Below, in pieces: positions 1-64,000 of a stretch of DNA of 64,000 nucleotides. The notes beneath the pieces were generated by a model. The model worked only from the letters and a program-made list of their open reading frames with translations, ran no database searches and was not told the origin of the DNA. Position numbers and translations under genes: made by a program. The first letter of the stretch is position 1. Every line of letters starts with the position of its first letter. The DNA comes from Cryobacterium frigoriphilum (GTDB lineage Bacteria > Actinomycetota > Actinomycetes > Actinomycetales > Microbacteriaceae). Location: contig NZ_SOHE01000041.1 of the NCBI RefSeq assembly GCF_004403305.1, positions 1-64,000 of the forward strand, read 5' to 3'.

Positions 1-69
1 GATGTCACCCCCGTCACCTTCGAACTGCAATACTCGTCAGAGACCGCGGAAGTTCAACTCGCCGCTTAA
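1..69 (+). pseudogene. 3' end of an IS3-family transposase (runs off the window)
   Basis: The frame is open from base 1 to TAA at 67-69. It ends TPVTFELQY followed by a short acidic/alanine tail, which resembles the extreme C terminus of IS3-family OrfB (rve/DDE) transposases. Only 22 residues are visible, so it cannot be said whether the gene is intact to the left. An inverted-repeat-like end follows directly, so the insertion sequence seems to finish here. Confidence 0.6.
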
Positions 70-71
70 CC

Positions 72-98
72 CGTGTCCACTAACCGGGGGCAAGGCCA
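72..98. repeat. Probable right end (terminal inverted repeat) of the IS element
   Basis: Immediately after the transposase stop, TGTCCACTAACCGGGGGCAA and the next few bases resemble the G/C-rich terminal repeats of IS3-type elements. The matching left repeat and the target duplication would lie outside the window, so the exact boundary is approximate. Confidence 0.45.
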
Positions 99-481
99 GT
101 TACTCTCCTTCAGTGGTAAACGTTCTCATGTTCATTGCCGCAGGATGGCTCAATCGGTAATGTGTGCTGCTTGGCGAGCGGCAATGATGCGCATCAGCGC
201 ACGTTCCGCAGATCGATGTCCCGGGCCGTGGTCGAACGACAAAACTCACATTGCACCCCCGCAGCTGTCCGTCTAGAACTTGCACCCCAGCAAGTACATC
301 GAACCATGGGCCACTGACGCACCAGTATTGAGTCCCTGCGTCCGGCGCGGACGCGTGCACTTGTCGAAAGCTTTGAGTGCCATCACCCAAAGTGGAGCAC
401 AGGCCTTTGCAGAACTCAGAATAGATGACTGGATGAATGGCATGTTTGATTCTCTGCAAGCCGTGTGGATTCGACCGATCT
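99..481. other. Gene-free stretch, remnant DNA
   Basis: Several short overlapping open frames occur on both strands, but none reads like a known family or has a convincing ribosome binding site. The stretch separates the IS end from the coupling-protein fragment and is probably scrambled mobile-element DNA. Confidence 0.5.
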
Positions 482-937
482 TGGACCGGCATCACCACGA
501 TGCCGGTGCTGCAATCCCTGGCGCAGGCCCGTACCAAATGGAGCGACAACGCGGCCGGAACCATCTGGGACGCATCCATCGTCAAGATCGTGCTCGGTGG
601 TTCATCCAACGCCAAGGATCTCCACGACCTCGCCACCCTCATCGGAGATCGCGACGAGACCACGGACTCCACCACAATCGGCGACCGAGGTTCACGGTCG
701 TCACAGCGCTCGATTCGCCGCGTCCCGATCATGCCGCCCGACACCATCCGCACCCTCCCCTTCGGCACCGGCCTGATCATGCTCCGGTCAGCCCCACCCA
801 TCATCGCGACCCTCCAAATGTGGACCGCCCGCCCCGACGCCAAGACACTGCGCGCGAACCGCGAGGAAATCGAGGGGCTCATGCGCACGCCGGCTCCAGA
901 GGAGCCGCCCACAAAACCAACTGGTGAATCTGTATAG
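482..937 (+). pseudogene. C-terminal fragment of a TraG/VirD4-type conjugative coupling protein
   Basis: The frame ending at 937 encodes about 150 residues that read like the C-terminal third of actinobacterial type IV coupling proteins: GITTMPVLQSLAQAR, then IWDASIVKIVLGG, then DLATLIGDRDE, and RSIRRVPIMPPDTIRTLPFG. In intact proteins this part follows the Walker A and B ATPase motifs, which are absent here. The residues before GITTMP do not fit the family and no plausible start exists, so this is the tail of a gene cut by deletion or IS insertion. It shows the island once carried conjugation functions. Confidence 0.7.
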
Positions 938-1016
938 CTCGAGACCGATCTCAACGAGGCGGAATGGCGTGTCCCGCTAACTCCGCGGCACGCGGCACGC
1001 GGCGTTCACGCTTGCT

Positions 1017-1799
1017 CTACTCGGCTACATTCTGACCAGCATCGCGATGGGATCGCTCCGCTGCTGCAATCAAATCTTGCGCCTCACGCACAAGGTCCCA
1101 TTTAGTTCCAGTGCTGCTATCGGCGGGCTTCAAGACAAAGTCGAAGGATCTAGGAGCGAAATTTTGATCTATCCCGGCTGCTGCCAGGAGGGTCTGAGAC
1201 CCGCTGGAGACGGTGCCGCTGTCGCGCTTTTGTGGCTGTGCCAGACTTCGAACGATTCCAAGTATCTCCTGAACAAGCGCCTCCATATTCGGTGGGGCGG
1301 GCTCCTGGACGGGCTCTGAAGCTCGTTCAATTTCCTTGAACTTTGCCTCCAATTCAGGCCACCACTTCGCAAATGCGCGATCGAACGCCGCATCGTTCCT
1401 TGGACCCTTCGCGGTCTCGCTGATCGACTTCATCATCCCGAGAATGCCGTCGCGGCTTGAGTTGACACCGTTGAATTGCCGGATTGGATATTCAAGACTG
1501 CTGGGTTGGAAATCAAAAGTGAGGGGAACCACTCGTGTGTCATCGTCAATCTTCTTCGCCAGCGCACCCGCCTCGAAATTTAGCCAGCGTGCTTCTTGGT
1601 TGTCAGCAGTGACACAAAGTATGCCGAAGCTAGTTTCAGCTAACTGCGCATTAATAACCTGCAACCACTGCTGTCCGGCTCGAATCGTCTCGGATGAGAA
1701 GAAGCAATCGACCTCTTGAATTACATCGGGAATCCACTCGCTCAGCGCTTCTGCGACTTTGCGACTCTTGTCGCCGGACCAGCTAATGAATACCTTCAT
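1017..1799 (-). CDS. TIR-domain protein (putative NAD-consuming defence effector)
   Basis: The protein has 260 residues. Residues 1-140 are a TIR domain starting MKVFISWSGDKSRKVA, and RWLNFEAGAL places a candidate catalytic glutamate at position 76, where NAD-hydrolysing bacterial TIRs have theirs. The rest is a charged linker with PPN and GSQTLLAA segments and no recognisable second domain. Bacterial TIRs usually act in anti-phage defence by depleting NAD or making signalling nucleotides. The start at 1799 is preferred over an in-frame one 48 nt upstream because it begins the TIR fold exactly. Base composition is more AT-rich than the neighbours, which fits its place in a tRNA-integrated island. 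No partner gene is adjacent on its strand. NADase activity is inferred from the family. Confidence 0.75.
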   Translation of the reverse strand: MKVFISWSGDKSRKVAEALSEWIPDVIQEVDCFFSSETIRAGQQWLQVINAQLAETSFGILCVTADNQEARWLNFEAGALAKKIDDDTRVVPLTFDFQPSSLEYPIRQFNGVNSSRDGILGMMKSISETAKGPRNDAAFDRAFAKWWPELEAKFKEIERASEPVQEPAPPNMEALVQEILGIVRSLAQPQKRDSGTVSSGSQTLLAAAGIDQNFAPRSFDFVLKPADSSTGTKWDLVREAQDLIAAAERSHRDAGQNVAE

Positions 1800-1987
1800 G
1801 ACGACAGCATATTGGTTACGGCAGATTGGCTTCGCGCCGATCCGCATTGGGGTGTTCCGGTCTTAGGCTTGAACACAATTCAGTTTCCGCGACTATCGGT
1901 CGCATCAAACAAACGCCGGATAGTTGGGCGCACCTCCTAGGTGAAGCGGATCACAATGGTCCGCCACATCCCAGGAGGCCCAGTCCC

Positions 1988-2428
1988 ATGACACTTCACA
2001 CCCAGCAGTCCCTCTCCGGCTTCATTGCATCGGAGCCGCAGCAGTCCATCACCGAGCACGGCGAGACTCGCTTCTACGCGCGCGTTGGCCAGCCGCACTT
2101 CCGCCGCGAAGACGACGGCCGATTCACTGCGCTCACACCGACCTTCCACGACCTCGTCGCCTACCGGGCCACCGCCGATCGGGCCCTCAGGCGATTCGCC
2201 AAGGGCGACAGCTTCGTCGCCGAAGGCTACGTGCGCACCTTCCAGGTCGAACGCGAGGGCATCGTCATCCAGCGCGAGGAGTTCGTGGCGAAGAAGATCG
2301 GCCACGACCTCGCCCGAACGAATTACGAAGTTGACCGGGCCCGCCGCGCATCCGCGGATGTGCCCGCTTTCCAGGAGGTCACCTCACACGAACTGGCGTC
2401 GTCCACCGCCGGCTCCGTCGCGAACTGA
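1988..2428 (+). CDS. Single-stranded DNA-binding-like protein (OB fold)
   Basis: The protein has 146 residues and resembles plasmid/ICE-borne SSB homologues: an N-terminal strand pattern (TRFYARVGQPHF), a central HDLVAYRATADRALRRFAKG and a strand reading GDSFVAEGYVRTF, as in SSB OB folds. It lacks the acidic SSB C-terminal tail that recruits repair proteins, as is usual for accessory copies. An AGGAGG-like ribosome binding site at about 1973-1978 precedes the ATG. It is followed after 8 nt by the DUF4913 gene, a pair typical of actinobacterial conjugative elements. It probably protects single-stranded DNA during transfer. Confidence 0.7.
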   Translation: MTLHTQQSLSGFIASEPQQSITEHGETRFYARVGQPHFRREDDGRFTALTPTFHDLVAYRATADRALRRFAKGDSFVAEGYVRTFQVEREGIVIQREEFVAKKIGHDLARTNYEVDRARRASADVPAFQEVTSHELASSTAGSVAN

Positions 2429-2436
2429 GCGCGTCG

Positions 2437-3003
2437 ATGTCAGAATCTCTGGTCGAGCGGGCCCACGGAGACCATGATGACCGCTTCCGCGAGAACTCAA
2501 GGGACGAGCTCGACGGTCCCCTCGCCAACGAGCCGCCGCATCCGATCAACTGGAACCTCCTCAACGCCGATGCCGCCGAAGCCGAATGGATCGAACTCAA
2601 CCGCTGGGTGAACTGGCTGCGTCGCACCTACGGCCTGCCGGCATCCGTCGTGCCGCCGTTCTGGCACCGCCACCCCGAGCTGGTCTGGGAGCTTTCTGCG
2701 CTGCACCTGCACTGGCTCTGCGCCTACGACCCCGACCAGCACGGTTCAGCGCCATTCGGCTGGCACCGAGACTTCGCGGATGCCCGCCAACGCCTCCACG
2801 ACTGGGTCGCGACCTCGGGTACCCGCCTCGAGCGCGACAGGTCAACGCGGCAGACGTCGTGGCCAGGAGAACCGCCAGCGGATGCCGTTGAAGACGTCAT
2901 CATCGGCAACCGTGACGAGGACTTCGTGCAGTTCGTTGTCGACGACGTCGCCCGGCGCCGCGAAGCCGAGGCAACGTTATACGCCACCGTCCGTCCGGTG
3001 TGA
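2437..3003 (+). CDS. DUF4913 domain protein
   Basis: The protein has 188 residues. The core matches DUF4913 proteins of actinobacterial plasmids and integrative elements: WNLLNADAAEAEWIELNRWV, LRRTYGLPASVVPPFWHRH, LVWELSALHLHWLCAYD and PFGWHRDFADARQRL. Tryptophan and histidine are abundant. The function is unknown. The gene follows the SSB-like gene after 8 nt without a clear ribosome binding site, so translation is probably coupled. Its presence supports a conjugative-element origin for this segment. Confidence 0.7.
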   Translation: MSESLVERAHGDHDDRFRENSRDELDGPLANEPPHPINWNLLNADAAEAEWIELNRWVNWLRRTYGLPASVVPPFWHRHPELVWELSALHLHWLCAYDPDQHGSAPFGWHRDFADARQRLHDWVATSGTRLERDRSTRQTSWPGEPPADAVEDVIIGNRDEDFVQFVVDDVARRREAEATLYATVRPV

Positions 3004-3093
3004 TTTGAGTCACAGACCAGTGTCCACAGTGAAACTGCCAGCTGATCTTGACGAAATTGACGTTAGACTCTGTTGTAAGTAACGGAGGTAAAA

Positions 3094-3909
3094 GTGAGCA
3101 CGAAGAACAGGATCGTCAGTGCAACAAGGGCCCACACTGTCCAAAACTCGAAGCAGTACGTAGTGAAGGCCCGGAACGGCAAGGTTCAAAAGGGAGCCAA
3201 GACCACTCACGTCGAGAAGCCCGCGTCGCCGTCTAGGCTAAAAACACACGGCAGCAGGATCGGCGCTGTACCTCCGGTCGAGAACCTCCGCGGCCCGAGC
3301 AAGCGTCAGCTGAAGGTTGCCGCTCCTACGCAGCTGAGCGCGGCCCCACGGAGTACTATCGACGCGGCCGCTGCTCAACTCCTGTCTTTGATCCCGGGTC
3401 TCAGCCCCCAACAGGCACAGCATTTCATTCAGGGTCTGGTCAACACCCGGCTCAGCGTCCACGCGTTGGGCCCGGCACTGACGAAGCTAGAGTCCGCGGC
3501 AACCCCGTCAACAGCCCGCGCCCTCCAGGCGACGGAAAACGTCTGGCGAGAGTTGGACGAGCGGTACCGCCTGCTCAGCAGCACCGAGGTCGCCACCCTT
3601 CTCGGTGCCAAAGGTGCGAACAGGGCCTACGCAGCCAGTCTTCGAGCGAAGGGGCATCTGCTCGGAATTCAGCGACGCAACTCCTACGTCTACCCGGGGT
3701 TCCAATTCACCGCTCGAAACCCGCGGATCAAGCCGGTAATCCCTCTCCTCCTGGCGTTGGCCACGGAACTCACCTGGGACCTGGAAGACCTGACTATCTG
3801 GCTGAGCACTCCCTCGGGTTACTTCGGCGGCGATCGACCAGCCGATCACCTCGATGAGACCGAGACCCTTCTGAGCAGAGCACGGGATGAAGCGACCGTT
3901 CAGTGGTAG
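3094..3909 (+). CDS. Antitoxin of a RES/Xre pair (MbcA/ParS-type C-terminal domain)
   Basis: The protein has 271 residues and a GTG start with GGAGG at 3083-3087. The C-terminal part (about residues 150-271) has the layout of Xre/MbcA/ParS antitoxins: a DNA-binding-like segment STEVATLLGAKGANRAYAAS, then a C-terminal region with WLSTPSGYFGGDRPADHL that binds and blocks the RES toxin. It overlaps the toxin gene by 7 nt, the standard antitoxin-first arrangement. It is longer than usual: about 65 lysine/arginine-rich N-terminal residues have no counterpart in common family members. Autorepression of the operon is likely from the family but no operator was identified. Confidence 0.75.
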   Translation: MSTKNRIVSATRAHTVQNSKQYVVKARNGKVQKGAKTTHVEKPASPSRLKTHGSRIGAVPPVENLRGPSKRQLKVAAPTQLSAAPRSTIDAAAAQLLSLIPGLSPQQAQHFIQGLVNTRLSVHALGPALTKLESAATPSTARALQATENVWRELDERYRLLSSTEVATLLGAKGANRAYAASLRAKGHLLGIQRRNSYVYPGFQFTARNPRIKPVIPLLLALATELTWDLEDLTIWLSTPSGYFGGDRPADHLDETETLLSRARDEATVQW

Positions 3910-4514
3910 CACCGCCCTCACCCTTCACTGCCGCTGAGATTATCCTTCCCGCTGACACGCCCCTCTACCGAGTGCACGACAACACACGTGCGGCGAACGA
4001 ATTCAACCCGGGGTTTGGCGCCCCTACCCGGTTTGCCTTCTTCGGCGACCCCACAGTCCCCGTCCTCTACGCGGCGGAAACAGAGGATGCCGCCATCTGC
4101 GAAACGCTCCTCCACAGCGTCCCATTCACCGGCGGGGTCCTCCGACCCCGGAGTTACGAGTCGCGGGTCGCGTCAAAACTCCTCGTCACCCGCCCACTTC
4201 GCCTCGCCGCCCTGCTCGGCACCGGCCTACGAACACTGGGCGTGCCGGCCAGCGAGGTAACCGAGACCGAAGCAGACCGCTACCCGGAAACTGTGAAGTG
4301 GGCCGAGGCCGCGCACGCCGCGGGTTTTGATGGAGTGGTTTACATGAGTCGGCGCTGCAACAGCGACCGCGTATACGCACTTTTCGGCGATCGCGTTCAC
4401 GAACCGGACCTGCGCATCCAAACGGACTACGGACGAGTATTCGCCGTCGCCGACGATCGTGACTGGCTCATCGACTACTGCGCCCCTCTGCACGTGGACG
4501 TGCTGATTCTTTGA
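3903..4514 (+). CDS. RES-domain toxin (NAD+ phosphorylase/ADP-ribosyltransferase-like)
   Basis: The protein has 203 residues and a GTG start inside the end of the antitoxin gene. The RES triad is visible: Arg23 in PLYRVHD, Glu67 in AAICETLLHS and Ser149 in VVYMSRRCNSDRVYALFGD. RES toxins such as MbcT degrade NAD+ by phosphorolysis or ADP-ribosylate a host enzyme, stopping growth when the antitoxin is lost. The length is typical. With its partner it probably stabilises the island. Two candidate NAD-destroying proteins, this one and the TIR protein, lie within 4 kb. Confidence 0.85.
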   Translation: MVAPPSPFTAAEIILPADTPLYRVHDNTRAANEFNPGFGAPTRFAFFGDPTVPVLYAAETEDAAICETLLHSVPFTGGVLRPRSYESRVASKLLVTRPLRLAALLGTGLRTLGVPASEVTETEADRYPETVKWAEAAHAAGFDGVVYMSRRCNSDRVYALFGDRVHEPDLRIQTDYGRVFAVADDRDWLIDYCAPLHVDVLIL

Positions 4515-4605
4515 GCCAAGAGCACGACGGGCATGACCTGTGACCAACACACGACGTCGCTCGACGCGGAAGATGTATCGATCGGCTGGACTCGTCTGAC
4601 CTCGG

Positions 4606-5811
4606 CTACTCGCCGAGGACGGCATCGAGAATCTCCGCCGTCACCGGGTCGACCTGGTCGGCGGTGACCACGTAGCTGTTGCGCGTGATCTGCTCGTTCG
4701 CGTGGCCGAGCAGGCGAGAGGCCAGGGTGATGCCGGCGGCTCGTTCGATCAGCGTGGCCGCCGTGCGCCGGTAGATGTGGGTGGTGTACTCGTCCACTTC
4801 GACGCCCAGCTCGACCAGATAGTCCCTCTCGTCGCCGATGAAGGTGCGCAGCAGCCGCTCGTAGTTGCTGACGCTCATCGAGCGGCCAGTCTTCGTGGGG
4901 AACAGATACGCGTTGGGATTGGGCTCGGCTAGCGCCAGGCGGCGGCGCACGGCCGCTGAGGCCATGGACGGCAACGCAATGCCCCGCCGTTGACGGGAGC
5001 GCTTGGGTGCATTCTTGCGGTGCGTCCCTTCCGCCACCGTCGTGACGATCGTGCCGTTGACCATCAGAGTCGGCGGCAACGTCGTCATGTCCACATCGCA
5101 GCGGCGCAGGCCAAGGCATTCTCCGATGCGGATTGAGGTGCCGACCATGATGTCCATGCCGTCAATCAGTGCCCGATAGTTGGGCCGCGGGCCGTCGTCC
5201 CGCGTAAGGCGCCACAGTTGCATCCGCTCTCGGATGCTGTTGATCTGTACCGGGGTCAGGGAGGACTCCTTCTTAGGCGCGGTCGGCAGCCGCTGCACAT
5301 CGCGCACGGGATTACGTTCCAGCGCGTCGTCGCGCACGGCGTAGCCACAGATAAGGCTCAGCACCGACCGTGCCCGGCGCGCTTTTGACACGGTCTCCTC
5401 CGCCAAAATACGCTGCAGAATGCGGTCGCAACGCCCGACGGTCAGCCGGTCAAGCCGCACTCCCCCGCAGCGCGGCACGATGATCACCCTGGCGGCCGTC
5501 TCGTACGATTCGTACGTCGAGTACGCGAGGCTGCCGGCTTTGGCCCGGCTGAGCACTTGCACCAGCCAGAGCTCGACGGCGTCGGCAATCGTGCTCGAAG
5601 GCTTTAGCGCTCCGACGCCGCCCGTCGACATCGCCGCCGCTTGGCGACGCACGTCGGCACGCGCCTCCTCCTCGGTGTCTGCCACTGCCGCTAAGCGATG
5701 CGGGGCGCCGCTGTCGTCCCGAGTAGAGGCGCGCGCCCGGTAACGCCCGCTCAAGACGCGATCGATGACGACGCTGCCGAGCTCGCCGGCGGCTATCTGC
5801 GGTCTAACCAT
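4606..5811 (-). CDS. Tyrosine-family site-specific integrase
   Basis: The protein has 401 residues. An N-terminal arm/core-binding region (about 70-180, including TYESYETAARVIIVPRCG) precedes the catalytic domain with Arg228 in TSIRIGECLGLR, HIYR at 345-348, His370 in LLGHANEQITR and the nucleophile Tyr380 in NSYV. Such enzymes recombine attP with the 3' end of a tRNA gene. It overlaps the small excisionase gene by 8 nt and lies about 380 bp from the 3' end of tRNA-Gln, the likely attachment site. The protein looks intact, so the island may still be excisable despite its eroded transfer genes. Confidence 0.9.
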   Translation of the reverse strand: MVRPQIAAGELGSVVIDRVLSGRYRARASTRDDSGAPHRLAAVADTEEEARADVRRQAAAMSTGGVGALKPSSTIADAVELWLVQVLSRAKAGSLAYSTYESYETAARVIIVPRCGGVRLDRLTVGRCDRILQRILAEETVSKARRARSVLSLICGYAVRDDALERNPVRDVQRLPTAPKKESSLTPVQINSIRERMQLWRLTRDDGPRPNYRALIDGMDIMVGTSIRIGECLGLRRCDVDMTTLPPTLMVNGTIVTTVAEGTHRKNAPKRSRQRRGIALPSMASAAVRRRLALAEPNPNAYLFPTKTGRSMSVSNYERLLRTFIGDERDYLVELGVEVDEYTTHIYRRTAATLIERAAGITLASRLLGHANEQITRNSYVVTADQVDPVTAEILDAVLGE

Positions 5812-5998
5812 GCCGGTGCTCGCGGGCCCACGTGAGCACGTCCTCGACGTCGTAGCGAACGTGCCGCCCGAATTTCAAGAACGGCGGTCCGGTGGTGGTG
5901 AGACGCCAGTCTTCCAAGGTGCGCTCCGGTACGCGGAGCAGTTCAGCGAGTTCCCGCTGCGTGAGAAACGTGGGCCTAAGTTGCGTTGTCGTGTCCAT
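5804..5998 (-). CDS. Excisionase-like helix-turn-helix protein (MerR/AlpA type)
   Basis: The protein has 64 residues. FLTQRELAELLRVPERTLEDW, followed by GPPFLKFGRHVRYDVEDVL, is the winged-helix pattern of small phage and ICE excisionases (DNA-binding domain, excisionase family). The ATG at 5998 is chosen because the domain begins a few residues later. The gene sits upstream of and overlaps the integrase gene, so both are probably one transcript. It likely directs Int toward excision. Confidence 0.8.
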   Translation of the reverse strand: MDTTTQLRPTFLTQRELAELLRVPERTLEDWRLTTTGPPFLKFGRHVRYDVEDVLTWAREHRHG

Positions 5999-6191
5999 AC
6001 CAACGAGGTGCACGGCTGAATCCGAGAGCAACCCGAACGCATCCGGACACGGCCGTAGCCGTGCGCCATAACGACCCCACAGGGTGGTTTCTGGTCCGTT
6101 TCTGGTCACAGAGCCAATTTCGGGCCTCTGAGGCCAGAGCTGGCGAAGGAGCGATAGGTGATTTCGCCGCGGAATTCTGCGCTTTTTCTTG

Positions 6192-6263
6192 CTGGGGTAC
6201 CTGGACTCGAACCAAGAACAACTGAACCAGAATCAGCCGTGTTGCCAATTACACCATACCCCA
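6192..6263 (-). tRNA. tRNA-Gln (anticodon CTG), probable island attachment site
   Basis: The minus strand folds into a cloverleaf: 7-bp acceptor stem (TGGGGTA/TACCCCA), a D arm, an anticodon stem GCTGA/TCAGT around loop TTCTGGT with anticodon CTG, and a T arm containing GGTTCGAGTCC. The CCA is not encoded. The tRNA 3' end faces the excisionase and integrase genes, the usual arrangement where tyrosine integrases insert. No second copy of the 3' end was found in bases 1-4600, so the far attachment site probably lies left of the window. Confidence 0.9.
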
Positions 6264-6349
6264 ATGCCCGGTTCGAAAACCGGGCCGAATCCGAAGATCC
6301 GAGGCCCGTTAGATCACCGGGCCGACTCGTAACTCTAACCCACTTTTGG

Positions 6350-6396
6350 AGGGCCGCGAAACCACTCACACGTTCGCGGAGCGATTTCGCGGCCCT
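6350..6396 (-). terminator. Hairpin downstream of gltX
   Basis: A 12-bp perfect inverted repeat (AGGGCCGCGAAA and its complement) surrounds a 23-nt loop, starting 17 nt after the gltX stop. No T-tract follows, so it is a weak terminator or an mRNA 3'-end stabiliser. Confidence 0.45.
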
Positions 6397-6412
6397 GGGA
6401 GGCCAAGAAAGG

Positions 6413-7942
6413 TCAGGCGCTGGTGATCGGGAGCGCCCCGACGAGGCGGTCGAGGCGGGCCAGGGTGTCGGTACGACCGAGGATTTCCATCGACTCGAAC
6501 AGCGGCGGCGAGACTTTGCGACCCGAGACAGCGACGCGCAGCGGGCCGAACGCGACCCGCGGCTTCAGGCCGAGGCCCTCGATCAGGGTTTCGGTCAGCA
6601 CGACGTGGGCACGGTCGTGGGTGAACTCGGCCGCGGGAATCGCCGCCAAGGCCGCAGAAGACGCGACGAGGATGTCGCGGGCCGTTGCGGGAAGAGAGGC
6701 GAGGGCATCCGCTTCGTGCACGAGCTCGGCGCTCGTGACGAACAGAAAGCCGAGCATGGCCGGGGCCTCGCCGAGCAGGGCGATGCGCTCCTGGATCAGC
6801 GGGGCCGCGGCGGTGAGGATGGCCTGCTGTGCATCCGTCAGGGGCTCAGCCAGCACGCCGGCGGTCGCCAGGTAGGGAACCAGCCGCGAAGCGAAGTCGG
6901 TCGGCTCCAGCAGGCGAATGTGGTCGCCATTGATCGACTCGGCCTTCTTCAGGTCGAAGCGGGCCGGGTTCGGGTTGACGTTGACCACGTCGAACGCGGT
7001 CGTGAACTCGTCGATCGAGAACACGTCGCGGTCGTGCGAGAGCGACCAGCCGAGCAGGGCGAGGTAGTTGAGCAGGCCCTCGGGGATGAATCCGCGGTCG
7101 CGGTGCAGAAACAGGTTCGCCTCGGCGTCGCGCTTACTGAGCTTCTTGTTCTTGTCGCCCATCACGTAGGGCAAGTGGCCGAAGCGTGGCACGAACGTCG
7201 TCACGCCAATGTCAATGAGCGCGTGATACAGCGCGATCTGGCGCGGGGTCGACGAGAGCAGGTCTTCGCCGCGCAGCACGTGCGTCACGCCCATGAGCGC
7301 GTCGTCGACGGGGTTCACGAACGGGTACAGCGGATGCCCGTTCGGGCGCACGACAACGAAGTCGCTGAACGATCCGGCGGGAAAGGTGATCTCTCCGCGT
7401 ACGAGATCGTCGAAGGACAGCTCGCTGTCCGGCACCCGCAGGCGCAGGGCCGGAGACCGGCCCTCGGCCCGGTAGGCGGCCTTCTGCTCTTCGGTCAGGT
7501 CGCGCTCGAAGTTGTCGTAGCCCATCTTGGGGTCGCGGCCGAGGCTCACGTTGCGCGCCTCGATCTCTTCGCCGGTGACGAAGCTCTCGTAGATGTGGCC
7601 GCTCGTCTTGAGGCGCTCGATGATGCCGCGGTAGATGTCGTAGCGCTCGCTCTGGCGGTACGGTTGCTGCGGGCCGCCGACGCCGACGCCCTCGTCCCAG
7701 TCGAGTTTCAGCCAGCGCATCGCCTCGACGAGCTGCTGGAAGCTCTCTTCGCTGTCACGGGCGGCATCCGTGTCTTCGATCCGGAAGATCATCGTGCCGC
7801 CGGTGTGCCGGGCGTAGGCCCAGTTGAACATGGCGGTGCGGATCAGGCCAACGTGGGGCGTGCCGGTGGGCGAGGGGCAAAAACGAACCCGAACATCGGT
7901 TCCGGTTGCCGTGGAAAAGGGGTGCGCAGTGGTTTCAGACAT
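6413..7942 (-). CDS. gltX: Glutamyl-tRNA synthetase
   Basis: The 509-residue class I synthetase charges tRNA-Glu. The HIGH-like motif lies in [15 protein letters not shown] near the N terminus, and the KMSKS-like motif is KKLSKRD in the middle, followed by the anticodon-binding helical region. The length is normal for bacterial discriminating GluRS. ATG at 7942 is preferred because the family begins here; the longer open frame upstream is low-complexity sequence antisense to a LysR gene. A TAGACT box at 7951-7956 lies 8 nt before the ATG, so the message probably has almost no leader. The tRNA-Gln gene lies just downstream. Confidence 0.95.
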
Positions 7943-7950
7943 CGAACCTG

Positions 7951-7956
7951 AGTCTA
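7951..7956 (-). promoter_or_regulatory. -10 box of gltX (near-leaderless)
   Basis: TAGACT on the minus strand ends 8 nt before the gltX ATG and no Shine-Dalgarno lies between. Confidence 0.5.
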
Positions 7957-8982
7957 CTTGGCCGTCTCGACCTCCCCCAGTGCCGAATCTCGTGCGGCAT
8001 CCCGCGCAGCATCCCGCGCAGCATCCCGCGCCGCATCCCGCGCCGCGCTCAGCAGCGCGACGAGGGTACGCGTTGTTGCGGCGAGAGCCGGTACCCGGTC
8101 GGCTCCGGCGGCGGTCACGGCGTGCAGGGTGCGCTGGTCGTGGCCCGTTGTCGCTTGAACCGAGACACCGGCCCGCGATCCGACCGACTCGATCGCCAGC
8201 GCCGGCAACAGCGCCACACCGATCCCCGCCTCGACGAGCCCGAAGACGGCGGCGACATTGTCGGTCTCGTACGAGATGCGGGGAGCGAACCCGCGGCGGC
8301 CGCACAGGTCGAGCAGGTGCCCTCGGCAGCGCGGGCAGCCAGCCACCCAGTTCGCGTCGGCGAGGTCCGCGAGGTCAATGGCTTCAGCGTGCCCGGCGGC
8401 AAGTGGATGCCCCGCCGGCAGCACGAGCATCATCTCATCCGGGCGCAGGGTCGTCACCAGCAGCCCGTGGGCGCTCTCCCGGTGGGGATCGACCCGATCC
8501 CCCGGGTAACTGAATGTGATGGCCAGGTCGGCTCGGTTTTCCCGCACGGCCGCCACGGCCTCGGGAGGTTCGGCTTCGAGGTAGGTGATGCTGATCTGGG
8601 CGTGCTGTTGCTTCATTCTCGCGAGCAGACTGGGCACGATGGTTGCCGACGCCGACGGAAATGCCACGAGCCGTACACGTCCTGACCGCAGACCCTGCAA
8701 GTCAGCAATTTCGTCCGCCGCGGCGTCGATCGCCTGCGCGACGGTGACGGCGTGCCGAGCCAGCACCAGCCCGGCCTCCGTCAGTCGCACACCGCGACCG
8801 ACCCGCTCGACGACCGACAAGCCCAGCCGAACCTCCAGGCGTTTGAGCTGCTGACTGACGGCGGGCTGACTGAAGCCGAGGACCGCCGCCGCCGCGGTGA
8901 TCGACCCGCATTCATGCACTGCCCGCACCACACGCAGGGCGTGGGCGTCAATGTCGGGGCCCGGTTCGGCAAGGTGGATCAT
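7954..8982 (-). CDS. LysR-family transcriptional regulator
   Basis: The protein has 342 residues. An N-terminal helix-turn-helix ([21 protein letters not shown]) precedes a type 2 periplasmic-binding-like effector domain. The C terminus carries four AARD repeats encoded by a 12-bp tandem repeat (7997-8044), probably a dispensable tail. It is divergent from the class-V aminotransferase gene, which it probably controls. A box ATAA-N7-TTAT lies between them and overlaps its own -10 region, so autorepression is likely. The 3' end sits within the gltX promoter region, so the two may be partly co-transcribed. Confidence 0.85.
7997..8044. repeat. 12-bp tandem repeat (4 units) inside the LysR gene
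   Basis: Four copies of GCATCCCGCGCA/C lie head to tail. Read on the minus strand they are in frame and encode the AARD repeats at the end of the regulator. Confidence 0.9.
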
Positions 8983-8988
8983 GTCCCA

Positions 8989-9006
8989 AGAATAACGTCA
9001 GCTTAT
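8989..9006. promoter_or_regulatory. LysR promoter and candidate LysR box
   Basis: On the minus strand TATTCT (8989-8994) lies 6 nt before the regulator's ATG. Overlapping it is ATAACGTCAGCTTAT (8992-9006), an ATAA-N7-TTAT inverted repeat with the symmetry of LysR-type boxes. Binding there would block the regulator's own promoter and sit upstream of the divergent aminotransferase gene. Confidence 0.55.
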
Positions 9007-9063
9007 GCTTTTCATCGAACACTGGCCCTTGTTGCATGAATCGTGACCGGACAGGCTGAGGTC

Positions 9064-10158
9064 ATGACCGTCGCGACGCCCACCCCCGCATCCGCTCACC
9101 CACCACGGCTCCCGCTCTCGGTCGCCGAGGCGCGTACCCGTTACCTCGGCGGTCGCGGATACCTTGCCGCGTGCACGCTGGGGCTGCCGACGATCGACAC
9201 GATCGCCGCGATGCGCGCTGATGCCGAGAAGTGGGCCCGCGGCGAGGCCTGCGCCGCGGGCTATGCCGAGGTGGTCGAGCGGGTGCGCATCGGCTTTGCG
9301 GATCTCGTCGGCGTCACCCCTGACCGGGTCGCGATCGGCTCTCAGACCTCCGTGATGGCCGCGGTCGTCGCGGCCAGTGTGCCCGATGGCGCCGAGGTTC
9401 TGGTGCCGACGGGCGACTTCAGCTCGATGGTATTTCCCTTTCTCGCCCAGGCGCACCGCGGAGTCGTCGTGCGCCAGGTTGCCCTGGCCGATCTCGCCCC
9501 CAGCGTCACGGCCAACACCTGGCTCGTGGCCTTCTCCCTCGTGCAGTCGGCCACCGGTACCGTCGCCGACGCAGACGCGATCACCGCATCCGCTCGCCGG
9601 CACGGCGCGTTCACCCTGTGCGACACCACGCAGGCGACCGGATGGATGCCGGTGGATGCGGCGCGCTTCGACGCCACCGTCTGCCACAGCTACAAGTGGC
9701 TGGGCGCACCCCGCGGCGTCGCGTTCTTCACTGCAACCTCCGCCTTCGCCGACCGGCTGAATCCCGCGAACGCGGGCTGGTATGCGGGCGAGGATGTCTG
9801 GGGATCCTGCTACGGACCGGCAATGAGTCTCGCTGCCGATGCCCGCCGCTTCGACGTCTCGCCCGCTTGGCCGGCCTGGGTCGGCGCCGAACCCGCGATC
9901 GACCTGTTCCGCAGCCTCGACCTGGCCGAGGTACGGGCGCACACCGTGCGCCTCGGCGACGCGCTCTGTGACGGCCTCGGGCTCGCACGTCTCGGCCAGG
10001 CGATCGTCAGTTGGCCGGATGCCGGCGGCACGGACCTCGCCCGGCTCACGGCCGCGGGGCTCACCGCCTCGGGTCGCGCCGGCCGGGCCCGCGTGGCGTT
10101 CCATCTCTGGAACGACTCAGACGATGTCGCCCGCGCGGTGGCCGCCCTGCGCCCCTGA
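9064..10158 (+). CDS. Aminotransferase class V-fold PLP-dependent enzyme
   Basis: The protein has 364 residues with the fold of class V aminotransferases (kynureninase/cysteine desulfurase/selenocysteine lyase relatives). The PLP-binding segment is recognisable: DTTQATGWMPVD, then VCHSYKWLGAPRG with the candidate Schiff-base lysine. The substrate cannot be read from the sequence. The ATG at 9064, preceded by GCTGAGG, is preferred over an in-frame GTG 21 nt upstream. It is divergent from a LysR regulator, suggesting induction by its substrate or a related metabolite. A short hairpin overlaps its stop. Confidence 0.8.
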   Translation: MTVATPTPASAHPPRLPLSVAEARTRYLGGRGYLAACTLGLPTIDTIAAMRADAEKWARGEACAAGYAEVVERVRIGFADLVGVTPDRVAIGSQTSVMAAVVAASVPDGAEVLVPTGDFSSMVFPFLAQAHRGVVVRQVALADLAPSVTANTWLVAFSLVQSATGTVADADAITASARRHGAFTLCDTTQATGWMPVDAARFDATVCHSYKWLGAPRGVAFFTATSAFADRLNPANAGWYAGEDVWGSCYGPAMSLAADARRFDVSPAWPAWVGAEPAIDLFRSLDLAEVRAHTVRLGDALCDGLGLARLGQAIVSWPDAGGTDLARLTAAGLTASGRAGRARVAFHLWNDSDDVARAVAALRP

Positions 10159-10184
10159 CCCAGGAGTCGCCCGTGAGGGTCAGG
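10154..10184. terminator. Short hairpin between convergent genes
   Basis: CCTGACCC (10154-10161) and GGGTCAGG (10177-10184) form an 8-bp stem spanning the ends of the aminotransferase and the FAH-fold gene. There is no T-run, so termination strength is uncertain. Confidence 0.4.
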
Positions 10185-10971
10185 CGGCGCGACGCACCGG
10201 GTTGGCGAGCACGCCGATGCCGGGAATCTCCACCTGCACGGTGTCGCCGGCCGAGACGGTCGCTCCGAGGGATCCGGTGAGTCCAGGGGACCCGGTGAGG
10301 ATCACGTCACCGGGCAGCAGCGTGAAGATGCTCGAGGCGAAGGCAACGATCTCCGCGATCGAGTGCACCTGCAGCTCGGTGTCGCCGTTTTGAAACTGGG
10401 CGTCGTTGATACGGCCGTGCACGACGACCTGGTCCACGTCGAACTCGGTCTCGATGACCGGGCCGAGCGGGCAGAAGGAGTCGAACGCGGTAGCGCGGGC
10501 GCTGTTGCCGTCGGCGACGGCCAGGTCCTGGGCCGACACGTCCGTCGCAATCGTGTACCCGAAGATGACGCTCTCGACATCGTCGACGGCGACGTTCTTC
10601 GCGAAGGTGCCGATGATGATCGCGAGCGACCCCGCCACGCGCACGTCGGTGGACTGCGCGGGCAACACGATGGCCTCGCCCGGTCCGACGACGGATGTGT
10701 TGGGCTTGATCACCAAGGTCGGCTCGCGCGGAATCGACTCGGCTTCGGCCTCCGCCTCGGCGGCCGCACTGGCAAAGAAGTCGCTGCCCATGACGACGAC
10801 CTTCGACCGCGGGATCACTGGGGAGAGCAGCTTCACCGAGCTCAGCGCAACGCGCTCCCCCGTGGTGCCGAAGCCGGCGAACATCGGATCTTTTTCCAGC
10901 ACGACCAGCTCGTCGTCGTCGACAATGCCAAAGGCGATGGCGCCCTCGTGGCTGAATCGTGCAATCTTCAT
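10180..10971 (-). CDS. Fumarylacetoacetate hydrolase-fold protein, apparently without metal site
   Basis: The 263-residue protein aligns by eye with FAH-family hydrolases along its length (LLSPVIPRSKVVVMGSD, PTLVIKPNTSVVGPGEAIVLP, FGYTIATDVSAQDL, LLPGDVILTGSPGLTG). Active members bind a divalent metal through Glu-x-Glu and an Asp. Here the Glu-x-Glu positions are Ala113 and Ser115 (VRVAGSLA where active enzymes read like VHYEGELA), and only Asp144 remains. The GxNYxxHA loop is GSDFFASA. It is therefore probably not a classical hydrolase. It lies 32 nt downstream of ilvE and may be co-transcribed. What it does is unknown. Confidence 0.8.
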   Translation of the reverse strand: MKIARFSHEGAIAFGIVDDDELVVLEKDPMFAGFGTTGERVALSSVKLLSPVIPRSKVVVMGSDFFASAAAEAEAEAESIPREPTLVIKPNTSVVGPGEAIVLPAQSTDVRVAGSLAIIIGTFAKNVAVDDVESVIFGYTIATDVSAQDLAVADGNSARATAFDSFCPLGPVIETEFDVDQVVVHGRINDAQFQNGDTELQVHSIAEIVAFASSIFTLLPGDVILTGSPGLTGSLGATVSAGDTVQVEIPGIGVLANPVRRAA

Positions 10972-11003
10972 CGGTGTCCTAACGTTGTTGAGTTGTCTAC
11001 AGG

Positions 11004-12140
11004 TTACGCGTCGAGGCGCGTGAGCCAGCCGTGCCGGTCGGGCAGTCGCCCGTACTGAATGTCGGTGAGTTCCTGGCGCAGCGCCAGCGTGATCTCGCCG
11101 GCGGGGGCATCCGCATCGCCGATTTCGAAGCCCTTACCCTTGAGCTGGCCGATCGGGGTGACGACGGCCGCGGTTCCGCAGGCGAAGACCTCGGTGATTT
11201 CACCGGATGCGATGCCGTCGCGCCATTCGTCCACGGTCACTTCGCGTTCTTCCACGGTCATGCCGCGGTCACGGGCGAGCTGCATGATGCTGTCGCGGGT
11301 GACGCCCTCGAGAATCGAACCGGTCAGGCGGGGGGTGACGAGCCGGTCGGTGCCGTGCACGAAGAACACGTTCATGCCGCCGAGCTCGTCGATGTGGGTG
11401 CCGGTTTCGCCGTCGAGAAAGAGCACCTGGGCGCATCCGTTGTCGTAGGCCTGCATCTGCGGCAGCAGTGAGGCGGCGTAGTTTCCGCCGCACTTGGCGG
11501 CACCGGTTCCGCCGCGGCCGGCGCGGGAGTAGTCGGTCGAGAGCCAGATCTTCACCGGAGCGACCCCGTCGGCGAAGTAGGCACCGGCCGGGCTCGCGAT
11601 GACGTAGTAGCCCACCCGGTGGGCGGCCCGCACGCCGAGAAAGCTCTCGTTCGCAATCATGAAGGGGCGCAGGTAGAGGCTGGTTTCGGGCGCGGAGGGC
11701 ACCCAGTCACCGTCGACGGCGATCATCTGCTTGATCGACTGCACGAAGTCTTCGACCGAGAGCTGGGGCAGGGCGAGGCGAGCCGCGGACCGCTGCATGC
11801 GCTCGGCGTTCTTCTCGGGCCGAAAGGTCCAGACCGAGCCATCGGCGTGGCGGTAGGCCTTCAAGCCCTCGAAGATCTCCTGGCCGTAGTGCAAAACCGA
11901 GGAGGCAGGGTCGAGCTGCAACGGCCCGTACGGCGTGACGCGGGCGTCGTGCCAGCCCTGGTCGACGGTCCAGTCGATCGTCACCATGTGGTCGGTGAAG
12001 TGCTTACCGAAGCCCGGGTCGGCGAGAATCTCGTCACGCTCGGCCTCGGCGCGCGCGGTCGTCGACGGCGTGAGCGCGAAGCTCAAGGGGTAGGCGGTGC
12101 TGTCGAGGGCGGTGTTGCTGGCCATGCTGGCGGTGCTCAT
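11004..12140 (-). CDS. ilvE: Branched-chain amino acid aminotransferase
   Basis: The 378-residue PLP enzyme transaminates 2-ketoisovalerate, 2-ketoisocaproate and 3-methyl-2-oxovalerate in the last step of Val, Leu and Ile synthesis. Family features are [33 protein letters not shown], the PLP lysine in [12 protein letters not shown] and [10 protein letters not shown]. The length fits the actinobacterial class IV type. Its ATG overlaps the leuB stop (ATGA), so it is translationally coupled to leuB. Confidence 0.95.
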
Positions 12141-13243
12141 TGGAGTCCCTTGCTGGTGAGGAGGGTCACGATCGCGTCGCCCACGGCGGCGGTGCTGCGG
12201 GACGCGGTGTCTGGAGATGTATTGCGGCCGGCGATGTCGGTCGTGACTGCCGCGCTCACCCGGGCCGCGGCATCCGCCAGACCGAGGTGATCCAGCAGAA
12301 GGGCGACCGAGAGAATTGCGGCTGTCGGGTCGGCAAGCTGCTTACCCGCGATGTCGGGGGCGGAGCCGTGAACCGGTTCGAACATGCTGGGAAATCGGCC
12401 CTCGGGATTGATATTGCCGCTGGCCGCCAGCCCGATGCCACCGCTGATAGCGGCCGCCAGATCGGTCAGGATGTCACCGAAGAGATTGTCGGTGACGACT
12501 ACGTCAAACCTACTCGGCTTGGTGACCATAAATATCGTCGCGGCGTCAACGTGCAGGTAATCCACGCTGACTTCGGGAAATTCGGCGGCCACGGCGTTGA
12601 CCGTGCGCTGCCAGAGGCTGCCGGCGAAGACGAGCACGTTGGTCTTGTGCACGAGCGTGAGCCGCTTGCGGGGGCGGCCGGCGGCAACACCGAAGGCGAA
12701 GCGCACGACCCGCTCGACGCCGAAGGCGGTGTTGACCGAAACCTCGTTGGCAACCTCCTGCGCGGTACCCTGACGGATCGCGCCGCCATTGCCCACGTAG
12801 GGGCCCTCTGTGCCCTCGCGCACGACGACGAAGTCGACGGCGCCGGGAGCGGCGAGCGGGCTCGGAACGCCGGGAAAGAGGATGCTCGGGCGCAGGTTCA
12901 CATAGTGGTCGAGCGAGAAGCGCAGGCCCAGCAGCAGGCCACGCTCGATGTTGGCGTCCCTGAGCCGGGGGTCACCGGGAACGCCGCCGACCGCTCCGAG
13001 CAGAATCGCATCGTGCGCGGCGATCGCGGCGAGGTCCTCGGCCGTGAGCACGTCCCCGGTCTCGAGAAAGCGTGCCGCACCGAGTGCGAAGTGGGTCTTG
13101 TCGAAGGTCACATTCTCGTTCGCGGTGACGGCGTCGAGCACCTTGACCGCTTCGGCAATGACCTCGGGGCCGATACCGTCTCCGGGAATAACGGCGAGCT
13201 TGATCGTACGAGATGCGGCTTCAGACACAACTTCACGGGACAT
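12137..13243 (-). CDS. leuB: 3-Isopropylmalate dehydrogenase
   Basis: The 368-residue NAD-dependent enzyme oxidises and decarboxylates 3-isopropylmalate to 2-ketoisocaproate in leucine synthesis. Visible features are [20 protein letters not shown] at the N terminus, the substrate loop with [12 protein letters not shown], the [15 protein letters not shown] segment, the metal-binding [17 protein letters not shown] and [21 protein letters not shown] precedes the ATG. It forms an operon with ilvE and probably the FAH-fold gene. Confidence 0.95.
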
Positions 13244-13397
13244 AACACTCCGAACTGTGGACTCAGCGATCTGCGGAGTCGATACAAATTTGCCAAAACT
13301 AACCTGTACTCAAACCCTACTGCGGTCGCTTGGGTGCCTATGCTGGTCTAAATCAATCGTCGGCGCCGCGAGGTCGCCACTACGAAAGCAGGTCGTC

Positions 13398-13658
13398 ATG
13401 AGTATCGGACTGGGAATCTTTCTCTTCGTCGTCGGCGCGATTCTGGTTTTCGCGCTCGAAGTCACCGTCGACTGGATCGACCTCAACCTGGTCGGCTACA
13501 TCTTGATGGGTGCCGGCGCGGTGATCTTCGTGCTGGGCCTCGTGCTTCTCATGCGACGCCGTAACAGTGTCAGCACGACCCGCACCATCGCCGACCCGGC
13601 AAACGGCGAGCAGATCACCCGTCGGCAAAGCTCCATCGACGACCGCGACCTGCAGTAG
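13398..13658 (+). CDS. DUF6458 small membrane protein
   Basis: The protein has 86 residues. Two hydrophobic helices (IGLGIFLFVVGAILVFAL and LVGYILMGAGAVIFVLGLVLL) are followed by MRRRNS and a polar tail, the layout of DUF6458 proteins common in Microbacteriaceae. A GAAAGCAGG site precedes the ATG. The function is unknown. It is divergent from leuB and convergent with the MFS gene, with a hairpin terminator between the convergent pair. Confidence 0.8.
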   Translation: MSIGLGIFLFVVGAILVFALEVTVDWIDLNLVGYILMGAGAVIFVLGLVLLMRRRNSVSTTRTIADPANGEQITRRQSSIDDRDLQ

Positions 13659-13664
13659 GCAGCA

Positions 13665-13693
13665 CCGGGCGCGCTGCCGGCTAGCGCGCCCGG
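13665..13693. terminator. Bidirectional hairpin between DUF6458 gene and MFS exporter
   Basis: CCGGGCGCGC (13665-13674) and GCGCGCCCGG (13684-13693) form a perfect 10-bp stem with a 9-nt loop between two convergent genes. No T-tract follows on either strand. Confidence 0.55.
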
Positions 13694-15237
13694 CGCAGCG
13701 CGATGGCTCCGACCAGGGCGGCGCTCACCACGAGGCCGACTCCGATCCAGGCGCTCACGCCCACTCCGCTGTCGAAGGCGTGGCGGGCCGAGTCGAGCAA
13801 CTGTGCCGCGGCATCCGTCGGCAACTGGCTCGCCACGGTCACCGCGCCGCCCAGGGTTTCGCCCGCTGAGTGTTGCTGCGCCGCGGTGAGCCCGTCGGGA
13901 AGAATCACATTGCTGCGGTACGACGCCGTGAGAATGGTGCCGAGAATCGCGGTTCCGAGCACAGCGCCGAGCTCGTACGCGGTCTCGCTGACAGCGGATG
14001 CCGCCCCCGCCTTCTCGGCCGGGGCGCTGGCCACGATCAGTTCGTTCGATACCGTTTCGGCGGCGCCGATGCCGACGCCGAGCAACACAAACGCGAGCGC
14101 GAGCCCGCCGGCATCGATCTGACCACCGCTGAGGGCGATGAGCGCAAAGCCCGACGCCGATACGGTGAGGGCGAGCGGCACGACGATCGACGGCCGTACC
14201 CGCCGGGCGACGGGCACAACGAGCAGACCGGCCACGATCATCGCGCCGAGGCCCGGAACGAGCACGAGTCCGGCATTCAGCGGTGACATACCGAGCACCA
14301 GCTGCAGATGTTGGGAGATGAAGAAGAGGCAGCCGACGAGCGCCGTGACGCTCAGCAGGTTGACGCCGACCGCGCCGCTGAAGGCACCGCGGCGAAAGAG
14401 TGTCATATCGAGCAGGGGGGTCGTGAGGCGCTTCTGCCGGCGCACGAAGAGCACGCCGAAGACCAGTCCGGCCACGACCGGGGCTAGGCCGACGAGGCTC
14501 AGTCCGTTCTCGGCGACCGCCTTGATGCCGTAGACGATGGGCAGCATCGTGACGAGCGAGAGCGCGATGCTGAGGGGGTCGATGCGGCCCGGGTGCGGAT
14601 CCCGGGATTCCGGTACCAGCAGCGGCGCGCACACGAGCAGCGGAAGCAGCAGCGGCACGGCGATCAGAAAGACCGAACCCCAGGCGAAGTGCTCGAGCAG
14701 CACGCCGCCGACGATCGGGCCGAGGGCGCTGCCAACGGCGAACCCGGTCGCCCACACGGCGATCGCGAGGCGACGCTCATCGCGGTCGGTGAAGATCGAG
14801 CGCAGCAGCGACAGCGTCGAGGGCATCAGCATGGCGCCGAAGAAGCCCAGGGCGGCGCGGGCGATGATGAGACCCTCGATGCTCGGGGTGAAGGCCGCAA
14901 CGACCGAGACCACGCCGAAGCCGGCCGAACCGATGAGCAGCAGTTTGCGGCGGCCGATGCGGTCGCCGAGGCTGCCCATCGACACGAGCAGGCCGGCCAG
15001 CACGAGCGGGTAGATGTCCACCATCCAGAGCAGCTGGGTGCCGCTCGGCTGGGTCGCCTCACTGATCGCCGGCAGCGCGAAGTTCAGCACCGTGTTGTCG
15101 ATCGACACGAGCAGCACCGGCATCATGAGCACCGCGAGGGCCCACCATCGGCCGGCACTCCCCCGGCGGGTCGCGCCAGGGTCGGCGGTCAGGCCGCGGG
15201 TGTGGCGCAGATCAATTTCGGTGGTGGGTGTTGACAC
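13681..15237 (-). CDS. MFS multidrug exporter (DHA2/EmrB-QacA family)
   Basis: The protein has 518 residues and about 14 membrane segments. DHA2 motifs are visible: SIDNTVLNFALPAI in the first helix, MGSLGDRIGRRKLLLIG as motif A, and SALGPIVGGVLLEHFAWGSVFLI as motif C. A GTG start at 15237 gives MSTPTTEIDL. It probably exports toxic compounds by proton antiport. It is divergent from a TetR gene and the two share a perfect palindromic operator, so expression is probably induced by a transported ligand. Confidence 0.9.
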   Translation of the reverse strand: MSTPTTEIDLRHTRGLTADPGATRRGSAGRWWALAVLMMPVLLVSIDNTVLNFALPAISEATQPSGTQLLWMVDIYPLVLAGLLVSMGSLGDRIGRRKLLLIGSAGFGVVSVVAAFTPSIEGLIIARAALGFFGAMLMPSTLSLLRSIFTDRDERRLAIAVWATGFAVGSALGPIVGGVLLEHFAWGSVFLIAVPLLLPLLVCAPLLVPESRDPHPGRIDPLSIALSLVTMLPIVYGIKAVAENGLSLVGLAPVVAGLVFGVLFVRRQKRLTTPLLDMTLFRRGAFSGAVGVNLLSVTALVGCLFFISQHLQLVLGMSPLNAGLVLVPGLGAMIVAGLLVVPVARRVRPSIVVPLALTVSASGFALIALSGGQIDAGGLALAFVLLGVGIGAAETVSNELIVASAPAEKAGAASAVSETAYELGAVLGTAILGTILTASYRSNVILPDGLTAAQQHSAGETLGGAVTVASQLPTDAAAQLLDSARHAFDSGVGVSAWIGVGLVVSAALVGAIALRRAR

Positions 15238-15271
15238 GATCGGTATCGCTTTCTCGTTGAGGGCAACCTTG

Positions 15272-15295
15272 ACTATACCGTCTAGACGGTACAGT
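15272..15295. promoter_or_regulatory. TetR operator between exporter and regulator
   Basis: TACCGTCTAGACGGTA (15276-15291) is a perfect 16-bp palindrome. Three more base pairs on each side match after one mismatched pair, giving a 24-bp near-palindrome. It overlaps TTGACT (15269-15274), a plausible -35 for the regulator, and TATAGT on the minus strand, a plausible -10 for the exporter. Confidence 0.85.
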
Positions 15296-15322
15296 AGCCA
15301 CCTCGCGACCAGTTATTCTCGA

Positions 15323-15328
15323 TACCAT
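15323..15328 (+). promoter_or_regulatory. -10 box of the TetR gene (leaderless)
   Basis: TACCAT ends 6 nt before the ATG at 15335. No Shine-Dalgarno is present. Confidence 0.4.
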
Positions 15329-15334
15329 GGCGCA

Positions 15335-15928
15335 ATGCCTCCCCCTGCACAGCTCCCGACAGCACAGCCCTCGACACCACAGCCCGCGACAGCGCAGCCC
15401 TCGACCCGGGACCGCCTGCTCGACGCGTTCGAGCACCTGCTGATCGAGGGCGGGGAGCGCTCGGCGACGCTCGACGCTGTTGCGGCCGCCGCGGCCGTGT
15501 CCAAGGGCGGCCTGCTCTACCACTTCGGATCGAAAGAGGCTCTCATCGAGGGCCAGCTCGCCCGGCTGGCCGGTTTCGCGGCGACGGATGCCGACAACAT
15601 CCGCTCTGCGCCGGCCGGCCCCGTCGACTATCTGATTCGTACCTCGATCGACACGGGAAGCCCGTTCGACCGGGCCTACATCGCCGCGACGCGGCTCGGC
15701 CAGGGTCAGCATCCGCAGGCGGTGGAACGGCTCGCCGACATTCGGCGCGGCTGGCTCGGCGTCATCGAAGAGGCCGTCGGCGACCCGGACGTGGCACAGG
15801 CCGTGATGCTCATCAGCGATGGTTTATACAGTAATTCGGCCCTGATGGGCCTGCTCTCCGCTCCCACCGAGATCGAGGGAGCGGAGAACATGGACCGTCT
15901 GCTGGCCGTGATCGAACGCCTCACCTGA
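15335..15928 (+). CDS. TetR-family regulator of the adjacent exporter
   Basis: The protein has 197 residues. The helix-turn-helix (ATLDAVAAAAAVSKGGLLYHF) belongs to the TetR N-terminal domain, followed by a ligand-binding domain. A roughly 20-residue Pro/Thr/Gln/Ala-rich leader (PTAQPSTPQPATAQPSTR), encoded by imperfect repeats, precedes the domain and is unusual. The divergent arrangement with the MFS gene and the palindrome between them identify its target. The start at 15335 fits a TACCAT -10 six nt upstream. A start downstream of the repeat leader cannot be excluded. Confidence 0.85.
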   Translation: MPPPAQLPTAQPSTPQPATAQPSTRDRLLDAFEHLLIEGGERSATLDAVAAAAAVSKGGLLYHFGSKEALIEGQLARLAGFAATDADNIRSAPAGPVDYLIRTSIDTGSPFDRAYIAATRLGQGQHPQAVERLADIRRGWLGVIEEAVGDPDVAQAVMLISDGLYSNSALMGLLSAPTEIEGAENMDRLLAVIERLT

Positions 15929-16567
15929 TTGCCTCGGGCGTGATCGGCTCGGGCGAGCGGATGCAGCTGATCGCGCCGGCACCGCTGCCGCCAGGACCCT
16001 CGCGCGGTGTCTCGACAGGCTCGACTACCGGCGCCGCTGCGCGGTACTTGCGCCGCTGCGCGGTAGCTGCGCCAGGGCGCTGGGTGAGCATGGACGAGCT
16101 GCGCGGTAGCTGCGCCGCTGCGCGGGTGGCACGCCACCCGCGTAGCGGCGCAGGTACCGCGCTCGACCCTCGGGGGCCGAGGCTGGCGTGATCCCGGCCT
16201 CGCTGCGCGGTACTTGCGCCGCTGCGCGGTCGCTGCGCCAGGGCGCTGGGTGAGCATGGACGAGCTGCGCGGTAGGCGTGCCACCCGCGTAGCGGCGCAG
16301 GTACCGCGCTCGACCCTCGGGGGCCCAGTCGGGCGTGATCCCGGCCTCGCTGCGCGGTAGCTGCGCCGCTGCGCGGTAGCTGCGCCCGGCCGGCGGGCGC
16401 ACCGCAGAGCATCCGTCGGCAATACGCGGTGTCTCGACAGGCTCGACAACCGGCACCGCTGCGCGGTAGGCGTGCCTACAGCGCAGCGGCGCAGTTACCG
16501 CGCAGCTCGCCGGGCGAGCGGATGCCGCGGATGCTGCTGGTACTGCTGGTACTGCTGGTCGCGCTGT
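15929..16567. repeat. Gene-free 640-bp cluster of palindromic and direct repeats
   Basis: The stretch is built from variants of GCTGCGCGGTAGCTGCGCC and their complements. A unit of about 160 bp starting GCTGCGCGGTACTTGCGCCG occurs at 16036 and again at 16202, including GGGCGCTGGGTGAGCATGGA in both. GTGTCTCGACAGGCTCGAC occurs at about 16009 and 16430. It can form many hairpins. It separates the TetR gene from the end of serA. The open frames crossing it repeat with it and look non-coding. Confidence 0.85.
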
Positions 16568-18160
16568 CTACTCCGTGATGTCGATTTCGACCATGACATC
16601 GGCGTCGATCGCCGTGCGCACCGAGGCGAGCAGGCCGGCCGGAACCTCGGAGTCGACCGTCAGCACGCTGAGTGCCTTGCCGCCGGCTTCGTGGCGAGCG
16701 ATCTGCATGCCCGCGATGTTGATGCTGGCCTCGCCGAACTCGCGACCGTAGACCGCGACGATGCCGGGGCGGTCGGTGTAGATCATGACGATGAGGTTCT
16801 TCGCGAACGGAACCTCGACGTCGTAGCCGTTGACCTCGGTGATCTTCTCGATCTGCTTGGTTCCCATGAGCGTGCCGGAGACCGACACCTGAGAGCCATC
16901 GGCCAGCGCGCCGCGCAGGGTGATGACGTTGCGGTATTCCGGGCTGACCGCATCCGTGATCATGCGCACCGTGACGCCGCGCTGCTCGGCGAGCAGCGGC
17001 GCGTTCACGTACGACACGGTCTCGCTGACGACGTTGGTGAAGATGCCCTTGAGGGCGGCGAGCTTCAAGACGCTCACGTCATAGTCGACGAGTTCGCCGC
17101 GAACCTCGATGTCGACGCTCGTGAGCGGGCTGTGGGCGGCAAGTCCGGAGAAGACCTGGCCGAGCTTCTCGACGAGCGGGATTCCGGGGCGCACGTAGGG
17201 GTCGATGACGCCGCCGGCGACGTTGACCGCGTCGGGAACGAGTTCGCCCGAGAGCGCGAGGCGCACGGACTTGGCGACGCTGACGCCGGCCTTCTCCTGC
17301 GCTTCGTCGGTCGAGGCACCGAGGTGCGGGGTGGTGATGATGTTGTCAAGGCCGAGCAGCGGCGAGTTCGTGGGCGGCTCGCTGACGAATACGTCGAGGC
17401 CGGCGCCGGCGATGGTTCCGGCGACGAGGGCCGCGTGCAGGGCCTCCTCGTCGACGAGTCCGCCACGGGCGACGTTCACGACGAACGCGGTCGGCTTCAT
17501 CAGCTTGAGCTGGGCTTCACCGATCATGCCGGTGGTCTCGGGGGTCTTCGGCATGTGGATCGTGACGAAGTCGGACTGCGCGAGCAGCTCGTCGAGGGTC
17601 ACCGGGGTGACGCCGAGCTGCTGGGCGCGGGCCGAGGTGATGTAGGGGTCGTAGGCGATGACGTTGGTGCCGAATGCCTGCATGCGGGCGGTGATGAGGG
17701 CACCGATACGGCCGAGGCCGATGATGCCGATCGTCTTTTCGTAGAGCTCGACGCCGGTGTACTTGGAGCGCTTCCACTGGCCGTCGGCGAGGGCACCGGA
17801 GGCGGCCGGGATGTGACGGGCCAGGCTCAGGATGTGACCGACGGTGAGCTCGGCTGCGGAGATGATGTTGGACGTCGGGGCGTTGACGACCATGACACCG
17901 GCCGCGGTCGCGGCCTTGATGTCGACGTTGTCGAGGCCGACTCCGGCGCGGGCGATGACCTTCAGCTGGGGAGCGGCCTTGATCGCTTCGGCATCCATCT
18001 TCGTCGCCGAACGCACCAGAATGGCGTCGGCGGTGGCCAGCTCGGCGAAGAGCGCCTGCCGGTCCGTTCCATCTACGTGGCGCACGTCAAAGTCGGGCCC
18101 GAGGGCGTCGACGGTGGCGGGCGATAGTTCTTCGGCAATCAGGACAACGGGCTTCGACAC
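16568..18160 (-). CDS. serA: D-3-phosphoglycerate dehydrogenase
   Basis: The 530-residue NAD-dependent enzyme oxidises 3-phosphoglycerate in the first step of serine synthesis. It has the long (type I) layout: a nucleotide-binding domain with GIIGLGRIGALITARM, catalytic RGGLVDEEAL and TTPHLGASTDEAQ, an intervening ASB domain, and a C-terminal ACT domain (IVMIYTDRPGIVAVYGREFG) that mediates serine inhibition. The GTG at 18160 is chosen because AAGGA lies 9 nt upstream and the family begins MSKPVVLIAEELS. Confidence 0.95.
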   Translation of the reverse strand: MSKPVVLIAEELSPATVDALGPDFDVRHVDGTDRQALFAELATADAILVRSATKMDAEAIKAAPQLKVIARAGVGLDNVDIKAATAAGVMVVNAPTSNIISAAELTVGHILSLARHIPAASGALADGQWKRSKYTGVELYEKTIGIIGLGRIGALITARMQAFGTNVIAYDPYITSARAQQLGVTPVTLDELLAQSDFVTIHMPKTPETTGMIGEAQLKLMKPTAFVVNVARGGLVDEEALHAALVAGTIAGAGLDVFVSEPPTNSPLLGLDNIITTPHLGASTDEAQEKAGVSVAKSVRLALSGELVPDAVNVAGGVIDPYVRPGIPLVEKLGQVFSGLAAHSPLTSVDIEVRGELVDYDVSVLKLAALKGIFTNVVSETVSYVNAPLLAEQRGVTVRMITDAVSPEYRNVITLRGALADGSQVSVSGTLMGTKQIEKITEVNGYDVEVPFAKNLIVMIYTDRPGIVAVYGREFGEASINIAGMQIARHEAGGKALSVLTVDSEVPAGLLASVRTAIDADVMVEIDITE

Positions 18161-18267
18161 GAAATCGGATCCTTCGATAGCGGTAAACAGGGACTGGTGC
18201 ACACTCGACTGGCGGGTTTAACTGCCGCAGCAGTGAGGCGCCAGATACCTTTTCACCTTAGCGGCTG

Positions 18268-18273
18268 CACAAT
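18268..18273 (+). promoter_or_regulatory. -10 box of the DoxX gene (leaderless)
   Basis: CACAAT ends 6 nt before the ATG at 18280, with no Shine-Dalgarno. Confidence 0.4.
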
Positions 18274-18279
18274 AGACCC

Positions 18280-18681
18280 ATGAGCACTGAGTCGGCAGAA
18301 GGCATCCAACTGGTCTTGCGCGTCATCCTGGCGGGTGCGTTCATCTTTATGGGGGTCATGCACTTTCGGCCGGCGGCGCAGCGCACGATGGCCAAGATCA
18401 TCCCACCACGGTTGCGCTTCACGGGTCTCGCGAACCCCCGCAATCTGGTGATCTTCACCGGGGTGTGCGAGATCGCCGGCGGCATCGGACTGCTCGTGCC
18501 GGCCACGAGCGTCGCGGCCGCGATCGCCCTCGCGGTGTTTCTCGTGGCGGTGTTTCCCGCCAACGCCTATGCCGCGGCGCACCCCGAGCGATTCGGCCGT
18601 CTCGCCATACCGCTGCTGCCGCGGCTCGCGGCCCAGATCGTGATGATCGCCCTGCTGCTGCTGTCGGTCTGGAAGTGGTGA
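18280..18681 (+). CDS. DoxX-family membrane protein
   Basis: The protein has 133 residues and four hydrophobic helices, starting with VLRVILAGAFIFMGVMHF, then ARPRNLVIFTG-like and GGIGLLVPATSVAAAIALAVFL segments and a final IVMIALLLLSVW. Length and layout fit DoxX proteins, which are linked to redox or thiol stress membrane complexes in actinobacteria. No partner is adjacent. The -10 at 18268 suggests a leaderless transcript. Confidence 0.75.
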   Translation: MSTESAEGIQLVLRVILAGAFIFMGVMHFRPAAQRTMAKIIPPRLRFTGLANPRNLVIFTGVCEIAGGIGLLVPATSVAAAIALAVFLVAVFPANAYAAAHPERFGRLAIPLLPRLAAQIVMIALLLLSVWKW

Positions 18682-18685
18682 CAGG

Positions 18686-19048
18686 CTAGACGATCAGGTT
18701 GCCCAGGCTGAACATGACGTACATGTCGAGCGAGAGCACGGCGACCAGGCACAGTCCGGTGATGTACATGAGGGCCTGCACGCCCACGGCGCGGCGCCGG
18801 CCGAGCCAGAACACGACCCCGTACACCACGACGGGAATCAACACCCCGATGATCAGTACGGCCCAGCCCGAGCCGCCCAGGCTCGTGTCGAGGTCTCCGG
18901 CGGCGATGTTGAGGCCGACCAGATTGCCGACGGCCTCCCAGAGGTCGTAGGCGTAGAACAAGCCGAAGACGATAGCCACCGTGACGGTGAGCCAGAGCGG
19001 GGCCCGGCGCGGGGCATCCGTCTTGACGGTGGCGGCCGTGTCGCTCAT
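18686..19048 (-). CDS. Small membrane protein of unknown function
   Basis: The protein has 120 residues with a short charged N terminus, then three hydrophobic helices (APLWLTVTVAIVFGLFYAYD, WAVLIIGVLIPVVVYGVVFWL, QALMYITGLCLVAVLSLDMY). ATG at 19048 overlaps the stop of the upstream gene by 4 nt (ATGA), so the two are translationally coupled and probably act together. No known family was recognised. Confidence 0.7.
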   Translation of the reverse strand: MSDTAATVKTDAPRRAPLWLTVTVAIVFGLFYAYDLWEAVGNLVGLNIAAGDLDTSLGGSGWAVLIIGVLIPVVVYGVVFWLGRRRAVGVQALMYITGLCLVAVLSLDMYVMFSLGNLIV

Positions 19049-19536
19049 GCTGCTGCTCCGCTTCCGAAGATAAAGGGAATCGGAGCCAGCAGCACCACAC
19101 CGAGCACCAGCCAGGCCAGCCGGGTGCGCGGGCGGCTCGTGGTGAGCCAGTACGTCACGCCGAACCAGACCATGGGAGCGGCCACGGCGAGCCAAGCGCC
19201 GAGCGAGAACATGAACTCCGAGACAGGATCGTCGATCGGATTCGTGATGCGGTTCACGCCGATGAACCAGCCGATCGTGTAGAGCAGATAGACGCCGGCG
19301 AGGATTCCCATGATGACGAGCGTCGCGGATGCCCCGGCGCTGGCGACCTGCGCGGCCGCCGGCTCAGAGGTTTCGGCAGAATCATCGTGAAAGCCATCCG
19401 GAGTGGTGCCGGTACTCGTGCCGGGTGTGGACCAGCCGTCGGCCAGCTCGGGACGGGTGGAGGCATCCCCCGCCGCGAGGGTCGGGTCGTTCTCACCGGC
19501 CCAGCTCAGTGCATCGTCATCCGGTTTGGCATTCAT
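19045..19536 (-). CDS. Membrane protein with disordered N terminus, unknown function
   Basis: The protein has 163 residues. About 65 polar, acidic and threonine-rich residues precede three hydrophobic segments (ATLVIMGILAGVYLLYTIGWF, LGAWLAVAAPMVWFGVTYWL, LAWLVLGVVLLAPIPFIFG). It is the first gene of a two-gene operon with the next membrane protein. A TAATCT box 6 nt upstream of the ATG indicates a leaderless message. Function unknown. Confidence 0.7.
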   Translation of the reverse strand: MNAKPDDDALSWAGENDPTLAAGDASTRPELADGWSTPGTSTGTTPDGFHDDSAETSEPAAAQVASAGASATLVIMGILAGVYLLYTIGWFIGVNRITNPIDDPVSEFMFSLGAWLAVAAPMVWFGVTYWLTTSRPRTRLAWLVLGVVLLAPIPFIFGSGAAA

Positions 19537-19542
19537 GACCCC

Positions 19543-19548
19543 AGATTA
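19543..19548 (-). promoter_or_regulatory. -10 box of the two-gene membrane operon (leaderless)
   Basis: TAATCT on the minus strand ends 6 nt before the ATG at 19536. Confidence 0.55.
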
Positions 19549-19704
19549 TCCCGGATTGTCGAGGATCCCGGCAGTGACGGCCCCTGGCTTGAGCGTGAGC
19601 GCGCCCGGTCTCGGTACACGCTACGGTAACGGGTGTAGCGCACACCCGTTTCGGGCGCGGTAATGGCTGAGGGCGCGAACGCGCACCTCAGATCGGGGGA
19701 ACCA

Positions 19705-20172
19705 GTGAAGAAGAGCTACAAGGTGGCCGCCATCCTGCTGATCGTGCAGGGGGGTGTGATGGAATTTGCCGTCTTCGTCGGCGTCATCCCTCTGCTGGCT
19801 CTCGGCGTGCAGCAGGACCAGATTTCAGAGCATTTCTCGTTCATCGTTCCGTACCTGCAGGACAACCTCTATCTGATGATGGTGATGAGCGGCGTGTTCG
19901 GCGCCGTTCGGCTGTTCGGCGCCATCGGCGTGCTGCGCAACCGGATGTGGGGACTTGCCCTCTCGATCATCAATTGCGTCGTCACCATGGCATTGATGAT
20001 CTTTCTGCTTCCCGCCGGAATCCTTGATGGAATCTTCTCCTGCACCGCTCTGATCCTGCTGCTCACCGGCTTCTTCGGTGCCCAGACGATCGTCTCTGAC
20101 CCCGAAACGGATGCCGCGGCGCACGCGCCTGCGACCCTGGCTACCCACGGCTCCCCCGGCGAGAATCAGTAG
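19705..20172 (+). CDS. Membrane protein of unknown function
   Basis: The protein has 155 residues and four hydrophobic segments: VAAILLIVQGGVMEFAVFVG, DNLYLMMVMSGVFGAVRLF, LALSIINCVVTMALMIFL and FSCTALILLLTGFFG. It ends in a polar tail. GTG at 19705 is chosen because GGGGGA lies 4 nt upstream; an in-frame ATG at 19663 has no site. No family was recognised. It is convergent with the Nramp-like gene. Confidence 0.65.
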   Translation: MKKSYKVAAILLIVQGGVMEFAVFVGVIPLLALGVQQDQISEHFSFIVPYLQDNLYLMMVMSGVFGAVRLFGAIGVLRNRMWGLALSIINCVVTMALMIFLLPAGILDGIFSCTALILLLTGFFGAQTIVSDPETDAAAHAPATLATHGSPGENQ

Positions 20173-20193
20173 CGAACGCGGCAGAAAACACCC

Positions 20194-21498
20194 CTACTGA
20201 AAGAGCGGGGCCACCACCGTCACGAGCTGCTGCACGCCGAGCACGATGAACAGCAGCGCGCAGATGCCCAGGGCCGTGTTGGTCCACCAGCGGTTGCGCC
20301 ACTCGCGCGGAATGTGGGACCGGTTCAGCAGCCCCAGCAGGGTGATCGCCAGAAACGGCATGAACAGCGATCCGAGGATGCCGTAGGCCAGGATCAGGCC
20401 GATCGGCTGCCCGAGCAGCAGCAGAATCATGGGCGGAAAAGTCAGCCACAGCAGGTAGAACTTGAAGTACTTGCCGCCGACGCGGGTGTCGGGGTGGCCG
20501 GAGTGCTTGCCGCGCATATTGCCCCAGAAGTCGGCGAACATGAGGCTCACGCCGTTCCAGACGCCGATGATCGACGAGAAGGATGCCGCCCAGAAGCCCA
20601 CCAGAAATCCGGTTCCCACGACCACGCCGTACTTCTCGTTGAGCACCGTGGAGAGGTCGACGAGACCCTTGTCGCCGGCCGCCAGCGTGACTCCGGCGGC
20701 ACTGACGACCTCCGCGCCCACGATGAGCATGGCGATCACGAAGATGCCGGTCATCACGTAGGCCATGCGGTTGTCGATGCGCATCACCCGCATCCAGCGC
20801 GGTGTCGACCAGCCCTTCTCCCGCAGCCAATAGCCGTAGGCCGCGAGGGTGATGGTGCCGCCGACACCGCCGGCCAGGGCGAGGGTGTAGAGCACGCCAC
20901 CCTCCGGAATGAGCGGCACGAGGCCGGCAGCCATCGCCCCGAAGTCCGGCCGGGCGATGACGGCAAGGCCCACGACGGTCACGAACATGAGCGCGACGAG
21001 CCCCGCGGTGATCTTCTCGAACACGTCGTAGCGGCCAAACCACACCATGACCAGTCCGGCGAGGCCCATCAGCACTGCCCAGACCGGCAGCGGCAGCGCC
21101 GGGAACAGCGCGGCCAGGGGCAGCGCGGCCGACGACATAGCGGTTGCGCCATAGACGAAGCCCCACAGCATGATGTATGGGCCGAAGTACCAGGTGGTCC
21201 ATTTGCCGAGCGAGCGCCAGCCCTCGAAGATGGTCTTGCCGGTCGCGAGCGTGTAGCGGCCGGCGCCCTCGACGAGCACAATCTTCAGAATCACCCCGAG
21301 AATCACGGCCCAGAGCAGGGCGTAACCATACCGGGAACCGGCGACCAGGGTCGCGACCATGTCGGCCGCACCCACGCCGGTCGCCGCGACCACCAGGCCG
21401 GGCCCGATGATCTTGTACTTGGGGGCTGGTCCCTCGTCGGCCACGGCTCCCGATCCGACCGTGGGCGGAATGAGACCGTCAGAGAGGTCTTTCGTCAT
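20194..21498 (-). CDS. Nramp-family transporter, divergent metal-site type
   Basis: The protein has 434 residues with 11 predicted helices in the LeuT-like Nramp layout (IGPGLVVAATGVGAADMVATL in helix 1, VGGTITLAAYGYWLREKGW in helix 6). Canonical Mn/Fe transporters have DPGN in helix 1 and MPH in helix 6 as metal ligands. Here those positions read ATGVGAAD and AAYGYW, so the classical site is absent. Relatives with altered sites transport Mg2+ or Al3+ or are uncharacterised; the substrate is open. AGGTGAC precedes the ATG. Confidence 0.8.
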   Translation of the reverse strand: MTKDLSDGLIPPTVGSGAVADEGPAPKYKIIGPGLVVAATGVGAADMVATLVAGSRYGYALLWAVILGVILKIVLVEGAGRYTLATGKTIFEGWRSLGKWTTWYFGPYIMLWGFVYGATAMSSAALPLAALFPALPLPVWAVLMGLAGLVMVWFGRYDVFEKITAGLVALMFVTVVGLAVIARPDFGAMAAGLVPLIPEGGVLYTLALAGGVGGTITLAAYGYWLREKGWSTPRWMRVMRIDNRMAYVMTGIFVIAMLIVGAEVVSAAGVTLAAGDKGLVDLSTVLNEKYGVVVGTGFLVGFWAASFSSIIGVWNGVSLMFADFWGNMRGKHSGHPDTRVGGKYFKFYLLWLTFPPMILLLLGQPIGLILAYGILGSLFMPFLAITLLGLLNRSHIPREWRNRWWTNTALGICALLFIVLGVQQLVTVVAPLFQ

Positions 21499-21620
21499 GT
21501 GTCACCTGCTGCACCATTGCGAGCGAATGGCCCCCCAGCGTGCGGCAGGGCGTCTATAACCCTCGCTGCAGTGTGGCAAAGCTGTGCATCCGGGCACAGG
21601 ACCGATAGAGAGAGGCGTTC

Positions 21621-21638
21621 TAGCCCCAACAGGGGCTA
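21621..21638 (-). terminator. Hairpin downstream of the flavin oxidoreductase gene
   Basis: TAGCCCC-AACA-GGGGCTA is a perfect 7-bp stem-loop about 24 nt after the stop of the minus-strand gene at 21662. There is no strong T-run. Confidence 0.45.
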
Positions 21639-21661
21639 ATCCTACGCGATGGGGTACTCGC

Positions 21662-23104
21662 TCACGTCGTGACGGTCGAGGCCGGCGGAATGTTGTGGTT
21701 GCGCCGCAGCAGATTCTCGGGGTCGTACTGTCGTTTCAGCGCGCTCAAGCGCTCAAACTTTCGCTGACCGTAGACGGCAATCGCCTGGTCGCGAGCGTCC
21801 TGACCGTTCTCATCTCCGTTCTCCACCCCGCGCTCATCACCCATGAAATTCACGTATGTGCCGCCCGAGGAGTGCGGCGCCATGTCCGCCGCGAAGTCTC
21901 GCACGAAGCGGATGCGCGCCGCGTCGTCGTGCGCATCGTTCCAGAAACCGTAGATGTTGAGCCAGAACTGCGCGGCACGGCTCGGAAACGCCGTGGCCGA
22001 CTCGGCAACCCGACCGAAGGCCCCTCCGAGGTGGTGCACGTCAAAGCCGGTACCTCGCCAGGTCTGTTCGGTGCCGCGCCGCACGAGCAGATCGATCACG
22101 GCGTCGTCGAGGTGGTCGAAGGAGGTGTTCTTCCAGTATGCGCGCGCCCCCTTCGGGAAGGCATCGTCAACCGCCGACTGCCAGGTGGTCCACTTCACCG
22201 GTTCGACGATCTCCTCATCGGGGGGCGCCGCCCTGCGCAGTTCGTCGAGGGCATGGGCGCCCTCCTGCAGATACTTCGTCGCCCAGGCGAAACCAACGAA
22301 CATCCGCGGTTCGTCACCGAGTTCCCAGTCGGGCGGCGGCACCAGAAACGAGATGATCGACGTCAACGCATCGGGAAGCCCTCGCGTCCAGTCGGCGTAG
22401 GCCCGCAGGGCCTCGACCCAGTGCGGCTGGTCGTAGACGAAATTGCCCGAAAACACCTCCGGCGGTAGCGGATGCGCCCGGAAAGTGAACGACGTGACCA
22501 CACCGAAGTTGCCGCCGCCACCGCGCAGTCCCCAGAACAGTTCGGGGTTCTCGGTCGCACTGGCCCGAACGGTCTGCCCTGCCACGGTGATCACTTCGGC
22601 CTCGAGCAGGCTGTCGACGGTGAGCCCGTGAGCCCGGGTCAACCAGCCCACGCCGCCGCCCAGTGTCAGGCCGGCGATACCGGTGCCACTGACCACGCCG
22701 CTCGGCACACACAGGCCGAACGGTTCGGTGGCCGCGTCGATGTTGCCAAGGGTGGCTCCGGCCTGCACCCGAACCGTTTGGTCGCCCGGCAGCACCTGCA
22801 CCCGGTTCAGGGCGGCGAGGTCGAGCACGAGTCCATCGTCGACGGTGCCGTTGCCGGCCACATTATGCCCGCCGCCGCGAATCGCCAGCGGCAGGTGTCG
22901 GTCGCGGGCGAAGCGCAGGGCCGCGGGGATGTCGTCGACATGGACGGCCCTCACGATCAGTGCCGGGCGGCGGTCTATCATGCCGTTCCAGACCCGTCTC
23001 GCCTGCTCGTAGCCCGGGTCGCCCGGAAGGATCACCCGGCCGGCGACTGCCCTCCGCAGCTCTGCGACGGCTTCGGTATACCCGTCTGCTGCCCAATCGT
23101 GCAT
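21662..23104 (-). CDS. FAD-linked oxidoreductase (berberine-bridge-like, covalent flavin)
   Basis: The protein has 480 residues. A PCMH-type FAD domain contains LAIRGGGHNVAGN, whose His is the usual covalent flavin attachment, and GTGIAGLTLGGGVGWLTR. The C-terminal BBE motif YDPENLLRRNHNI is present. Family members oxidise alcohols, sugars or aromatic substrates with O2. The exact substrate cannot be inferred. GGAGG at 23116-23120 is 11 nt from the chosen ATG (23104); an alternative ATG three codons upstream is too close. No signal peptide is seen. Confidence 0.85.
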   Translation of the reverse strand: MHDWAADGYTEAVAELRRAVAGRVILPGDPGYEQARRVWNGMIDRRPALIVRAVHVDDIPAALRFARDRHLPLAIRGGGHNVAGNGTVDDGLVLDLAALNRVQVLPGDQTVRVQAGATLGNIDAATEPFGLCVPSGVVSGTGIAGLTLGGGVGWLTRAHGLTVDSLLEAEVITVAGQTVRASATENPELFWGLRGGGGNFGVVTSFTFRAHPLPPEVFSGNFVYDQPHWVEALRAYADWTRGLPDALTSIISFLVPPPDWELGDEPRMFVGFAWATKYLQEGAHALDELRRAAPPDEEIVEPVKWTTWQSAVDDAFPKGARAYWKNTSFDHLDDAVIDLLVRRGTEQTWRGTGFDVHHLGGAFGRVAESATAFPSRAAQFWLNIYGFWNDAHDDAARIRFVRDFAADMAPHSSGGTYVNFMGDERGVENGDENGQDARDQAIAVYGQRKFERLSALKRQYDPENLLRRNHNIPPASTVTT

Positions 23105-23281
23105 GACATACACCTCCGCGCTGTTTATCCGTGGTGTTTCTTATCCGTCGTGTTTCGCTCGTCGCTCATCACCGCGAGCTTCTCGCCGACCACGGTACGA
23201 CCGTCTGCGCGCGACGGATACGGGCACGACGAAATATTCGGCGAATTGACCGATGCGTGCCGCGGCCGGCGATTGACGTGA

Positions 23282-23983
23282 CTACGACAGGCGACGGATG
23301 CCGCGGGCCACCACATAGGTCCAGCCGAGAATTCCGAGCAGGCAGAGGCGCTCCGCGAGGCCGAGCACTGACGGCACGGTAGTCACGGTGAGGGCGAGAA
23401 ACGCGACGCCGACGACGGCGAGCACGGTGAAAACGAGGGCCGAGCGCCGGGCCGTGGCAAGACATCCGCTGAGTGAGACCCAGAGCGTGAGCAGCACGAT
23501 CGCGGCGAGGACCGCCGCGAAGCCGAGCGTCGCGACGACCAGGTGCACGGTGCCGGCGACGGATGCCGCGACCACGCTCTGCCCCGCTGCCGCCACGTCG
23601 GTCGGAAAGAATGCGAGAACCGCCGAGCAGATGCCGCCGACGGTGAGCAACGCGAGGCCCGGAACCAGCAGTCCGGGCACCCGGAGGCGGTTCTCGACGC
23701 GGCCCGCCCACGCCACGGCCATCAGCGCGCCGACAAGAGCAAACGAGGTGAGGGCGCGGCCGAGAAAATTGAGGTTCATGATCCAGCCGAACGGGCCGAC
23801 CGCGAGATTACTCTCGGCCTCGCTGATCGGGCTGTAGTACGGCGGCAGAAACTGCAGCACGACGTCCACGGCCACATAGACGACCACGCCGATCATGGCG
23901 ATTAACGCGCACACCCGCCCGCTGTCGGCCGGGAGACCACGGTGAGGTGGGCTCCCGGCGGGTTGCGGGCGGGATTGCGTCAA
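23282..23983 (-). CDS. DUF998 membrane protein
   Basis: The protein has 233 residues and six hydrophobic helices. The segment LPPYYSPISEAESNLAVGPFGWIMNLNF is shortened here as SPISEAESNLAVGPFGW, which is diagnostic for DUF998 integral membrane proteins. Function unknown. It lies upstream of the flavin oxidoreductase on the same strand after a 177-bp gap, and just downstream of ilvC. Confidence 0.75.
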   Translation of the reverse strand: MTQSRPQPAGSPPHRGLPADSGRVCALIAMIGVVVYVAVDVVLQFLPPYYSPISEAESNLAVGPFGWIMNLNFLGRALTSFALVGALMAVAWAGRVENRLRVPGLLVPGLALLTVGGICSAVLAFFPTDVAAAGQSVVAASVAGTVHLVVATLGFAAVLAAIVLLTLWVSLSGCLATARRSALVFTVLAVVGVAFLALTVTTVPSVLGLAERLCLLGILGWTYVVARGIRRLS

Positions 23984-24010
23984 GCTGGCCTGACTAACGG
24001 CAAGCCGAGG

Positions 24011-25051
<1,041 letters not shown>

Positions 25052-25080
25052 TTATTTGTTGAAAGTCAGTGTGTTGGAAG

Positions 25081-25590
25081 TCAGTTCTTAAAAACGCGTT
25101 CGGTGATCGATTTCGAACCGCGGCCGATCGCGAGCAGGCCCGACTGCGCCAGCTCCTTGATGCCGTACGGTTCGAGCACCCGCAGCAGGGCCTGGGTCTT
25201 GCCGCTGTCGCCGGTGACCTCGATGACCACGGCATCCGTCGCCACGTCGACAACGCGTGCGCGAAACAGGGTGACGGCTTCGAGAACCTGTGAGCGGGTC
25301 GCGTTGTCGGTGCGCACCTTCACGAGCAGGTGTTCGCGCTGCACCGACTGCGAGAAGTCGAGCTCGACGACCTTGATGACGTTGATCAGCTTGTTGAGCT
25401 GCTTCGTCACCTGCTCGAGGGGCACGTCTTCGACGTCGACCTGAATCGTGATGCGCGACAGGCCGGGAATTTCGCTGTGGCCCACGGCGAGGCTCTCGAT
25501 GTTGAAACCCCGGCGGGCGAAGAGCCCGGCGACACGGGTCAAGAGGCCCGGCTTGTCTTCGACAAGCAGGCTCAGTACGTGCGTCGTCAC
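25081..25590 (-). CDS. ilvN: Acetolactate synthase small (regulatory) subunit
   Basis: The 169-residue protein has an N-terminal ACT domain (HVLSLLVEDKPGLLTRVAGL, RRGFNIESLAVGHSE) that binds valine for feedback inhibition, and a second ACT-like half. The GTG at 25590 begins the family sequence VTTHVLSLL and lies 2 nt after the ilvB stop, so translation is coupled. The open frame continues upstream antisense-free into ilvB in another frame, which is not coding. Confidence 0.95.
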   Translation of the reverse strand: MTTHVLSLLVEDKPGLLTRVAGLFARRGFNIESLAVGHSEIPGLSRITIQVDVEDVPLEQVTKQLNKLINVIKVVELDFSQSVQREHLLVKVRTDNATRSQVLEAVTLFRARVVDVATDAVVIEVTGDSGKTQALLRVLEPYGIKELAQSGLLAIGRGSKSITERVFKN

Positions 25591-25592
25591 GG

Positions 25593-27425
25593 TTATTCTT
25601 CTCCCCAGGTCGGTGCGTGGTCTTTCGCGTACTGCACATAGCTGTTGCTGACGCCCTGCGGCACCATCGGCCAGACCATCGCGTCGCGGCTCACGATGAA
25701 GTCGATCACCACGGGGCGATCGTTCGTCGCGAGGGCGAGCTTGATGGCATCGTCGACCTGATCCGCACTCGTCACGCGGATACCCAGCGCGCCATACGCG
25801 TCGGCGAGCTTCACGAAGTCGGGCACCATCGCGGTGCCGTGACCGGTCTCCAGGTCGGTGAAGGAGTGGCGTCCGTCGTAGAACAGGGACTGCCACTGGC
25901 GCACCATGCCGAGCGAGGAGTTGTTGATGATCGCGACCTTGATCGGGATCTTGTTGATCGTGCAGGTGGCCAGTTCCTGGTTGGTCATCTGGAAGCATCC
26001 GTCGCCGTCGATCGCCCAGACGACGCGGTCGGGCTGCGCGACCTTGGCACCCATGGCCGCGGGAACCGCGTAGCCCATGGTGCCGGCGCCGCCGGAGTTC
26101 AGCCAGGCGTTCGGGCGTTCGTACTTGATGTACTGAGCGGCCCACATCTGGTGTTGCCCGACCCCGGCCGCGTACACGGCCTCGGGACCGGTGAGTTCGC
26201 CGATGCGCTGGATCACGTACTGCGGAGCGAGCAGGCCGTCGGCCGGTTCGCTGAAGCCAAGCGGAAACTCCTCCTGCAGGCCGTTCAGGTAGGTCCACCA
26301 GTCGTCCGTGTCGACCGAGTCGGTGCCGAGAGCATCGGCGAAGGCGATCGTGAGGTCGGCGATGACCTCCTTGGCGTCACCCACGATCGGCACGTCGGCG
26401 TTGCGGATCTTGGAGATCTCGGCGGGGTCGACGTCGACGTGCACAACGGCCGCGTGCGGGGCGAACTGACTGATCTTGCCCGTCACCCGGTCGTCGAAGC
26501 GGGCGCCGAGCGACACGATCAGGTCGCTCTCCTGCAGCGCGAGCACCGCCGGAACGGTGCCGTGCATGCCGGGCATGCCGAGGTGCTGCTTGTGCGAGTC
26601 GGGGAACGCGCCGCGAGCCATGAGCGTCGTCACGACGGGTGCTCCGGTTGCTTCGGCCAGCGCGAGCAGCTCGGCCGAGGCCTGGGCACGAATGACGCCG
26701 CCACCGACATAGAGCACGGGCTTCTTCGCGGTCGCCAGCAGCTGAGCGGCGGCCTGCACCTGCTTGCCGTGGGCCTTGGTGACCGGCCGGTAACCGGGCA
26801 GGTCGAGCTTGGGCGGCCAGATGAAGGGCGCGAGCGCCTGCTGGGCATCCTTGGTGATGTCCACGAGCACCGGTCCGGGGCGGCCGGTGGATGCGATGTG
26901 GTGCGCGGCCGCGATGGCCGCCGGAATGTCTTCGGCACGCTTGCACAGGAAGGAGTGCTTGGTGATCGGCATCGTGATGCCGATGATGTCGGCCTCCTGA
27001 AAGGCATCCGTTCCCATCAGGGTGGAGAAGACCTGGCCGGTGATGCAGAGCAGCGGAACCGAGTCCATGTAGGCATCCGCGATCGCCGTGACCAGGTTCG
27101 TCGCGCCGGGGCCCGACGTTGCGATGGCGACGCCGACCCGATTGCTCGATGAGGCGTAACCCTGGGCGGCGTGGCCGGCGCCCTGCTCGTGGCGCACGAG
27201 GATGTGGCGAATCTTGTCCTGCGTCATGAGCTCGTCATACAGCGGAATGACAGCGCCGCCTGGAATGCCGAAGACGTCGGTGACGCCGAGCAGTTCGAGC
27301 GTGCGAATGATCGCGCCCGAGCCCGAGAGCACCTCGGGCTCGGTGGAGACGGGGGCCGTCGGCACGGCGCCGGGCGCCCCTGGGGTGGCGGTGGGCAATG
27401 GCACGGTTGAAGATTCCGCGTTCAT
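25593..27425 (-). CDS. ilvB: Acetolactate synthase large (catalytic) subunit
   Basis: The 610-residue ThDP enzyme condenses two pyruvates (or pyruvate and 2-ketobutyrate). Visible motifs are [14 protein letters not shown] with the catalytic Glu in [13 protein letters not shown], the central FAD-binding region, and the ThDP-binding [15 protein letters not shown] followed by NNSSLGMV. The N terminus has a 35-residue Pro/Ala/Thr-rich extension. It begins the ilvBNC operon. The strong purine-rich tract next to the ATG lies on the opposite strand, so the translation signal is only GGGA. Confidence 0.95.
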
Positions 27426-27490
27426 GAAAGGAGGATCCCTACGTCGGTGTTGTCGATGGGAGGTATCGAGAGGAGAAGTTACTCAAGCAG

Positions 27491-29185
27491 TTAGCCCGTG
27501 ATTGCGCCTTCGGCGGCAGAGTGCACGAGCTTGGCGTACTTGGCGAGAACGCCGCGGGTGTAGCGCGGCGCAAGCGGGGCCCAGCCGGTGCGGCGGGCGG
27601 CGAGCTCATCGGGGGCGACCAGTAGGTCGAGCGAGCGAGCTGCGATATCGACCCGTATCAGATCACCATCGCGCACGAAGGCGATGGGACCTGCGTCCAC
27701 CGCTTCGGGTGCTATGTGGCCGATACACAGTCCGGTTGTGCCGCCTGAGAATCGTCCGTCCGTTAACAGTAGTACATCCTTACCGAGCCCTGCGCCCTTG
27801 ATGGCGGCGGTGATCGACAGCATCTCGCGCATGCCGGGCCCGCCCTTCGGGCCCTCGTAGCGGATGATCACGACGTCGCCGGCCTTGATCTCACCCTCGG
27901 TCAGGGCGTCCATGGCGGCGCGTTCGCGTTCGAACACGCGTGCCGGTCCTTCGAAGACGGATGCGTCGAATCCGGCGGTCTTCACGACAGCGCCCTCGGG
28001 GGCGAAGCTGCCCTTGAGAATGGTGATGCCGCCGCTCTTGTGGATCGGGTTGTCGAGGGTGCGCAGCACCTCGCCGTCGAGCGCGGGCGGGTCGATCTCG
28101 GCGAGGTTCTCGGCAACGGTCTTGCCCGTCACGGTCAGGGCGTCGCCGTGAATGAGGCCGGCCTCGAGCAGTGCGCGCATGACGGCGGGCACGCCACCCT
28201 GACGGTCGACGTCGTTCATGACGTATTTGCCGAAGGGCTTGAGGTCGCCGATGTGCGGAACCTTGTCGCCGATGCGGTTGAAGTCGTCGAGGCTCAGCTC
28301 GACCTCGGCCTCGCGGGCGATCGCGAGCAGGTGCAGCACGACGTTGGTCGAGCCGCCGAACGCCATCGCCACGGCGATCGCGTTCTCGAAGGCCTTGCGG
28401 GTGAGAATGTCGCGCGCGGTGATACCGAGGCGCAGCATGTTGACGACGGCCTCGCCAGAGCGGTGCGCGAAGTAGTCACGGCGGCGGTCGGCGGATGCCG
28501 GGCTCGCCGAGCCGGGCAGGCTCATGCCGAGGGCTTCCGCGACGCTGGCCATGGTGTTGGCGGTGTACATGCCGCCGCAGGCGCCCTCGCCCGGGGCGAA
28601 AGCGCATTCGATGCGCTTGGCATCCGCTTCGCTCATGCGGCCGGCCTTCACGGCGCCGACAGCCTCGAAGGAGTCGATGATGGTGATGTCTTTTTCGGTG
28701 CCGTCGCTGAGTTTGACCCAGCCCGGCGCGATCGATCCGGCGTAGAGAAAGACGCTCGCAAGGTCGAGACGCGCGGCGGCCATGAGCATACCCGGCAGGG
28801 ACTTGTCGCAGCCAGCCAGCAGCACGCTGCCATCGAGGCGTTCGGCCTGCATGACGACCTCGACGGAGTCGGCGATGACCTCACGGGAGACGAGGGAGAA
28901 GTGCATGCCCTCGTGGCCCATCGAGATTCCGTCGGAGACGGAGATGGTGCCGAACTGCAGCGGGTAGCCGCCGCCGGAGTGCACACCCTCCTTCGCCGCC
29001 TGCGCGAGGCGGTCGAGGGAGAGGTTGCACGGCGTGATCTCGTTCCACGAGCTCGCAATACCGATCTGGGGCTTGTCCCAGTCGGCGTCGCCCATTCCGA
29101 CGGCGCGGAGCATCCCTCGAGAAGTCGTGGCTTCAATGCCATCGGTGACGTCCCGGCTGCGTGGTTTCAGATCGATCTCAGACAT
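27491..29185 (-). CDS. ilvD: Dihydroxy-acid dehydratase
   Basis: The 564-residue iron-sulfur enzyme dehydrates dihydroxyisovalerate and its homologue, the third common step of Val/Ile synthesis. Cluster cysteines are visible in [15 protein letters not shown] and [14 protein letters not shown], and the C-terminal motif [22 protein letters not shown] is present in part as [19 protein letters not shown]. It lies 65 nt upstream of ilvB on the same strand. TAGACT (29192-29197) six nt before the ATG indicates a leaderless message. Confidence 0.95.
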
Positions 29186-29191
29186 GCCCCG

Positions 29192-29197
29192 AGTCTA
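29192..29197 (-). promoter_or_regulatory. -10 box of ilvD (leaderless)
   Basis: TAGACT on the minus strand ends 6 nt before the ilvD ATG. No Shine-Dalgarno is present. Confidence 0.6.
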
Positions 29198-29254
29198 GAA
29201 CGCCTGACCCAGCGTCTTGTTCACCAGCGACGTTCGGCGACATCCGTAGCGCGC

Positions 29255-31552
29255 CTACCTGCGCAGGTCGGTGCGCAGGTCGGCCAGCAGATTCAGCACC
29301 TCAGTGACCTCCTTCGGGCTGCGCACCCGATAGCCGGCAAGCGACGGACCCGGGCCGATCTTCAGGCCGATGTCGAGGTCGCGCAGCACGGCGAAGCCGT
29401 CTTCGTCGGTCACGTCGTCGCCGGCATAGAAAACCCGGTCGGCGGAGGTGTGGCCGCGAAGCACGTCGAGGGCGTCACCCTTGGTGCGTGAACGCACCGA
29501 GAACTCGAGCACGTTCTTGCCCTCACGCACTGTGAGACCCGGCAACTCATCGTTCAGCTGCTCGCGGGCCTCGCGCTGGGCACGTTCACCGTCGTGCGGG
29601 CTGGCCAGTCGGGTGTGGATGGCCATCCCGGCGGGCTTGCGCTCGATGGTGGTGCCGGCGACCGAACCGGAGATGCCCTCGAGCACCCGGGCGAGGGTGT
29701 CGAGCTGGTCCAGTTCGTCGGCGAGCAGGTTGAGCTCGATATCGGGGCTGTCGAGCCGCATCTCGATGCCATGGGAGCCGGTCAGCAGCACGTCCTGCTG
29801 CGGGTCGGCGACGTGCTGCAGGCTCACGAGCGCACGGCCCGAGACGAAGGCGACGCGCACTCCGTCAAGATCCAGCAGGCGCTGCACGGCTTCGCGGGTG
29901 CCATCGACCGCGCGGGCGTCTTCTGGGCGGTCGACGTGCGGGGCCAGGGTGCCGTCGAAGTCGAGGGCCACCAGCAGGGTGTCGGCGACGGCCATCTCGC
30001 CGAGCGCGACCCGCAGGTCATCGGGTATTCCAGCCTGCACCGCGGCTCCTCCGGTGAGTGTTCGCAGGAACGATGCCGACCAGGCGGCGACATCGTTTTC
30101 GGAGACTTTCTTGCGCAGCGCGCGCATCCGTCTGGTACGTTCGCGTTTGGGCATGACCACGGCACGTTCGATCGCGTCTTTGGTGCCCTCGATGTCGTGC
30201 GGGTTGATGAGGATCGCCTGCTTGAGCTCGTCGGCGGCGCCGGCGAATTCGCTCAGTACGAGCACGCCGTCGCCGTCGAAGCGCACGGCGACGTACTCTT
30301 TGGCGACCAGGTTCATGCCGTCGCGCAGGGCGGTGACGAGCATCACGTCGGCGGCCAGGTAGAGCGCCACCATCTCTTCGCGCGGGTAGCCGTGGTGGTG
30401 GTAGCTGATGGCGGTGTGGCTGATGGTGGAGAAGTCACCGTTGAGGCGCCCGACGGCGAGTTCGATCTCGTCGCGCAGCACCTTGTAGGTTTCGACCCGT
30501 TCCCGGCTCGGGCTCGCGACCTGCACGAGCGTGACGTCTTCGACGCTGAGGCGTTTCTCGGCAAGCAGCTCGCCGAAGGCCTTGATGCGGTGGCCGATGC
30601 CCTTGGTGTAGTCGAGCCGGTCGACGCCGAGCATGAGGGTCTTGGGGCTGCCGAGGTCTTCGCGAATCTGCCGGGCTCTGGCCTGGATCTCGGGGCGGCG
30701 GGCCATCTCCTCATAGGCGGCGGCGTCGATCGAGATCGGAAAGTGCTTGGCGATCACGCGACGGGTCGCGCCGGCACTGCGTGCGCCGGTACTGCGTGCG
30801 CCGGCACCGCGTGCGCCGGTACTGCGTGCGCCGGTACTGCCTGCTTCGATGCTGCTGGCGTCGTCGCCGTTGGGCACATCGATGACCACGCCGCGGGTCG
30901 GGTAGCCGAAGAGGCGGCGCACGGCGCGGGAGAAGTTGCCGGCATCCGCTACCCGCTGAAAACCGATGACGTCGGCGCCGAGCAGGCCGTGCAGAATCTG
31001 TTTGCGCCACGGCAGCTGCGCGTAAATGCCGTATGGCGGAAACGGAATGTGGTTGAAGAAGCCGATGACGAGGTCGGGCCGGGCCTCGCGCAGCATGCGC
31101 GGCACGAGCTGCAGCTGGTAGTCGTGCACCCAGACCGTGGCCCCGAGGGCAGCGGATGCCGCGGCCGCCGCCGCAAACCGCCGGTTCACGGTCACGTAGG
31201 CTTCCCACGTTTCGCGGTGAAACGCGGGGGCGGCGATCACGTCGTGATAGAGCGGCCAGAGGGTGTCGTTGGAGAAGCCCTCGTAGTACTCCTCAAGCTC
31301 CGCCGCGCTGAGCCGCACCGGCACGATGTTGATGCCGTCGTTCTGAAAGGGCTCAAAGCTGCGGTCGGCGACGCCGGGCCAGCCCACCCAGGCTCCCCCC
31401 GAACTGCGCATGAGCGGTTCGAGCGCGGTGACGAGGCCACCCGGGGAGGTACGCCAGACATCCGGTGCCGCTGTTCCGTCGGCATTCTCGGGGCCGTCTT
31501 CGTGGTCGACCGGCAGACGGTTCGAGACGACGACGAGCGAGAAGGTACCCAC
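29255..31552 (-). CDS. otsAB: Fused trehalose-6-phosphate synthase/phosphatase (OtsA-OtsB)
   Basis: The 765-residue protein joins a GT20 synthase (about 1-490; VVVSNRLPVDHE, TVWVHDYQLQLVPRML, LGVDRLDYTKGIGHRIKAF) to a HAD-type phosphatase (about 520-765; LLVALDFDGTLAPHVD, TSADRVFYAGDDVTDEDGF). Together they make trehalose from UDP-glucose and glucose-6-phosphate. Residues 237-262 are a Ser/Thr-Gly-Ala-Arg repeat encoded by five 15-bp units, inserted in the synthase domain. The GTG at 31552 has no ribosome binding site, and the frame stays open upstream through three AAETP repeats without a start, so the true N terminus is uncertain. Confidence 0.9.
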   Translation of the reverse strand: MGTFSLVVVSNRLPVDHEDGPENADGTAAPDVWRTSPGGLVTALEPLMRSSGGAWVGWPGVADRSFEPFQNDGINIVPVRLSAAELEEYYEGFSNDTLWPLYHDVIAAPAFHRETWEAYVTVNRRFAAAAAASAALGATVWVHDYQLQLVPRMLREARPDLVIGFFNHIPFPPYGIYAQLPWRKQILHGLLGADVIGFQRVADAGNFSRAVRRLFGYPTRGVVIDVPNGDDASSIEAGSTGARSTGARGAGARSTGARSAGATRRVIAKHFPISIDAAAYEEMARRPEIQARARQIREDLGSPKTLMLGVDRLDYTKGIGHRIKAFGELLAEKRLSVEDVTLVQVASPSRERVETYKVLRDEIELAVGRLNGDFSTISHTAISYHHHGYPREEMVALYLAADVMLVTALRDGMNLVAKEYVAVRFDGDGVLVLSEFAGAADELKQAILINPHDIEGTKDAIERAVVMPKRERTRRMRALRKKVSENDVAAWSASFLRTLTGGAAVQAGIPDDLRVALGEMAVADTLLVALDFDGTLAPHVDRPEDARAVDGTREAVQRLLDLDGVRVAFVSGRALVSLQHVADPQQDVLLTGSHGIEMRLDSPDIELNLLADELDQLDTLARVLEGISGSVAGTTIERKPAGMAIHTRLASPHDGERAQREAREQLNDELPGLTVREGKNVLEFSVRSRTKGDALDVLRGHTSADRVFYAGDDVTDEDGFAVLRDLDIGLKIGPGPSLAGYRVRSPKEVTEVLNLLADLRTDLRR
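30768..30842. repeat. 15-bp tandem repeat (5 units) inside otsA domain
   Basis: Five copies of GCGCCGGTACTGCGT and close variants lie head to tail, in frame with the synthase. They encode a 25-residue insertion absent from ordinary OtsA proteins. Confidence 0.95.
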
Positions 31553-31848
31553 CGGCGACTCGGCGAGGTCGAGGCCATCGGTGGACGCAGGTGCGGCGGC
31601 GGCTGGGGTTTCGGCGGCTGGGGTTTCGGCGGCTGGGGTTTCGGCGGGGAGTGAGATGAATGATCCGTTCCGGGCGCAGCGGCGGCGCTCAGGCCCTGAA
31701 CTCTCAGGATACCGCAGCCCCCTGTTCGGGTTTGAATCGTTTGGCTTGAATCTGTCGGGTTCGAATCTGTCGGGTTCGAATCGGTCGGGTTCGAATCGGT
31801 CGCCGGCCGGTTGCCGCCCGTTTACCGGCGGCGGCTATGCTCGGCGCA
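31553..31848. repeat. Intergenic region with two 15-bp tandem arrays
   Basis: Array one is three perfect copies of GGCTGGGGTTTCGGC (31601-31645), just upstream of the otsAB start. Array two is four copies of GAATCTGTCGGGTTC with minor variants (31748-31807), ahead of the divergent sugar isomerase. No gene is seen between them. Confidence 0.9.
31836..31841 (+). promoter_or_regulatory. -10 box of the sugar isomerase gene (leaderless)
   Basis: TATGCT ends 7 nt before the ATG at 31849. Confidence 0.45.
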
Positions 31849-32695
31849 ATGATCCGCATCGGTATGAGCACGACCTGCGTCTACCCGCTCCCGACCGAGC
31901 ATGCCTTTCGGCTGGCCAAACTGGCCGGTTTTGACGGCCTCGAGATCATGGTCACCCGCGACGAGGGCACCCAGGATGCCGCCGGCCTGCGGGCCCTGTC
32001 GGAGCGGTTCGCGCTGCCCATCCTGTCGATTCACGCCCCCGTCCTGCTGCTCACCCACTTCGTCTGGGGCCTTGACCCGCGGGTCAAGCTTGAAAAGAGC
32101 GCGCAGCTGGCTGCGGATGTCGGTGCCACGACGGTCGTCGTGCATCCGCCGTTTCGCTGGCAGACCGACTACGCCGAGAATTTTCTCGACATCGTGAGAG
32201 AAATCAGTACCGGCACCGGAATCGAGATCGCGGTCGAGAACATGTTCCCGTGGAAGATCGGTTCCAAGACCCTGAAGGCCTACTCCCCCGGCTGGAACCC
32301 GACGACCATGGACTGCGACGCGGTCACGCTCGATTTTTCGCACGCCGCGCTGAGCGGTGTCGACAGTCTGCAGATGGCAACCGCGCTCGGCGAGCGACTG
32401 CGACACGTGCATCTCTGCGACGGCTCCGGGTCGTCCGATGAGGGCAAGATCTTCGACGAGCATCTGCTGCCCGGACGCGGCAATGAGCCCGTCGCCGACG
32501 TCTTGCACCAGCTTGCGGTCGCAGACTGGACCGGCCAGATCGTGGCGGAGGTCAACACCCGCAAGGCGAAAACCGAACAGGAACGACTCGACCTGCTGCT
32601 TGAAACGGTCGCTTTCGCCCGCCTGCACACCACCCAGCCACGCTCGGTAGAATTGGGACTCGCGACACCCTCGCGGCACCCCCGGGAGGACCAGC

Positions 32696-34291
<1,596 letters not shown>

Positions 34292-34322
34292 AGCTGTAGT
34301 CCGGTCATCCAGACTCGTCAGG

Positions 34323-34328
34323 CAGACT
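34323..34328 (+). promoter_or_regulatory. -10-like box of the aldo/keto reductase gene
   Basis: CAGACT ends 6 nt before the ATG at 34335; no Shine-Dalgarno is present. Confidence 0.35.
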
Positions 34329-34334
34329 GGAAGC

Positions 34335-35264
34335 ATGAAAACAATGACGTTGCGCAATACGAACCTCGAAGTCTCCAACATCATCATGGGGCTGATGCGC
34401 ATCGTCCCGTTGGACGACGAGCAGATTCGCTCGCTCGTCGGTGCCGCGCGCGACGCCGGCATCACGCACTTCGACCACGCCGACATCTACGGCAGCCACC
34501 CCCACGAGTGTGAGCAGCGCTTCGGCGACGCGGTCACCTTCTCGGCCGCGGAACGGGCGAACGTCACGATCCAGTCGAAGGTCGGCATCCGTCCGGGATT
34601 CTGGGACTTCTCGGCGGAACACATCCTGCGGTCCGTCGACGAGTCGCTCGCCGCCCTGAACACGGAGTACCTCGACCTGCTGTTGCTGCACCGCCCCGAC
34701 ACCCTCGTCGAACCCGAAGAGGTCGCCGAAGCCTTTGACACGTTGCACAGCTCGGGCAAGGTGCTGAACTTCGGCGTCTCCAACCAGACCCCCGGCCAGA
34801 TCGAGCTGCTCAAGCGCAGCGTGAACCAGCCGCTGATTGTCAATCAGGTGCAACTCAGCATCACTCACGCGCCGCTCATCGCTGCCGGCGTCGCGGCGAA
34901 CATGGCCGGCCTCGATCAGTCCGCTGACCGCGACAACGGCATTCTCGACTACTGCCGCCTCAATGACATCACCCTGCAGGCCTGGTCCCCGTTTCAGAAG
35001 GGCTTCTTCGATGGGGTTTTCTTGGGCGACCGGGCCGGGTACCCCGAACTCAACACCGCGCTCGACGAGATCGCCACCGCCTACGCTGTGACCCCCGCCG
35101 CCATCGCCGTGGCCTGGATCACCCGCCACCCGGCCCACATCCAGGTCGTGCTCGGCACCACGAACGTGTCCCATCTGCTCGATTCCGCCGCCGGCTCCGA
35201 CATCCCGCTCACCCGCCCCGAGTGGTACCGCCTCTTCACCGCCGCCGGGCACCAGCTGCCCTAA
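34335..35264 (+). CDS. Aldo/keto reductase (YdhF-like)
   Basis: The 309-residue NADPH-dependent barrel reduces carbonyls. The catalytic tetrad is visible as Asp and Tyr in DHADIYGSHP, Lys in QSKVGIRPG and His in LLLLHRPDTLVEPEEV. C-terminal VLGTTNVSHL resembles the cofactor-binding end of YdhF-type members. Physiological substrate unknown. It follows the ABC-F gene after 43 nt but appears to have its own promoter. Confidence 0.85.
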   Translation: MKTMTLRNTNLEVSNIIMGLMRIVPLDDEQIRSLVGAARDAGITHFDHADIYGSHPHECEQRFGDAVTFSAAERANVTIQSKVGIRPGFWDFSAEHILRSVDESLAALNTEYLDLLLLHRPDTLVEPEEVAEAFDTLHSSGKVLNFGVSNQTPGQIELLKRSVNQPLIVNQVQLSITHAPLIAAGVAANMAGLDQSADRDNGILDYCRLNDITLQAWSPFQKGFFDGVFLGDRAGYPELNTALDEIATAYAVTPAAIAVAWITRHPAHIQVVLGTTNVSHLLDSAAGSDIPLTRPEWYRLFTAAGHQLP

Positions 35265-35326
35265 CCCGCCACCGATTCAGGCGACGGATGCTGCGGGCCG
35301 GCCGGGCGAGCTCCAGCCAACAATGG

Positions 35327-35332
35327 CAGGCT
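35327..35332 (+). promoter_or_regulatory. -10-like box of the alcohol dehydrogenase gene
   Basis: CAGGCT ends 6 nt before the ATG at 35339. Confidence 0.35.
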
Positions 35333-35338
35333 TGACCG

Positions 35339-36415
35339 ATGACACACAGTGCGACAGACAGTACGACACACACGATGACGGCCGCCGTGCTCACGAAGTT
35401 CGGCGGCTCCGAGTCGCTCGAGCTCCATCACGACTGGCCGCGGCCTCGGCCCGCCGCACACCAGGTGCTCGTCAACGTCACTGCTGCAGCGGTCAACAAC
35501 ACCGACCTCTGGACCCGCCAGGGCGCGTACGGACGGCCCGAAGACCCTGCGGCGCTGGCCGGCTGGCTGGGCGACTTCGACTTTCCCCGCATCCAGGGCG
35601 GTGACATCTGCGGCATCGTCGCCGAAGTCGGCTCCGGCGTCGGCGACGAGTTGCTCGGCCGCCGGGTACTGATCGACCCGGCGCTGTATCCGTCCGCTGA
35701 CGAGAACGCCTCCCCCACCGGATATCTCGGCAGCGAGGCCGACGGCGGATTCGCGCAGTACGTCGCCGTCGACGCCGCCCACGCCCACGATGTGCACGAC
35801 TCGCCGCTGACCGACGAGCAGCTCGCCTGTCTGCCGGTCGCCTTCGGCACGGCACTGGCCATGCTCGATCGAGTCCGCGTACAGGCCGGCGAAACGGTGC
35901 TGGTCACCGGGGCGTCGGGCGGCGTCGGCCTCGCCCTCGTGCAGCTGGCGGCCGCGCGGGGCGCGCACGTGCTCGCCATCACGAGCGGTTCCAAAGCGGA
36001 TGCCGTACTCGCCAACGGGGCGGCCCAGGTCTTCACCCGGGAATCACCGAACATCGCCGACCAGATCAGCGCCGCAGCGCCCGACGGGCTACACGTCGTG
36101 GCCGACATCGCCGGCGGAACGGGCGTCGCCACCCTCATGCCCCTCATGCGGGACAACGGCCGCTGGGTCATCGCCGGCGCCGTCGCCGGGCCCGTGATCG
36201 AGTTCGACCTGCGCCGCCTCTACCTGCACAACATCCAGCTGATCGGCTCCTCTATGCACACTCGCGTGCACTTTCGAGGTCTGGTCGACCTTGCCCGCAG
36301 CGGCGACATCCGCCCTCAGATCAGCGCCACCTTCCCGCTGACCGCGATAGCGGATGCGCAGGCCGAGTTCTCCGCCCGCCGCCACATCGGCAAGATCGTG
36401 CTGCTGCCCGAGTAG
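35339..36415 (+). CDS. Zinc-independent MDR alcohol dehydrogenase/quinone oxidoreductase
   Basis: The 358-residue medium-chain dehydrogenase/reductase has an N-terminal GroES-like domain (NVTAAAVNNTDLWTRQGAYG, FPRIQGGDICGIV) and a Rossmann domain with VLVTGASGGVGLALVQLA. The catalytic-zinc cysteine and structural-zinc cysteines of classic ADHs are not seen, so it is closer to NADPH:quinone reductases. Substrate unknown. A longer N terminus of 12 Thr/Ser-rich residues precedes MTAAVLTKFGG, where translation might also start. Confidence 0.8.
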   Translation: MTHSATDSTTHTMTAAVLTKFGGSESLELHHDWPRPRPAAHQVLVNVTAAAVNNTDLWTRQGAYGRPEDPAALAGWLGDFDFPRIQGGDICGIVAEVGSGVGDELLGRRVLIDPALYPSADENASPTGYLGSEADGGFAQYVAVDAAHAHDVHDSPLTDEQLACLPVAFGTALAMLDRVRVQAGETVLVTGASGGVGLALVQLAAARGAHVLAITSGSKADAVLANGAAQVFTRESPNIADQISAAAPDGLHVVADIAGGTGVATLMPLMRDNGRWVIAGAVAGPVIEFDLRRLYLHNIQLIGSSMHTRVHFRGLVDLARSGDIRPQISATFPLTAIADAQAEFSARRHIGKIVLLPE

Positions 36416-36436
36416 CCCCAGGCCGCGTGGCGAAAA

Positions 36437-36482
36437 CAGGACGATTTGCCCCCGTGTTCTCGTACGCAGGACGATTTGCCCC
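36437..36482. repeat. Two direct copies of a 16-bp sequence
   Basis: CAGGACGATTTGCCCC occurs at 36437-36452 and 36467-36482, 30 bp apart (about three helical turns), in the gap between two plus-strand genes. It could be a pair of protein-binding sites for the downstream gene. Confidence 0.6.
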
Positions 36483-36554
36483 TTTTTCGACCTCGGATCC
36501 TGCTTTCGCCCCGCACTCGCCGGCTGACTAGGCTGGAGGCCGGGGCGGGGGCAC

Positions 36555-37415
36555 GTGAACAGGTCAGAAACGACGGCATCGCCTGTTTCGGGGCAAGCGG
36601 ATACCGCCAGTCTCGACTCCGCCGGCGAGCTCGCCCGGCTGGAGAAGGCGGTGTACTCGCGTGCCGGCAGCGCGGAGCCGGTCATCGAGGTCGTCGACCC
36701 TGTCACCGGGCACACGCTGCGGGCGACCGCGTCTGAACTGCGTCTGCGGGCGTTGCAGGCCCAGCTTGCCGAAGAGTCAGCCCGTGCGACAGGACCGGTT
36801 GAGCCTGGGTTCGAACCGTCCGCTGACCACGTCGATCCCACCGAAGCGCCCCCGTTGATACCCCCCGGCAAACCGATCTCGACCCAACGCCGCCGCTTCG
36901 TGGTGCCCCTGGTCGCCATAGCTGCCTTCGCCGTTGGCGTCACCGCTGCCCTTATCGTGCCCGCACAACTGGCCGGGATCGGGACCACGACCGACCCCAG
37001 TAAGGACTCCACTGTCACCCCGGTCGCAGCAGCCGACACCTCCAAAACCCTGCGTGGATTCGTCGATCCGTCGGAGTTCCCCGACATTCCCATCCCCGAT
37101 CTCGGTGAGACCTTCGTCGCGAGTTCACTTCGGAACGTGTCTGGTACGTCACAGCTGGAGCAGGGTTACGGCGCTTATCTCGGCCGTTCTGTGGGCAGCA
37201 ACCTCTATTGCCTGATCGTGAACACCGATGCCGTTCTCACCAACTTCGACTGCGGCACCTCAGAGCAGGTTGCGAGCGAGGGGCTGCAGGTCGAGTCACC
37301 GGTGGGCATCCGCTCGCCGGAAACGCCCGACGCGACGCCCAACGAGACGGTCATGACGGCGAAGTTATCGAGGCTCGGCCAGTTCTCGATGTGGTTCTCC
37401 CCGACGCCGTCGTAA
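36555..37415 (+). CDS. Membrane-anchored protein of unknown function
   Basis: The protein has 286 residues. About 110 cytoplasmic polar residues with a DPVTGHTLRATASELRLRALQ segment precede one membrane helix (FVVPLVAIAAFAVGVTAALIV), then about 160 external residues containing FVASSLRNVSGTSQLEQGYGAYLG and two cysteines (NLYCLIV, FDCGTS). The layout suggests an envelope protein with an extracytoplasmic domain. GTG at 36555 follows a G-rich tract. No family was recognised. TAGGCT at about 36528 may be its -10. Confidence 0.6.
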   Translation: MNRSETTASPVSGQADTASLDSAGELARLEKAVYSRAGSAEPVIEVVDPVTGHTLRATASELRLRALQAQLAEESARATGPVEPGFEPSADHVDPTEAPPLIPPGKPISTQRRRFVVPLVAIAAFAVGVTAALIVPAQLAGIGTTTDPSKDSTVTPVAAADTSKTLRGFVDPSEFPDIPIPDLGETFVASSLRNVSGTSQLEQGYGAYLGRSVGSNLYCLIVNTDAVLTNFDCGTSEQVASEGLQVESPVGIRSPETPDATPNETVMTAKLSRLGQFSMWFSPTPS

Positions 37416-37427
37416 GGTCCACGCACC

Positions 37428-37925
37428 GTGAACCAGGGAGAGAAATATGCGCTGACCATGCCGGACCTGGTCGAGTGGCCCGCGAGCGACCCGCGCTTCC
37501 GTCGCTCCGATGTCACCGCGGTTGTGGGGAGAGGTGACGCAGTCTGGCAACGTTCCACCCTCGACGTACTCCGCTGGGGAGTGAAGACCGCGAGCGGGTT
37601 TTTGGTCGATTCCCCCGGCCCGGTTTCGCTGGGTGATCGAGTGATCGTCACGGCCCGGGTCTTCAGGGTGACGGTCGTGGAGCCCGTCGAAGTCGTCGCT
37701 GTCGTCGTCGAGCCAGATCGGGTCGGCTTCGCGTACCGCACGCTGCCCGGCCATCCGGTCAGCGGCGAGGAGGCCTTCATCGTGCACCGCCACGCCGACG
37801 AGGTGCATCTCACCGTGCGGTCGCTCACGCGGCCGGCACCCCAGCAGCCGTGGCGCGCCCTCTACCCAATACTCCGGGTGGCGCAGCTCGTCGCGCGCCG
37901 GCGCTACCTACGAGCGCTCGGCTGA
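37428..37925 (+). CDS. DUF1990 family protein
   Basis: The protein has 165 residues. SDVTAVVGRGDAVWQRSTLDVLRWGVKTASGF is quoted here only as WQRSTLDVLRWGVKTASGF, with VIVTARVFRV, RVGFAYRTLPGHPVSGEEAF and the end RAVAQLVARRRYLRAL-like VAQLVARRRYLRAL, matching DUF1990 proteins. Function unknown. GTG start 12 nt after the preceding gene; likely one transcript. Its last 18 nt overlap an opposite-strand small gene. Confidence 0.75.
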   Translation: MNQGEKYALTMPDLVEWPASDPRFRRSDVTAVVGRGDAVWQRSTLDVLRWGVKTASGFLVDSPGPVSLGDRVIVTARVFRVTVVEPVEVVAVVVEPDRVGFAYRTLPGHPVSGEEAFIVHRHADEVHLTVRSLTRPAPQQPWRALYPILRVAQLVARRRYLRALG

Positions 37926-38081
37926 GGTACCGGCTGCGCTGCTGGCCTCACTGCTGGCCTCACTGTCGCTCCGCCGGGACTCGTCGGCGTCGCGGATTCC
38001 GGCCGCGACAGCTCTTCTGACGACGACATAGAGCACGTAGAAGAGCACGGCCACCAGAAAGAGTCCAAAGAAGAATTCCAT
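37908..38081 (-). CDS. Small single-helix membrane protein (57 aa)
   Basis: The minus strand encodes a 57-residue protein with one strong membrane helix (MEFFFGLFLVAVLFYVLYVV), then VRRAVAAGIRDADESRR and a Ser/Glu/Ala tail with an EASS duplication. The composition is that of a real small membrane protein. Upstream sequence has only a weak ribosome binding site. It overlaps the 3' end of the DUF1990 gene by 18 nt tail to tail. Function unknown. Confidence 0.55.
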   Translation of the reverse strand: MEFFFGLFLVAVLFYVLYVVVRRAVAAGIRDADESRRSDSEASSEASSAAGTSAERS

Positions 38082-38176
38082 GGTTCAAGGCTAGCCAGCA
38101 CTGCGCGGACACAATTGCGCGCGTCCGAATCCTTGGGTTTTCGGCTCGGGCGGGTACGGTGGACGTGGAGGCTCAC

Positions 38177-38389
38177 ATGCGAAAGTTCTTGTTTAATAGT
38201 GCAATGATCGGCGTAATTGCCGGCGGCTGGAATACGCTTCAGGCCACCCGCAACGGCCCGCGCGACTGGCGCCTGGCGTTGCTCTGGGCCGGCTGGCTGC
38301 TGAGCGTCGCTGCGGCCGTCGGCACCGTCATCGACGAGTCCAACGAGCGCCGCGCGGACACCGAAAGCAAGAAGCCACTCAAGAAGTAG
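38177..38389 (+). CDS. Small membrane protein (70 aa)
   Basis: The protein has 70 residues with two hydrophobic stretches (FNSAMIGVIAGGWNTLQ and LALLWAGWLLSVAAAVGTVI) and a charged C terminus. ATG at 38177 is chosen because GGAGG lies 6 nt upstream. No family was recognised. Confidence 0.6.
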   Translation: MRKFLFNSAMIGVIAGGWNTLQATRNGPRDWRLALLWAGWLLSVAAAVGTVIDESNERRADTESKKPLKK

Positions 38390-38527
38390 ACCCTTCGCAC
38401 GGCGCCGCCGGTCGATCGGGTGCTGAGTATAGCCACTCGGTGGTCGGCGCGGCGTGTCTGCGGTCGCTTGAGCATCCGTCACGCACACTGGACACAGTGG
38501 TTATTTACCGCGTGAAAGGGGCTCCTC

Positions 38528-39103
38528 ATGTTTGGTCGACGACGACGAGCCGCCCGCGCGGCCGAAGCGCGCGAACTCGAACTGCGCGCACTCCGGCTCG
38601 CCGCTCCTGAGCTGCCGATATCCGCTTCGTCAGCGTCGGCGCCTTCACCCGCGCCTACCACCGTGCAGCCCTCTACCGCCGTGCAGCTCAGTGCCGACGC
38701 TGTCACGGCGTTGCTGCATCACCAGCTCAACAACCTCATCGGTACCGACGGCATCTGGACGCTGGTTCCCCGCACCAGCGACGATACCGAGGTCTTCTTT
38801 CACGAACTTCAGGCCCACGAGATTGCACGCCTGCTGAGCTCCGCCCTGCAGACCGGCACGGCACGGGCCAGCATTGACCTGGCCGAGTCCCCCACCGTCC
38901 CCGGCGCCGTGCTGCCCGACACCCCGACAGCGGCCGTTCGCGAAGACGCGGCGCCAGTCTCGACCTCGACTCTCACCACCCCGATCACCGAACCCGCCGA
39001 GCCCACGGCCCTGCCGTGGACCCCGCGCCCGGTCACCCATTGGGCCGAACCGGATTCCGCACAGACGCTCGCTCCCGCTCGAGATGAGGCAGTTCGGCGG
39101 TAG
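38528..39103 (+). CDS. Hypothetical protein with Pro/Thr-rich linker
   Basis: The protein has 191 residues. A basic N terminus (MFGRRRRAARAAEARELELR) is followed by a Ser/Pro/Thr linker, a compact middle part (DAVTALLHHQLNNLIGTDG, IWTLVPRTSDDTEVFFHEL, HEIARLLSSAL) and a disordered tail. AAAGGGG precedes the ATG. No membrane segment and no recognised family. Confidence 0.6.
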   Translation: MFGRRRRAARAAEARELELRALRLAAPELPISASSASAPSPAPTTVQPSTAVQLSADAVTALLHHQLNNLIGTDGIWTLVPRTSDDTEVFFHELQAHEIARLLSSALQTGTARASIDLAESPTVPGAVLPDTPTAAVREDAAPVSTSTLTTPITEPAEPTALPWTPRPVTHWAEPDSAQTLAPARDEAVRR

Positions 39104-39412
39104 CGACCGGTCACAAGCCACCGAGGAGTCCCCGGGACCGCGGCAAGGTCGTTGCGGGTCGCCAGGTTTGGCTCATCTCGAGCCTCTCATCACCCACTGA
39201 CATTCCAGATTCCGCACGCCGACCCAGCGTCCGGAGGACGGCTCGCCGTGGTTTCGACACGGGCGCGCCAAAGACGCGCGCGCCCTGCTCAACCAGCGAG
39301 AAAAGGGGGAAATCGCATAGGGCGGATCGCGCGACGCGCCGACCCCGGCGCTAGTCCAGGCTGACCGGCGATAGTCCAGGCTGCTCGGGGCTAGTCAAGG
39401 CACAATAGGCGC
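39104..39412. other. Intergenic region with short repeats ahead of the GH15 gene
   Basis: No gene is seen. It contains a G/C-rich inverted repeat around GGTTTCGACACGGGCGCGCC, related in style to the repeats at 16 kb, and three copies of TAGTCCAGGCT-like sequence (about 39352, 39371 and 39391) just before the GH15 promoter. CACAAT at 39401-39406 lies 6 nt before the ATG and is a plausible leaderless -10. Confidence 0.6.
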
Positions 39413-41332
39413 ATGGCACTCAACATCGAGGACTATGCCCTGATCAGCGACTGCCACACCGCGGCCCTGGTCGGGCGGGACGGCAGCATCGACTGGCTCT
39501 GCCTGCCCCGCTACGACTCCGCATCGATGTTCGGAGCGCTCCTGGGCGACCCGAATCACGGACGCTGGCAGCTCGCACCGACGGATGCCGCGGCCACCGC
39601 TGGCCGCTCCTACCGCGGCAACACCTTCATCCTGACGACCATCTGGACTACGCCGACCGGGGAGGTCGAGGTGACCGACTTCATGCCGCACGGCAACGGC
39701 CGGGCCGACGTCGTGCGTCGCGTGCGCGGCATCACCGGGGCCGTCGAGATGGCGCAGGATCTGCGCATCCGCTTCGGCTATGCCTCAATCGTTCCGTGGG
39801 TACGCCAACTCAGCCCCAGCGAAAGCGTGGGTGAAAGCGTGGGCGAAAGCGCGGGCGAAACACACGAGCACCACCACACGCCCCCTCAGGTGCACGGCCT
39901 CATCGCCGTCGCCGGCCCCGACGCCATCGTGGTGCGCGGCCCTGCCCTGCACGCCTCAGACCACCGGCACCTGTCCACGTTCACGGTGTGCGCCGGCGAG
40001 ACCATTGATATCCAGCTGGCCTGGTATCCCTCGCACCAGCCCACCCCGACCGCGATCGACGTCGACGCCGCCCTGCGCGACACCGCTGCGTGGTGGGAGG
40101 GTTGGGCCCACAGCTGCACGCACGCCGGCCCGCTGCGCGAACAGGTCGTGCGGTCGATGCTCGTGCTGCGCGCCCTCACCCACGAGGAGACCGGCGGCAT
40201 CGTGGCGGCCGCGACCACCTCGCTGCCCGAACAGGCCGGCGGCACCCGCAACTGGGACTACCGCTACGTCTGGCTGCGCGACGCCTCACTGACCCTCGAG
40301 GTGCTGCTCTCGCACGGTTACGCCGAGGAGGCCGAGGAGTGGCGAGCCTGGCTGCTGCGCGCGATCGCCGGCGACCCGCACGACGTGCAGATCATGTACG
40401 GACTCTCCGGCGAGCGCTACCTGCCCGAGCGCACCCTCACGAGCCTGCCCGGCCACCGTGGCGCCTCTCCCGTGCGGGTCGGCAACGGTGCCGTCGACCA
40501 GTTTCAGAGCGACGTGATCGGCGAGGTCATGGTCGCCCTGCATTCCGCGCGCCTGGCCGGTGTCACCGAAACGAAGTTCTCCTGGCCGCTGCAGCGGGCC
40601 CTGATGAAATTTCTCGAAGACAACTGGCGCCGCCCCGACCAGGGCATCTGGGAGGTGCGCGGCCCGGCCCGGCACTTCACCCACTCCCGCGTCATGGTCT
40701 GGGCGGCCTTCGACCGCGCGGTGCGCGGCATCACCGAATTCGGCCTGCCCGGCCCCCTCGAACGCTGGAGCGCCCTGCGCGATGAGGTGCGCCGCGACAT
40801 CGACGAGAACGGCTTCAACGCCGCGCTGAACAGCTTCACCCAGTACTACGGCAGCACCGAAGCGGATGCCGCCCTGCTCGTGCTAGCCCAGGTCGGCTTC
40901 TGCGAACCCACCGATCCGCGCATGCTCGCAACCGTCGCCACGATCGAGTCGACCCTGCTGCACCACGGTGTACTGCTGAGGTACCACACAGGGCCCCCTG
41001 AGCAGTCAGTGCACACCCTGGACGGCCTGCCGCCCGGGGAGCATCCATTTCTGGCCTGCTCGTTCTGGCTCGTCGAACAGTACGCCCGCTCGGGCCGTGC
41101 CGCCGACGCCGACGCGCTCATGACCCGGCTGCTCGGCTTCGTCAACGATGTGGGGCTGATCTCAGAAGAGTACGACGTGTCGGGCAGGCACCAGATGGGA
41201 AACACTCCGCAGGCGCTGTCCCACCTCGCCCTGGTGCGGGCAGCGGATGCGATCGCCGCTGCTGCCACTGCCACTGCCACTGCCACTGCCACTGCCACTG
41301 CCACTGCCGCTGCCGCTGCCGCCCAAAAATGA
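39413..41332 (+). CDS. Glycoside hydrolase family 15 protein (glucosidase/trehalase type)
   Basis: The 639-residue protein has an N-terminal beta-sandwich (IEDYALISDCHTAALVGRDG, SIDWLCLPRYDSAS) and an (alpha/alpha)6 barrel (TRNWDYRYVWLRDASLTLEV). Candidate catalytic acids are Glu414 in GIWEVRG and Glu585/586 in LISEEYD, the GH15 acid and base positions. In mycobacteria such proteins can be trehalases, so a link with the upstream otsAB gene is possible but unproven. Two repeat tracts are in frame: ESVGESVGESAGE (39821-39860) and an Ala-Thr tail from seven ACTGCC hexamers (41261-41320). Confidence 0.9.
   Translation: MALNIEDYALISDCHTAALVGRDGSIDWLCLPRYDSASMFGALLGDPNHGRWQLAPTDAAATAGRSYRGNTFILTTIWTTPTGEVEVTDFMPHGNGRADVVRRVRGITGAVEMAQDLRIRFGYASIVPWVRQLSPSESVGESVGESAGETHEHHHTPPQVHGLIAVAGPDAIVVRGPALHASDHRHLSTFTVCAGETIDIQLAWYPSHQPTPTAIDVDAALRDTAAWWEGWAHSCTHAGPLREQVVRSMLVLRALTHEETGGIVAAATTSLPEQAGGTRNWDYRYVWLRDASLTLEVLLSHGYAEEAEEWRAWLLRAIAGDPHDVQIMYGLSGERYLPERTLTSLPGHRGASPVRVGNGAVDQFQSDVIGEVMVALHSARLAGVTETKFSWPLQRALMKFLEDNWRRPDQGIWEVRGPARHFTHSRVMVWAAFDRAVRGITEFGLPGPLERWSALRDEVRRDIDENGFNAALNSFTQYYGSTEADAALLVLAQVGFCEPTDPRMLATVATIESTLLHHGVLLRYHTGPPEQSVHTLDGLPPGEHPFLACSFWLVEQYARSGRAADADALMTRLLGFVNDVGLISEEYDVSGRHQMGNTPQALSHLALVRAADAIAAAATATATATATATATAAAAAAQK
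41261..41320. repeat. 6-bp repeat tract at the end of the GH15 gene
   Basis: Seven ACTGCC units followed by two GCTGCC units encode an alternating Ala-Thr/Ala C terminus. The tract is in frame and immediately precedes the stop. Confidence 0.9.
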
Positions 41333-41396
41333 CGACCTCCATAGTTCGGCACATTTTGTTGTAGGTATTCTTCAGCGGCACCTACCCCGCGAATTC

Positions 41397-41409
41397 TAGG
41401 TTAGAAACC
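41397..41409 (+). promoter_or_regulatory. -10 box and small inverted repeat before bioY
   Basis: TAGGTT (41397-41402) lies 7 nt before the ATG. GGTTAGAAACC, an inverted repeat with a 3-nt centre, overlaps the box, so a repressor bound here would block a leaderless transcript. A second inverted pair, GTAGGT and ACCTAC, lies at 41361-41385. A biotin-responsive regulator is inferred from the gene, not from a known motif. Confidence 0.4.
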
Positions 41410-42024
41410 ATGACCGACACCATCCGTTCTCGCAGCAGCACCCGGCGCACGCTGCCGGCCCGGGACCTCGCCCAGATCGCCGTCTTTGCGGCGCTGATCG
41501 CCGCTCTCGGCCTGGCCGGACCGCTCAACATCGGCCCGGTGCCCATTACCCTGCAGACCCTCGGCGTGATGCTCGCCGGCGCGATCCTCGGCCCGCGCAA
41601 GGGCACCCTGGCCGTGCTGCTGTTTCTGGTCTTGACCCTGTTCGGCCTGCCGCTGCTCGCCGGCGGGCGCGGCGGAATCGGCGCCTTCACCGTGAGCCCG
41701 GCGGCCGGCTACCTGTACGGCTGGCTGCTCGGAGCCTTCGTGATCGGGTACCTGACCGCCCGCCTGATGCCGAAATACCCGTTCTGGTTGGCCCTGGGCG
41801 CCACCATCCTCGGCGGCATCGGCGCCGTCTACCTGATCGGCATTCCCGTGATGGCCTGGAACCTCGGCCTGCCGCTCTGGACCGCAGCCGGCCTGAACCT
41901 CGCCTTCATTCCGGGGGACCTCATCAAGGTCGTCGTCACCGTGTTCGTCGCCGCCCAGGTACACCGCGCCTACCCGGGGCTCATCAGCCGCATCCCGCGC
42001 CGCTCGGCGGTTACCGCCGAGTGA
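41410..42024 (+). CDS. bioY: Biotin transporter substrate-binding subunit BioY
   Basis: The 204-residue integral membrane S component of an ECF transporter has six hydrophobic helices. LGLAGPLNIGPVPITLQTLGVMLAG is shortened here as NIGPVPITLQTLGVMLAG; with LGPRKGTLAVLLFLVLTLFG and GGRGGIGAF it is diagnostic of BioY. It captures biotin. Its stop overlaps the bioM GTG (GTGA). Confidence 0.95.
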   Translation: MTDTIRSRSSTRRTLPARDLAQIAVFAALIAALGLAGPLNIGPVPITLQTLGVMLAGAILGPRKGTLAVLLFLVLTLFGLPLLAGGRGGIGAFTVSPAAGYLYGWLLGAFVIGYLTARLMPKYPFWLALGATILGGIGAVYLIGIPVMAWNLGLPLWTAAGLNLAFIPGDLIKVVVTVFVAAQVHRAYPGLISRIPRRSAVTAE

Positions 42025-42728
42025 GTTCGATCACCTTCGACCGGGTCTCGCACCGTTTCGAGGGCGCGGCCTCACCCTCAAGCCCCGCGCCGCAGAATAC
42101 GCTGCGGGACATCAGCCTGACCCTGACCGAGAGCCGCATCGGTATCGTCGGAGCGAACGGGTCCGGTAAGTCCACGCTCGTACGCATGATCAACGGTCTG
42201 GTGATGCCCAGCGCGGGCACCGTGACCGTCGACGGCCTCAGCGTGAAGAAGCAGGCTCGCGAGGTGCGTCGCCGGGTCGGCTTCATCTTCACCAACCCCG
42301 ACAACCAAATCGTGATGCCCACCGTTCAGGAAGACGTCGCATTCACGCTGCGCCGCCGCGGCCTCAGCGCCGCCGAAATCGCCGAGCGCACGGCCATCAC
42401 CCTCGACCGCTTTGGCCTGACCGCCCTGGCAGACCGCCCCGCGCACCGCCTGTCCGGCGGGCAGAAGCAGTTGCTCGCCCTCGCCGCGGTGCTCGTGGCG
42501 GAACCGGCGATCGTCGTCGCCGACGAACCGACCACCCTGCTCGACGCCCGCAACACCCGGCGCATTCAGGAGCTGCTGCGCACTCTCAGCCAGCAGTTGA
42601 TCGTCGTCACCCACCAGCTCGACCTGCTCGACGACTTCGACCGGGTCATCGTCATCGAAGACGGCCAGGTCGTGGCCGATGACCGTCCGGCCGTCGCCCT
42701 CGGCGCCTACCGCGCCCTGCTCTCGTGA
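42021..42728 (+). CDS. bioM: Biotin ECF transporter ATPase BioM
   Basis: The 235-residue ABC ATPase has Walker A GANGSGKST, signature HRLSGGQKQLLALAAVL, Walker B IVVADEPTTLLD and the switch His in VVTHQLDLL. It energises BioY together with BioN. The GTG start overlaps the bioY stop, and bioN follows after 30 nt. Confidence 0.9.
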   Translation: MSSITFDRVSHRFEGAASPSSPAPQNTLRDISLTLTESRIGIVGANGSGKSTLVRMINGLVMPSAGTVTVDGLSVKKQAREVRRRVGFIFTNPDNQIVMPTVQEDVAFTLRRRGLSAAEIAERTAITLDRFGLTALADRPAHRLSGGQKQLLALAAVLVAEPAIVVADEPTTLLDARNTRRIQELLRTLSQQLIVVTHQLDLLDDFDRVIVIEDGQVVADDRPAVALGAYRALLS

Positions 42729-42758
42729 ACAAGCAGATCTCGTGAAAAACCTGCTCTC

Positions 42759-43352
42759 GTGATCGGCCTCTACAGCCCCGGCACCTCACTCGTGCACCGG
42801 GCCCCCACCCTGCTGAAGCTGCTGCTGCTCTCGCTCGGCGTCGCGGTCGTCACCGTGCTCGGCGATCCCCGCCAACTCGCCGTCGCGCTCATCGTGGTCG
42901 TCGCCCTGTTCATCGTCGCGGGGGTGCCGCTGAAGGCATCCGTTCGCCAGATTGCCCCCGTGCTGTGGATGCTGCTGCTCGCCGTTCCCGTTCAGGCCCT
43001 GCTCGCCGGGTGGCTGGTCGCAGGCCTCATGGCGGGGCGGTTGCTCGTCGCCGTGGCCCTCGCCGCCCTCTTCACCCTCACGACCACGGTCACCGCGGTG
43101 CTCGAGGCCTTTGACCGGCTGCTGCGGCCGTTTCGCCGCTGGATCGACACCGAGCGGGTCGGGCTGCTTGTGGCCCTGACCATCCGCTGCATTCCGCTCG
43201 TCGCCGAGATCGTGCGCGAGGTGCTCGAGGCCCGCACCGCTCGCGGCACGAGGGGGACGCTGCGGGCACTCGCGGTTCCGGTCATCGTGCGCTCTCTCTA
43301 TGCAGCGGATGCCCTCGGCGAGGCCCTCGCCGCCCGCGGCGTAGATGACTGA
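42759..43352 (+). CDS. bioN: Biotin ECF transporter transmembrane subunit BioN (EcfT)
   Basis: The 197-residue EcfT-like protein has several hydrophobic helices (LLKLLLLSLGVAVVTVLG, VLWMLLLAVPVQALLAGWLV, LLVAVALAALFTLTTTVTAVL) and coupling-helix motifs EVLEARTARGTRG and ADALGEALAARG that contact the ATPase. It is shorter than typical EcfT (about 260), as usual for BioN. GTG start. Confidence 0.85.
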   Translation: MIGLYSPGTSLVHRAPTLLKLLLLSLGVAVVTVLGDPRQLAVALIVVVALFIVAGVPLKASVRQIAPVLWMLLLAVPVQALLAGWLVAGLMAGRLLVAVALAALFTLTTTVTAVLEAFDRLLRPFRRWIDTERVGLLVALTIRCIPLVAEIVREVLEARTARGTRGTLRALAVPVIVRSLYAADALGEALAARGVDD

Positions 43353-43437
43353 CGGGCTCCCGGCGATCTTCAGCGCACTCATAGCCGGAACGTGACAGGG
43401 TAGACACGCCTTAACCGCCCTCTGCAGAGAGAATGTC

Positions 43438-44448
43438 GTGCCCAAACTTGCCCTGAAGATTCCTGCCATCGCCACCATCCTGGGGGTGGCTCTCGTTCTC
43501 ACCGGCTGCACGAGCAGCGACACCGAGAGCACGGACACCGCCACCAACGTGAACGCGTCGACCGAGGAATGCACCGAGAGCGGCTCCGCCTCTGATTCCG
43601 TCGAGGTCACCGGCGATTTCGGTGCCGAGCCGGTCGTTACCTTCGAATCGCCGCTCACCGCGACCGACACCGAGCGCACCGTCACGATTGCCGGCACCGG
43701 CACCGACGAGGCCTCGACCCACCGACTCGTCGAGGTGTCGCTGATGGGCTTCAGCGGCACGACCGGTGAAGCCATCATCACGAGCGGCTGGGACGACACC
43801 TCGGACTCCGCCTTCATCCAGGTCGACGAGACCCAGGAACTCGAGGGCCTCGCCCGCGCCGTCAACTGCGCTGTCGTCGGTGATCGGGTGACCGTCGTGA
43901 TTCCGCCAGCGGATGCCTTCGGTACCGGTGGCCAGCCCGATCTCGGTATCACCGCCGATGACTCCATGGTCTTCGTTCTCGACGTGAAGAGCATCGTTCC
44001 GTTGACGGCAACCGGAACCGATGAATCCGCGGTGGCGGGCCTGCCCACGGTCGAGCTCGCCGATGACGGAGCACCGAGCATCACAATTCCCGATGCCGAG
44101 GCACCCACCGACCTGAAGATCGAGACCCTGAAGACCGGCGACGGCGACGTCGTGGCCTCGGGCGACACCGTCGCGCTCGAGTACACCGGCGTGCTCTGGA
44201 AGAACGGCGAAGAGTTCGATTCCTCATGGGACACCCCCGGACTCGTGCAGTTTCCGACCACCGGGGTCGTTGAGGGCTTCGGCGCGGCCATGGTCGGCCA
44301 AACGGTCGGCTCGCAGGTTCTCGCCGTCATTCCGCCCGCTCAGGGCTACGGCGAGGCCGGCTCCCAGGACGGCAGCATCACCGCCACCGACACGCTCGTC
44401 TTCGTGCTCGACATCGTCGCCGTGACGGTAGCCGCCCCGACCGAATAG
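43438..44448 (+). CDS. FKBP-type peptidyl-prolyl isomerase lipoprotein, two tandem domains
   Basis: The 336-residue protein starts with a lipoprotein signal (IPAIATILGVALVLTGC), so it is anchored outside the membrane. The C-terminal half is an FKBP domain (GDTVALEYTGVLWKNGEEFDSS, VVEGFGAAMVGQTVGSQVLAVIPP, GYGEAG). The N-terminal half has the same framework in degenerate form (GDRVTVVIPPADAFGTGGQ) and has probably lost catalysis. It likely helps fold exported proteins. GTG start. Confidence 0.85.
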   Translation: MPKLALKIPAIATILGVALVLTGCTSSDTESTDTATNVNASTEECTESGSASDSVEVTGDFGAEPVVTFESPLTATDTERTVTIAGTGTDEASTHRLVEVSLMGFSGTTGEAIITSGWDDTSDSAFIQVDETQELEGLARAVNCAVVGDRVTVVIPPADAFGTGGQPDLGITADDSMVFVLDVKSIVPLTATGTDESAVAGLPTVELADDGAPSITIPDAEAPTDLKIETLKTGDGDVVASGDTVALEYTGVLWKNGEEFDSSWDTPGLVQFPTTGVVEGFGAAMVGQTVGSQVLAVIPPAQGYGEAGSQDGSITATDTLVFVLDIVAVTVAAPTE

Positions 44449-44483
44449 TCACGCACGAGCGGCCAGACCCGAACAGCCAGACC

Positions 44484-44525
44484 CACAACCCGGGCCGCCC
44501 GCCGTGACAGGCGGCCCGGGTTGTG
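44484..44525 (+). terminator. Terminator hairpin after the FKBP gene
   Basis: CACAACCCGGGCCGCC and its perfect complement form a 16-bp stem with a 10-nt loop, 35 nt after the stop. It is G/C-rich without a T-tract. Confidence 0.7.
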
Positions 44526-44588
44526 ACAGGGTGGAGATGAGCGCGCATTCACATCGGTGCCGCCATCACCAGCCGAAAGAGGTATCCC

Positions 44589-44966
44589 CTGAGCTCCACC
44601 GCTACGACTCCCTCCTCCCCCGCCACGATCGACGAGTACATCGCCGCGATCGCGGATCCGCTCCGGCCCATCGCGGGCACGCTGCGCGCGAAGTTCGACG
44701 AGGGCTTGCCGGGTATGGAAGCGAAACTGTGGCACGGACATCCCGTCTGGCTGCAGGACGGAGTCCCGGTCGCCGGGTTCAAGGCCTACGCGAACTTCGT
44801 CACGCTGTTGCTCTGGCGCGGCCAGCGCATCACGGATGCCTCGGGCAAGCTCGACGCGAGCGGCTCAGCCGAGATGGGCTCCGTGAAACTGCGCGAAGCC
44901 GACGACGTCGACGCGCCCCTGTTCGACGACTGGCTGCGCCAGTTGCGTGAACTGTATCGCGCGTAG
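44589..44966 (+). CDS. DUF1801 domain protein, probable CTG start
   Basis: The 125-residue frame contains the DUF1801 signature LWHGHPVWLQDGVPVAGFKAY, VTLLLWRGQ and GSVKLREADD. The first in-frame ATG (44706) would cut off the first 39 residues, including IDEYIAAIADPLRPIAGTLR, which the family needs. There is no ATG, GTG or TTG between the upstream stop (44538) and 44706. A CTG at 44589 lies 6 nt after AAAGAGG and is the best start. Family function is poorly known. Confidence 0.75.
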   Translation: MSSTATTPSSPATIDEYIAAIADPLRPIAGTLRAKFDEGLPGMEAKLWHGHPVWLQDGVPVAGFKAYANFVTLLLWRGQRITDASGKLDASGSAEMGSVKLREADDVDAPLFDDWLRQLRELYRA

Positions 44967-44990
44967 CGCCACGTAGCGCGGGCATGCCCG

Positions 44991-45109
44991 TTTCAGACTG
45001 AGCCCTTTTCAGACTCTGCCCTTTTCAGACTCTGCCCTTTTCAGACTGTGCCTTTTCGGACTCTGCCCTTTTCAGACTGTACCCTTTTCAGACTCTGCCC
45101 TTTTCGGGG
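44991..45109. repeat. 16-bp tandem repeat (7 units) in a promoter region
   Basis: Units of TTTCAGACTCTGCCCT, one shortened to 15 bp, lie head to tail from 44991 to 45101, with a partial eighth unit. The array ends immediately before the TACGGT -10 box of the next gene, so its last unit occupies the -35 region. Confidence 0.95.
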
Positions 45110-45115
45110 TACGGT
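45110..45115 (+). promoter_or_regulatory. -10 box of the PPOX-family gene (leaderless)
   Basis: TACGGT ends 6 nt before the ATG at 45122. Confidence 0.5.
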
Positions 45116-45121
45116 GCATCA

Positions 45122-45580
45122 ATGACGACATGGCAACGGGTCGAAGCGGATGCCCCCACCTTCGCCGCCCGGGTACGCGAACGATTCGACGCGGGCACCA
45201 ACAAGACCATGGCGACGCTGCGCAAAGACGGCGGCCCACGCATCAGCGGCACCGAGCTCGCCTTCGCCGACGGCCGCATCACCCTCGGCATGATGCCGCA
45301 CTCCCAGAAGCTGCACGACGTTCTGCGGGACCCGCGGGTCGCCATCCACTGCCCGACGCTGGAACCCCCGGCGGGTGACCCTTCGGCCTGGGCGGGAGAC
45401 GCGAAGATCGCCGGCCGGCTCGTGCCGATCGCGTCGCAGCCGAGCGAACCGCCCGGATCGTCGAGCTTTGAGGTCGAGCTCGACGAGGTCGTGCTCACCT
45501 ACGTCGACGACAGCAACACGCACCTCGTGGTCGAGTCCTGGCACGCGGGGCGCGGCTGGCAGCAGATCGTGCGCGAGTAG
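45122..45580 (+). CDS. Pyridoxamine 5'-phosphate oxidase-like flavin/F420-binding protein
   Basis: The 152-residue split-barrel protein has the pattern of PPOX-family enzymes: KTMATLRKDGGPRISGTELAF near the N terminus (quoted in part as TMATLRKDGGPRISGTEL), GMMPHSQKLHDVLRDPRVAIH and a C-terminal strand EVVLTYVDD. Such proteins bind FMN or F420; the cofactor is not resolved. It is preceded by a tandem repeat array and followed by a strong terminator. Confidence 0.8.
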   Translation: MTTWQRVEADAPTFAARVRERFDAGTNKTMATLRKDGGPRISGTELAFADGRITLGMMPHSQKLHDVLRDPRVAIHCPTLEPPAGDPSAWAGDAKIAGRLVPIASQPSEPPGSSSFEVELDEVVLTYVDDSNTHLVVESWHAGRGWQQIVRE

Positions 45581-45590
45581 ACGCGCTACA

Positions 45591-45632
45591 CACAACGAAG
45601 GCCCGCGTCGACTGACGCGGGCCTTCGTTGTG
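45591..45632. terminator. Bidirectional terminator
   Basis: CACAACGAAGGCCCGCGTC and its perfect complement form a 19-bp stem with a 4-nt loop between the convergent PPOX-family gene and the opu operon. Confidence 0.9.
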
Positions 45633-45645
45633 GGTAGGGCCGTGA

Positions 45646-46548
45646 CTAGCTGGTGAGGCCGTCCACGTACTCCTGGTTGTCTTCGATCCACTGCGCGACG
45701 ATCGGAGCGTAGTCCGAGCCGTCGTAGTCGACGAACATGGCTTCTTCGAGCGTGTACAGGGTCTCGAGCTCCATCTCGAAGCCTTCGATCCAGCCGCTGG
45801 CTTCCGGGAAGTTCTCGGAGAAGTCAGCGCTGCCGAAGGAGTGCAGGCTCTCGACGGACTCGAGGGTACCCTCGGGGTCTTCAAGGTTCTTGATCGGGAA
45901 CGAGCCGTAGGCCCAGTGCGGCTCCCACAGGGTCACGACGACGTTCTCGCCGGCATCCGTTGCGGCCTTGAGTTCGGACAGCATGGCCGCCGTCGACGAG
46001 GTCGTGAATTCCATGTCTTCGAGGCCGTAGCTCGGGATCACGCGGTCTTCGGTTGCGGCGGTCAGGCCGGCTCCGGCCTCGATGCCCACGATCTGGTTGC
46101 CGAACAGGTCGGCGTTCTCGGCCAGCTCGGCGAGCGAGTCGATCGGAGCATCCGCGTTGACCGCGATGGTGAGCTTGGACTCGTTGTTCCAGGCGCCGAG
46201 GTCGGTGATCTCGTCGCCGTACTTTTCAATGTACTCGCCGTGAGTGTCGGGCAGCCAGATGTCCATGGTGAGGTCGTAGTCCGAGGCGGAGAGGCCCTCG
46301 TAAACGGCGGCGACGTCGGCGTACTCGAGCTCGACGTTGTAGCCCTTCTCGTCGAGAATGGCCTTCCACAGTTCGGAGACCGCGATGCCTTCGTCCCAGC
46401 CGTTGAAGACGGCGAGGGTGACGTTCTTCTGGTCGTCGTTGCCGTTACCGACGGTGTCGACCTCGGTTTCGGCGGCGGGGGCGCAGCCCGCCAGGGCGAG
46501 GAGCGAAACCGCTCCCAGGGCGATCAGGGGCGTTGAACGAATTTTCAT
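45646..46548 (-). CDS. opuAC: Glycine betaine ABC transporter substrate-binding lipoprotein
   Basis: The 300-residue protein has a lipoprotein signal (LIALGAVSLLALAGC) and the OpuAC/ProX fold: FNGWDEGIAVSELWKAIL, YDLTMDIWLPDTHGEYIEKY, IPSYGLEDMEF, VVTLWEPHWAYGSFPIKNL. Trp and Tyr residues in these segments form the aromatic cage for quaternary ammonium ligands. It acts in osmoprotection and lies downstream of the permease gene on the same strand. Confidence 0.9.
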   Translation of the reverse strand: MKIRSTPLIALGAVSLLALAGCAPAAETEVDTVGNGNDDQKNVTLAVFNGWDEGIAVSELWKAILDEKGYNVELEYADVAAVYEGLSASDYDLTMDIWLPDTHGEYIEKYGDEITDLGAWNNESKLTIAVNADAPIDSLAELAENADLFGNQIVGIEAGAGLTAATEDRVIPSYGLEDMEFTTSSTAAMLSELKAATDAGENVVVTLWEPHWAYGSFPIKNLEDPEGTLESVESLHSFGSADFSENFPEASGWIEGFEMELETLYTLEEAMFVDYDGSDYAPIVAQWIEDNQEYVDGLTS

Positions 46549-46681
46549 GTGTCTACCTTTCGTGCCACCCGCTGCGGGTGACTGGGGATTGACTCGTGGT
46601 GCGTGCGCCGTTTCCGGGGATCCGGCGCACAGGGAACGGATGCGGGACATCCGTTGGGGGAAGGGGGCTCGGTCTGAAGGA

Positions 46682-47593
46682 TCAGACCAGAGCCGGTGCG
46701 GGCGCCGATGTCGGCTGCGCCGCCGAACGGCTCGCCTTGCGGGCGTTCAGCACGCGGCCAATCGGGGTATCGCCGTTGCCGAGCGCCGCCGTGACGCGGT
46801 CGAGGAAGATCGCCAGAATTACCACGGCGAAACCGGCCTCGAAGCCGAGGGCAACGTCGAGGCGCGAGAGGCTCGCGACGATCTCGCCGCCGAGGGCGCC
46901 CGCGCCGACCATGCCGGCGATGACGACCATCGACAGCGACAGCATGATGACCTGGTTGATGCCGGCCATGATCGTCGGCGTCGCGAGCGGCAACTGAATC
47001 TGCCGCAGGATCCGCCACGGGCTGGCGCCGAAGGCCTGGCCGGCCTCGACGACCTCCTTGTCGACCCCGCGGATGCCGAGCTCGGTGAGCCGCACGCCGG
47101 GTGCCATGGCGAAGATGATGGTCGCCACGATGCCGGGAACCTCGCCGACCCGAAACAGGATCAGCGCCGGCACCAGGTAGACGAAGGCGGGCATGGTCTG
47201 CAAAAAGTCCAGGACCGGTCGAATGATTTGCGAGGCAAGCGACGACTTGGCCGCGAGGATTCCGAGCGGAATGCTGACCGCAATCGCAATGATGCTCGCC
47301 ACCAGAACCAGGGCGAGGGTGGCCATCGCGTTGTCCCACTGGTCGACGCCGAGAATGAGCCCGAGACCGATCACGGTTCCGACAGCGAATTTCCAGCCGC
47401 GCGCGGCGAGTCCGATGGCCGCCGCGATCGCGATGATGACGTAGAACGGCGGTGCGACGAGCACGAAGGCGACGCCCTCGAAGGCGCCGTCGACGATCAG
47501 GCGGATGAAGTCAAAGACGAACCCGAAGGTGACCGTGATCCATTCGATGAAGGTTTCGATCCAGGTGCCGAGGGGAATACGGAAGTCGTTCAC
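46682..47593 (-). CDS. opuAB: Glycine betaine ABC transporter permease
   Basis: The 303-residue ProW/OpuAB-type permease has about seven helices and the cytoplasmic coupling loop EAGQAFGASPWRILRQIQLPLATPTIMAGI (quoted in part: GQAFGASPWRILRQIQLPL). It overlaps the opuAA stop by 4 nt. N-terminal GTWIETFIEWITVTFGFVF is typical. Confidence 0.9.
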   Translation of the reverse strand: MNDFRIPLGTWIETFIEWITVTFGFVFDFIRLIVDGAFEGVAFVLVAPPFYVIIAIAAAIGLAARGWKFAVGTVIGLGLILGVDQWDNAMATLALVLVASIIAIAVSIPLGILAAKSSLASQIIRPVLDFLQTMPAFVYLVPALILFRVGEVPGIVATIIFAMAPGVRLTELGIRGVDKEVVEAGQAFGASPWRILRQIQLPLATPTIMAGINQVIMLSLSMVVIAGMVGAGALGGEIVASLSRLDVALGFEAGFAVVILAIFLDRVTAALGNGDTPIGRVLNARKASRSAAQPTSAPAPALV

Positions 47594-48936
47594 GCTTCGG
47601 CTCCTTCCAGCGCGGTGTCGCGCGGCATTTCGGTATCGCGCAGGATGTCGGTGATGACGTTGACCGAGATGGTCGCCGGCGGGTCGATCACCGGCAGTTC
47701 ACCGGTACTCGTGGTGACGTTGCCGATGGCGGCCAGCAGGGTGACGCGCGGAATCACGCCGAGCAGGCGGTTTCTCGCGTCGACGACGGCGATTGGCAGA
47801 TCGCTGCCGACGGAGGGCTCGACGAGGTCGACGAGCGCGGTGTCGGGCGAGACCGTCGTGGCATCGTGGCGAATGATCGTGCGCAGGTCGGTGTCGCCGG
47901 CCTTGACCATCTTGAGCACGTCGTGGTCGCGCACGATCCCGGCGAAGCTGCGGTCGCGGTTCAGCACGAAGACGACGGATGTCTGCAGGTCGCGCATCGT
48001 GCGCAGCGCGGCCCGGGGGCCGGCCGTCTTGGTGACGACGGCCCGCACCGGTTCCATGACGCTCGTTGCGGTGAGCACGCGGGCCCGGTCGACGTCTTGC
48101 ACGAACTGGGCGACGTAGTCGTTGGCCGGATCGGTGAGGATCTCTTCCGGCGTGCCGATCTGCACGATGCGGCCGTCTCGCATGACCGCGATGCGGTCAC
48201 CGAGAAACATGGCCTCGTTGAGGTCATGGGTGATGAAGATGATCGTCTTGCCGAGTGCTTCCTGCAGCTCGATGAGCTGTTCCTGCATCTCGCGGCGAAT
48301 CAGCGGGTCGAGCGCCGAGAAGGCTTCATCCATCAGCAAGACGTCGGTGTCGGCGGCGAGTGCGCGGCCGAGGCCCACCCGCTGCTGCATGCCGCCGGAC
48401 AGTTCGGACGGCATGCTGTCGGCCCACCCGGAGAGGCCGACGAGGTCGATGATCGTCTGGGCCCTGGCGAGGCGTTCGGTGCGGCCCATGCCCTGAATTT
48501 CGAGGCCATAGGCGACGTTGTCGATCACCGTGCGGTGCGGCAGCAGGGCAAAGTGTTGGAAGACCATGGAGATGCTCTTGCGTCGCACGTCGCGCAGGTC
48601 TTTCGCCGAAATGCCGGTGACATCGGTGCCACCGACGGTGACGGTGCCGGAGGTGGTGTCCCACAGGCCGTTCAACATGCGGATCAGGGTCGATTTGCCG
48701 GAGCCGGACAGGCCCATGACGACGAAGATCTCGCCTTTTTTCACCTCGAAGGAGGCGTCGATGACGGCGGCGATTCCGAGGTGGGCGACGTCGGACCGGC
48801 TCGCGCCGGCGGCGATCTTCTTAACCATCTCGTGAGGTCGGCGGCCGAAGGCCTTGTAGAGGTGGTGGGCCTTGACGGCTATTTCTGGGCTGCTGGCGTC
48901 TGGGCTGCTGGAACTTGTGGTGGTAATTTCGCTCAC
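47590..48936 (-). CDS. opuAA: Glycine betaine ABC transporter ATPase with CBS domains
   Basis: The 448-residue protein has an ABC domain (Walker A GLSGSGKST, signature LSGGMQQRVGLGRALA, Walker B LLMDEAFSALDPLIR) and C-terminal tandem CBS domains (about 290-420) that sense ionic strength in OpuA. N-terminal AVKAHHLYKAFG is typical. GTG start. It heads an opuAA-AB-AC operon. Confidence 0.9.
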   Translation of the reverse strand: MSEITTTSSSSPDASSPEIAVKAHHLYKAFGRRPHEMVKKIAAGASRSDVAHLGIAAVIDASFEVKKGEIFVVMGLSGSGKSTLIRMLNGLWDTTSGTVTVGGTDVTGISAKDLRDVRRKSISMVFQHFALLPHRTVIDNVAYGLEIQGMGRTERLARAQTIIDLVGLSGWADSMPSELSGGMQQRVGLGRALAADTDVLLMDEAFSALDPLIRREMQEQLIELQEALGKTIIFITHDLNEAMFLGDRIAVMRDGRIVQIGTPEEILTDPANDYVAQFVQDVDRARVLTATSVMEPVRAVVTKTAGPRAALRTMRDLQTSVVFVLNRDRSFAGIVRDHDVLKMVKAGDTDLRTIIRHDATTVSPDTALVDLVEPSVGSDLPIAVVDARNRLLGVIPRVTLLAAIGNVTTSTGELPVIDPPATISVNVITDILRDTEMPRDTALEGAEA

Positions 48937-49202
48937 GGGTTTCTGCCTGCACGCCGGCGGGCCGGAAACCGGTCAGCACAGCATGCAATCGCTCGTGGCG
49001 GACGGGTAGGCGCTGACCGGCCGCGACGCAGAATCTGCTGGGCTGGAGTGATCATGGGATCACTTCGTCAGGGCCTCACCATACGTAAACGGCTGTTCCA
49101 TCAATATGGGAGCTACGTGTGCGCGTCCTGGGTGAAGGCTTATAAGACCAGTGTCCATTGTAGCACGTCACGCTTTTGGGGCCTCCGGAGGCGCACACAC
49201 GA
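48937..49202. other. Upstream region of the opu operon, no gene
   Basis: No coding sequence is seen. On the minus strand TATAAG near 49140 is a plausible -10 for the opu operon, with only a weak -35. A/T content rises here relative to the flanks, consistent with a regulated promoter. Confidence 0.45.
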
Positions 49203-49241
49203 GTGGATGCCGCCCGGGTCAGTACACCGGACGGCATCCAC
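49203..49241 (-). terminator. Terminator hairpin after the dicarboxylate symporter gene
   Basis: GTGGATGCCG and CGGCATCCAC pair perfectly, and after one mismatch CCGG pairs with CCGG. The hairpin lies 35 nt downstream of the symporter stop. Confidence 0.7.
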
Positions 49242-49275
49242 TAGTCGTGCTGAACTGGTCGTGCTGCTGGCGCAC

Positions 49276-50709
49276 CTACACGCCGGCCGGCACCTTCTTC
49301 GGGGTGGCCTCGGTGGTGAGTTCGACGCTCGCGTCCGGCGCGGCATCCGCTGCCCCCGGCTCGACAGCGACCGGCTCGGCAGCGACCGGCTCGGCAAAGT
49401 GGTGGTGGGCCAGCATGGTGGATTCGTCGAAGGGCTCGAGCTTGTTGAGCACTCGGTCGACCTGGGGCATGTCGATCTCCTTGGTCCACTTGCCGATGAT
49501 GACCGTGGCGACCGCATTACCGGTGAAGTTGGTCAGCGCGCGGGCCTCGCTCATGAAACGGTCGATGCCCACGATGAAGCCGACACCGTCGACGAGTTGC
49601 GGGGCGTGGGCCTGCAGCCCGGCGGCCAGGGTGGCCAGTCCGGCGCCCGAGACTCCGGCGGCTCCCTTGGAGGCGATGATCATGAAGACCAGCAGGCCGA
49701 TCTGCTCCGGCAGGCTGAGCGGCTGGCCGAGCGCCGTCGCGATGAACAGTGAGGCCATGGTCAGGTAGATCGCGGTGCCGTCGAGGTTGAACGAGTACCC
49801 GGTCGGAACCGTGATCCCCACGACCGGCTTCGAGACCCCGAGGTGTTCCATCTTCGCGATCAGGCGCGGCAGTGCCGCTTCGGACGAGCTCGTCGAGAAG
49901 ATCAGCAGGTACTCACGGGCGAGGTAGCGCATGAGCTTGAAGATGTTCACACCGGTGACGATCTTGAGCATGCCGCCGAGGATCACCACGATGAACAGGA
50001 TGCAGGTGATGTAGAACGCGATCATGAGCGTGAACAGGCTCACGATGGCCTGAAAGCCGGTCGCACCGACGACCGCGGCGATGGCGCCGAAGGCTCCGAT
50101 CGGGGCCAGCCACATGATCATGATCAGGATGCGGAAGACGAGCGCCTGCAGGTGGGCGATGCCGCGCAGAATCGGCAGGCCGGCCGGACCCATCTTCTGC
50201 AGGGCGAAGCCGGCGATCAGGGCTACGAACAGGGTCTGCAGAATGTTGCCCGCGGTCAGGGCCGAGACCAGCGTGGTCGGGATGATGCCGAGCAGAAAGC
50301 CCTCGGTGTCAGACGCTTCGGGTGCGGCGTAGGTCGCGCCCTGGATGTTGAGGCCCTCACCGGGGTGGATCAGGTTACCGACGACCAGGCCGATGCCCAG
50401 CGCGAAGGTCGACATGACGATGAAGTAGCCGAGCGCGAGCCCGCCGACCTTGCCGACAGTGGCGGCTTTGGCGATCGAGCCGATGCCGAGAATGATCGTG
50501 CAGAAGATGATCGGCGAGATCATCATTCTGATGAGTGCGATGAATGCGTCGCCGAGCGGCTTGAGGCCGACCGCGAAGCCTTCGGGGCCACCCCAGATCA
50601 GGCCGACCGCGATTCCGAGGACCACGGCCACGATGACCGCCATGTACAGAAAGTGTGACGAATCGAGGCGCTTGCGCGGTTTCTTGCCGGCGGTTACTGA
50701 CGATGCCAT
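49276..50709 (-). CDS. dctA: C4-dicarboxylate/cation symporter (DctA family)
   Basis: The 477-residue DAACS-family transporter has eight helices and re-entrant loops: ARPDSSSSE-like substrate loop read here as LLIFSTSSSEAALPRLIAKM, GYSFNLDGTAIYLTMASLFIA for Na+/substrate binding, and LVFMIIASKGAAGVSGAGLATL. It imports succinate, fumarate or malate with H+/Na+. A strong AAAGGAG site precedes the ATG. The C terminus has an Ala/Glu/Pro repeat (AEPVAAEPVAVEP). It is divergent from the two-component genes that probably control it. Confidence 0.9.
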   Translation of the reverse strand: MASSVTAGKKPRKRLDSSHFLYMAVIVAVVLGIAVGLIWGGPEGFAVGLKPLGDAFIALIRMMISPIIFCTIILGIGSIAKAATVGKVGGLALGYFIVMSTFALGIGLVVGNLIHPGEGLNIQGATYAAPEASDTEGFLLGIIPTTLVSALTAGNILQTLFVALIAGFALQKMGPAGLPILRGIAHLQALVFRILIMIMWLAPIGAFGAIAAVVGATGFQAIVSLFTLMIAFYITCILFIVVILGGMLKIVTGVNIFKLMRYLAREYLLIFSTSSSEAALPRLIAKMEHLGVSKPVVGITVPTGYSFNLDGTAIYLTMASLFIATALGQPLSLPEQIGLLVFMIIASKGAAGVSGAGLATLAAGLQAHAPQLVDGVGFIVGIDRFMSEARALTNFTGNAVATVIIGKWTKEIDMPQVDRVLNKLEPFDESTMLAHHHFAEPVAAEPVAVEPGAADAAPDASVELTTEATPKKVPAGV

Positions 50710-50757
50710 GGCAGACTCCTTTGTCTAGGCTTGAGGGAGTCCCGGGCGGGATTCACC

Positions 50758-50790
50758 ACTGAATAGGTACTGAATAAGTACTGGGTAACG
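50758..50790. promoter_or_regulatory. Three 11-bp direct repeats between dctA and the sensor kinase gene
   Basis: ACTGAATAGGT, ACTGAATAAGT and ACTGGGTAACG lie head to tail. The period of one helical turn places them on the same DNA face, as expected for cooperative response-regulator binding. They lie about 50 bp upstream of dctA, divergent from the kinase gene. Confidence 0.7.
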
Positions 50791-50890
50791 ACGTGCTGCT
50801 GAGTTATACAGTGGTGGAGGCGGCGGCATCCGTCACGGTTGCGGTCGTATTGGTCACAGCCGACGAAACTGAAGCACGGGCAAAAGGAGC

Positions 50891-52615
50891 ATGGTGGGTC
50901 ACGGCTGGAGCATCGCGCGCCGCCTGTTCTGGGCACACGCCCTCTTCATCGTGGTGCTCACGGCCTTCGTCGGCACCGCCGCCTTCATCGATGCCCGTGA
51001 CCGCGGCTTCGATGACGCCGAGAACCGCATGCTCGCGATCGCGACCTCGATTGCCGACAGCCCGCTCACCATCGCCGCCAGCCAGACGAATGTTCCGAGC
51101 CTCACCTTGCAGCCCTACGCCCGCGAGGTCACCCGCGACGCCGGGCTCGACTTCATTACGATCATGGCGCCGGACCGTACCCGGTGGACCCACCCGACGG
51201 CATCCGAAATCGGCAAGCCGTACATCGGGGCAATCGACACCGCCCTCGCCGGAACTCCCCTGACCGAGATCAGCACGGGCACGCTCGGGCCGTCGGTGCG
51301 AGCGGTAGTGCCGATCGTCGACGGTGACGGCGTCGTTCTCGGCCTGGTCGCGGCCGGCACGACCACGAGCAGCGTGACCATCGCCCTGAACGCCCGACTG
51401 CCGGCCGTGCTCGGCCTGTCGCTCGCCCTGCTCGCGGCCGGGTCGATCGTGTCACTGCTGCTCGGACGCTACCTGCGCCGCGTCACCCTCGGCTGGGGGC
51501 CGGAGCAGCTCGCCCAGCTCTTCGTCTACTACGACTCCGTGCTGCACTCGGTGCGCGAGGGGCTCGTACTCGTCGATCCGAAGGGCACCCTGTTGCTGTA
51601 CAACGACCAGGCCGCACGGCTGCTCGGCATCGCACCGCGCACCCCCTCTGCCGGCATTCCCGCCGATCTGCCACGTCTCGGCCTGCCACCCAGCCTTGAC
51701 GAGCTGCTGCGCAGCGGTCGCCCCGCCCACGATGAAATCCATCTGACCGCGACCCGCGTTCTCGTCGTCAGCCAGAAACGGGCCGAGACCTCGGGTCGCA
51801 GCGGCTGGGCGTCGGGCTGGGCCTCGGGCTGGGCGAAGCGGATGCGCCGGGCCCCGGCCCCCATGGGTCGGGTGGTCACGATCCGCGACCACACCGACCT
51901 GCAATCACTCGGCAGCGAACTGCAGTCGATGCGCACCCTGTCTGACGCGCTTCGCGCCCAGACCCACGAGCATTCGAACCGGCTGCACACGATCGTGTCT
52001 CTCATGGAACTCGGCCGCACCGATGAGGCCCTCGCCTTTGCCACCCAGGACCTCGAGCTCAGCCAGCAGCTGACCGACGAGTTGCTCAGCTCGGTCGATG
52101 AACCGGTGATCAGCGCGCTCATGATGGGCAAGGCCGCGCAGGCCAACGAGCTCGGTATCGCCCTCGCCGTGACCGCGTCGGGCAACCTCACCGATTCGGG
52201 GCTCTCGGTGCAGGACCTCGTGACCGTGCTCGGAAATCTGGTCGACAACGCGCTCGACGCCGCGGCATCCGCCCCGGCGTTGTCTTCGGCATCGCTGCCC
52301 CGCCGCGTCGATGTCCGAGTCGGTGAAACCGAGGGCGCCGTGGTCATTGAGGTTGCCGACAGCGGGCCGGGCGTCGACCCGCAGGAGGCGCAGAATATTC
52401 TGCGACTGGGCTTCAGCACCAAGCAAGCCGGGAGTTACGGACGCGGTCTCGGCCTGGCACTCGTGCGACAGGCCGTGCTCAGGCTCGGCGGCACGCTCAC
52501 CATCGGCCGCGGCAGGGCAGCGGGCCTCGGCGGTGCCGTGTTCACCGTGACGATCCCGGCCGCGCCCCACATCACCGCCCCGGTGCCCGTTCCCCAGGAA
52601 GCACCGCATGTCTGA
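50891..52615 (+). CDS. Sensor histidine kinase (CitA/DcuS type)
   Basis: The 574-residue protein has one helix (LFWAHALFIVVLTAFVGTAAF), an external PAS-like sensor domain (about 35-165), a second helix (LPAVLGLSLALLAAGSIVSLLLG), a cytoplasmic PAS domain (GLVLVDPKGTLLLYNDQAARLLG), the phosphoacceptor region QTHEHSNRLHTIVSLMELG (His359/361) and a HATPase domain (LGNLVDNALDAAAS, DSGPGVDP, GRGLGLALVRQAV). A GWAS triple repeat lies between PAS and H-box. It probably senses external dicarboxylates. It overlaps the regulator gene by 8 nt. Confidence 0.9.
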   Translation: MVGHGWSIARRLFWAHALFIVVLTAFVGTAAFIDARDRGFDDAENRMLAIATSIADSPLTIAASQTNVPSLTLQPYAREVTRDAGLDFITIMAPDRTRWTHPTASEIGKPYIGAIDTALAGTPLTEISTGTLGPSVRAVVPIVDGDGVVLGLVAAGTTTSSVTIALNARLPAVLGLSLALLAAGSIVSLLLGRYLRRVTLGWGPEQLAQLFVYYDSVLHSVREGLVLVDPKGTLLLYNDQAARLLGIAPRTPSAGIPADLPRLGLPPSLDELLRSGRPAHDEIHLTATRVLVVSQKRAETSGRSGWASGWASGWAKRMRRAPAPMGRVVTIRDHTDLQSLGSELQSMRTLSDALRAQTHEHSNRLHTIVSLMELGRTDEALAFATQDLELSQQLTDELLSSVDEPVISALMMGKAAQANELGIALAVTASGNLTDSGLSVQDLVTVLGNLVDNALDAAASAPALSSASLPRRVDVRVGETEGAVVIEVADSGPGVDPQEAQNILRLGFSTKQAGSYGRGLGLALVRQAVLRLGGTLTIGRGRAAGLGGAVFTVTIPAAPHITAPVPVPQEAPHV

Positions 52616-53327
52616 TCTGACCGCACCGACTCCCAACCTGATCCGCGTGCTCGTCGTCGAAGACGAGCCGCTCGCCGCGGAGGCCCACGCCGCCTACATC
52701 GGGCGGCTCCCCGGATTCGTACTCGCCGGATCCGCCGCCACCGGCCAGTCGGCGCTGCGCCAGCTCGCCGCGGCTTCGACCGCCGCCACCCCCATCGACC
52801 TCGTACTCATGGACATGAACCTGCCCGATCAGCACGGACTTGACGTGAGCCGACGGATGCGCGCGGCCGGCCTGACCACGGACATCATCGCCATCACCGC
52901 GGTGCGCGAACTCGACAATGTGCGCAATGCCATTGCCGCGGGTGTCGTGCAGTACCTCATCAAGCCCTTCACCTACGCGACGTTTGCGAAGAAGCTCACG
53001 AGCTACCGCGAGTTTCGAACCCAGTTGAACGCACACACCACGGTCGCCAACCAGTCAGAGGTTGATCGAGCCTTCGCGAGCCTGCGCTCCCCCGCAGACG
53101 CGTCCCGCCCCAAGGGGCTCGCCGACGACACGCTCGCCGCGGTGGTCGCCTTTCTGCAGCAACAGACCGTGCCGTTGTCAGCCACGGAGATCACCGACCA
53201 GCTCGGCATGTCCCGGGTCACGGCCCGCCGCTACCTCGAGTACCTCGCCGATTCGGGCAGCGTGCTGCGCTCCCCGCGCTACGGCACCCCCGGCCGCCCC
53301 GAGAACGAGTACCGCTGGCGCGCCTAG
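52608..53327 (+). CDS. Response regulator (CitB/DcuR type)
   Basis: The 239-residue protein has a receiver domain (VVEDEPLAAE, phosphoacceptor Asp69 in LVLMDMNLPDQHG, Lys in YLIKPFTYATF) and a C-terminal helix-turn-helix (SATEITDQLGMSRVTARRYLEYL). It is coupled by overlap to the kinase and probably activates dctA through the 11-bp repeats. Confidence 0.9.
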   Translation: MSDLTAPTPNLIRVLVVEDEPLAAEAHAAYIGRLPGFVLAGSAATGQSALRQLAAASTAATPIDLVLMDMNLPDQHGLDVSRRMRAAGLTTDIIAITAVRELDNVRNAIAAGVVQYLIKPFTYATFAKKLTSYREFRTQLNAHTTVANQSEVDRAFASLRSPADASRPKGLADDTLAAVVAFLQQQTVPLSATEITDQLGMSRVTARRYLEYLADSGSVLRSPRYGTPGRPENEYRWRA

Positions 53328-53713
53328 CTGGCCTGCTGGATGATCTGGATCAGGTTGCCACAGGTGTCGTCGAGCACCGCGATGGTCACCGGCCCCATGG
53401 TGGTGGGCTGCTGGGTGAACCGAACGCCGAGGCCGACCAGGCGCTCATACTCGGCGGCGACATCGTCGACGGCAAACTGGGTAAAGGGAATGCCGTCGGC
53501 GACGAGGGCATCCTTGAACGGCTTCGCCGCTGGGTGACTGCTGGGTTCGAGCAGCAGCTCGGTGCCGTCCGGGTCCTGCGGCGAGACCACGGTCAGCCAC
53601 CGGTCCGCGCCGAGCGGCACATCGTGCTTGGTCACGAAGCCCAACACCTCGGTGTAGAAGCGGTGCGCCTTCTCTTGATCGTCAACGAGCACGCTCGTGA
53701 TGCTGATTCTCAT
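53324..53713 (-). CDS. VOC-family (glyoxalase-like) protein
   Basis: The 129-residue single-domain protein has paired beta-alpha-beta-beta-beta modules: ITSVLVDDQEKAHRFYTEVLGF, TELLLEPSSHP, FAVDDVAAEYERLVGLGVRF and AVLDDTCGNLIQIIQ. Typical metal ligands are only partly present, so it may bind a ligand rather than catalyse. GAAGAGG precedes the ATG at 53713. It overlaps the end of the regulator gene by 4 nt, tail to tail. Confidence 0.8.
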   Translation of the reverse strand: MRISITSVLVDDQEKAHRFYTEVLGFVTKHDVPLGADRWLTVVSPQDPDGTELLLEPSSHPAAKPFKDALVADGIPFTQFAVDDVAAEYERLVGLGVRFTQQPTTMGPVTIAVLDDTCGNLIQIIQQAS

Positions 53714-54684
53714 GGGACCTCTTCCGTTCTTTGGACCTTCTCGCGGTTGTGTACCCATTTTTGCAGGGTCGACCGCGCCCTGTGGGCTCGGTTGAGATCA
53801 GTGCAATCAGACAGGTCAGACAGGTCCATTCGGTCCGTCGGATCTAGGGTGGTGCGCGAGTCCTGGGCTCGGAGCAGGAACCAAGGGCGCTTGGGATGTG
53901 CTCACGGCCGGGCCGGAGCGTCGGCTCGCCGACCGCGACAGACGGGTTGGCTCGCGGGATCGCGCGCACGAGGTGTCACAGATTGCCCATGGCTCCCGTG
54001 AGGTGTCACAGGTTGTCCCGTGCAGGTTGCCCCGTGCAGGTTGCCCCGTGAAGGGCAATCGAGTTCACGGGGCCACTGTCGGCGTCTCACGGCGGGCCGC
54101 CGCCGCTCAAGGGGCCATTGTTGGCTTTTCGCGAACGAAACGCCAAAAAACGCCCCATGGAGCACCCCTCCCCTCCGCGAGAAGCCAAAATATGCCCCTT
54201 GGATCGAGTTCAAGGGGCATATTTTGGCGTCTCACGGCGGGCCGCCGCCGCTCAAGGGGCCATTGTTGGCTTTTCGCGAGCGAAACGCCAAAAAATGCCC
54301 CATGGAGCAGCCCGACGGCCCCCGCCCAGCCCCAGAGTCCCGCTCACGGGGCCAGCTGTGACACTTCGCGGCACGAGTCTCGTCATGACCTGCCCGTGCG
54401 CCTAAAAACTGCTCGTGCGCTTGGCCGGCCAGGCGCACGAGCAGTTTTGGGGCGCCTGGGCCCGCGAGCACGCCCGTATCGGTCGCATGAGTAGGTTTCG
54501 AGCGCACCACACCATGCATATCTGTGGCGCACCGGCACATGTGTGGCGCACCGGCACATGTGTGGCACACCAGCAGCTTTGAGGGGCACGACCGGAGGAG
54601 CGTGTGCCTTTCGGGCGAACGAGCTCTGCTTCGAGCGCAGAACGCCGTCGGCTCGGGCGCGGCCCAGGCGCGCGGGCACGAAAA
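53714..54684. repeat. Gene-free kilobase of hairpins and a duplicated 84-bp unit
   Basis: No convincing gene is seen on either strand. An 84-bp unit occurs at 54081-54164 and again at 54226-54309 with two mismatches. Between the copies, 54184-54228 is an 18-bp perfect stem with a 9-nt loop. 54405-54448 is a 44-bp near-perfect palindrome (AAAACTGCTCGTGCGC arms, TGGCCGGCCA centre). TGTGGCGCACCGGCACATG is tandemly repeated near 54522-54560, and GAGGTGTCACAG is repeated at about 53969 and 54000. Confidence 0.9.
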
Positions 54685-54723
54685 AGCCCCGCTTCATCGA
54701 CTGCATGCCGATGAAGCGGGGCT
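54685..54723 (-). terminator. Rho-independent terminator of tRNA-Lys
   Basis: AGCCCCGCTTCATCG pairs with its perfect complement around a 9-nt loop. On the minus strand the stem is followed by TTTTT. It lies just after the tRNA. Confidence 0.85.
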
Positions 54724-54725
54724 GG

Positions 54726-54801
<76 letters not shown>

Positions 54802-54903
54802 ATGTGAGGCAGCGGTTCAACCCGCGGCAACGTGTAACCCTAACACTCAAAATGCCTTCAATGCGAATCGAGCCGCGAGTGCGGCGTGGGGGCCTGTCAT
54901 TAC

Positions 54904-54909
54904 TATCCT
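54904..54909 (+). promoter_or_regulatory. -10 box of the inositol-monophosphatase-family gene
   Basis: TATCCT ends 7 nt before the GTG at 54917, with no Shine-Dalgarno. Confidence 0.5.
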
Positions 54910-54916
54910 TGGAAGC

Positions 54917-55765
54917 GTGACCGAGCCCCTCCCGCACCCCCCGATTCCCCCGACCACCGCCACCGATATTGCTGCTGATCTGCTCCTCGCCCTCGAGCTC
55001 GCCGACGCGGCCGACGCCATCTCGCGGGCCAGGTTCACCGCACTCGACCTCGTCGTGACAACGAAACCCGATCGCACCCCGGTGACGGATGCCGACCAGG
55101 CCGTTGAGCTGGCCATCCGTCGGCTGCTCGCCGAACGGCGCCCGACCGACGGGATCCTCGGTGAGGAGTTCGGCACCGAGGGGTCGACGGTACGGCAGTG
55201 GATCATCGACCCGATTGACGGCACCGCCGGGTTTCTGCGCGGAATCTCGATCTGGGCGACCCTGATCGCCCTCGCGGTCGACGGCGTTCCCGTCGTGGGG
55301 GTCGTGAGCGCGCCCGCCCTCGGCAAGCGCTGGTGGGCATCCGTCGAAGCGGGCGCCTGGTCGAGCGATGAACGCACGCCGCATGCCGATCCCACTCGCC
55401 TGCAGGTTTCGGCCGTCGCCGACCTCGCCGACGCGTCGCTCAGCTACAACAGCATCCAACAGTGGGACCAGACCGGCCACCTCGACGAACTCATCTCGCT
55501 GTCCCGCCGGGTGTGGCGCACCCGCGCCTACGGCGACATGTGGTCATACATGCTGCTCGCCGAGGGACACCTCGACATCGTCGCCGAATTCGATCTGCAG
55601 CCCTACGACATGGGCGCACTGATTCCGATCGTGCAGGAGGCCGGCGGCGTGTTCACCTCGATCGACGGGCGGCCGGGCCCGTGGCACGGCAACGCCCTCG
55701 CGACCAACGGCCACCTGCACGCGGTCACGCTCGACGCGCTCGCCCCGGCAGTCCCCGCGGGCTAA
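54917..55765 (+). CDS. Inositol monophosphatase-family enzyme (possible histidinol-phosphatase)
   Basis: The 282-residue Mg2+-dependent phosphatase has the family metal motifs: GEEFG, WIIDPIDGTAGFLRG and DLQPYDMGALIPIVQEAGG. Its middle (YGDMWSYMLLAEGHLDIVAEF) is close to HisN-type histidinol-phosphate phosphatases, so a role in histidine synthesis is plausible. GTG start with a leaderless promoter. Its stop overlaps the convergent TRIC gene by 4 nt. Confidence 0.85.
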   Translation: MTEPLPHPPIPPTTATDIAADLLLALELADAADAISRARFTALDLVVTTKPDRTPVTDADQAVELAIRRLLAERRPTDGILGEEFGTEGSTVRQWIIDPIDGTAGFLRGISIWATLIALAVDGVPVVGVVSAPALGKRWWASVEAGAWSSDERTPHADPTRLQVSAVADLADASLSYNSIQQWDQTGHLDELISLSRRVWRTRAYGDMWSYMLLAEGHLDIVAEFDLQPYDMGALIPIVQEAGGVFTSIDGRPGPWHGNALATNGHLHAVTLDALAPAVPAG

Positions 55766-56523
55766 ACCTCGTCGAGCGGGGCGGCGTCGGCGTCGGCGTC
55801 ACCGCGGGCGCGGCGTCGCCGCTCCCGCCACGCCCGTGGGTGCAGCAGCAGGATCGGCTTCGGAATGCGCAGCGCATACCCGGTCGGCAGTATCCAGCCG
55901 TACCGCTTGGCGAGCAGCGACAGCGCGGCGCCGCTCAGAATTGCGACGAACGACCCGATGACGACGAATCCCAGGGTGCTGAGAATCCACATCAGGCTGC
56001 TCGCGAGCACCGCACTCGTGGCGTAGAGGGTATTGCCGCCGAAGATCGTCGGCACCTTGAGCAGCATGATGTCCCGCACCATGCCGCCGCCGACCGCGGT
56101 GATGATGCCGAGCAAAATGGCCGGCATCCAGCCGAGTCCCGCGTCGAGGGCGCGCTGCACCCCGACCGATGACCAACAGCCCACGGCGAGGGCATCAAGC
56201 AGCAGCAGCACGCGCCGCGACCAGCGCCCATTGAACGTCACGAAGTAGGCGATCACACCGCCGAGCACCGCCGTCATCAGGTAGGCCGGATCGCTGAGCG
56301 CCACCGGCATCCCCTGCTGCAGCAGCGTGTCGCGAATGATGCCGCCGCCGAGACCGGACATGATGGCCAGAACCACGAAGCCCACGATGTCGAGGCGGGC
56401 GGTGCGCGCGGCGACGCCACCCAAAATAGCGTTGGCGAGAACCCCGGCCAGGTCGACGGAAAGGATCACGTCGTTCAGGGCTGCGGTGTCCAGGGTGAAA
56501 GCTGCAGGTATCACTTGCCCCAT
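55762..56523 (-). CDS. TRIC-family cation channel protein (UPF0126)
   Basis: The 253-residue membrane protein has seven helices in two repeats, each with the family motif: SGLGGGIIRDTLLQ and TAVGGGMVRDIMLLK. TRIC proteins are K+-permeable channels that balance charge. The start is uncertain: ATG at 56523 is used, with in-frame alternatives at 56535 and 56574. No ribosome binding site is clear. Confidence 0.85.
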   Translation of the reverse strand: MGQVIPAAFTLDTAALNDVILSVDLAGVLANAILGGVAARTARLDIVGFVVLAIMSGLGGGIIRDTLLQQGMPVALSDPAYLMTAVLGGVIAYFVTFNGRWSRRVLLLLDALAVGCWSSVGVQRALDAGLGWMPAILLGIITAVGGGMVRDIMLLKVPTIFGGNTLYATSAVLASSLMWILSTLGFVVIGSFVAILSGAALSLLAKRYGWILPTGYALRIPKPILLLHPRAWRERRRRARGDADADAAPLDEV

Positions 56524-56579
56524 TGTCGCGCACATCGCCCCGCCCACGTGCGCCGGTGACGCCCCGCGACGCACGGTTC

Positions 56580-56585
56580 TAGGCT
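56580..56585 (+). promoter_or_regulatory. -10 box of the NsrR-like gene (leaderless)
   Basis: TAGGCT ends 6 nt before the ATG at 56592. Confidence 0.6.
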
Positions 56586-56591
56586 GGACCC

Positions 56592-57038
56592 ATGAGAATC
56601 ACCGCGTTTTCCGACGTCTGCCTGCGGGTGGTCATGCTGCTCGCGGCCGCACCGCAACCCGGGCTTCTGACGGCACGGGTTGTCGCCGATGGCGTCGGCA
56701 CTCCGTACAACCACGTGAGCAAGGCCATCATTCGACTGCGTGAACTGGGTCTCGTCGATGTCGTACGCGGCCGCGCCGGTGGCGTCAGCGTCAGCGAGGC
56801 CGGCCGCACCGTGACGGTCGGCTGGCTGTTGCGCCGCCTCGATACCAGAACGGATGTCGCCGCCTGCGACTCCCCGAACGGCCCCTGCCCCCTGCTGGCC
56901 GGCTGCGGACTGCGCGGTGCTCTCAGCCGCGCCCGCGAAGCCTTCTACGCCGAGCTCGACGGCCTCGTGATTTCTTCACTCCCGCACAGCCGGGTTTCCG
57001 GACCGGTGCTCGTCGGCCTCAGCGCCGGACCGGTCTGA
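56592..57038 (+). CDS. nsrR: Rrf2-family regulator, NsrR-like (nitric oxide sensor)
   Basis: The 148-residue protein has a winged helix (TPYNHVSKAIIRLRELGLVDVVRGRAGG) quoted in part as NHVSKAIIRLRELGLV, and a cluster-binding loop with three cysteines in AACDSPNGPCPLLAGCGL (spacing C-x6-C-x5-C), as in NsrR [Fe-S] sensors (usually C-x5-C-x5-C). The neighbouring hmp gene, the usual NsrR target, supports this. NO would damage the cluster and release DNA. Confidence 0.85.
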   Translation: MRITAFSDVCLRVVMLLAAAPQPGLLTARVVADGVGTPYNHVSKAIIRLRELGLVDVVRGRAGGVSVSEAGRTVTVGWLLRRLDTRTDVAACDSPNGPCPLLAGCGLRGALSRAREAFYAELDGLVISSLPHSRVSGPVLVGLSAGPV

Positions 57039-57058
57039 GCGTCAGCCCAGCAGGCAAT

Positions 57059-57075
57059 TTCTACAGAATGTAGAA
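57059..57075. promoter_or_regulatory. Candidate NsrR operator upstream of hmp
   Basis: TTCTACA-GAA-TGTAGAA is a perfect 7-bp inverted repeat with a 3-nt centre. A second, weaker inverted repeat (TGGCAT-N5-ATGCTA) lies about 15 bp further down (57090-57106). Both are in the AT-rich gap before hmp. Confidence 0.6.
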
Positions 57076-57146
57076 GAACTGCCTTAATCTGGCATTTTTG
57101 ATGCTACTTTTGTTGAGTACGCATTATTCCGACAGAAGGAGAAAGC

Positions 57147-58325
57147 ATGCTTTCGGCTAAATCCACACCGATCATCGAAGCGACACTGCCGACGGTTGGT
57201 GAGCGGATGCCAGCCATCGCGCGCAACTTCTACGGCCGGATGCTCGGGGAAAACCCGGAGTTCTACGACGGCATGTTCAGCCGCTCGAACCAGAAGAGCG
57301 GCGCGCAGCAGCAGGCTCTCGCCGCCAGCGTCGCGCACTTCGCCACCCACCTCCTGGCGCACCCCGGCACCACGCCGGAGCAGCTGCTCAGCCGTATCGC
57401 CCACAAGCACATCTCCCTCGGCATCCGTCCCGAGCAGTACGACATCGTCTACAAGTACCTTTTTCAGGGCATCGCCGACGAACTCAGCGACGTCATCACC
57501 GCCGAGATCGCCGAAGCCTGGACCGAGGTCTACTGGCTCATGGCGCACGCCCTGATCAAGCTCGAAAACGGGCTGTATGCGGGACTGGCCAGCGACAAGG
57601 CCCTCGCCCCCTGGACCGTGACCGGCAAGGTCGCCGCCGGCACCGACGCCGTGACCTTCACCCTCGTGCCCGGCGATGACACCCCCGTCTCCAAGTCCCT
57701 CCCCGGCCAGTACGTCGGCGTGTCCGTCGTCATGCCCGACGGCATCACGCAGGTTCGGCAGTATTCCCTGTCAGCCGGTACCGGAACCGACGTGCGCGTG
57801 TTCACTACCAAGCTCGACACGGCCGGCGAGGTCTCCCCGGCGCTGCACCGCGACGTGCAGGTCGGCGACACCCTGATTCTGTCCCACCCCTGCGGCGACG
57901 TAACGCTTGCCGACGGTGATGGCCCGCTCATCCTGGCCTCGGCCGGAATCGGCTGCACCCCGAGCGCCTCGATCCTGCGGGCGCTGTCGGACAACGACTC
58001 CAAGCGCAAGGTGACCGTGCTGCACGCCGAGAGCACGCTCGACCGCTGGGCCATGCGCGAGCAGATGAACGACGACGTCGAGCACCTCGACTTCGCCGCC
58101 CTCGAACTCTGGCTGGAAAACCCCGTGGCCGGAGCCGACGATGGCGCCCACCTGGGTTACATGTCCCTCGACAACGTGACCATTCCGACGGATGCCACGG
58201 TCTACCTCTGCGGTCCGCTGCCCTTCATGCGCGCCATCCGCACGCAGGCGCTCGAATCCGGCGTGCCGGCCGCGAACATCCACTACGAGGTCTTCGGCCC
58301 CGACCTGTGGCTCGCTTCCGCCTAA
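57147..58325 (+). CDS. hmp: Flavohemoprotein (nitric oxide dioxygenase)
   Basis: The 392-residue protein joins a globin domain (1-145; MPAIARNFYGRML, proximal His region HKHISLGIRPEQY) to an FAD/NAD(P)H reductase (RQYSLSAGTGTDV, GGDVTLADG-like loop, YLCGPLPFMRAIRTQ). It oxidises NO to nitrate with O2 and NADH. AGAAGGAG gives a strong ribosome binding site. The NsrR-like gene lies just upstream. Confidence 0.95.
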   Translation: MLSAKSTPIIEATLPTVGERMPAIARNFYGRMLGENPEFYDGMFSRSNQKSGAQQQALAASVAHFATHLLAHPGTTPEQLLSRIAHKHISLGIRPEQYDIVYKYLFQGIADELSDVITAEIAEAWTEVYWLMAHALIKLENGLYAGLASDKALAPWTVTGKVAAGTDAVTFTLVPGDDTPVSKSLPGQYVGVSVVMPDGITQVRQYSLSAGTGTDVRVFTTKLDTAGEVSPALHRDVQVGDTLILSHPCGDVTLADGDGPLILASAGIGCTPSASILRALSDNDSKRKVTVLHAESTLDRWAMREQMNDDVEHLDFAALELWLENPVAGADDGAHLGYMSLDNVTIPTDATVYLCGPLPFMRAIRTQALESGVPAANIHYEVFGPDLWLASA

Positions 58326-58358
58326 CCGTCATCACCCCGGGCTCACACCCGGAACATC

Positions 58359-58396
58359 GGTGCCGCCCGCCACGCCTCCACGTGGTGAGCGGCACC
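58359..58396 (+). terminator. Hairpin after hmp
   Basis: GGTGCCGC and GCGGCACC enclose an inner CCACG/CGTGG pairing, forming a branched G/C-rich hairpin 34 nt after the hmp stop. Confidence 0.6.
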
Positions 58397-58464
58397 GGCG
58401 TCGTTTTACCGGCGTCGTTTTACCGGCGTCGTTTTACCGGCGTCGTTTTACCGGCGTCGTTTCA
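58395..58464. repeat. 14-bp tandem repeat (5 units) in the CHAD gene promoter
   Basis: Five head-to-tail copies of CCGGCGTCGTTTTA (the last with TTTCA) end 6 bp before the -10 box of the next gene, so the last copies occupy the -35 region. Confidence 0.95.
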
Positions 58465-58470
58465 CTTGGT

Positions 58471-58476
58471 TAAGAT
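58471..58476 (+). promoter_or_regulatory. -10 box of the CHAD gene (leaderless)
   Basis: TAAGAT ends 6 nt before the ATG at 58483. Confidence 0.55.
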
Positions 58477-58482
58477 GCAGCT

Positions 58483-59403
58483 ATGACTACAGGCGATTAT
58501 GCACCAGCCGCCGCTGACCCCCGCACGCTCGCCCCCAAGGGCTCGGCAGGCCGGGCGCTTCTGCGGTACCTGCAGGAACAGGTGCAGGTGCTGCGCGAGC
58601 AGGATCCCCGGGTGCGCGAGAACGCCCCCGACGCCGTGCACAAGATGCGCACGGCAACCCGGCGACTGCGATCCGCGCTCGCGAGCTATCGGGCGCTGCT
58701 GAACCCCGCGACGGCCGATCAGCTTCGCGGCGAACTCCGCTGGCTGGCCGGCGTGCTCGGAATCGCCCGCGATGCCGAGGTGCTGCACGAGCGTCTGCGC
58801 GGTGAAGTCACCGACGAGGCCGCCGCACTCGGCATCGAGCCGAGCATCAACGCGATCGATGAGCTCCTGGGCTCCGATGTGCACACCGCTCAGCTGACCG
58901 TGCTCGACGTTCTGCAATCCGACCGCTACTTTCAGCTGGTGGCCGCCCTCGAGCAACTGCTCGCGAATCCGCCGCTCAGTGCCGATGCACGCCAGCCCGC
59001 GCGCCGGGTCGCGCAGAGCGAGATCGACGCGGATGTGAAGCGCCTGCGCCGGGCGGTGAGGGTTGCGGGGGCACTGCCCGACGGTGCCGCTCGTGATCAC
59101 GCCCTGCACGAGGTGCGCAAACGCGCCAAGCGACTGCGGTACGCCGCCGAGGCCGCGGTCACGGTCGACCCACGGCGAGCGACCCGCATGGTCGCGCTCG
59201 CCCAGAGCCTGCAGGAGGCGCTGGGCGAGCATCAGGACAGCGTCGTCGCCCGCGACGTGCTGCTGCGGCTCGCAAACGAGGCGCACGCTCGCGGCGAGGA
59301 CGCGTTCGGTTTCGGCCGACTGCACGCCCTCGAAGAGGTGCGCGCACGCGCAGCCGAGGCGCGCTTTCGCCGAGACTGGCGCACGCTGCTGCGCGCCCTC
59401 TGA
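58483..59403 (+). CDS. CHAD domain protein (polyphosphate-associated)
   Basis: The 306-residue helical protein has two CHAD-type repeats with conserved basic residues: AVHKMRTATRRLRSALASYR, EVRKRAKRLRYAAEAAV and WLAGVLGIARDAEVL. CHAD proteins bind polyphosphate granules. No linked polyphosphate gene is present. The stop codon lies in the first unit of a 13-bp tandem repeat. Confidence 0.85.
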   Translation: MTTGDYAPAAADPRTLAPKGSAGRALLRYLQEQVQVLREQDPRVRENAPDAVHKMRTATRRLRSALASYRALLNPATADQLRGELRWLAGVLGIARDAEVLHERLRGEVTDEAAALGIEPSINAIDELLGSDVHTAQLTVLDVLQSDRYFQLVAALEQLLANPPLSADARQPARRVAQSEIDADVKRLRRAVRVAGALPDGAARDHALHEVRKRAKRLRYAAEAAVTVDPRRATRMVALAQSLQEALGEHQDSVVARDVLLRLANEAHARGEDAFGFGRLHALEEVRARAAEARFRRDWRTLLRAL

Positions 59404-59450
59404 CCGGGCACTCTGACCGGGCACTCTGACCGGGCACTCTGACCGGGTCA
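59401..59450. repeat. 13-bp tandem repeat after the CHAD gene
   Basis: Three copies of TGACCGGGCACTC and a partial fourth lie head to tail. The first TGA is the CHAD stop codon. The region lies between the convergent CHAD and LysR genes. Confidence 0.9.
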
Positions 59451-59473
59451 AGCCGACCGGAACTGAAGCAGCG

Positions 59474-60478
59474 TCACGAGCTTGCGCTCCAGAGGCCCAC
59501 ATGCACCGGCGAACCACGGCGCACGACGGCCGGTGATGCGCCGGTCGCGAGCATCGCGGCCGTCGCCTCGATGCTCGTGACAAAGCTCTGCAGCGCGCGG
59601 GCGGCAGCGGATGCCCGGCTGGGGTCGAGGGTGCTCGCGCACCACAGCCCCGAGATCGGTGTTCCCGCCACGGGCAGGCGCTCGAGCGTACCGGCGTCGA
59701 TCTCGCCCCGCACGACATGACCCAGGGCGAGCATCACGCCCTCGCCGCGGCGCACCGCGCTGAGGCCCTCGGCCTCGCTCGCCCGCTCGAGCACATCGGG
59801 CAGACCCGAGAGGGTGCCGAGCCACCTGTCCTCTTCGCTGAGTTGCTCCACCCCGGCCGGGCCGGCAAACCAGGGATAGACCAGCAGCTGGTCGGCCGAA
59901 ATCAGACTCCCGGGGTGCGCCCGGTGATACCGACTGAGCGGATGCTCGCGAGCGGCCACCAGAATGCGCTGGTAACGCAGAAAGGGTACGACTTTCGCGT
60001 GCGGGCCGGCCGCTACCGGTCGTGCCCCGAGGGCAATGTCGCAGGAGTGGTCGACGAGCCGTGCACCCACGCTCGAGGCCGGTCCCACGCACACGTCGAC
60101 TTCGCCGGCGGCGCCGGGCAGCCGAGCCGTAAACGCGTCAAACAGCCGGGGCGCCGCGTGCTCGGCGAACGCGGCCGTGACGAGAACCCGCAACCCTCCG
60201 GTCGAGCTGGCCGCGTGGGCGACCTCCCAGTGGATCTTGTCGGCCAGTCCCACCATTTCCTGAGCGTGTTCGGCGAGCGCCACGCCGCCGGGGGTCAACG
60301 CGATCCCGCCACCCGAGCGTAGGTAGAGCCGGTCGCCGAGGTCACGGCGCAGGGCCGCGAGCGCCGATGAGACCGCCGGTTCGCTGATGCCGAGGGCAGT
60401 CGCGGCGGCACGAAGCGAGCCCAATTGGGCGACGAGGGCGAAAGCCCGCAGCTGGCTCAGCGTCATCGACAAGCTCAT
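59474..60478 (-). CDS. cutR: LysR-family regulator of the CO dehydrogenase operon (CutR-like)
   Basis: The 334-residue protein has a LysR helix-turn-helix (AAATALGISEPAVSSALAALRR) quoted in part as ALGISEPAVSSALAAL, and an effector domain. It is divergent from CoxM, the arrangement of cutR and the cut genes in mycobacteria. AAAGG is only 2 nt from the ATG at 60478; a second in-frame ATG is 12 nt downstream. The name rests on family and context. Confidence 0.8.
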   Translation of the reverse strand: MSLSMTLSQLRAFALVAQLGSLRAAATALGISEPAVSSALAALRRDLGDRLYLRSGGGIALTPGGVALAEHAQEMVGLADKIHWEVAHAASSTGGLRVLVTAAFAEHAAPRLFDAFTARLPGAAGEVDVCVGPASSVGARLVDHSCDIALGARPVAAGPHAKVVPFLRYQRILVAAREHPLSRYHRAHPGSLISADQLLVYPWFAGPAGVEQLSEEDRWLGTLSGLPDVLERASEAEGLSAVRRGEGVMLALGHVVRGEIDAGTLERLPVAGTPISGLWCASTLDPSRASAAARALQSFVTSIEATAAMLATGASPAVVRRGSPVHVGLWSASS

Positions 60479-60492
60479 AACCTTTCGCTTAT

Positions 60493-60528
60493 CTCGATGT
60501 TGACACCGAGTCGGGTTGAGAGCAAGAT
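60493..60528 (+). promoter_or_regulatory. Promoter of the CO dehydrogenase genes with overlapping LysR-like palindrome
   Basis: TTGACA (60500-60505) and CAAGAT (60523-60528) are separated by 17 bp. The imperfect palindrome CTCGATGTTGACACCGAG (60493-60510; arms match 7 of 8) covers the -35. Three 8-bp TTCCGGTC repeats (60537-60560) follow in the leader. Confidence 0.6.
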
Positions 60529-60607
60529 GTGGCTCGTTCCGGTCTTCCGGTCTTCCGGTCCGTGACTTTCCGATCTTCAGATACACCTCAACGATGAGGA
60601 GTGAACT

Positions 60608-61519
60608 GTGCAGATACCGGCACCCTTCGACTATGCGCGCGCCAGCACCGTCGACAATGCCCTCGCTCTTCTTGAGCGACACGGACCAGAATCGCGCATC
60701 CTCGCCGGCGGGCACAGCCTGCTGCCGATGATGAAGCTGCGGCTGGCCCGCCCCGAATGGCTCATCGATATCAACGACCTCTTCGAGCTGGACTTCATCG
60801 TTCGGGGCGCCGACGCCCAGGGCGCAGACACCCTGCGCATCGGAGCCCTGACCCGGCACACGACACTGCTCGAGTCCGACCAGGTTCACGCGCTGTTCCC
60901 CATCATCACCGACGCCGAAAAGGTAATCGCCGACCCCATCGTGCGTAACCGCGGCACGATCGGCGGGTCGCTCTGCCAGGCCGATCCGGCCGAGGACCTC
61001 TCCACGGTCTGTGAGGTACTCGGTGCCGTGGCCGTCATTCGGGGCTCCGGCGGGGAACGCCTGCTGTCGATGGCCGAGTTTCACCGCGGGCCCTACGAAA
61101 CCGCCGTCGCCCACAACGAGATCCTGTGTGAGCTGCGCTTTGCCGTGCGGGCCCGCACCGGAAGCGCCTACGAAAAGGTCGAGCGTCGGGTCGGCGACTG
61201 GGCCGTCGCCGCGGCCGGGGCCTCGGTGACGCTCGCGGCCGACGGCACCATCGAGGCCGCCACGATCGGCCTGACCGCCGTCGGGCAGACCGGCACCGTC
61301 GGCGCCGCCGCCGACGCTCTGCTGGGGCAGCTCCCGACCGAAGCCCTGTTCATCGAGGCCGGGCGCCTCGCATCCGTCGCCTGTGACCCGATCGCCGACC
61401 AGCGCGGCCCCGTCGACTACAAGCGCCACCTCGCCGACGAGCTCACCCGCCGAGTGCTGCGCCGGGCGACAGAGCGCGCCCATGCAAGCGCCACCTCGAC
61501 CGCCACCCAGGAAGGCTGA
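60608..61519 (+). CDS. coxM: CO dehydrogenase medium (FAD) subunit
   Basis: The 303-residue flavoprotein has the FAD motifs RILAGGHSLLPMMKLRLA and RNRGTIGGSLCQADPAED (AGGHS and TIGGS), typical of CoxM/CutB. It passes electrons from the small subunit to the acceptor quinone. Start GTG at 60608 with AGGAG 6 nt upstream. First gene of a coxM-coxS-coxL operon. Confidence 0.9.
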   Translation: MQIPAPFDYARASTVDNALALLERHGPESRILAGGHSLLPMMKLRLARPEWLIDINDLFELDFIVRGADAQGADTLRIGALTRHTTLLESDQVHALFPIITDAEKVIADPIVRNRGTIGGSLCQADPAEDLSTVCEVLGAVAVIRGSGGERLLSMAEFHRGPYETAVAHNEILCELRFAVRARTGSAYEKVERRVGDWAVAAAGASVTLAADGTIEAATIGLTAVGQTGTVGAAADALLGQLPTEALFIEAGRLASVACDPIADQRGPVDYKRHLADELTRRVLRRATERAHASATSTATQEG

Positions 61520-61523
61520 CACC

Positions 61524-62105
61524 ATGCAGGTCACCATGACGGTGAACGGCACCGACATCACCGAAGAGATCGAACCGCGCGTGCTGCTCGTGCACTTCAT
61601 TCGCGACGTGCTGAGACTGACCGGTACCCACTGGGGCTGCGATACCTCCAACTGCGGCACCTGCGTGGTGCTCATGGACGGCCAACCCGTCAAAAGTTGC
61701 ACGGTGCTCGCGGCCATGGCCGACGGGCATGCCATCACCACGGTCGAGGGCCTCGCAACCGGCGCTGTGCTCGACCCCGTCCAGCAGGGCTTCATGGAGG
61801 AGCACGGCCTGCAGTGCGGATTCTGCACCCCCGGAATGATGCTCACCGCACGGGCCCTGCTCGATCACAATCCGCACCCAGACGACACCGAGATTCGCCA
61901 GGCGATCTCCGGTCAGATCTGTCGCTGCACGGGTTATGCCACCATCGTTCGGTCGATCAAGTGGGCCGCCGAGCATCCCGCGGCGGCCGAGCACGGCGAC
62001 ACCGTGCAGTCTGACACCGCGCAGTCCGACACCGGGCAGTCCCACAACACCGCGCAGTCCAGCAACACCGCGCAGTCCCAGAGCGCAGACGAGGTGCACG
62101 CATGA
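61524..62105 (+). CDS. coxS: CO dehydrogenase small (2Fe-2S) subunit
   Basis: The 193-residue protein has two [2Fe-2S] clusters: Cys39, 44, 47 and 59 (CDTSNCGTC) and Cys98, 101, 133 and 135 (QCGFCTPGM, ICRCTGY). The last 40 residues are a Gln/Ser/Asp/Thr repeat tail (DTAQSDTGQS) absent in typical CoxS. GGAAGG precedes the ATG. Its stop overlaps the coxL ATG (ATGA). Confidence 0.95.
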   Translation: MQVTMTVNGTDITEEIEPRVLLVHFIRDVLRLTGTHWGCDTSNCGTCVVLMDGQPVKSCTVLAAMADGHAITTVEGLATGAVLDPVQQGFMEEHGLQCGFCTPGMMLTARALLDHNPHPDDTEIRQAISGQICRCTGYATIVRSIKWAAEHPAAAEHGDTVQSDTAQSDTGQSHNTAQSSNTAQSQSADEVHA

Positions 62106-64000
62106 CCCTCATCGAAGACCACCCGGCCAACCCGGCGGCCGGTGACGAAAGCCGGCCGATCGGCTACGGTCGACTGCAGCGCAAAGAGGACCCCCGCTTC
62201 GTGCGCGGCAAGGGCCACTACGTCGATGACATCGTGCTGCCCGGCATGCTGCACGGAGCCATTCTGCGAGCACCCGTGGCCCACGCCCGACTCGTGTCGA
62301 TCGACACCAGCGAGGCCCTCGCCCACCCGCACGTGCACGCCGTCATCACCGGAACCGACCTGCAGGCCCTCGGCCTGGCATGGGCACCGACCCTGTCGAT
62401 GGACGTGCAGGCCGTGCTCGTGACCGACAAAGTGCGCTTTCAGGGCCAGGAGGTCGCCTTCGTCGTCGCAGATGACCGCTACGCCGCCCGCGACGCGCTC
62501 GAACTGATCCGCGTCGAGTATGAGGTGCTGCCCCCGGTGATGGATGCCCGCACCGCCCTCGCTGCGGATGCCCCGGTCATTCGCGACGATCTGGAGGGGC
62601 GCACCGACAACCACATCTTCGATTGGGAGGCGGGCGACGCGGCCGAGACCGATGCGGTCTTCGCGTCAGCGGATGTGGTCGTCAGCCAGGAAATCGTCTA
62701 CCCCAGGGTGCACCCGGCGCCGATGGAAACCTGTGGCGCCGTCGCCGACTTCGATGCCGTCGACGGCCGCCTCACGCTCTACGAGACGACGCAGGCCCCG
62801 CACGCCCACCGCACCCTGTTCGCCATGGTCGCCGGCATCCCCGAACACAAGATTCGGGTGGTCTCCCCCGACATCGGCGGCGGTTTTGGAAACAAGGTCG
62901 GCATCTACCCGGGGTACATCCTCGCGGTCGTCGGCTCGATCGTCACCGGCAAACCGGTCAAGTGGGTCGAAGACCGCTCCGAGAACCTCATGTCCACCTC
63001 GTTCGCTCGGGATTACATCATGCAGGGCGAGATTGCCGCCACGAAGGACGGCACGATTCTCGGCCTGCGCACGACCGTGCTCGCCGACCACGGCGCCTTC
63101 AATGCGACCGCGCAGCCCACCAAGTACCCGGCCGGCTTCTTCCACATCTTCACCGGCAGTTACGACCTCAAGGCCGCACACTGCAAGGTGACCGGCGTCT
63201 ACACGAACAAGGCCCCGGGTGGCGTCGCCTATGCGTGCTCATTCCGGGTGACGGAGGCCGTGTACCTCGTCGAGCGGATGGTCGACATCCTCGCCGCGAA
63301 ACTGGGCATGGACCCGGCGGAGCTGCGCCTGAAGAACTTCATCAAGCCCGAACAGTTTCCCTACGCGAACAAGACCGGGTGGGAGTACGACTCGGGCAAC
63401 TACGAACCCACCATGCGTCTGTCGATGCAGATGGCGGGCTACGACGAGCTGCGCCGAGAACAGAAGGAGAAGCGCGAACGCGGCGAGCTCATGGGCATCG
63501 GCATCTCGTTCTTCACCGAGACGGTTGGCGCCGGGCCCCGTAAACACATGGACATTCTCGGCCTCGGCATGAATGACGGTGCCGAGTTACGCGTGCACCC
63601 CACCGGCAAGGCGGTGGTGCGCATCTCGGTGCAGAGCCAGGGCCAGGGTCACGAGACGACGTTCGCCCAGATCGTGGCCGAGGAGCTCGGCATCCCGCCG
63701 GAGGACATCGACGTCGTGCACGGCGACACGGACCAGACCCCGTTCGGCCTGGGCACCTACGGTAGTCGCTCGACGCCCGTGAGCGGCGGCGCCGTGGCGC
63801 TCGTGGCCCGCAAGGTGCGCGAGAAGGCGAAGTTCATTGCCGCGGCGATGCTCGAAACCCGCCCGGAAGACCTTGAGTGGGAGAAGGGCCGCTGGTTTGT
63901 CAAGGGCGACCCGAGCGTGGGCAAGACCATCGCGGAGATCGCGATGGGTGCCCACGGCACGGTCGCCCTGCCGGAGGGCATCGACGGCAACCTCGACGCC
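62102..64000 (+). CDS. coxL: CO dehydrogenase large (molybdenum) subunit, form I, 3' truncated by the window
   Basis: The 633 visible residues belong to CoxL (full length about 800). The form I signature AYXCSFR is present as AYACSFR at 376-382, with Cys379 the ligand bridging Mo and Cu in CO oxidation. Other segments fit: VRVVSPDIGGGFGNKVGIYPG is quoted in part as DIGGGFGNKVGIYP, plus LADHGAFNATAQP. Form II enzymes carry AYRGAGR instead. Together with CoxMS this is an aerobic CO dehydrogenase, likely a survival or energy supplement. Confidence 0.9.
   Translation, partial: MTLIEDHPANPAAGDESRPIGYGRLQRKEDPRFVRGKGHYVDDIVLPGMLHGAILRAPVAHARLVSIDTSEALAHPHVHAVITGTDLQALGLAWAPTLSMDVQAVLVTDKVRFQGQEVAFVVADDRYAARDALELIRVEYEVLPPVMDARTALAADAPVIRDDLEGRTDNHIFDWEAGDAAETDAVFASADVVVSQEIVYPRVHPAPMETCGAVADFDAVDGRLTLYETTQAPHAHRTLFAMVAGIPEHKIRVVSPDIGGGFGNKVGIYPGYILAVVGSIVTGKPVKWVEDRSENLMSTSFARDYIMQGEIAATKDGTILGLRTTVLADHGAFNATAQPTKYPAGFFHIFTGSYDLKAAHCKVTGVYTNKAPGGVAYACSFRVTEAVYLVERMVDILAAKLGMDPAELRLKNFIKPEQFPYANKTGWEYDSGNYEPTMRLSMQMAGYDELRREQKEKRERGELMGIGISFFTETVGAGPRKHMDILGLGMNDGAELRVHPTGKAVVRISVQSQGQGHETTFAQIVAEELGIPPEDIDVVHGDTDQTPFGLGTYGSRSTPVSGGAVALVARKVREKAKFIAAAMLETRPEDLEWEKGRWFVKGDPSVGKTIAEIAMGAHGTVALPEGIDGNLDA

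Follow-up and report, generated by a model that had tools for sequence, protein, structure and literature searches.

The closest described counterparts are the TA-led genes of Actinobacteria. In the part of Zheng et al. 2011 available to us, ~20% of genes have a TANNNT whose first T lies ~12 bp ahead of the start, a pattern present in 86 of 89 actinobacterial genomes (PMC3160421); the names ‘Leifsonia’ and ‘Clavibacter’ are absent from the text of the paper. For M. tuberculosis, the excerpted results of Cortes et al. 2013 describe a TANNNT -10 element with no conserved -35, and leaderless transcripts for 22% of the genes expressed in exponential phase and for 7 of 14 tRNA synthetase genes (PMC3898074). 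According to extracts from three papers, the same pattern has been mapped or predicted in other Actinobacteria (PMC3898074, PMC3160421, PMC4633059). The accessible text on Deinococcus-Thermus describes a -10 region next to ORFs (PMC12340547), and shares with Cryobacterium a TANNNT that precedes the ORF by a few bp. By term counts, our literature search found no work on leaderless transcripts of Microbacteriaceae or Micrococcales among the matches listed.

Here, genome-wide counts and the conservation among orthologs extend this known actinobacterial expression mode to Cryobacterium. Roughly 16–18% of genes, or about one in six, are predicted to have a leaderless or nearly leaderless layout, and the first T lies at -12 or -13; as far as the available text of PMC3160421 allows the comparison, these genes are of the same kind as the TA-led genes. 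A difference is that, in the part of PMC3898074 at hand, the M. tuberculosis starts were mapped by RNA-seq, whereas those of Cryobacterium are deduced from sequence.

The window, that is, the whole 64-kb stretch of Cryobacterium frigoriphilum DNA analysed here, had been claimed in an earlier note to hold at least 14 genes with a TAnnnT-like box 6–8 nt before the start. Counting the spacing as the nucleotides between the box end and the start codon, we found [TC]AnnnT at 6–8 nt before all 15 listed genes, as TAnnnT in 11 and as CAnnnT in four. With motif-blind starts, TAnnnT occurred at this spacing before 9 of 49 window genes (0.77 expected, p=6.5e-8). On the plus strand, CACAAT stands 6 nt before DoxX (18268–18273, start 18280) and is found at 6 nt in 6/6 orthologs. 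The same hexamer stands 6 nt before GH15 (39401–39406, start 39413), whose six orthologs all have a box at 6 nt, in the forms CACAAT, CAGGAT, CAGAAT or CAGTAT. The sugar isomerase gene has TATGCT at 7 nt (31836–31841, start 31849), with a box at 6–7 nt in 6/6 orthologs, four of which start with GTG. CAGGCT precedes ADH at 6 nt (35327–35332, start 35339) and recurs there as CAGGCT or CACGCT in 3/4 orthologs, and bioY follows TAGGTT at 7 nt (41397–41402, start 41410), with TAGATT or TAAGTT at 7 nt in 6/6. Further downstream are the PPOX-like gene (TACGGT at 6 nt, 45110–45115, start 45122; 6–7 nt in 4/4 orthologs), the inositol monophosphatase family gene (TATCCT at 7 nt, 54904–54909, GTG start at 54917; box at 6–7 nt in 10/10 orthologs, all with a GTG start) and NsrR/Rrf2 (TAGGCT at 6 nt, 56580–56585, start 56592; 6 nt in 9/9 orthologs, as TAGGCT, TACAGT, TACTGT or TACGCT). 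On the minus strand, the 19536 membrane protein gene has TAATCT at 6 nt (19543–19548), and TAATCT or TACTCT at 6 nt in 6/6 orthologs. Beyond the 15 genes, and outside the ortholog tally, a TIR-domain gene (TATGCT at 6 nt, 1806–1811, minus strand, start 1799) and, as a weak candidate, a 57-aa ORF with no Pfam match (TAGCCT at 6 nt, 38088–38093, minus strand, start 38081) have the same arrangement.

Across all listed genes, [TC]AnnnT was present at 6–8 nt in 101/116 orthologs, compared to 16.9 in the control, a count that includes the ambiguous TetR (6/6) and LysR with its overlapping repeat (17/18). Seventeen other window genes had a box in 7/99 orthologs (control 7.6). An ATG or GTG was accepted if it was in frame and close to the expected start, and likewise for the control at offsets 10–39; orthologs with an identity below 45%, an alignment start beyond residue 40, or a start too near the locus end were excluded. 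The T, A and T of the box hold across orthologs while the middle bases vary, and the spacing is near-constant.

A motif scan at a fixed distance from the start, which had been proposed as a check, revealed a peak at 6 and 7 nt. In a 453-kb sample of the genome with motif-blind starts, TAnnnT preceded 37/323 starts at 6 nt and 16/323 at 7 nt, compared to ~1.7 per other offset, with no rise at neighbouring offsets; together, 57/323 genes have the box at 6–8 nt (5.1 expected). These starts come from a purpose-made gene caller that misses short genes and can choose a start too far downstream (as for ilvD), errors which should weaken the signal rather than produce it. Without gene calling, TAnnnT-N6-ATG and TAnnnT-N7-ATG occur at 53 and 34 sites, respectively, against ~12.7 per offset. 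For ATG in the whole genome, there are 496 sites at 6 nt and 256 at 7 nt, versus 174 and 162 for the reversed pattern. GTG at called or alternative starts also peaks at 6 nt (11 vs ~1.7). Without gene calling, GTG does not stand out in the 453 kb (32 sites at 6 nt, other offsets up to 33), and its whole-genome count at 6 nt (332) is below that of the reversed control (470), which may be poorly suited to GTG. Of the 87 TAnnnT-N6/7-ATG sites in the 453 kb, 51 coincide with the start of a called gene, either the one called or an in-frame alternative. The 36 left over compare with ~25 expected from other offsets, which leaves room for few hidden leaderless small ORFs.

The pattern is not limited to one genome. 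All 24 same-genus relatives exceed their own reversed-pattern control, and 366 kb from five Cryobacterium relatives show a weak ATG peak (34 and 30 vs 23.9; counts at other offsets reach 34). A peak at 6 nt is present in 73 loci outside Cryobacterium (67 vs 15.4) and absent in E. coli (12 vs 15.9). The gltX mask used in these offset counts presumes that the gene starts at 3001, so it is misplaced or absent in loci with a different layout. Because gltX boxes do not lie at 6 nt, the 6-nt count should not depend on this mask. Could these boxes have arisen by chance? Only three bases of TAnnnT are fixed, and the AT content of start regions may be somewhat higher. Nevertheless, the spacing peak with its flat neighbouring offsets, the excess of 57 genes over 5.1 and the ortholog conservation reject chance as a general account, which we consider next to impossible. 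For single genes, above all TetR, CHAD and AKR, chance may account for the box.

The position of the boxes within operons indicates what kind of signal they are. In the 453 kb, 4/71 likely operon-internal genes are TA-led, compared to 43/190 likely operon heads (p=0.001), a test that left out an intermediate class (7/53 TA-led) and stretch-edge genes (3/9). This preference for operon heads points to promoters, not ribosome signals. Alternatively, the TA-rich box might act in translation, as an A/T-rich start region without Shine-Dalgarno on mRNAs that have a leader and are transcribed from promoters further upstream. This is attractive in so far as 46/57 TA-led genes pair with the anti-Shine-Dalgarno more weakly than -6 kcal/mol and hence need another route of initiation. 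However, such a signal would be equally useful in operon-internal genes, where the box is rare, and a TAnnnT hexamer at fixed spacing, with T, A and T kept and the middle bases free, resembles a -10 element. We therefore regard a translation signal as very improbable.

The boxes are, with high probability, -10 elements that yield leaderless or nearly leaderless mRNAs. From general promoter knowledge and the papers cited above, we infer that TAGGCT-like (TAnnnT) -10 elements would be bound by the housekeeping sigma factor, and that RNA polymerase would initiate ~7 nt past the box end. At a spacing of 6 or 7 nt, transcription would thus begin on the base that opens the ATG or GTG, or within ~1 base of it. 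The resulting mRNA would have neither a 5' leader nor a Shine-Dalgarno, and the ribosome would load on the 5'-terminal start codon. The spacing, the conservation, the preference for operon heads, the weaker Shine-Dalgarno pairing and the actinobacterial precedent all support the proposal of widespread leaderless transcription, at the level of sequence inference.

Anti-Shine-Dalgarno pairing is weaker in TA-led genes (median -3.7 vs -6.1 kcal/mol), and energies weaker than -6 kcal/mol occur in 46/57 of them, compared to 125/266 other genes. The earlier statement that none of the listed genes has a Shine-Dalgarno holds for 14 of the 15, which are weaker than -6 kcal/mol, but not for PPOX, the sole exception with -7.6 kcal/mol. 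Likewise, 11/57 TA-led genes still pair at -6 kcal/mol or stronger. This fits a scenario in which the boxes are -10 elements, yet many genes also have upstream promoters and the leaderless mRNA is minor or conditional; in the available part of PMC3898074, 47 M. tuberculosis genes have an additional start. Since most TA-led genes (46/57) lack such pairing, we consider this scenario unlikely, although a more serious contender than a translation signal. Neither the box nor pairing of -6 kcal/mol or stronger was found for 117/323 genes, so either the box accounts for only part of the genes without Shine-Dalgarno, or many called starts are wrong. A -35 signal was not clear: among the 37 genes whose box lies at 6 nt, the mean best TTGACA match 16–19 nt upstream of the box was 2.65, versus 2.41 in shuffles (sd 0.13). 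A C at -1, a preference reported for mycobacterial starts, was not specific to TA-led genes (17/37 at 6 nt vs 89/141 Shine-Dalgarno genes).

Some single boxes call for caution. The TATTCT of the LysR gene (8989–8994, minus strand, 6 nt from the start at 8982) is kept in 17/18 orthologs, but it overlaps an inverted repeat, ATAA-N7-TTAT (8992–9006), that is present in 18/19 LysR loci, the window counted, and its conservation is partly due to this repeat. For TetR (TACCAT at 6 nt, 15323–15328, plus strand, ATG at 15335), the box recurs at 6–7 nt in 6/6 relatives, yet its final AT forms an ATG with the following G, in frame in 5/6. As five of the six relatives differ in how box, ATG and frame relate to one another, both start and box are uncertain and the leaderless assignment is ambiguous. 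The putative boxes of AKR (CAGACT at 6 nt, 34323–34328, plus strand, start 34335) and CHAD (TAAGAT at 6 nt, 58471–58476, plus strand, start 58483) are weakly supported, with a single ortholog for comparison in AKR (1/1) and 2/9 in CHAD, where only the TAAGCT of the closest relative appears convincing. A conserved CAnnnT by itself can mislead, as seen in IlvE, outside the list, which has CAAGGT at 6 nt in 5/6 orthologs.

A different spacing is found for gltX, where TAGACT (7951–7956, minus strand) ends 8 nt before the ATG at 7942; the range given in the earlier note opens at 7943. A TAGAAT-like box stands at 7–10 nt in 79/80 named gltX loci, mostly of Microbacteriaceae, and at 6 nt in none, whereas the genome-wide peak is at 6 nt. 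Among the relatives of the window, all 18 Cryobacterium-side loci have it at 8 or 9 nt. This distance implies that the gltX mRNA probably has a leader of 1–4 nt, not zero. Whether gltX is a conserved exception, with a kept leader of ~1–4 nt that would be too short for a Shine-Dalgarno and perhaps tunes glutamyl-tRNA synthetase output, is a suggestion to which we give somewhat less than an even chance. Its spacing offers a simple test case for the use of nearly leaderless mRNAs.

Gene starts are a known difficulty in this phylum: in the portion of PMC9581028 available to us, disagreement between called starts is larger in Actinobacteria than in Enterobacterales. Here, the box can aid start placement, for example in ilvD, whose start was misplaced by the motif-blind caller. 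TAGACT at 6 nt (29192–29197, minus strand), together with orthologs that have TAGACT at 6–7 nt in 6/6 cases, indicates a start at 29185.

Boxes of the form TAnnnT stand at a narrow, fixed distance before many start codons of Cryobacterium frigoriphilum, in excess over chance, conserved among relatives and more frequent at likely operon heads than inside operons. The earlier note had listed fifteen genes of the window with such a -10-like box ending 6–8 nt before the start codon, and all fifteen carry it there (11 as TAnnnT, 4 as CAnnnT), at a spacing of 6 nt in 11 genes, 7 nt in three and 8 nt in gltX. Its further statement, that none of them has a Shine-Dalgarno (SD) sequence, holds for 14 of the 15, where anti-SD pairing does not reach -6 kcal/mol, and fails for PPOX (-7.6). 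Pfam supports the names gltX, LysR, TetR, DoxX, ilvD, AKR, ADH, GH15, BioY, inositol monophosphatase and CHAD, and matches the NsrR gene to Rrf2 (NsrR family) and the sugar isomerase to the xylose isomerase-like TIM barrel. The PNPOx match of PPOX lies slightly below the family cut-off, and a Pfam search with the 19536 protein gave no match. The coding-only caller placed the ilvD start at 29113; the box, the ortholog alignment and conservation favour 29185.

The draft genome comprises 4.38 Mb in 93 contigs (GC 66%). Starts were called in the window and 389 kb from the same genome, using a custom gene caller blind to upstream sequence. Of the 323 called starts, 37 have TAnnnT ending 6 nt upstream and 16 have it ending 7 nt upstream, compared with an average of ~1.7 at offsets of 12–50 nt. 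Spacings of 6–8 nt account for 57 of the 323 starts (5.1 expected), and for 9 of 49 in the window only (0.77 expected, p=6.5e-8). When alternative in-frame starts were admitted, 69 of 322 genes had a box, and control offsets gave a mean of 9.9 and a maximum of 19. Net of background, about 16% to 18% of genes are TA-led, i.e., preceded by TAnnnT at 6–8 nt. Without gene calling, the box precedes ATG by 6 nt at 53 sites and by 7 nt at 34, compared with ~12.7 per offset otherwise, and TTG, CTG, ATC or ACG in place of ATG gave no comparable increase. Throughout the genome, the ATG pattern occurs 496 times at 6 nt and 256 times at 7 nt, versus 174 and 162 for the reversed pattern. For GTG, the 32 sites found at 6 nt without gene calling are not prominent (other offsets reach 33), and the whole-genome count of 332 is below the 470 of the reversed control, so there is no GTG excess on these measures. 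At called or alternative starts, GTG peaks at 6 nt (11 vs ~1.7).

Such a box could belong to a promoter or to a ribosome signal. Promoters belong at operon heads, and a translation signal would be indifferent to operon position. We took genes at most 30 nt behind a same-strand gene as likely operon-internal, and genes after a strand change or a gap exceeding 100 nt as likely heads; the 31–100 nt class (7/53 TA-led) and the stretch edges (3/9) stayed outside the comparison. Only 4 of 71 internal genes were TA-led, versus 43 of 190 heads (p=0.001), and this excess at heads argues for a promoter. SD pairing did not differ between the two classes (35/71 vs 86/190, p=0.58), and its median was weaker in TA-led genes (-3.7 vs -6.1). 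Another 117 of the 323 genes fall outside this account, lacking a box and having SD pairing weaker than -6. A search for a -35 element gave no clear candidate (score 2.65 vs 2.41 in the control, sd 0.13), and none is reported for Mycobacterium tuberculosis either (PMC3898074).

The boxes are most likely -10 elements, presumably of the main sigma factor. Transcription would then begin at or beside the start codon, and the ribosome would take the 5′-terminal ATG or GTG; for mycobacteria, such a terminal codon is described as both necessary and sufficient (PMC4633059). Zheng et al. 2011 predicted a leaderless pattern for 86 of 89 actinobacterial genomes and ~20% of genes (PMC3160421). The Cryobacterium boxes are one more instance of this known pattern, and the gltX spacing is a small point of its own.

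The 6-nt pattern exceeded its reversed control in all 24 same-genus relatives and in all 15 other genomes compared from the order, barely so in two of the latter, 187 vs 164 (genome G027) and 151 vs 142 (G034), and by a small excess in a third (G039, 136 vs 102). Outside Cryobacterium, the surroundings of gltX in 73 loci gave a 6-nt ATG count of 67 vs 15.4, and on this measure the ATG peak in 366 kb from five Cryobacterium relatives was weak (34 and 30 vs 23.9, other offsets at most 34). In 50 kb of Escherichia coli K-12 there was no peak (12 at 6 nt and 21 at 7 nt vs 15.9, other offsets at most 27); among its 43 annotated genes, none had a box at 6 nt and two had one at 7 nt.

Orthologs in relatives (1 to 19 per listed gene) kept [TC]AnnnT 6–8 nt before an in-frame start in 101 of 116 cases, compared with an average of 16.9 at other offsets. 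For 17 other window genes the count was 7 of 99 (control 7.6). IlvE (window 12140) supplies five of these seven: in five of its six orthologs, CAAGGT lies 6 nt before an in-frame ATG that is ~30–36 nt further downstream than the expected start. Chance, a missed case or a misplaced start may account for this. The NsrR box reads TAGGCT, TACAGT, TACTGT or TACGCT across species, always at 6 nt, so that spacing and T, A, T are constant while the middle bases vary. For the monophosphatase, box and GTG start are both kept in 10/10 orthologs, and CAnnnT is kept in DoxX (6/6), GH15 (6/6) and ADH (3/4). The CHAD box recurs in 2/9 orthologs, one of them convincing, and AKR had a single ortholog for comparison. 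Conservation of the LysR box is not independent, because the box overlaps an inverted repeat, ATAA-N7-TTAT, that 18 of the 19 loci have, counting the window. This repeat (8992–9006) lies in the space separating LysR from a divergently transcribed class-V aminotransferase-like gene (9043–10158), an arrangement that likely reflects autoregulation by the LysR protein.

The TetR score (6/6 orthologs) is ambiguous. The first ATG is in frame in four of six relatives, which have TTACCATGGCCCCTATG, and in a fifth, which has TTACCATGGCCCATATG, so TACCAT may overlap a start codon instead of being a -10 box. In the window and its closest relative, which have ATGGCGCAATG, the first ATG is out of frame; a second box, TATTCT, is found 7 nt upstream of that ATG. 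Between the MFS transporter and TetR genes there is a perfect 16-bp palindrome, TACCGTCTAGACGGTA (15276–15291), likely the TetR operator; relatives have one-base variants of it at the equivalent place.

The gltX protein of the window shares 87% identity with its Cryobacterium suzukii counterpart, and among the matches listed the six best are all from Cryobacterium, which places the window in this genus of the Microbacteriaceae (Actinobacteria). In 80 of at least 585 confirmed gltX loci, the box lies at 7 nt in 10, 8 nt in 25, 9 nt in 30, 10 nt in 14 and 6 nt in none; it is absent from one (locus L059), and control offsets average 0.2. The closest relative has it at 7 nt, all 18 relatives' loci that also carry the LysR gene have it at 8 or 9 nt, and the six orthologs scored as boxless at 6–8 nt have it at 9 nt. 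With transcription starting ~7 nt after the box, the gltX leader would be ~1–4 nt long. Cortes et al. class as leaderless any start no more than 5 bp from the start codon and report 7 of 14 tRNA synthetase genes as such (PMC3898074). By this broader criterion gltX would count as leaderless, at a conserved spacing peculiar to it.

Elsewhere in the window, a TIR-domain gene lies near a phage-type integrase (1017–1847 and 4606–5811) and a tRNA gene (6192–6263). The group resembles the margin of an integrated element, which may include a gene for defence. In other contigs of the genome there is a dispersed inverted repeat, whose arms GTACCATTCGACGG and CCGTCGAATGGTAC enclose a variable loop. At least 11 matches to one arm were counted, and the exact 15-mer is absent from the 453-kb sample. 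Judging by five stretches inspected (L213–L217, on contigs C31, C37, C40, C50 and C53), the repeat resembles a REP-like or mobile hairpin element.
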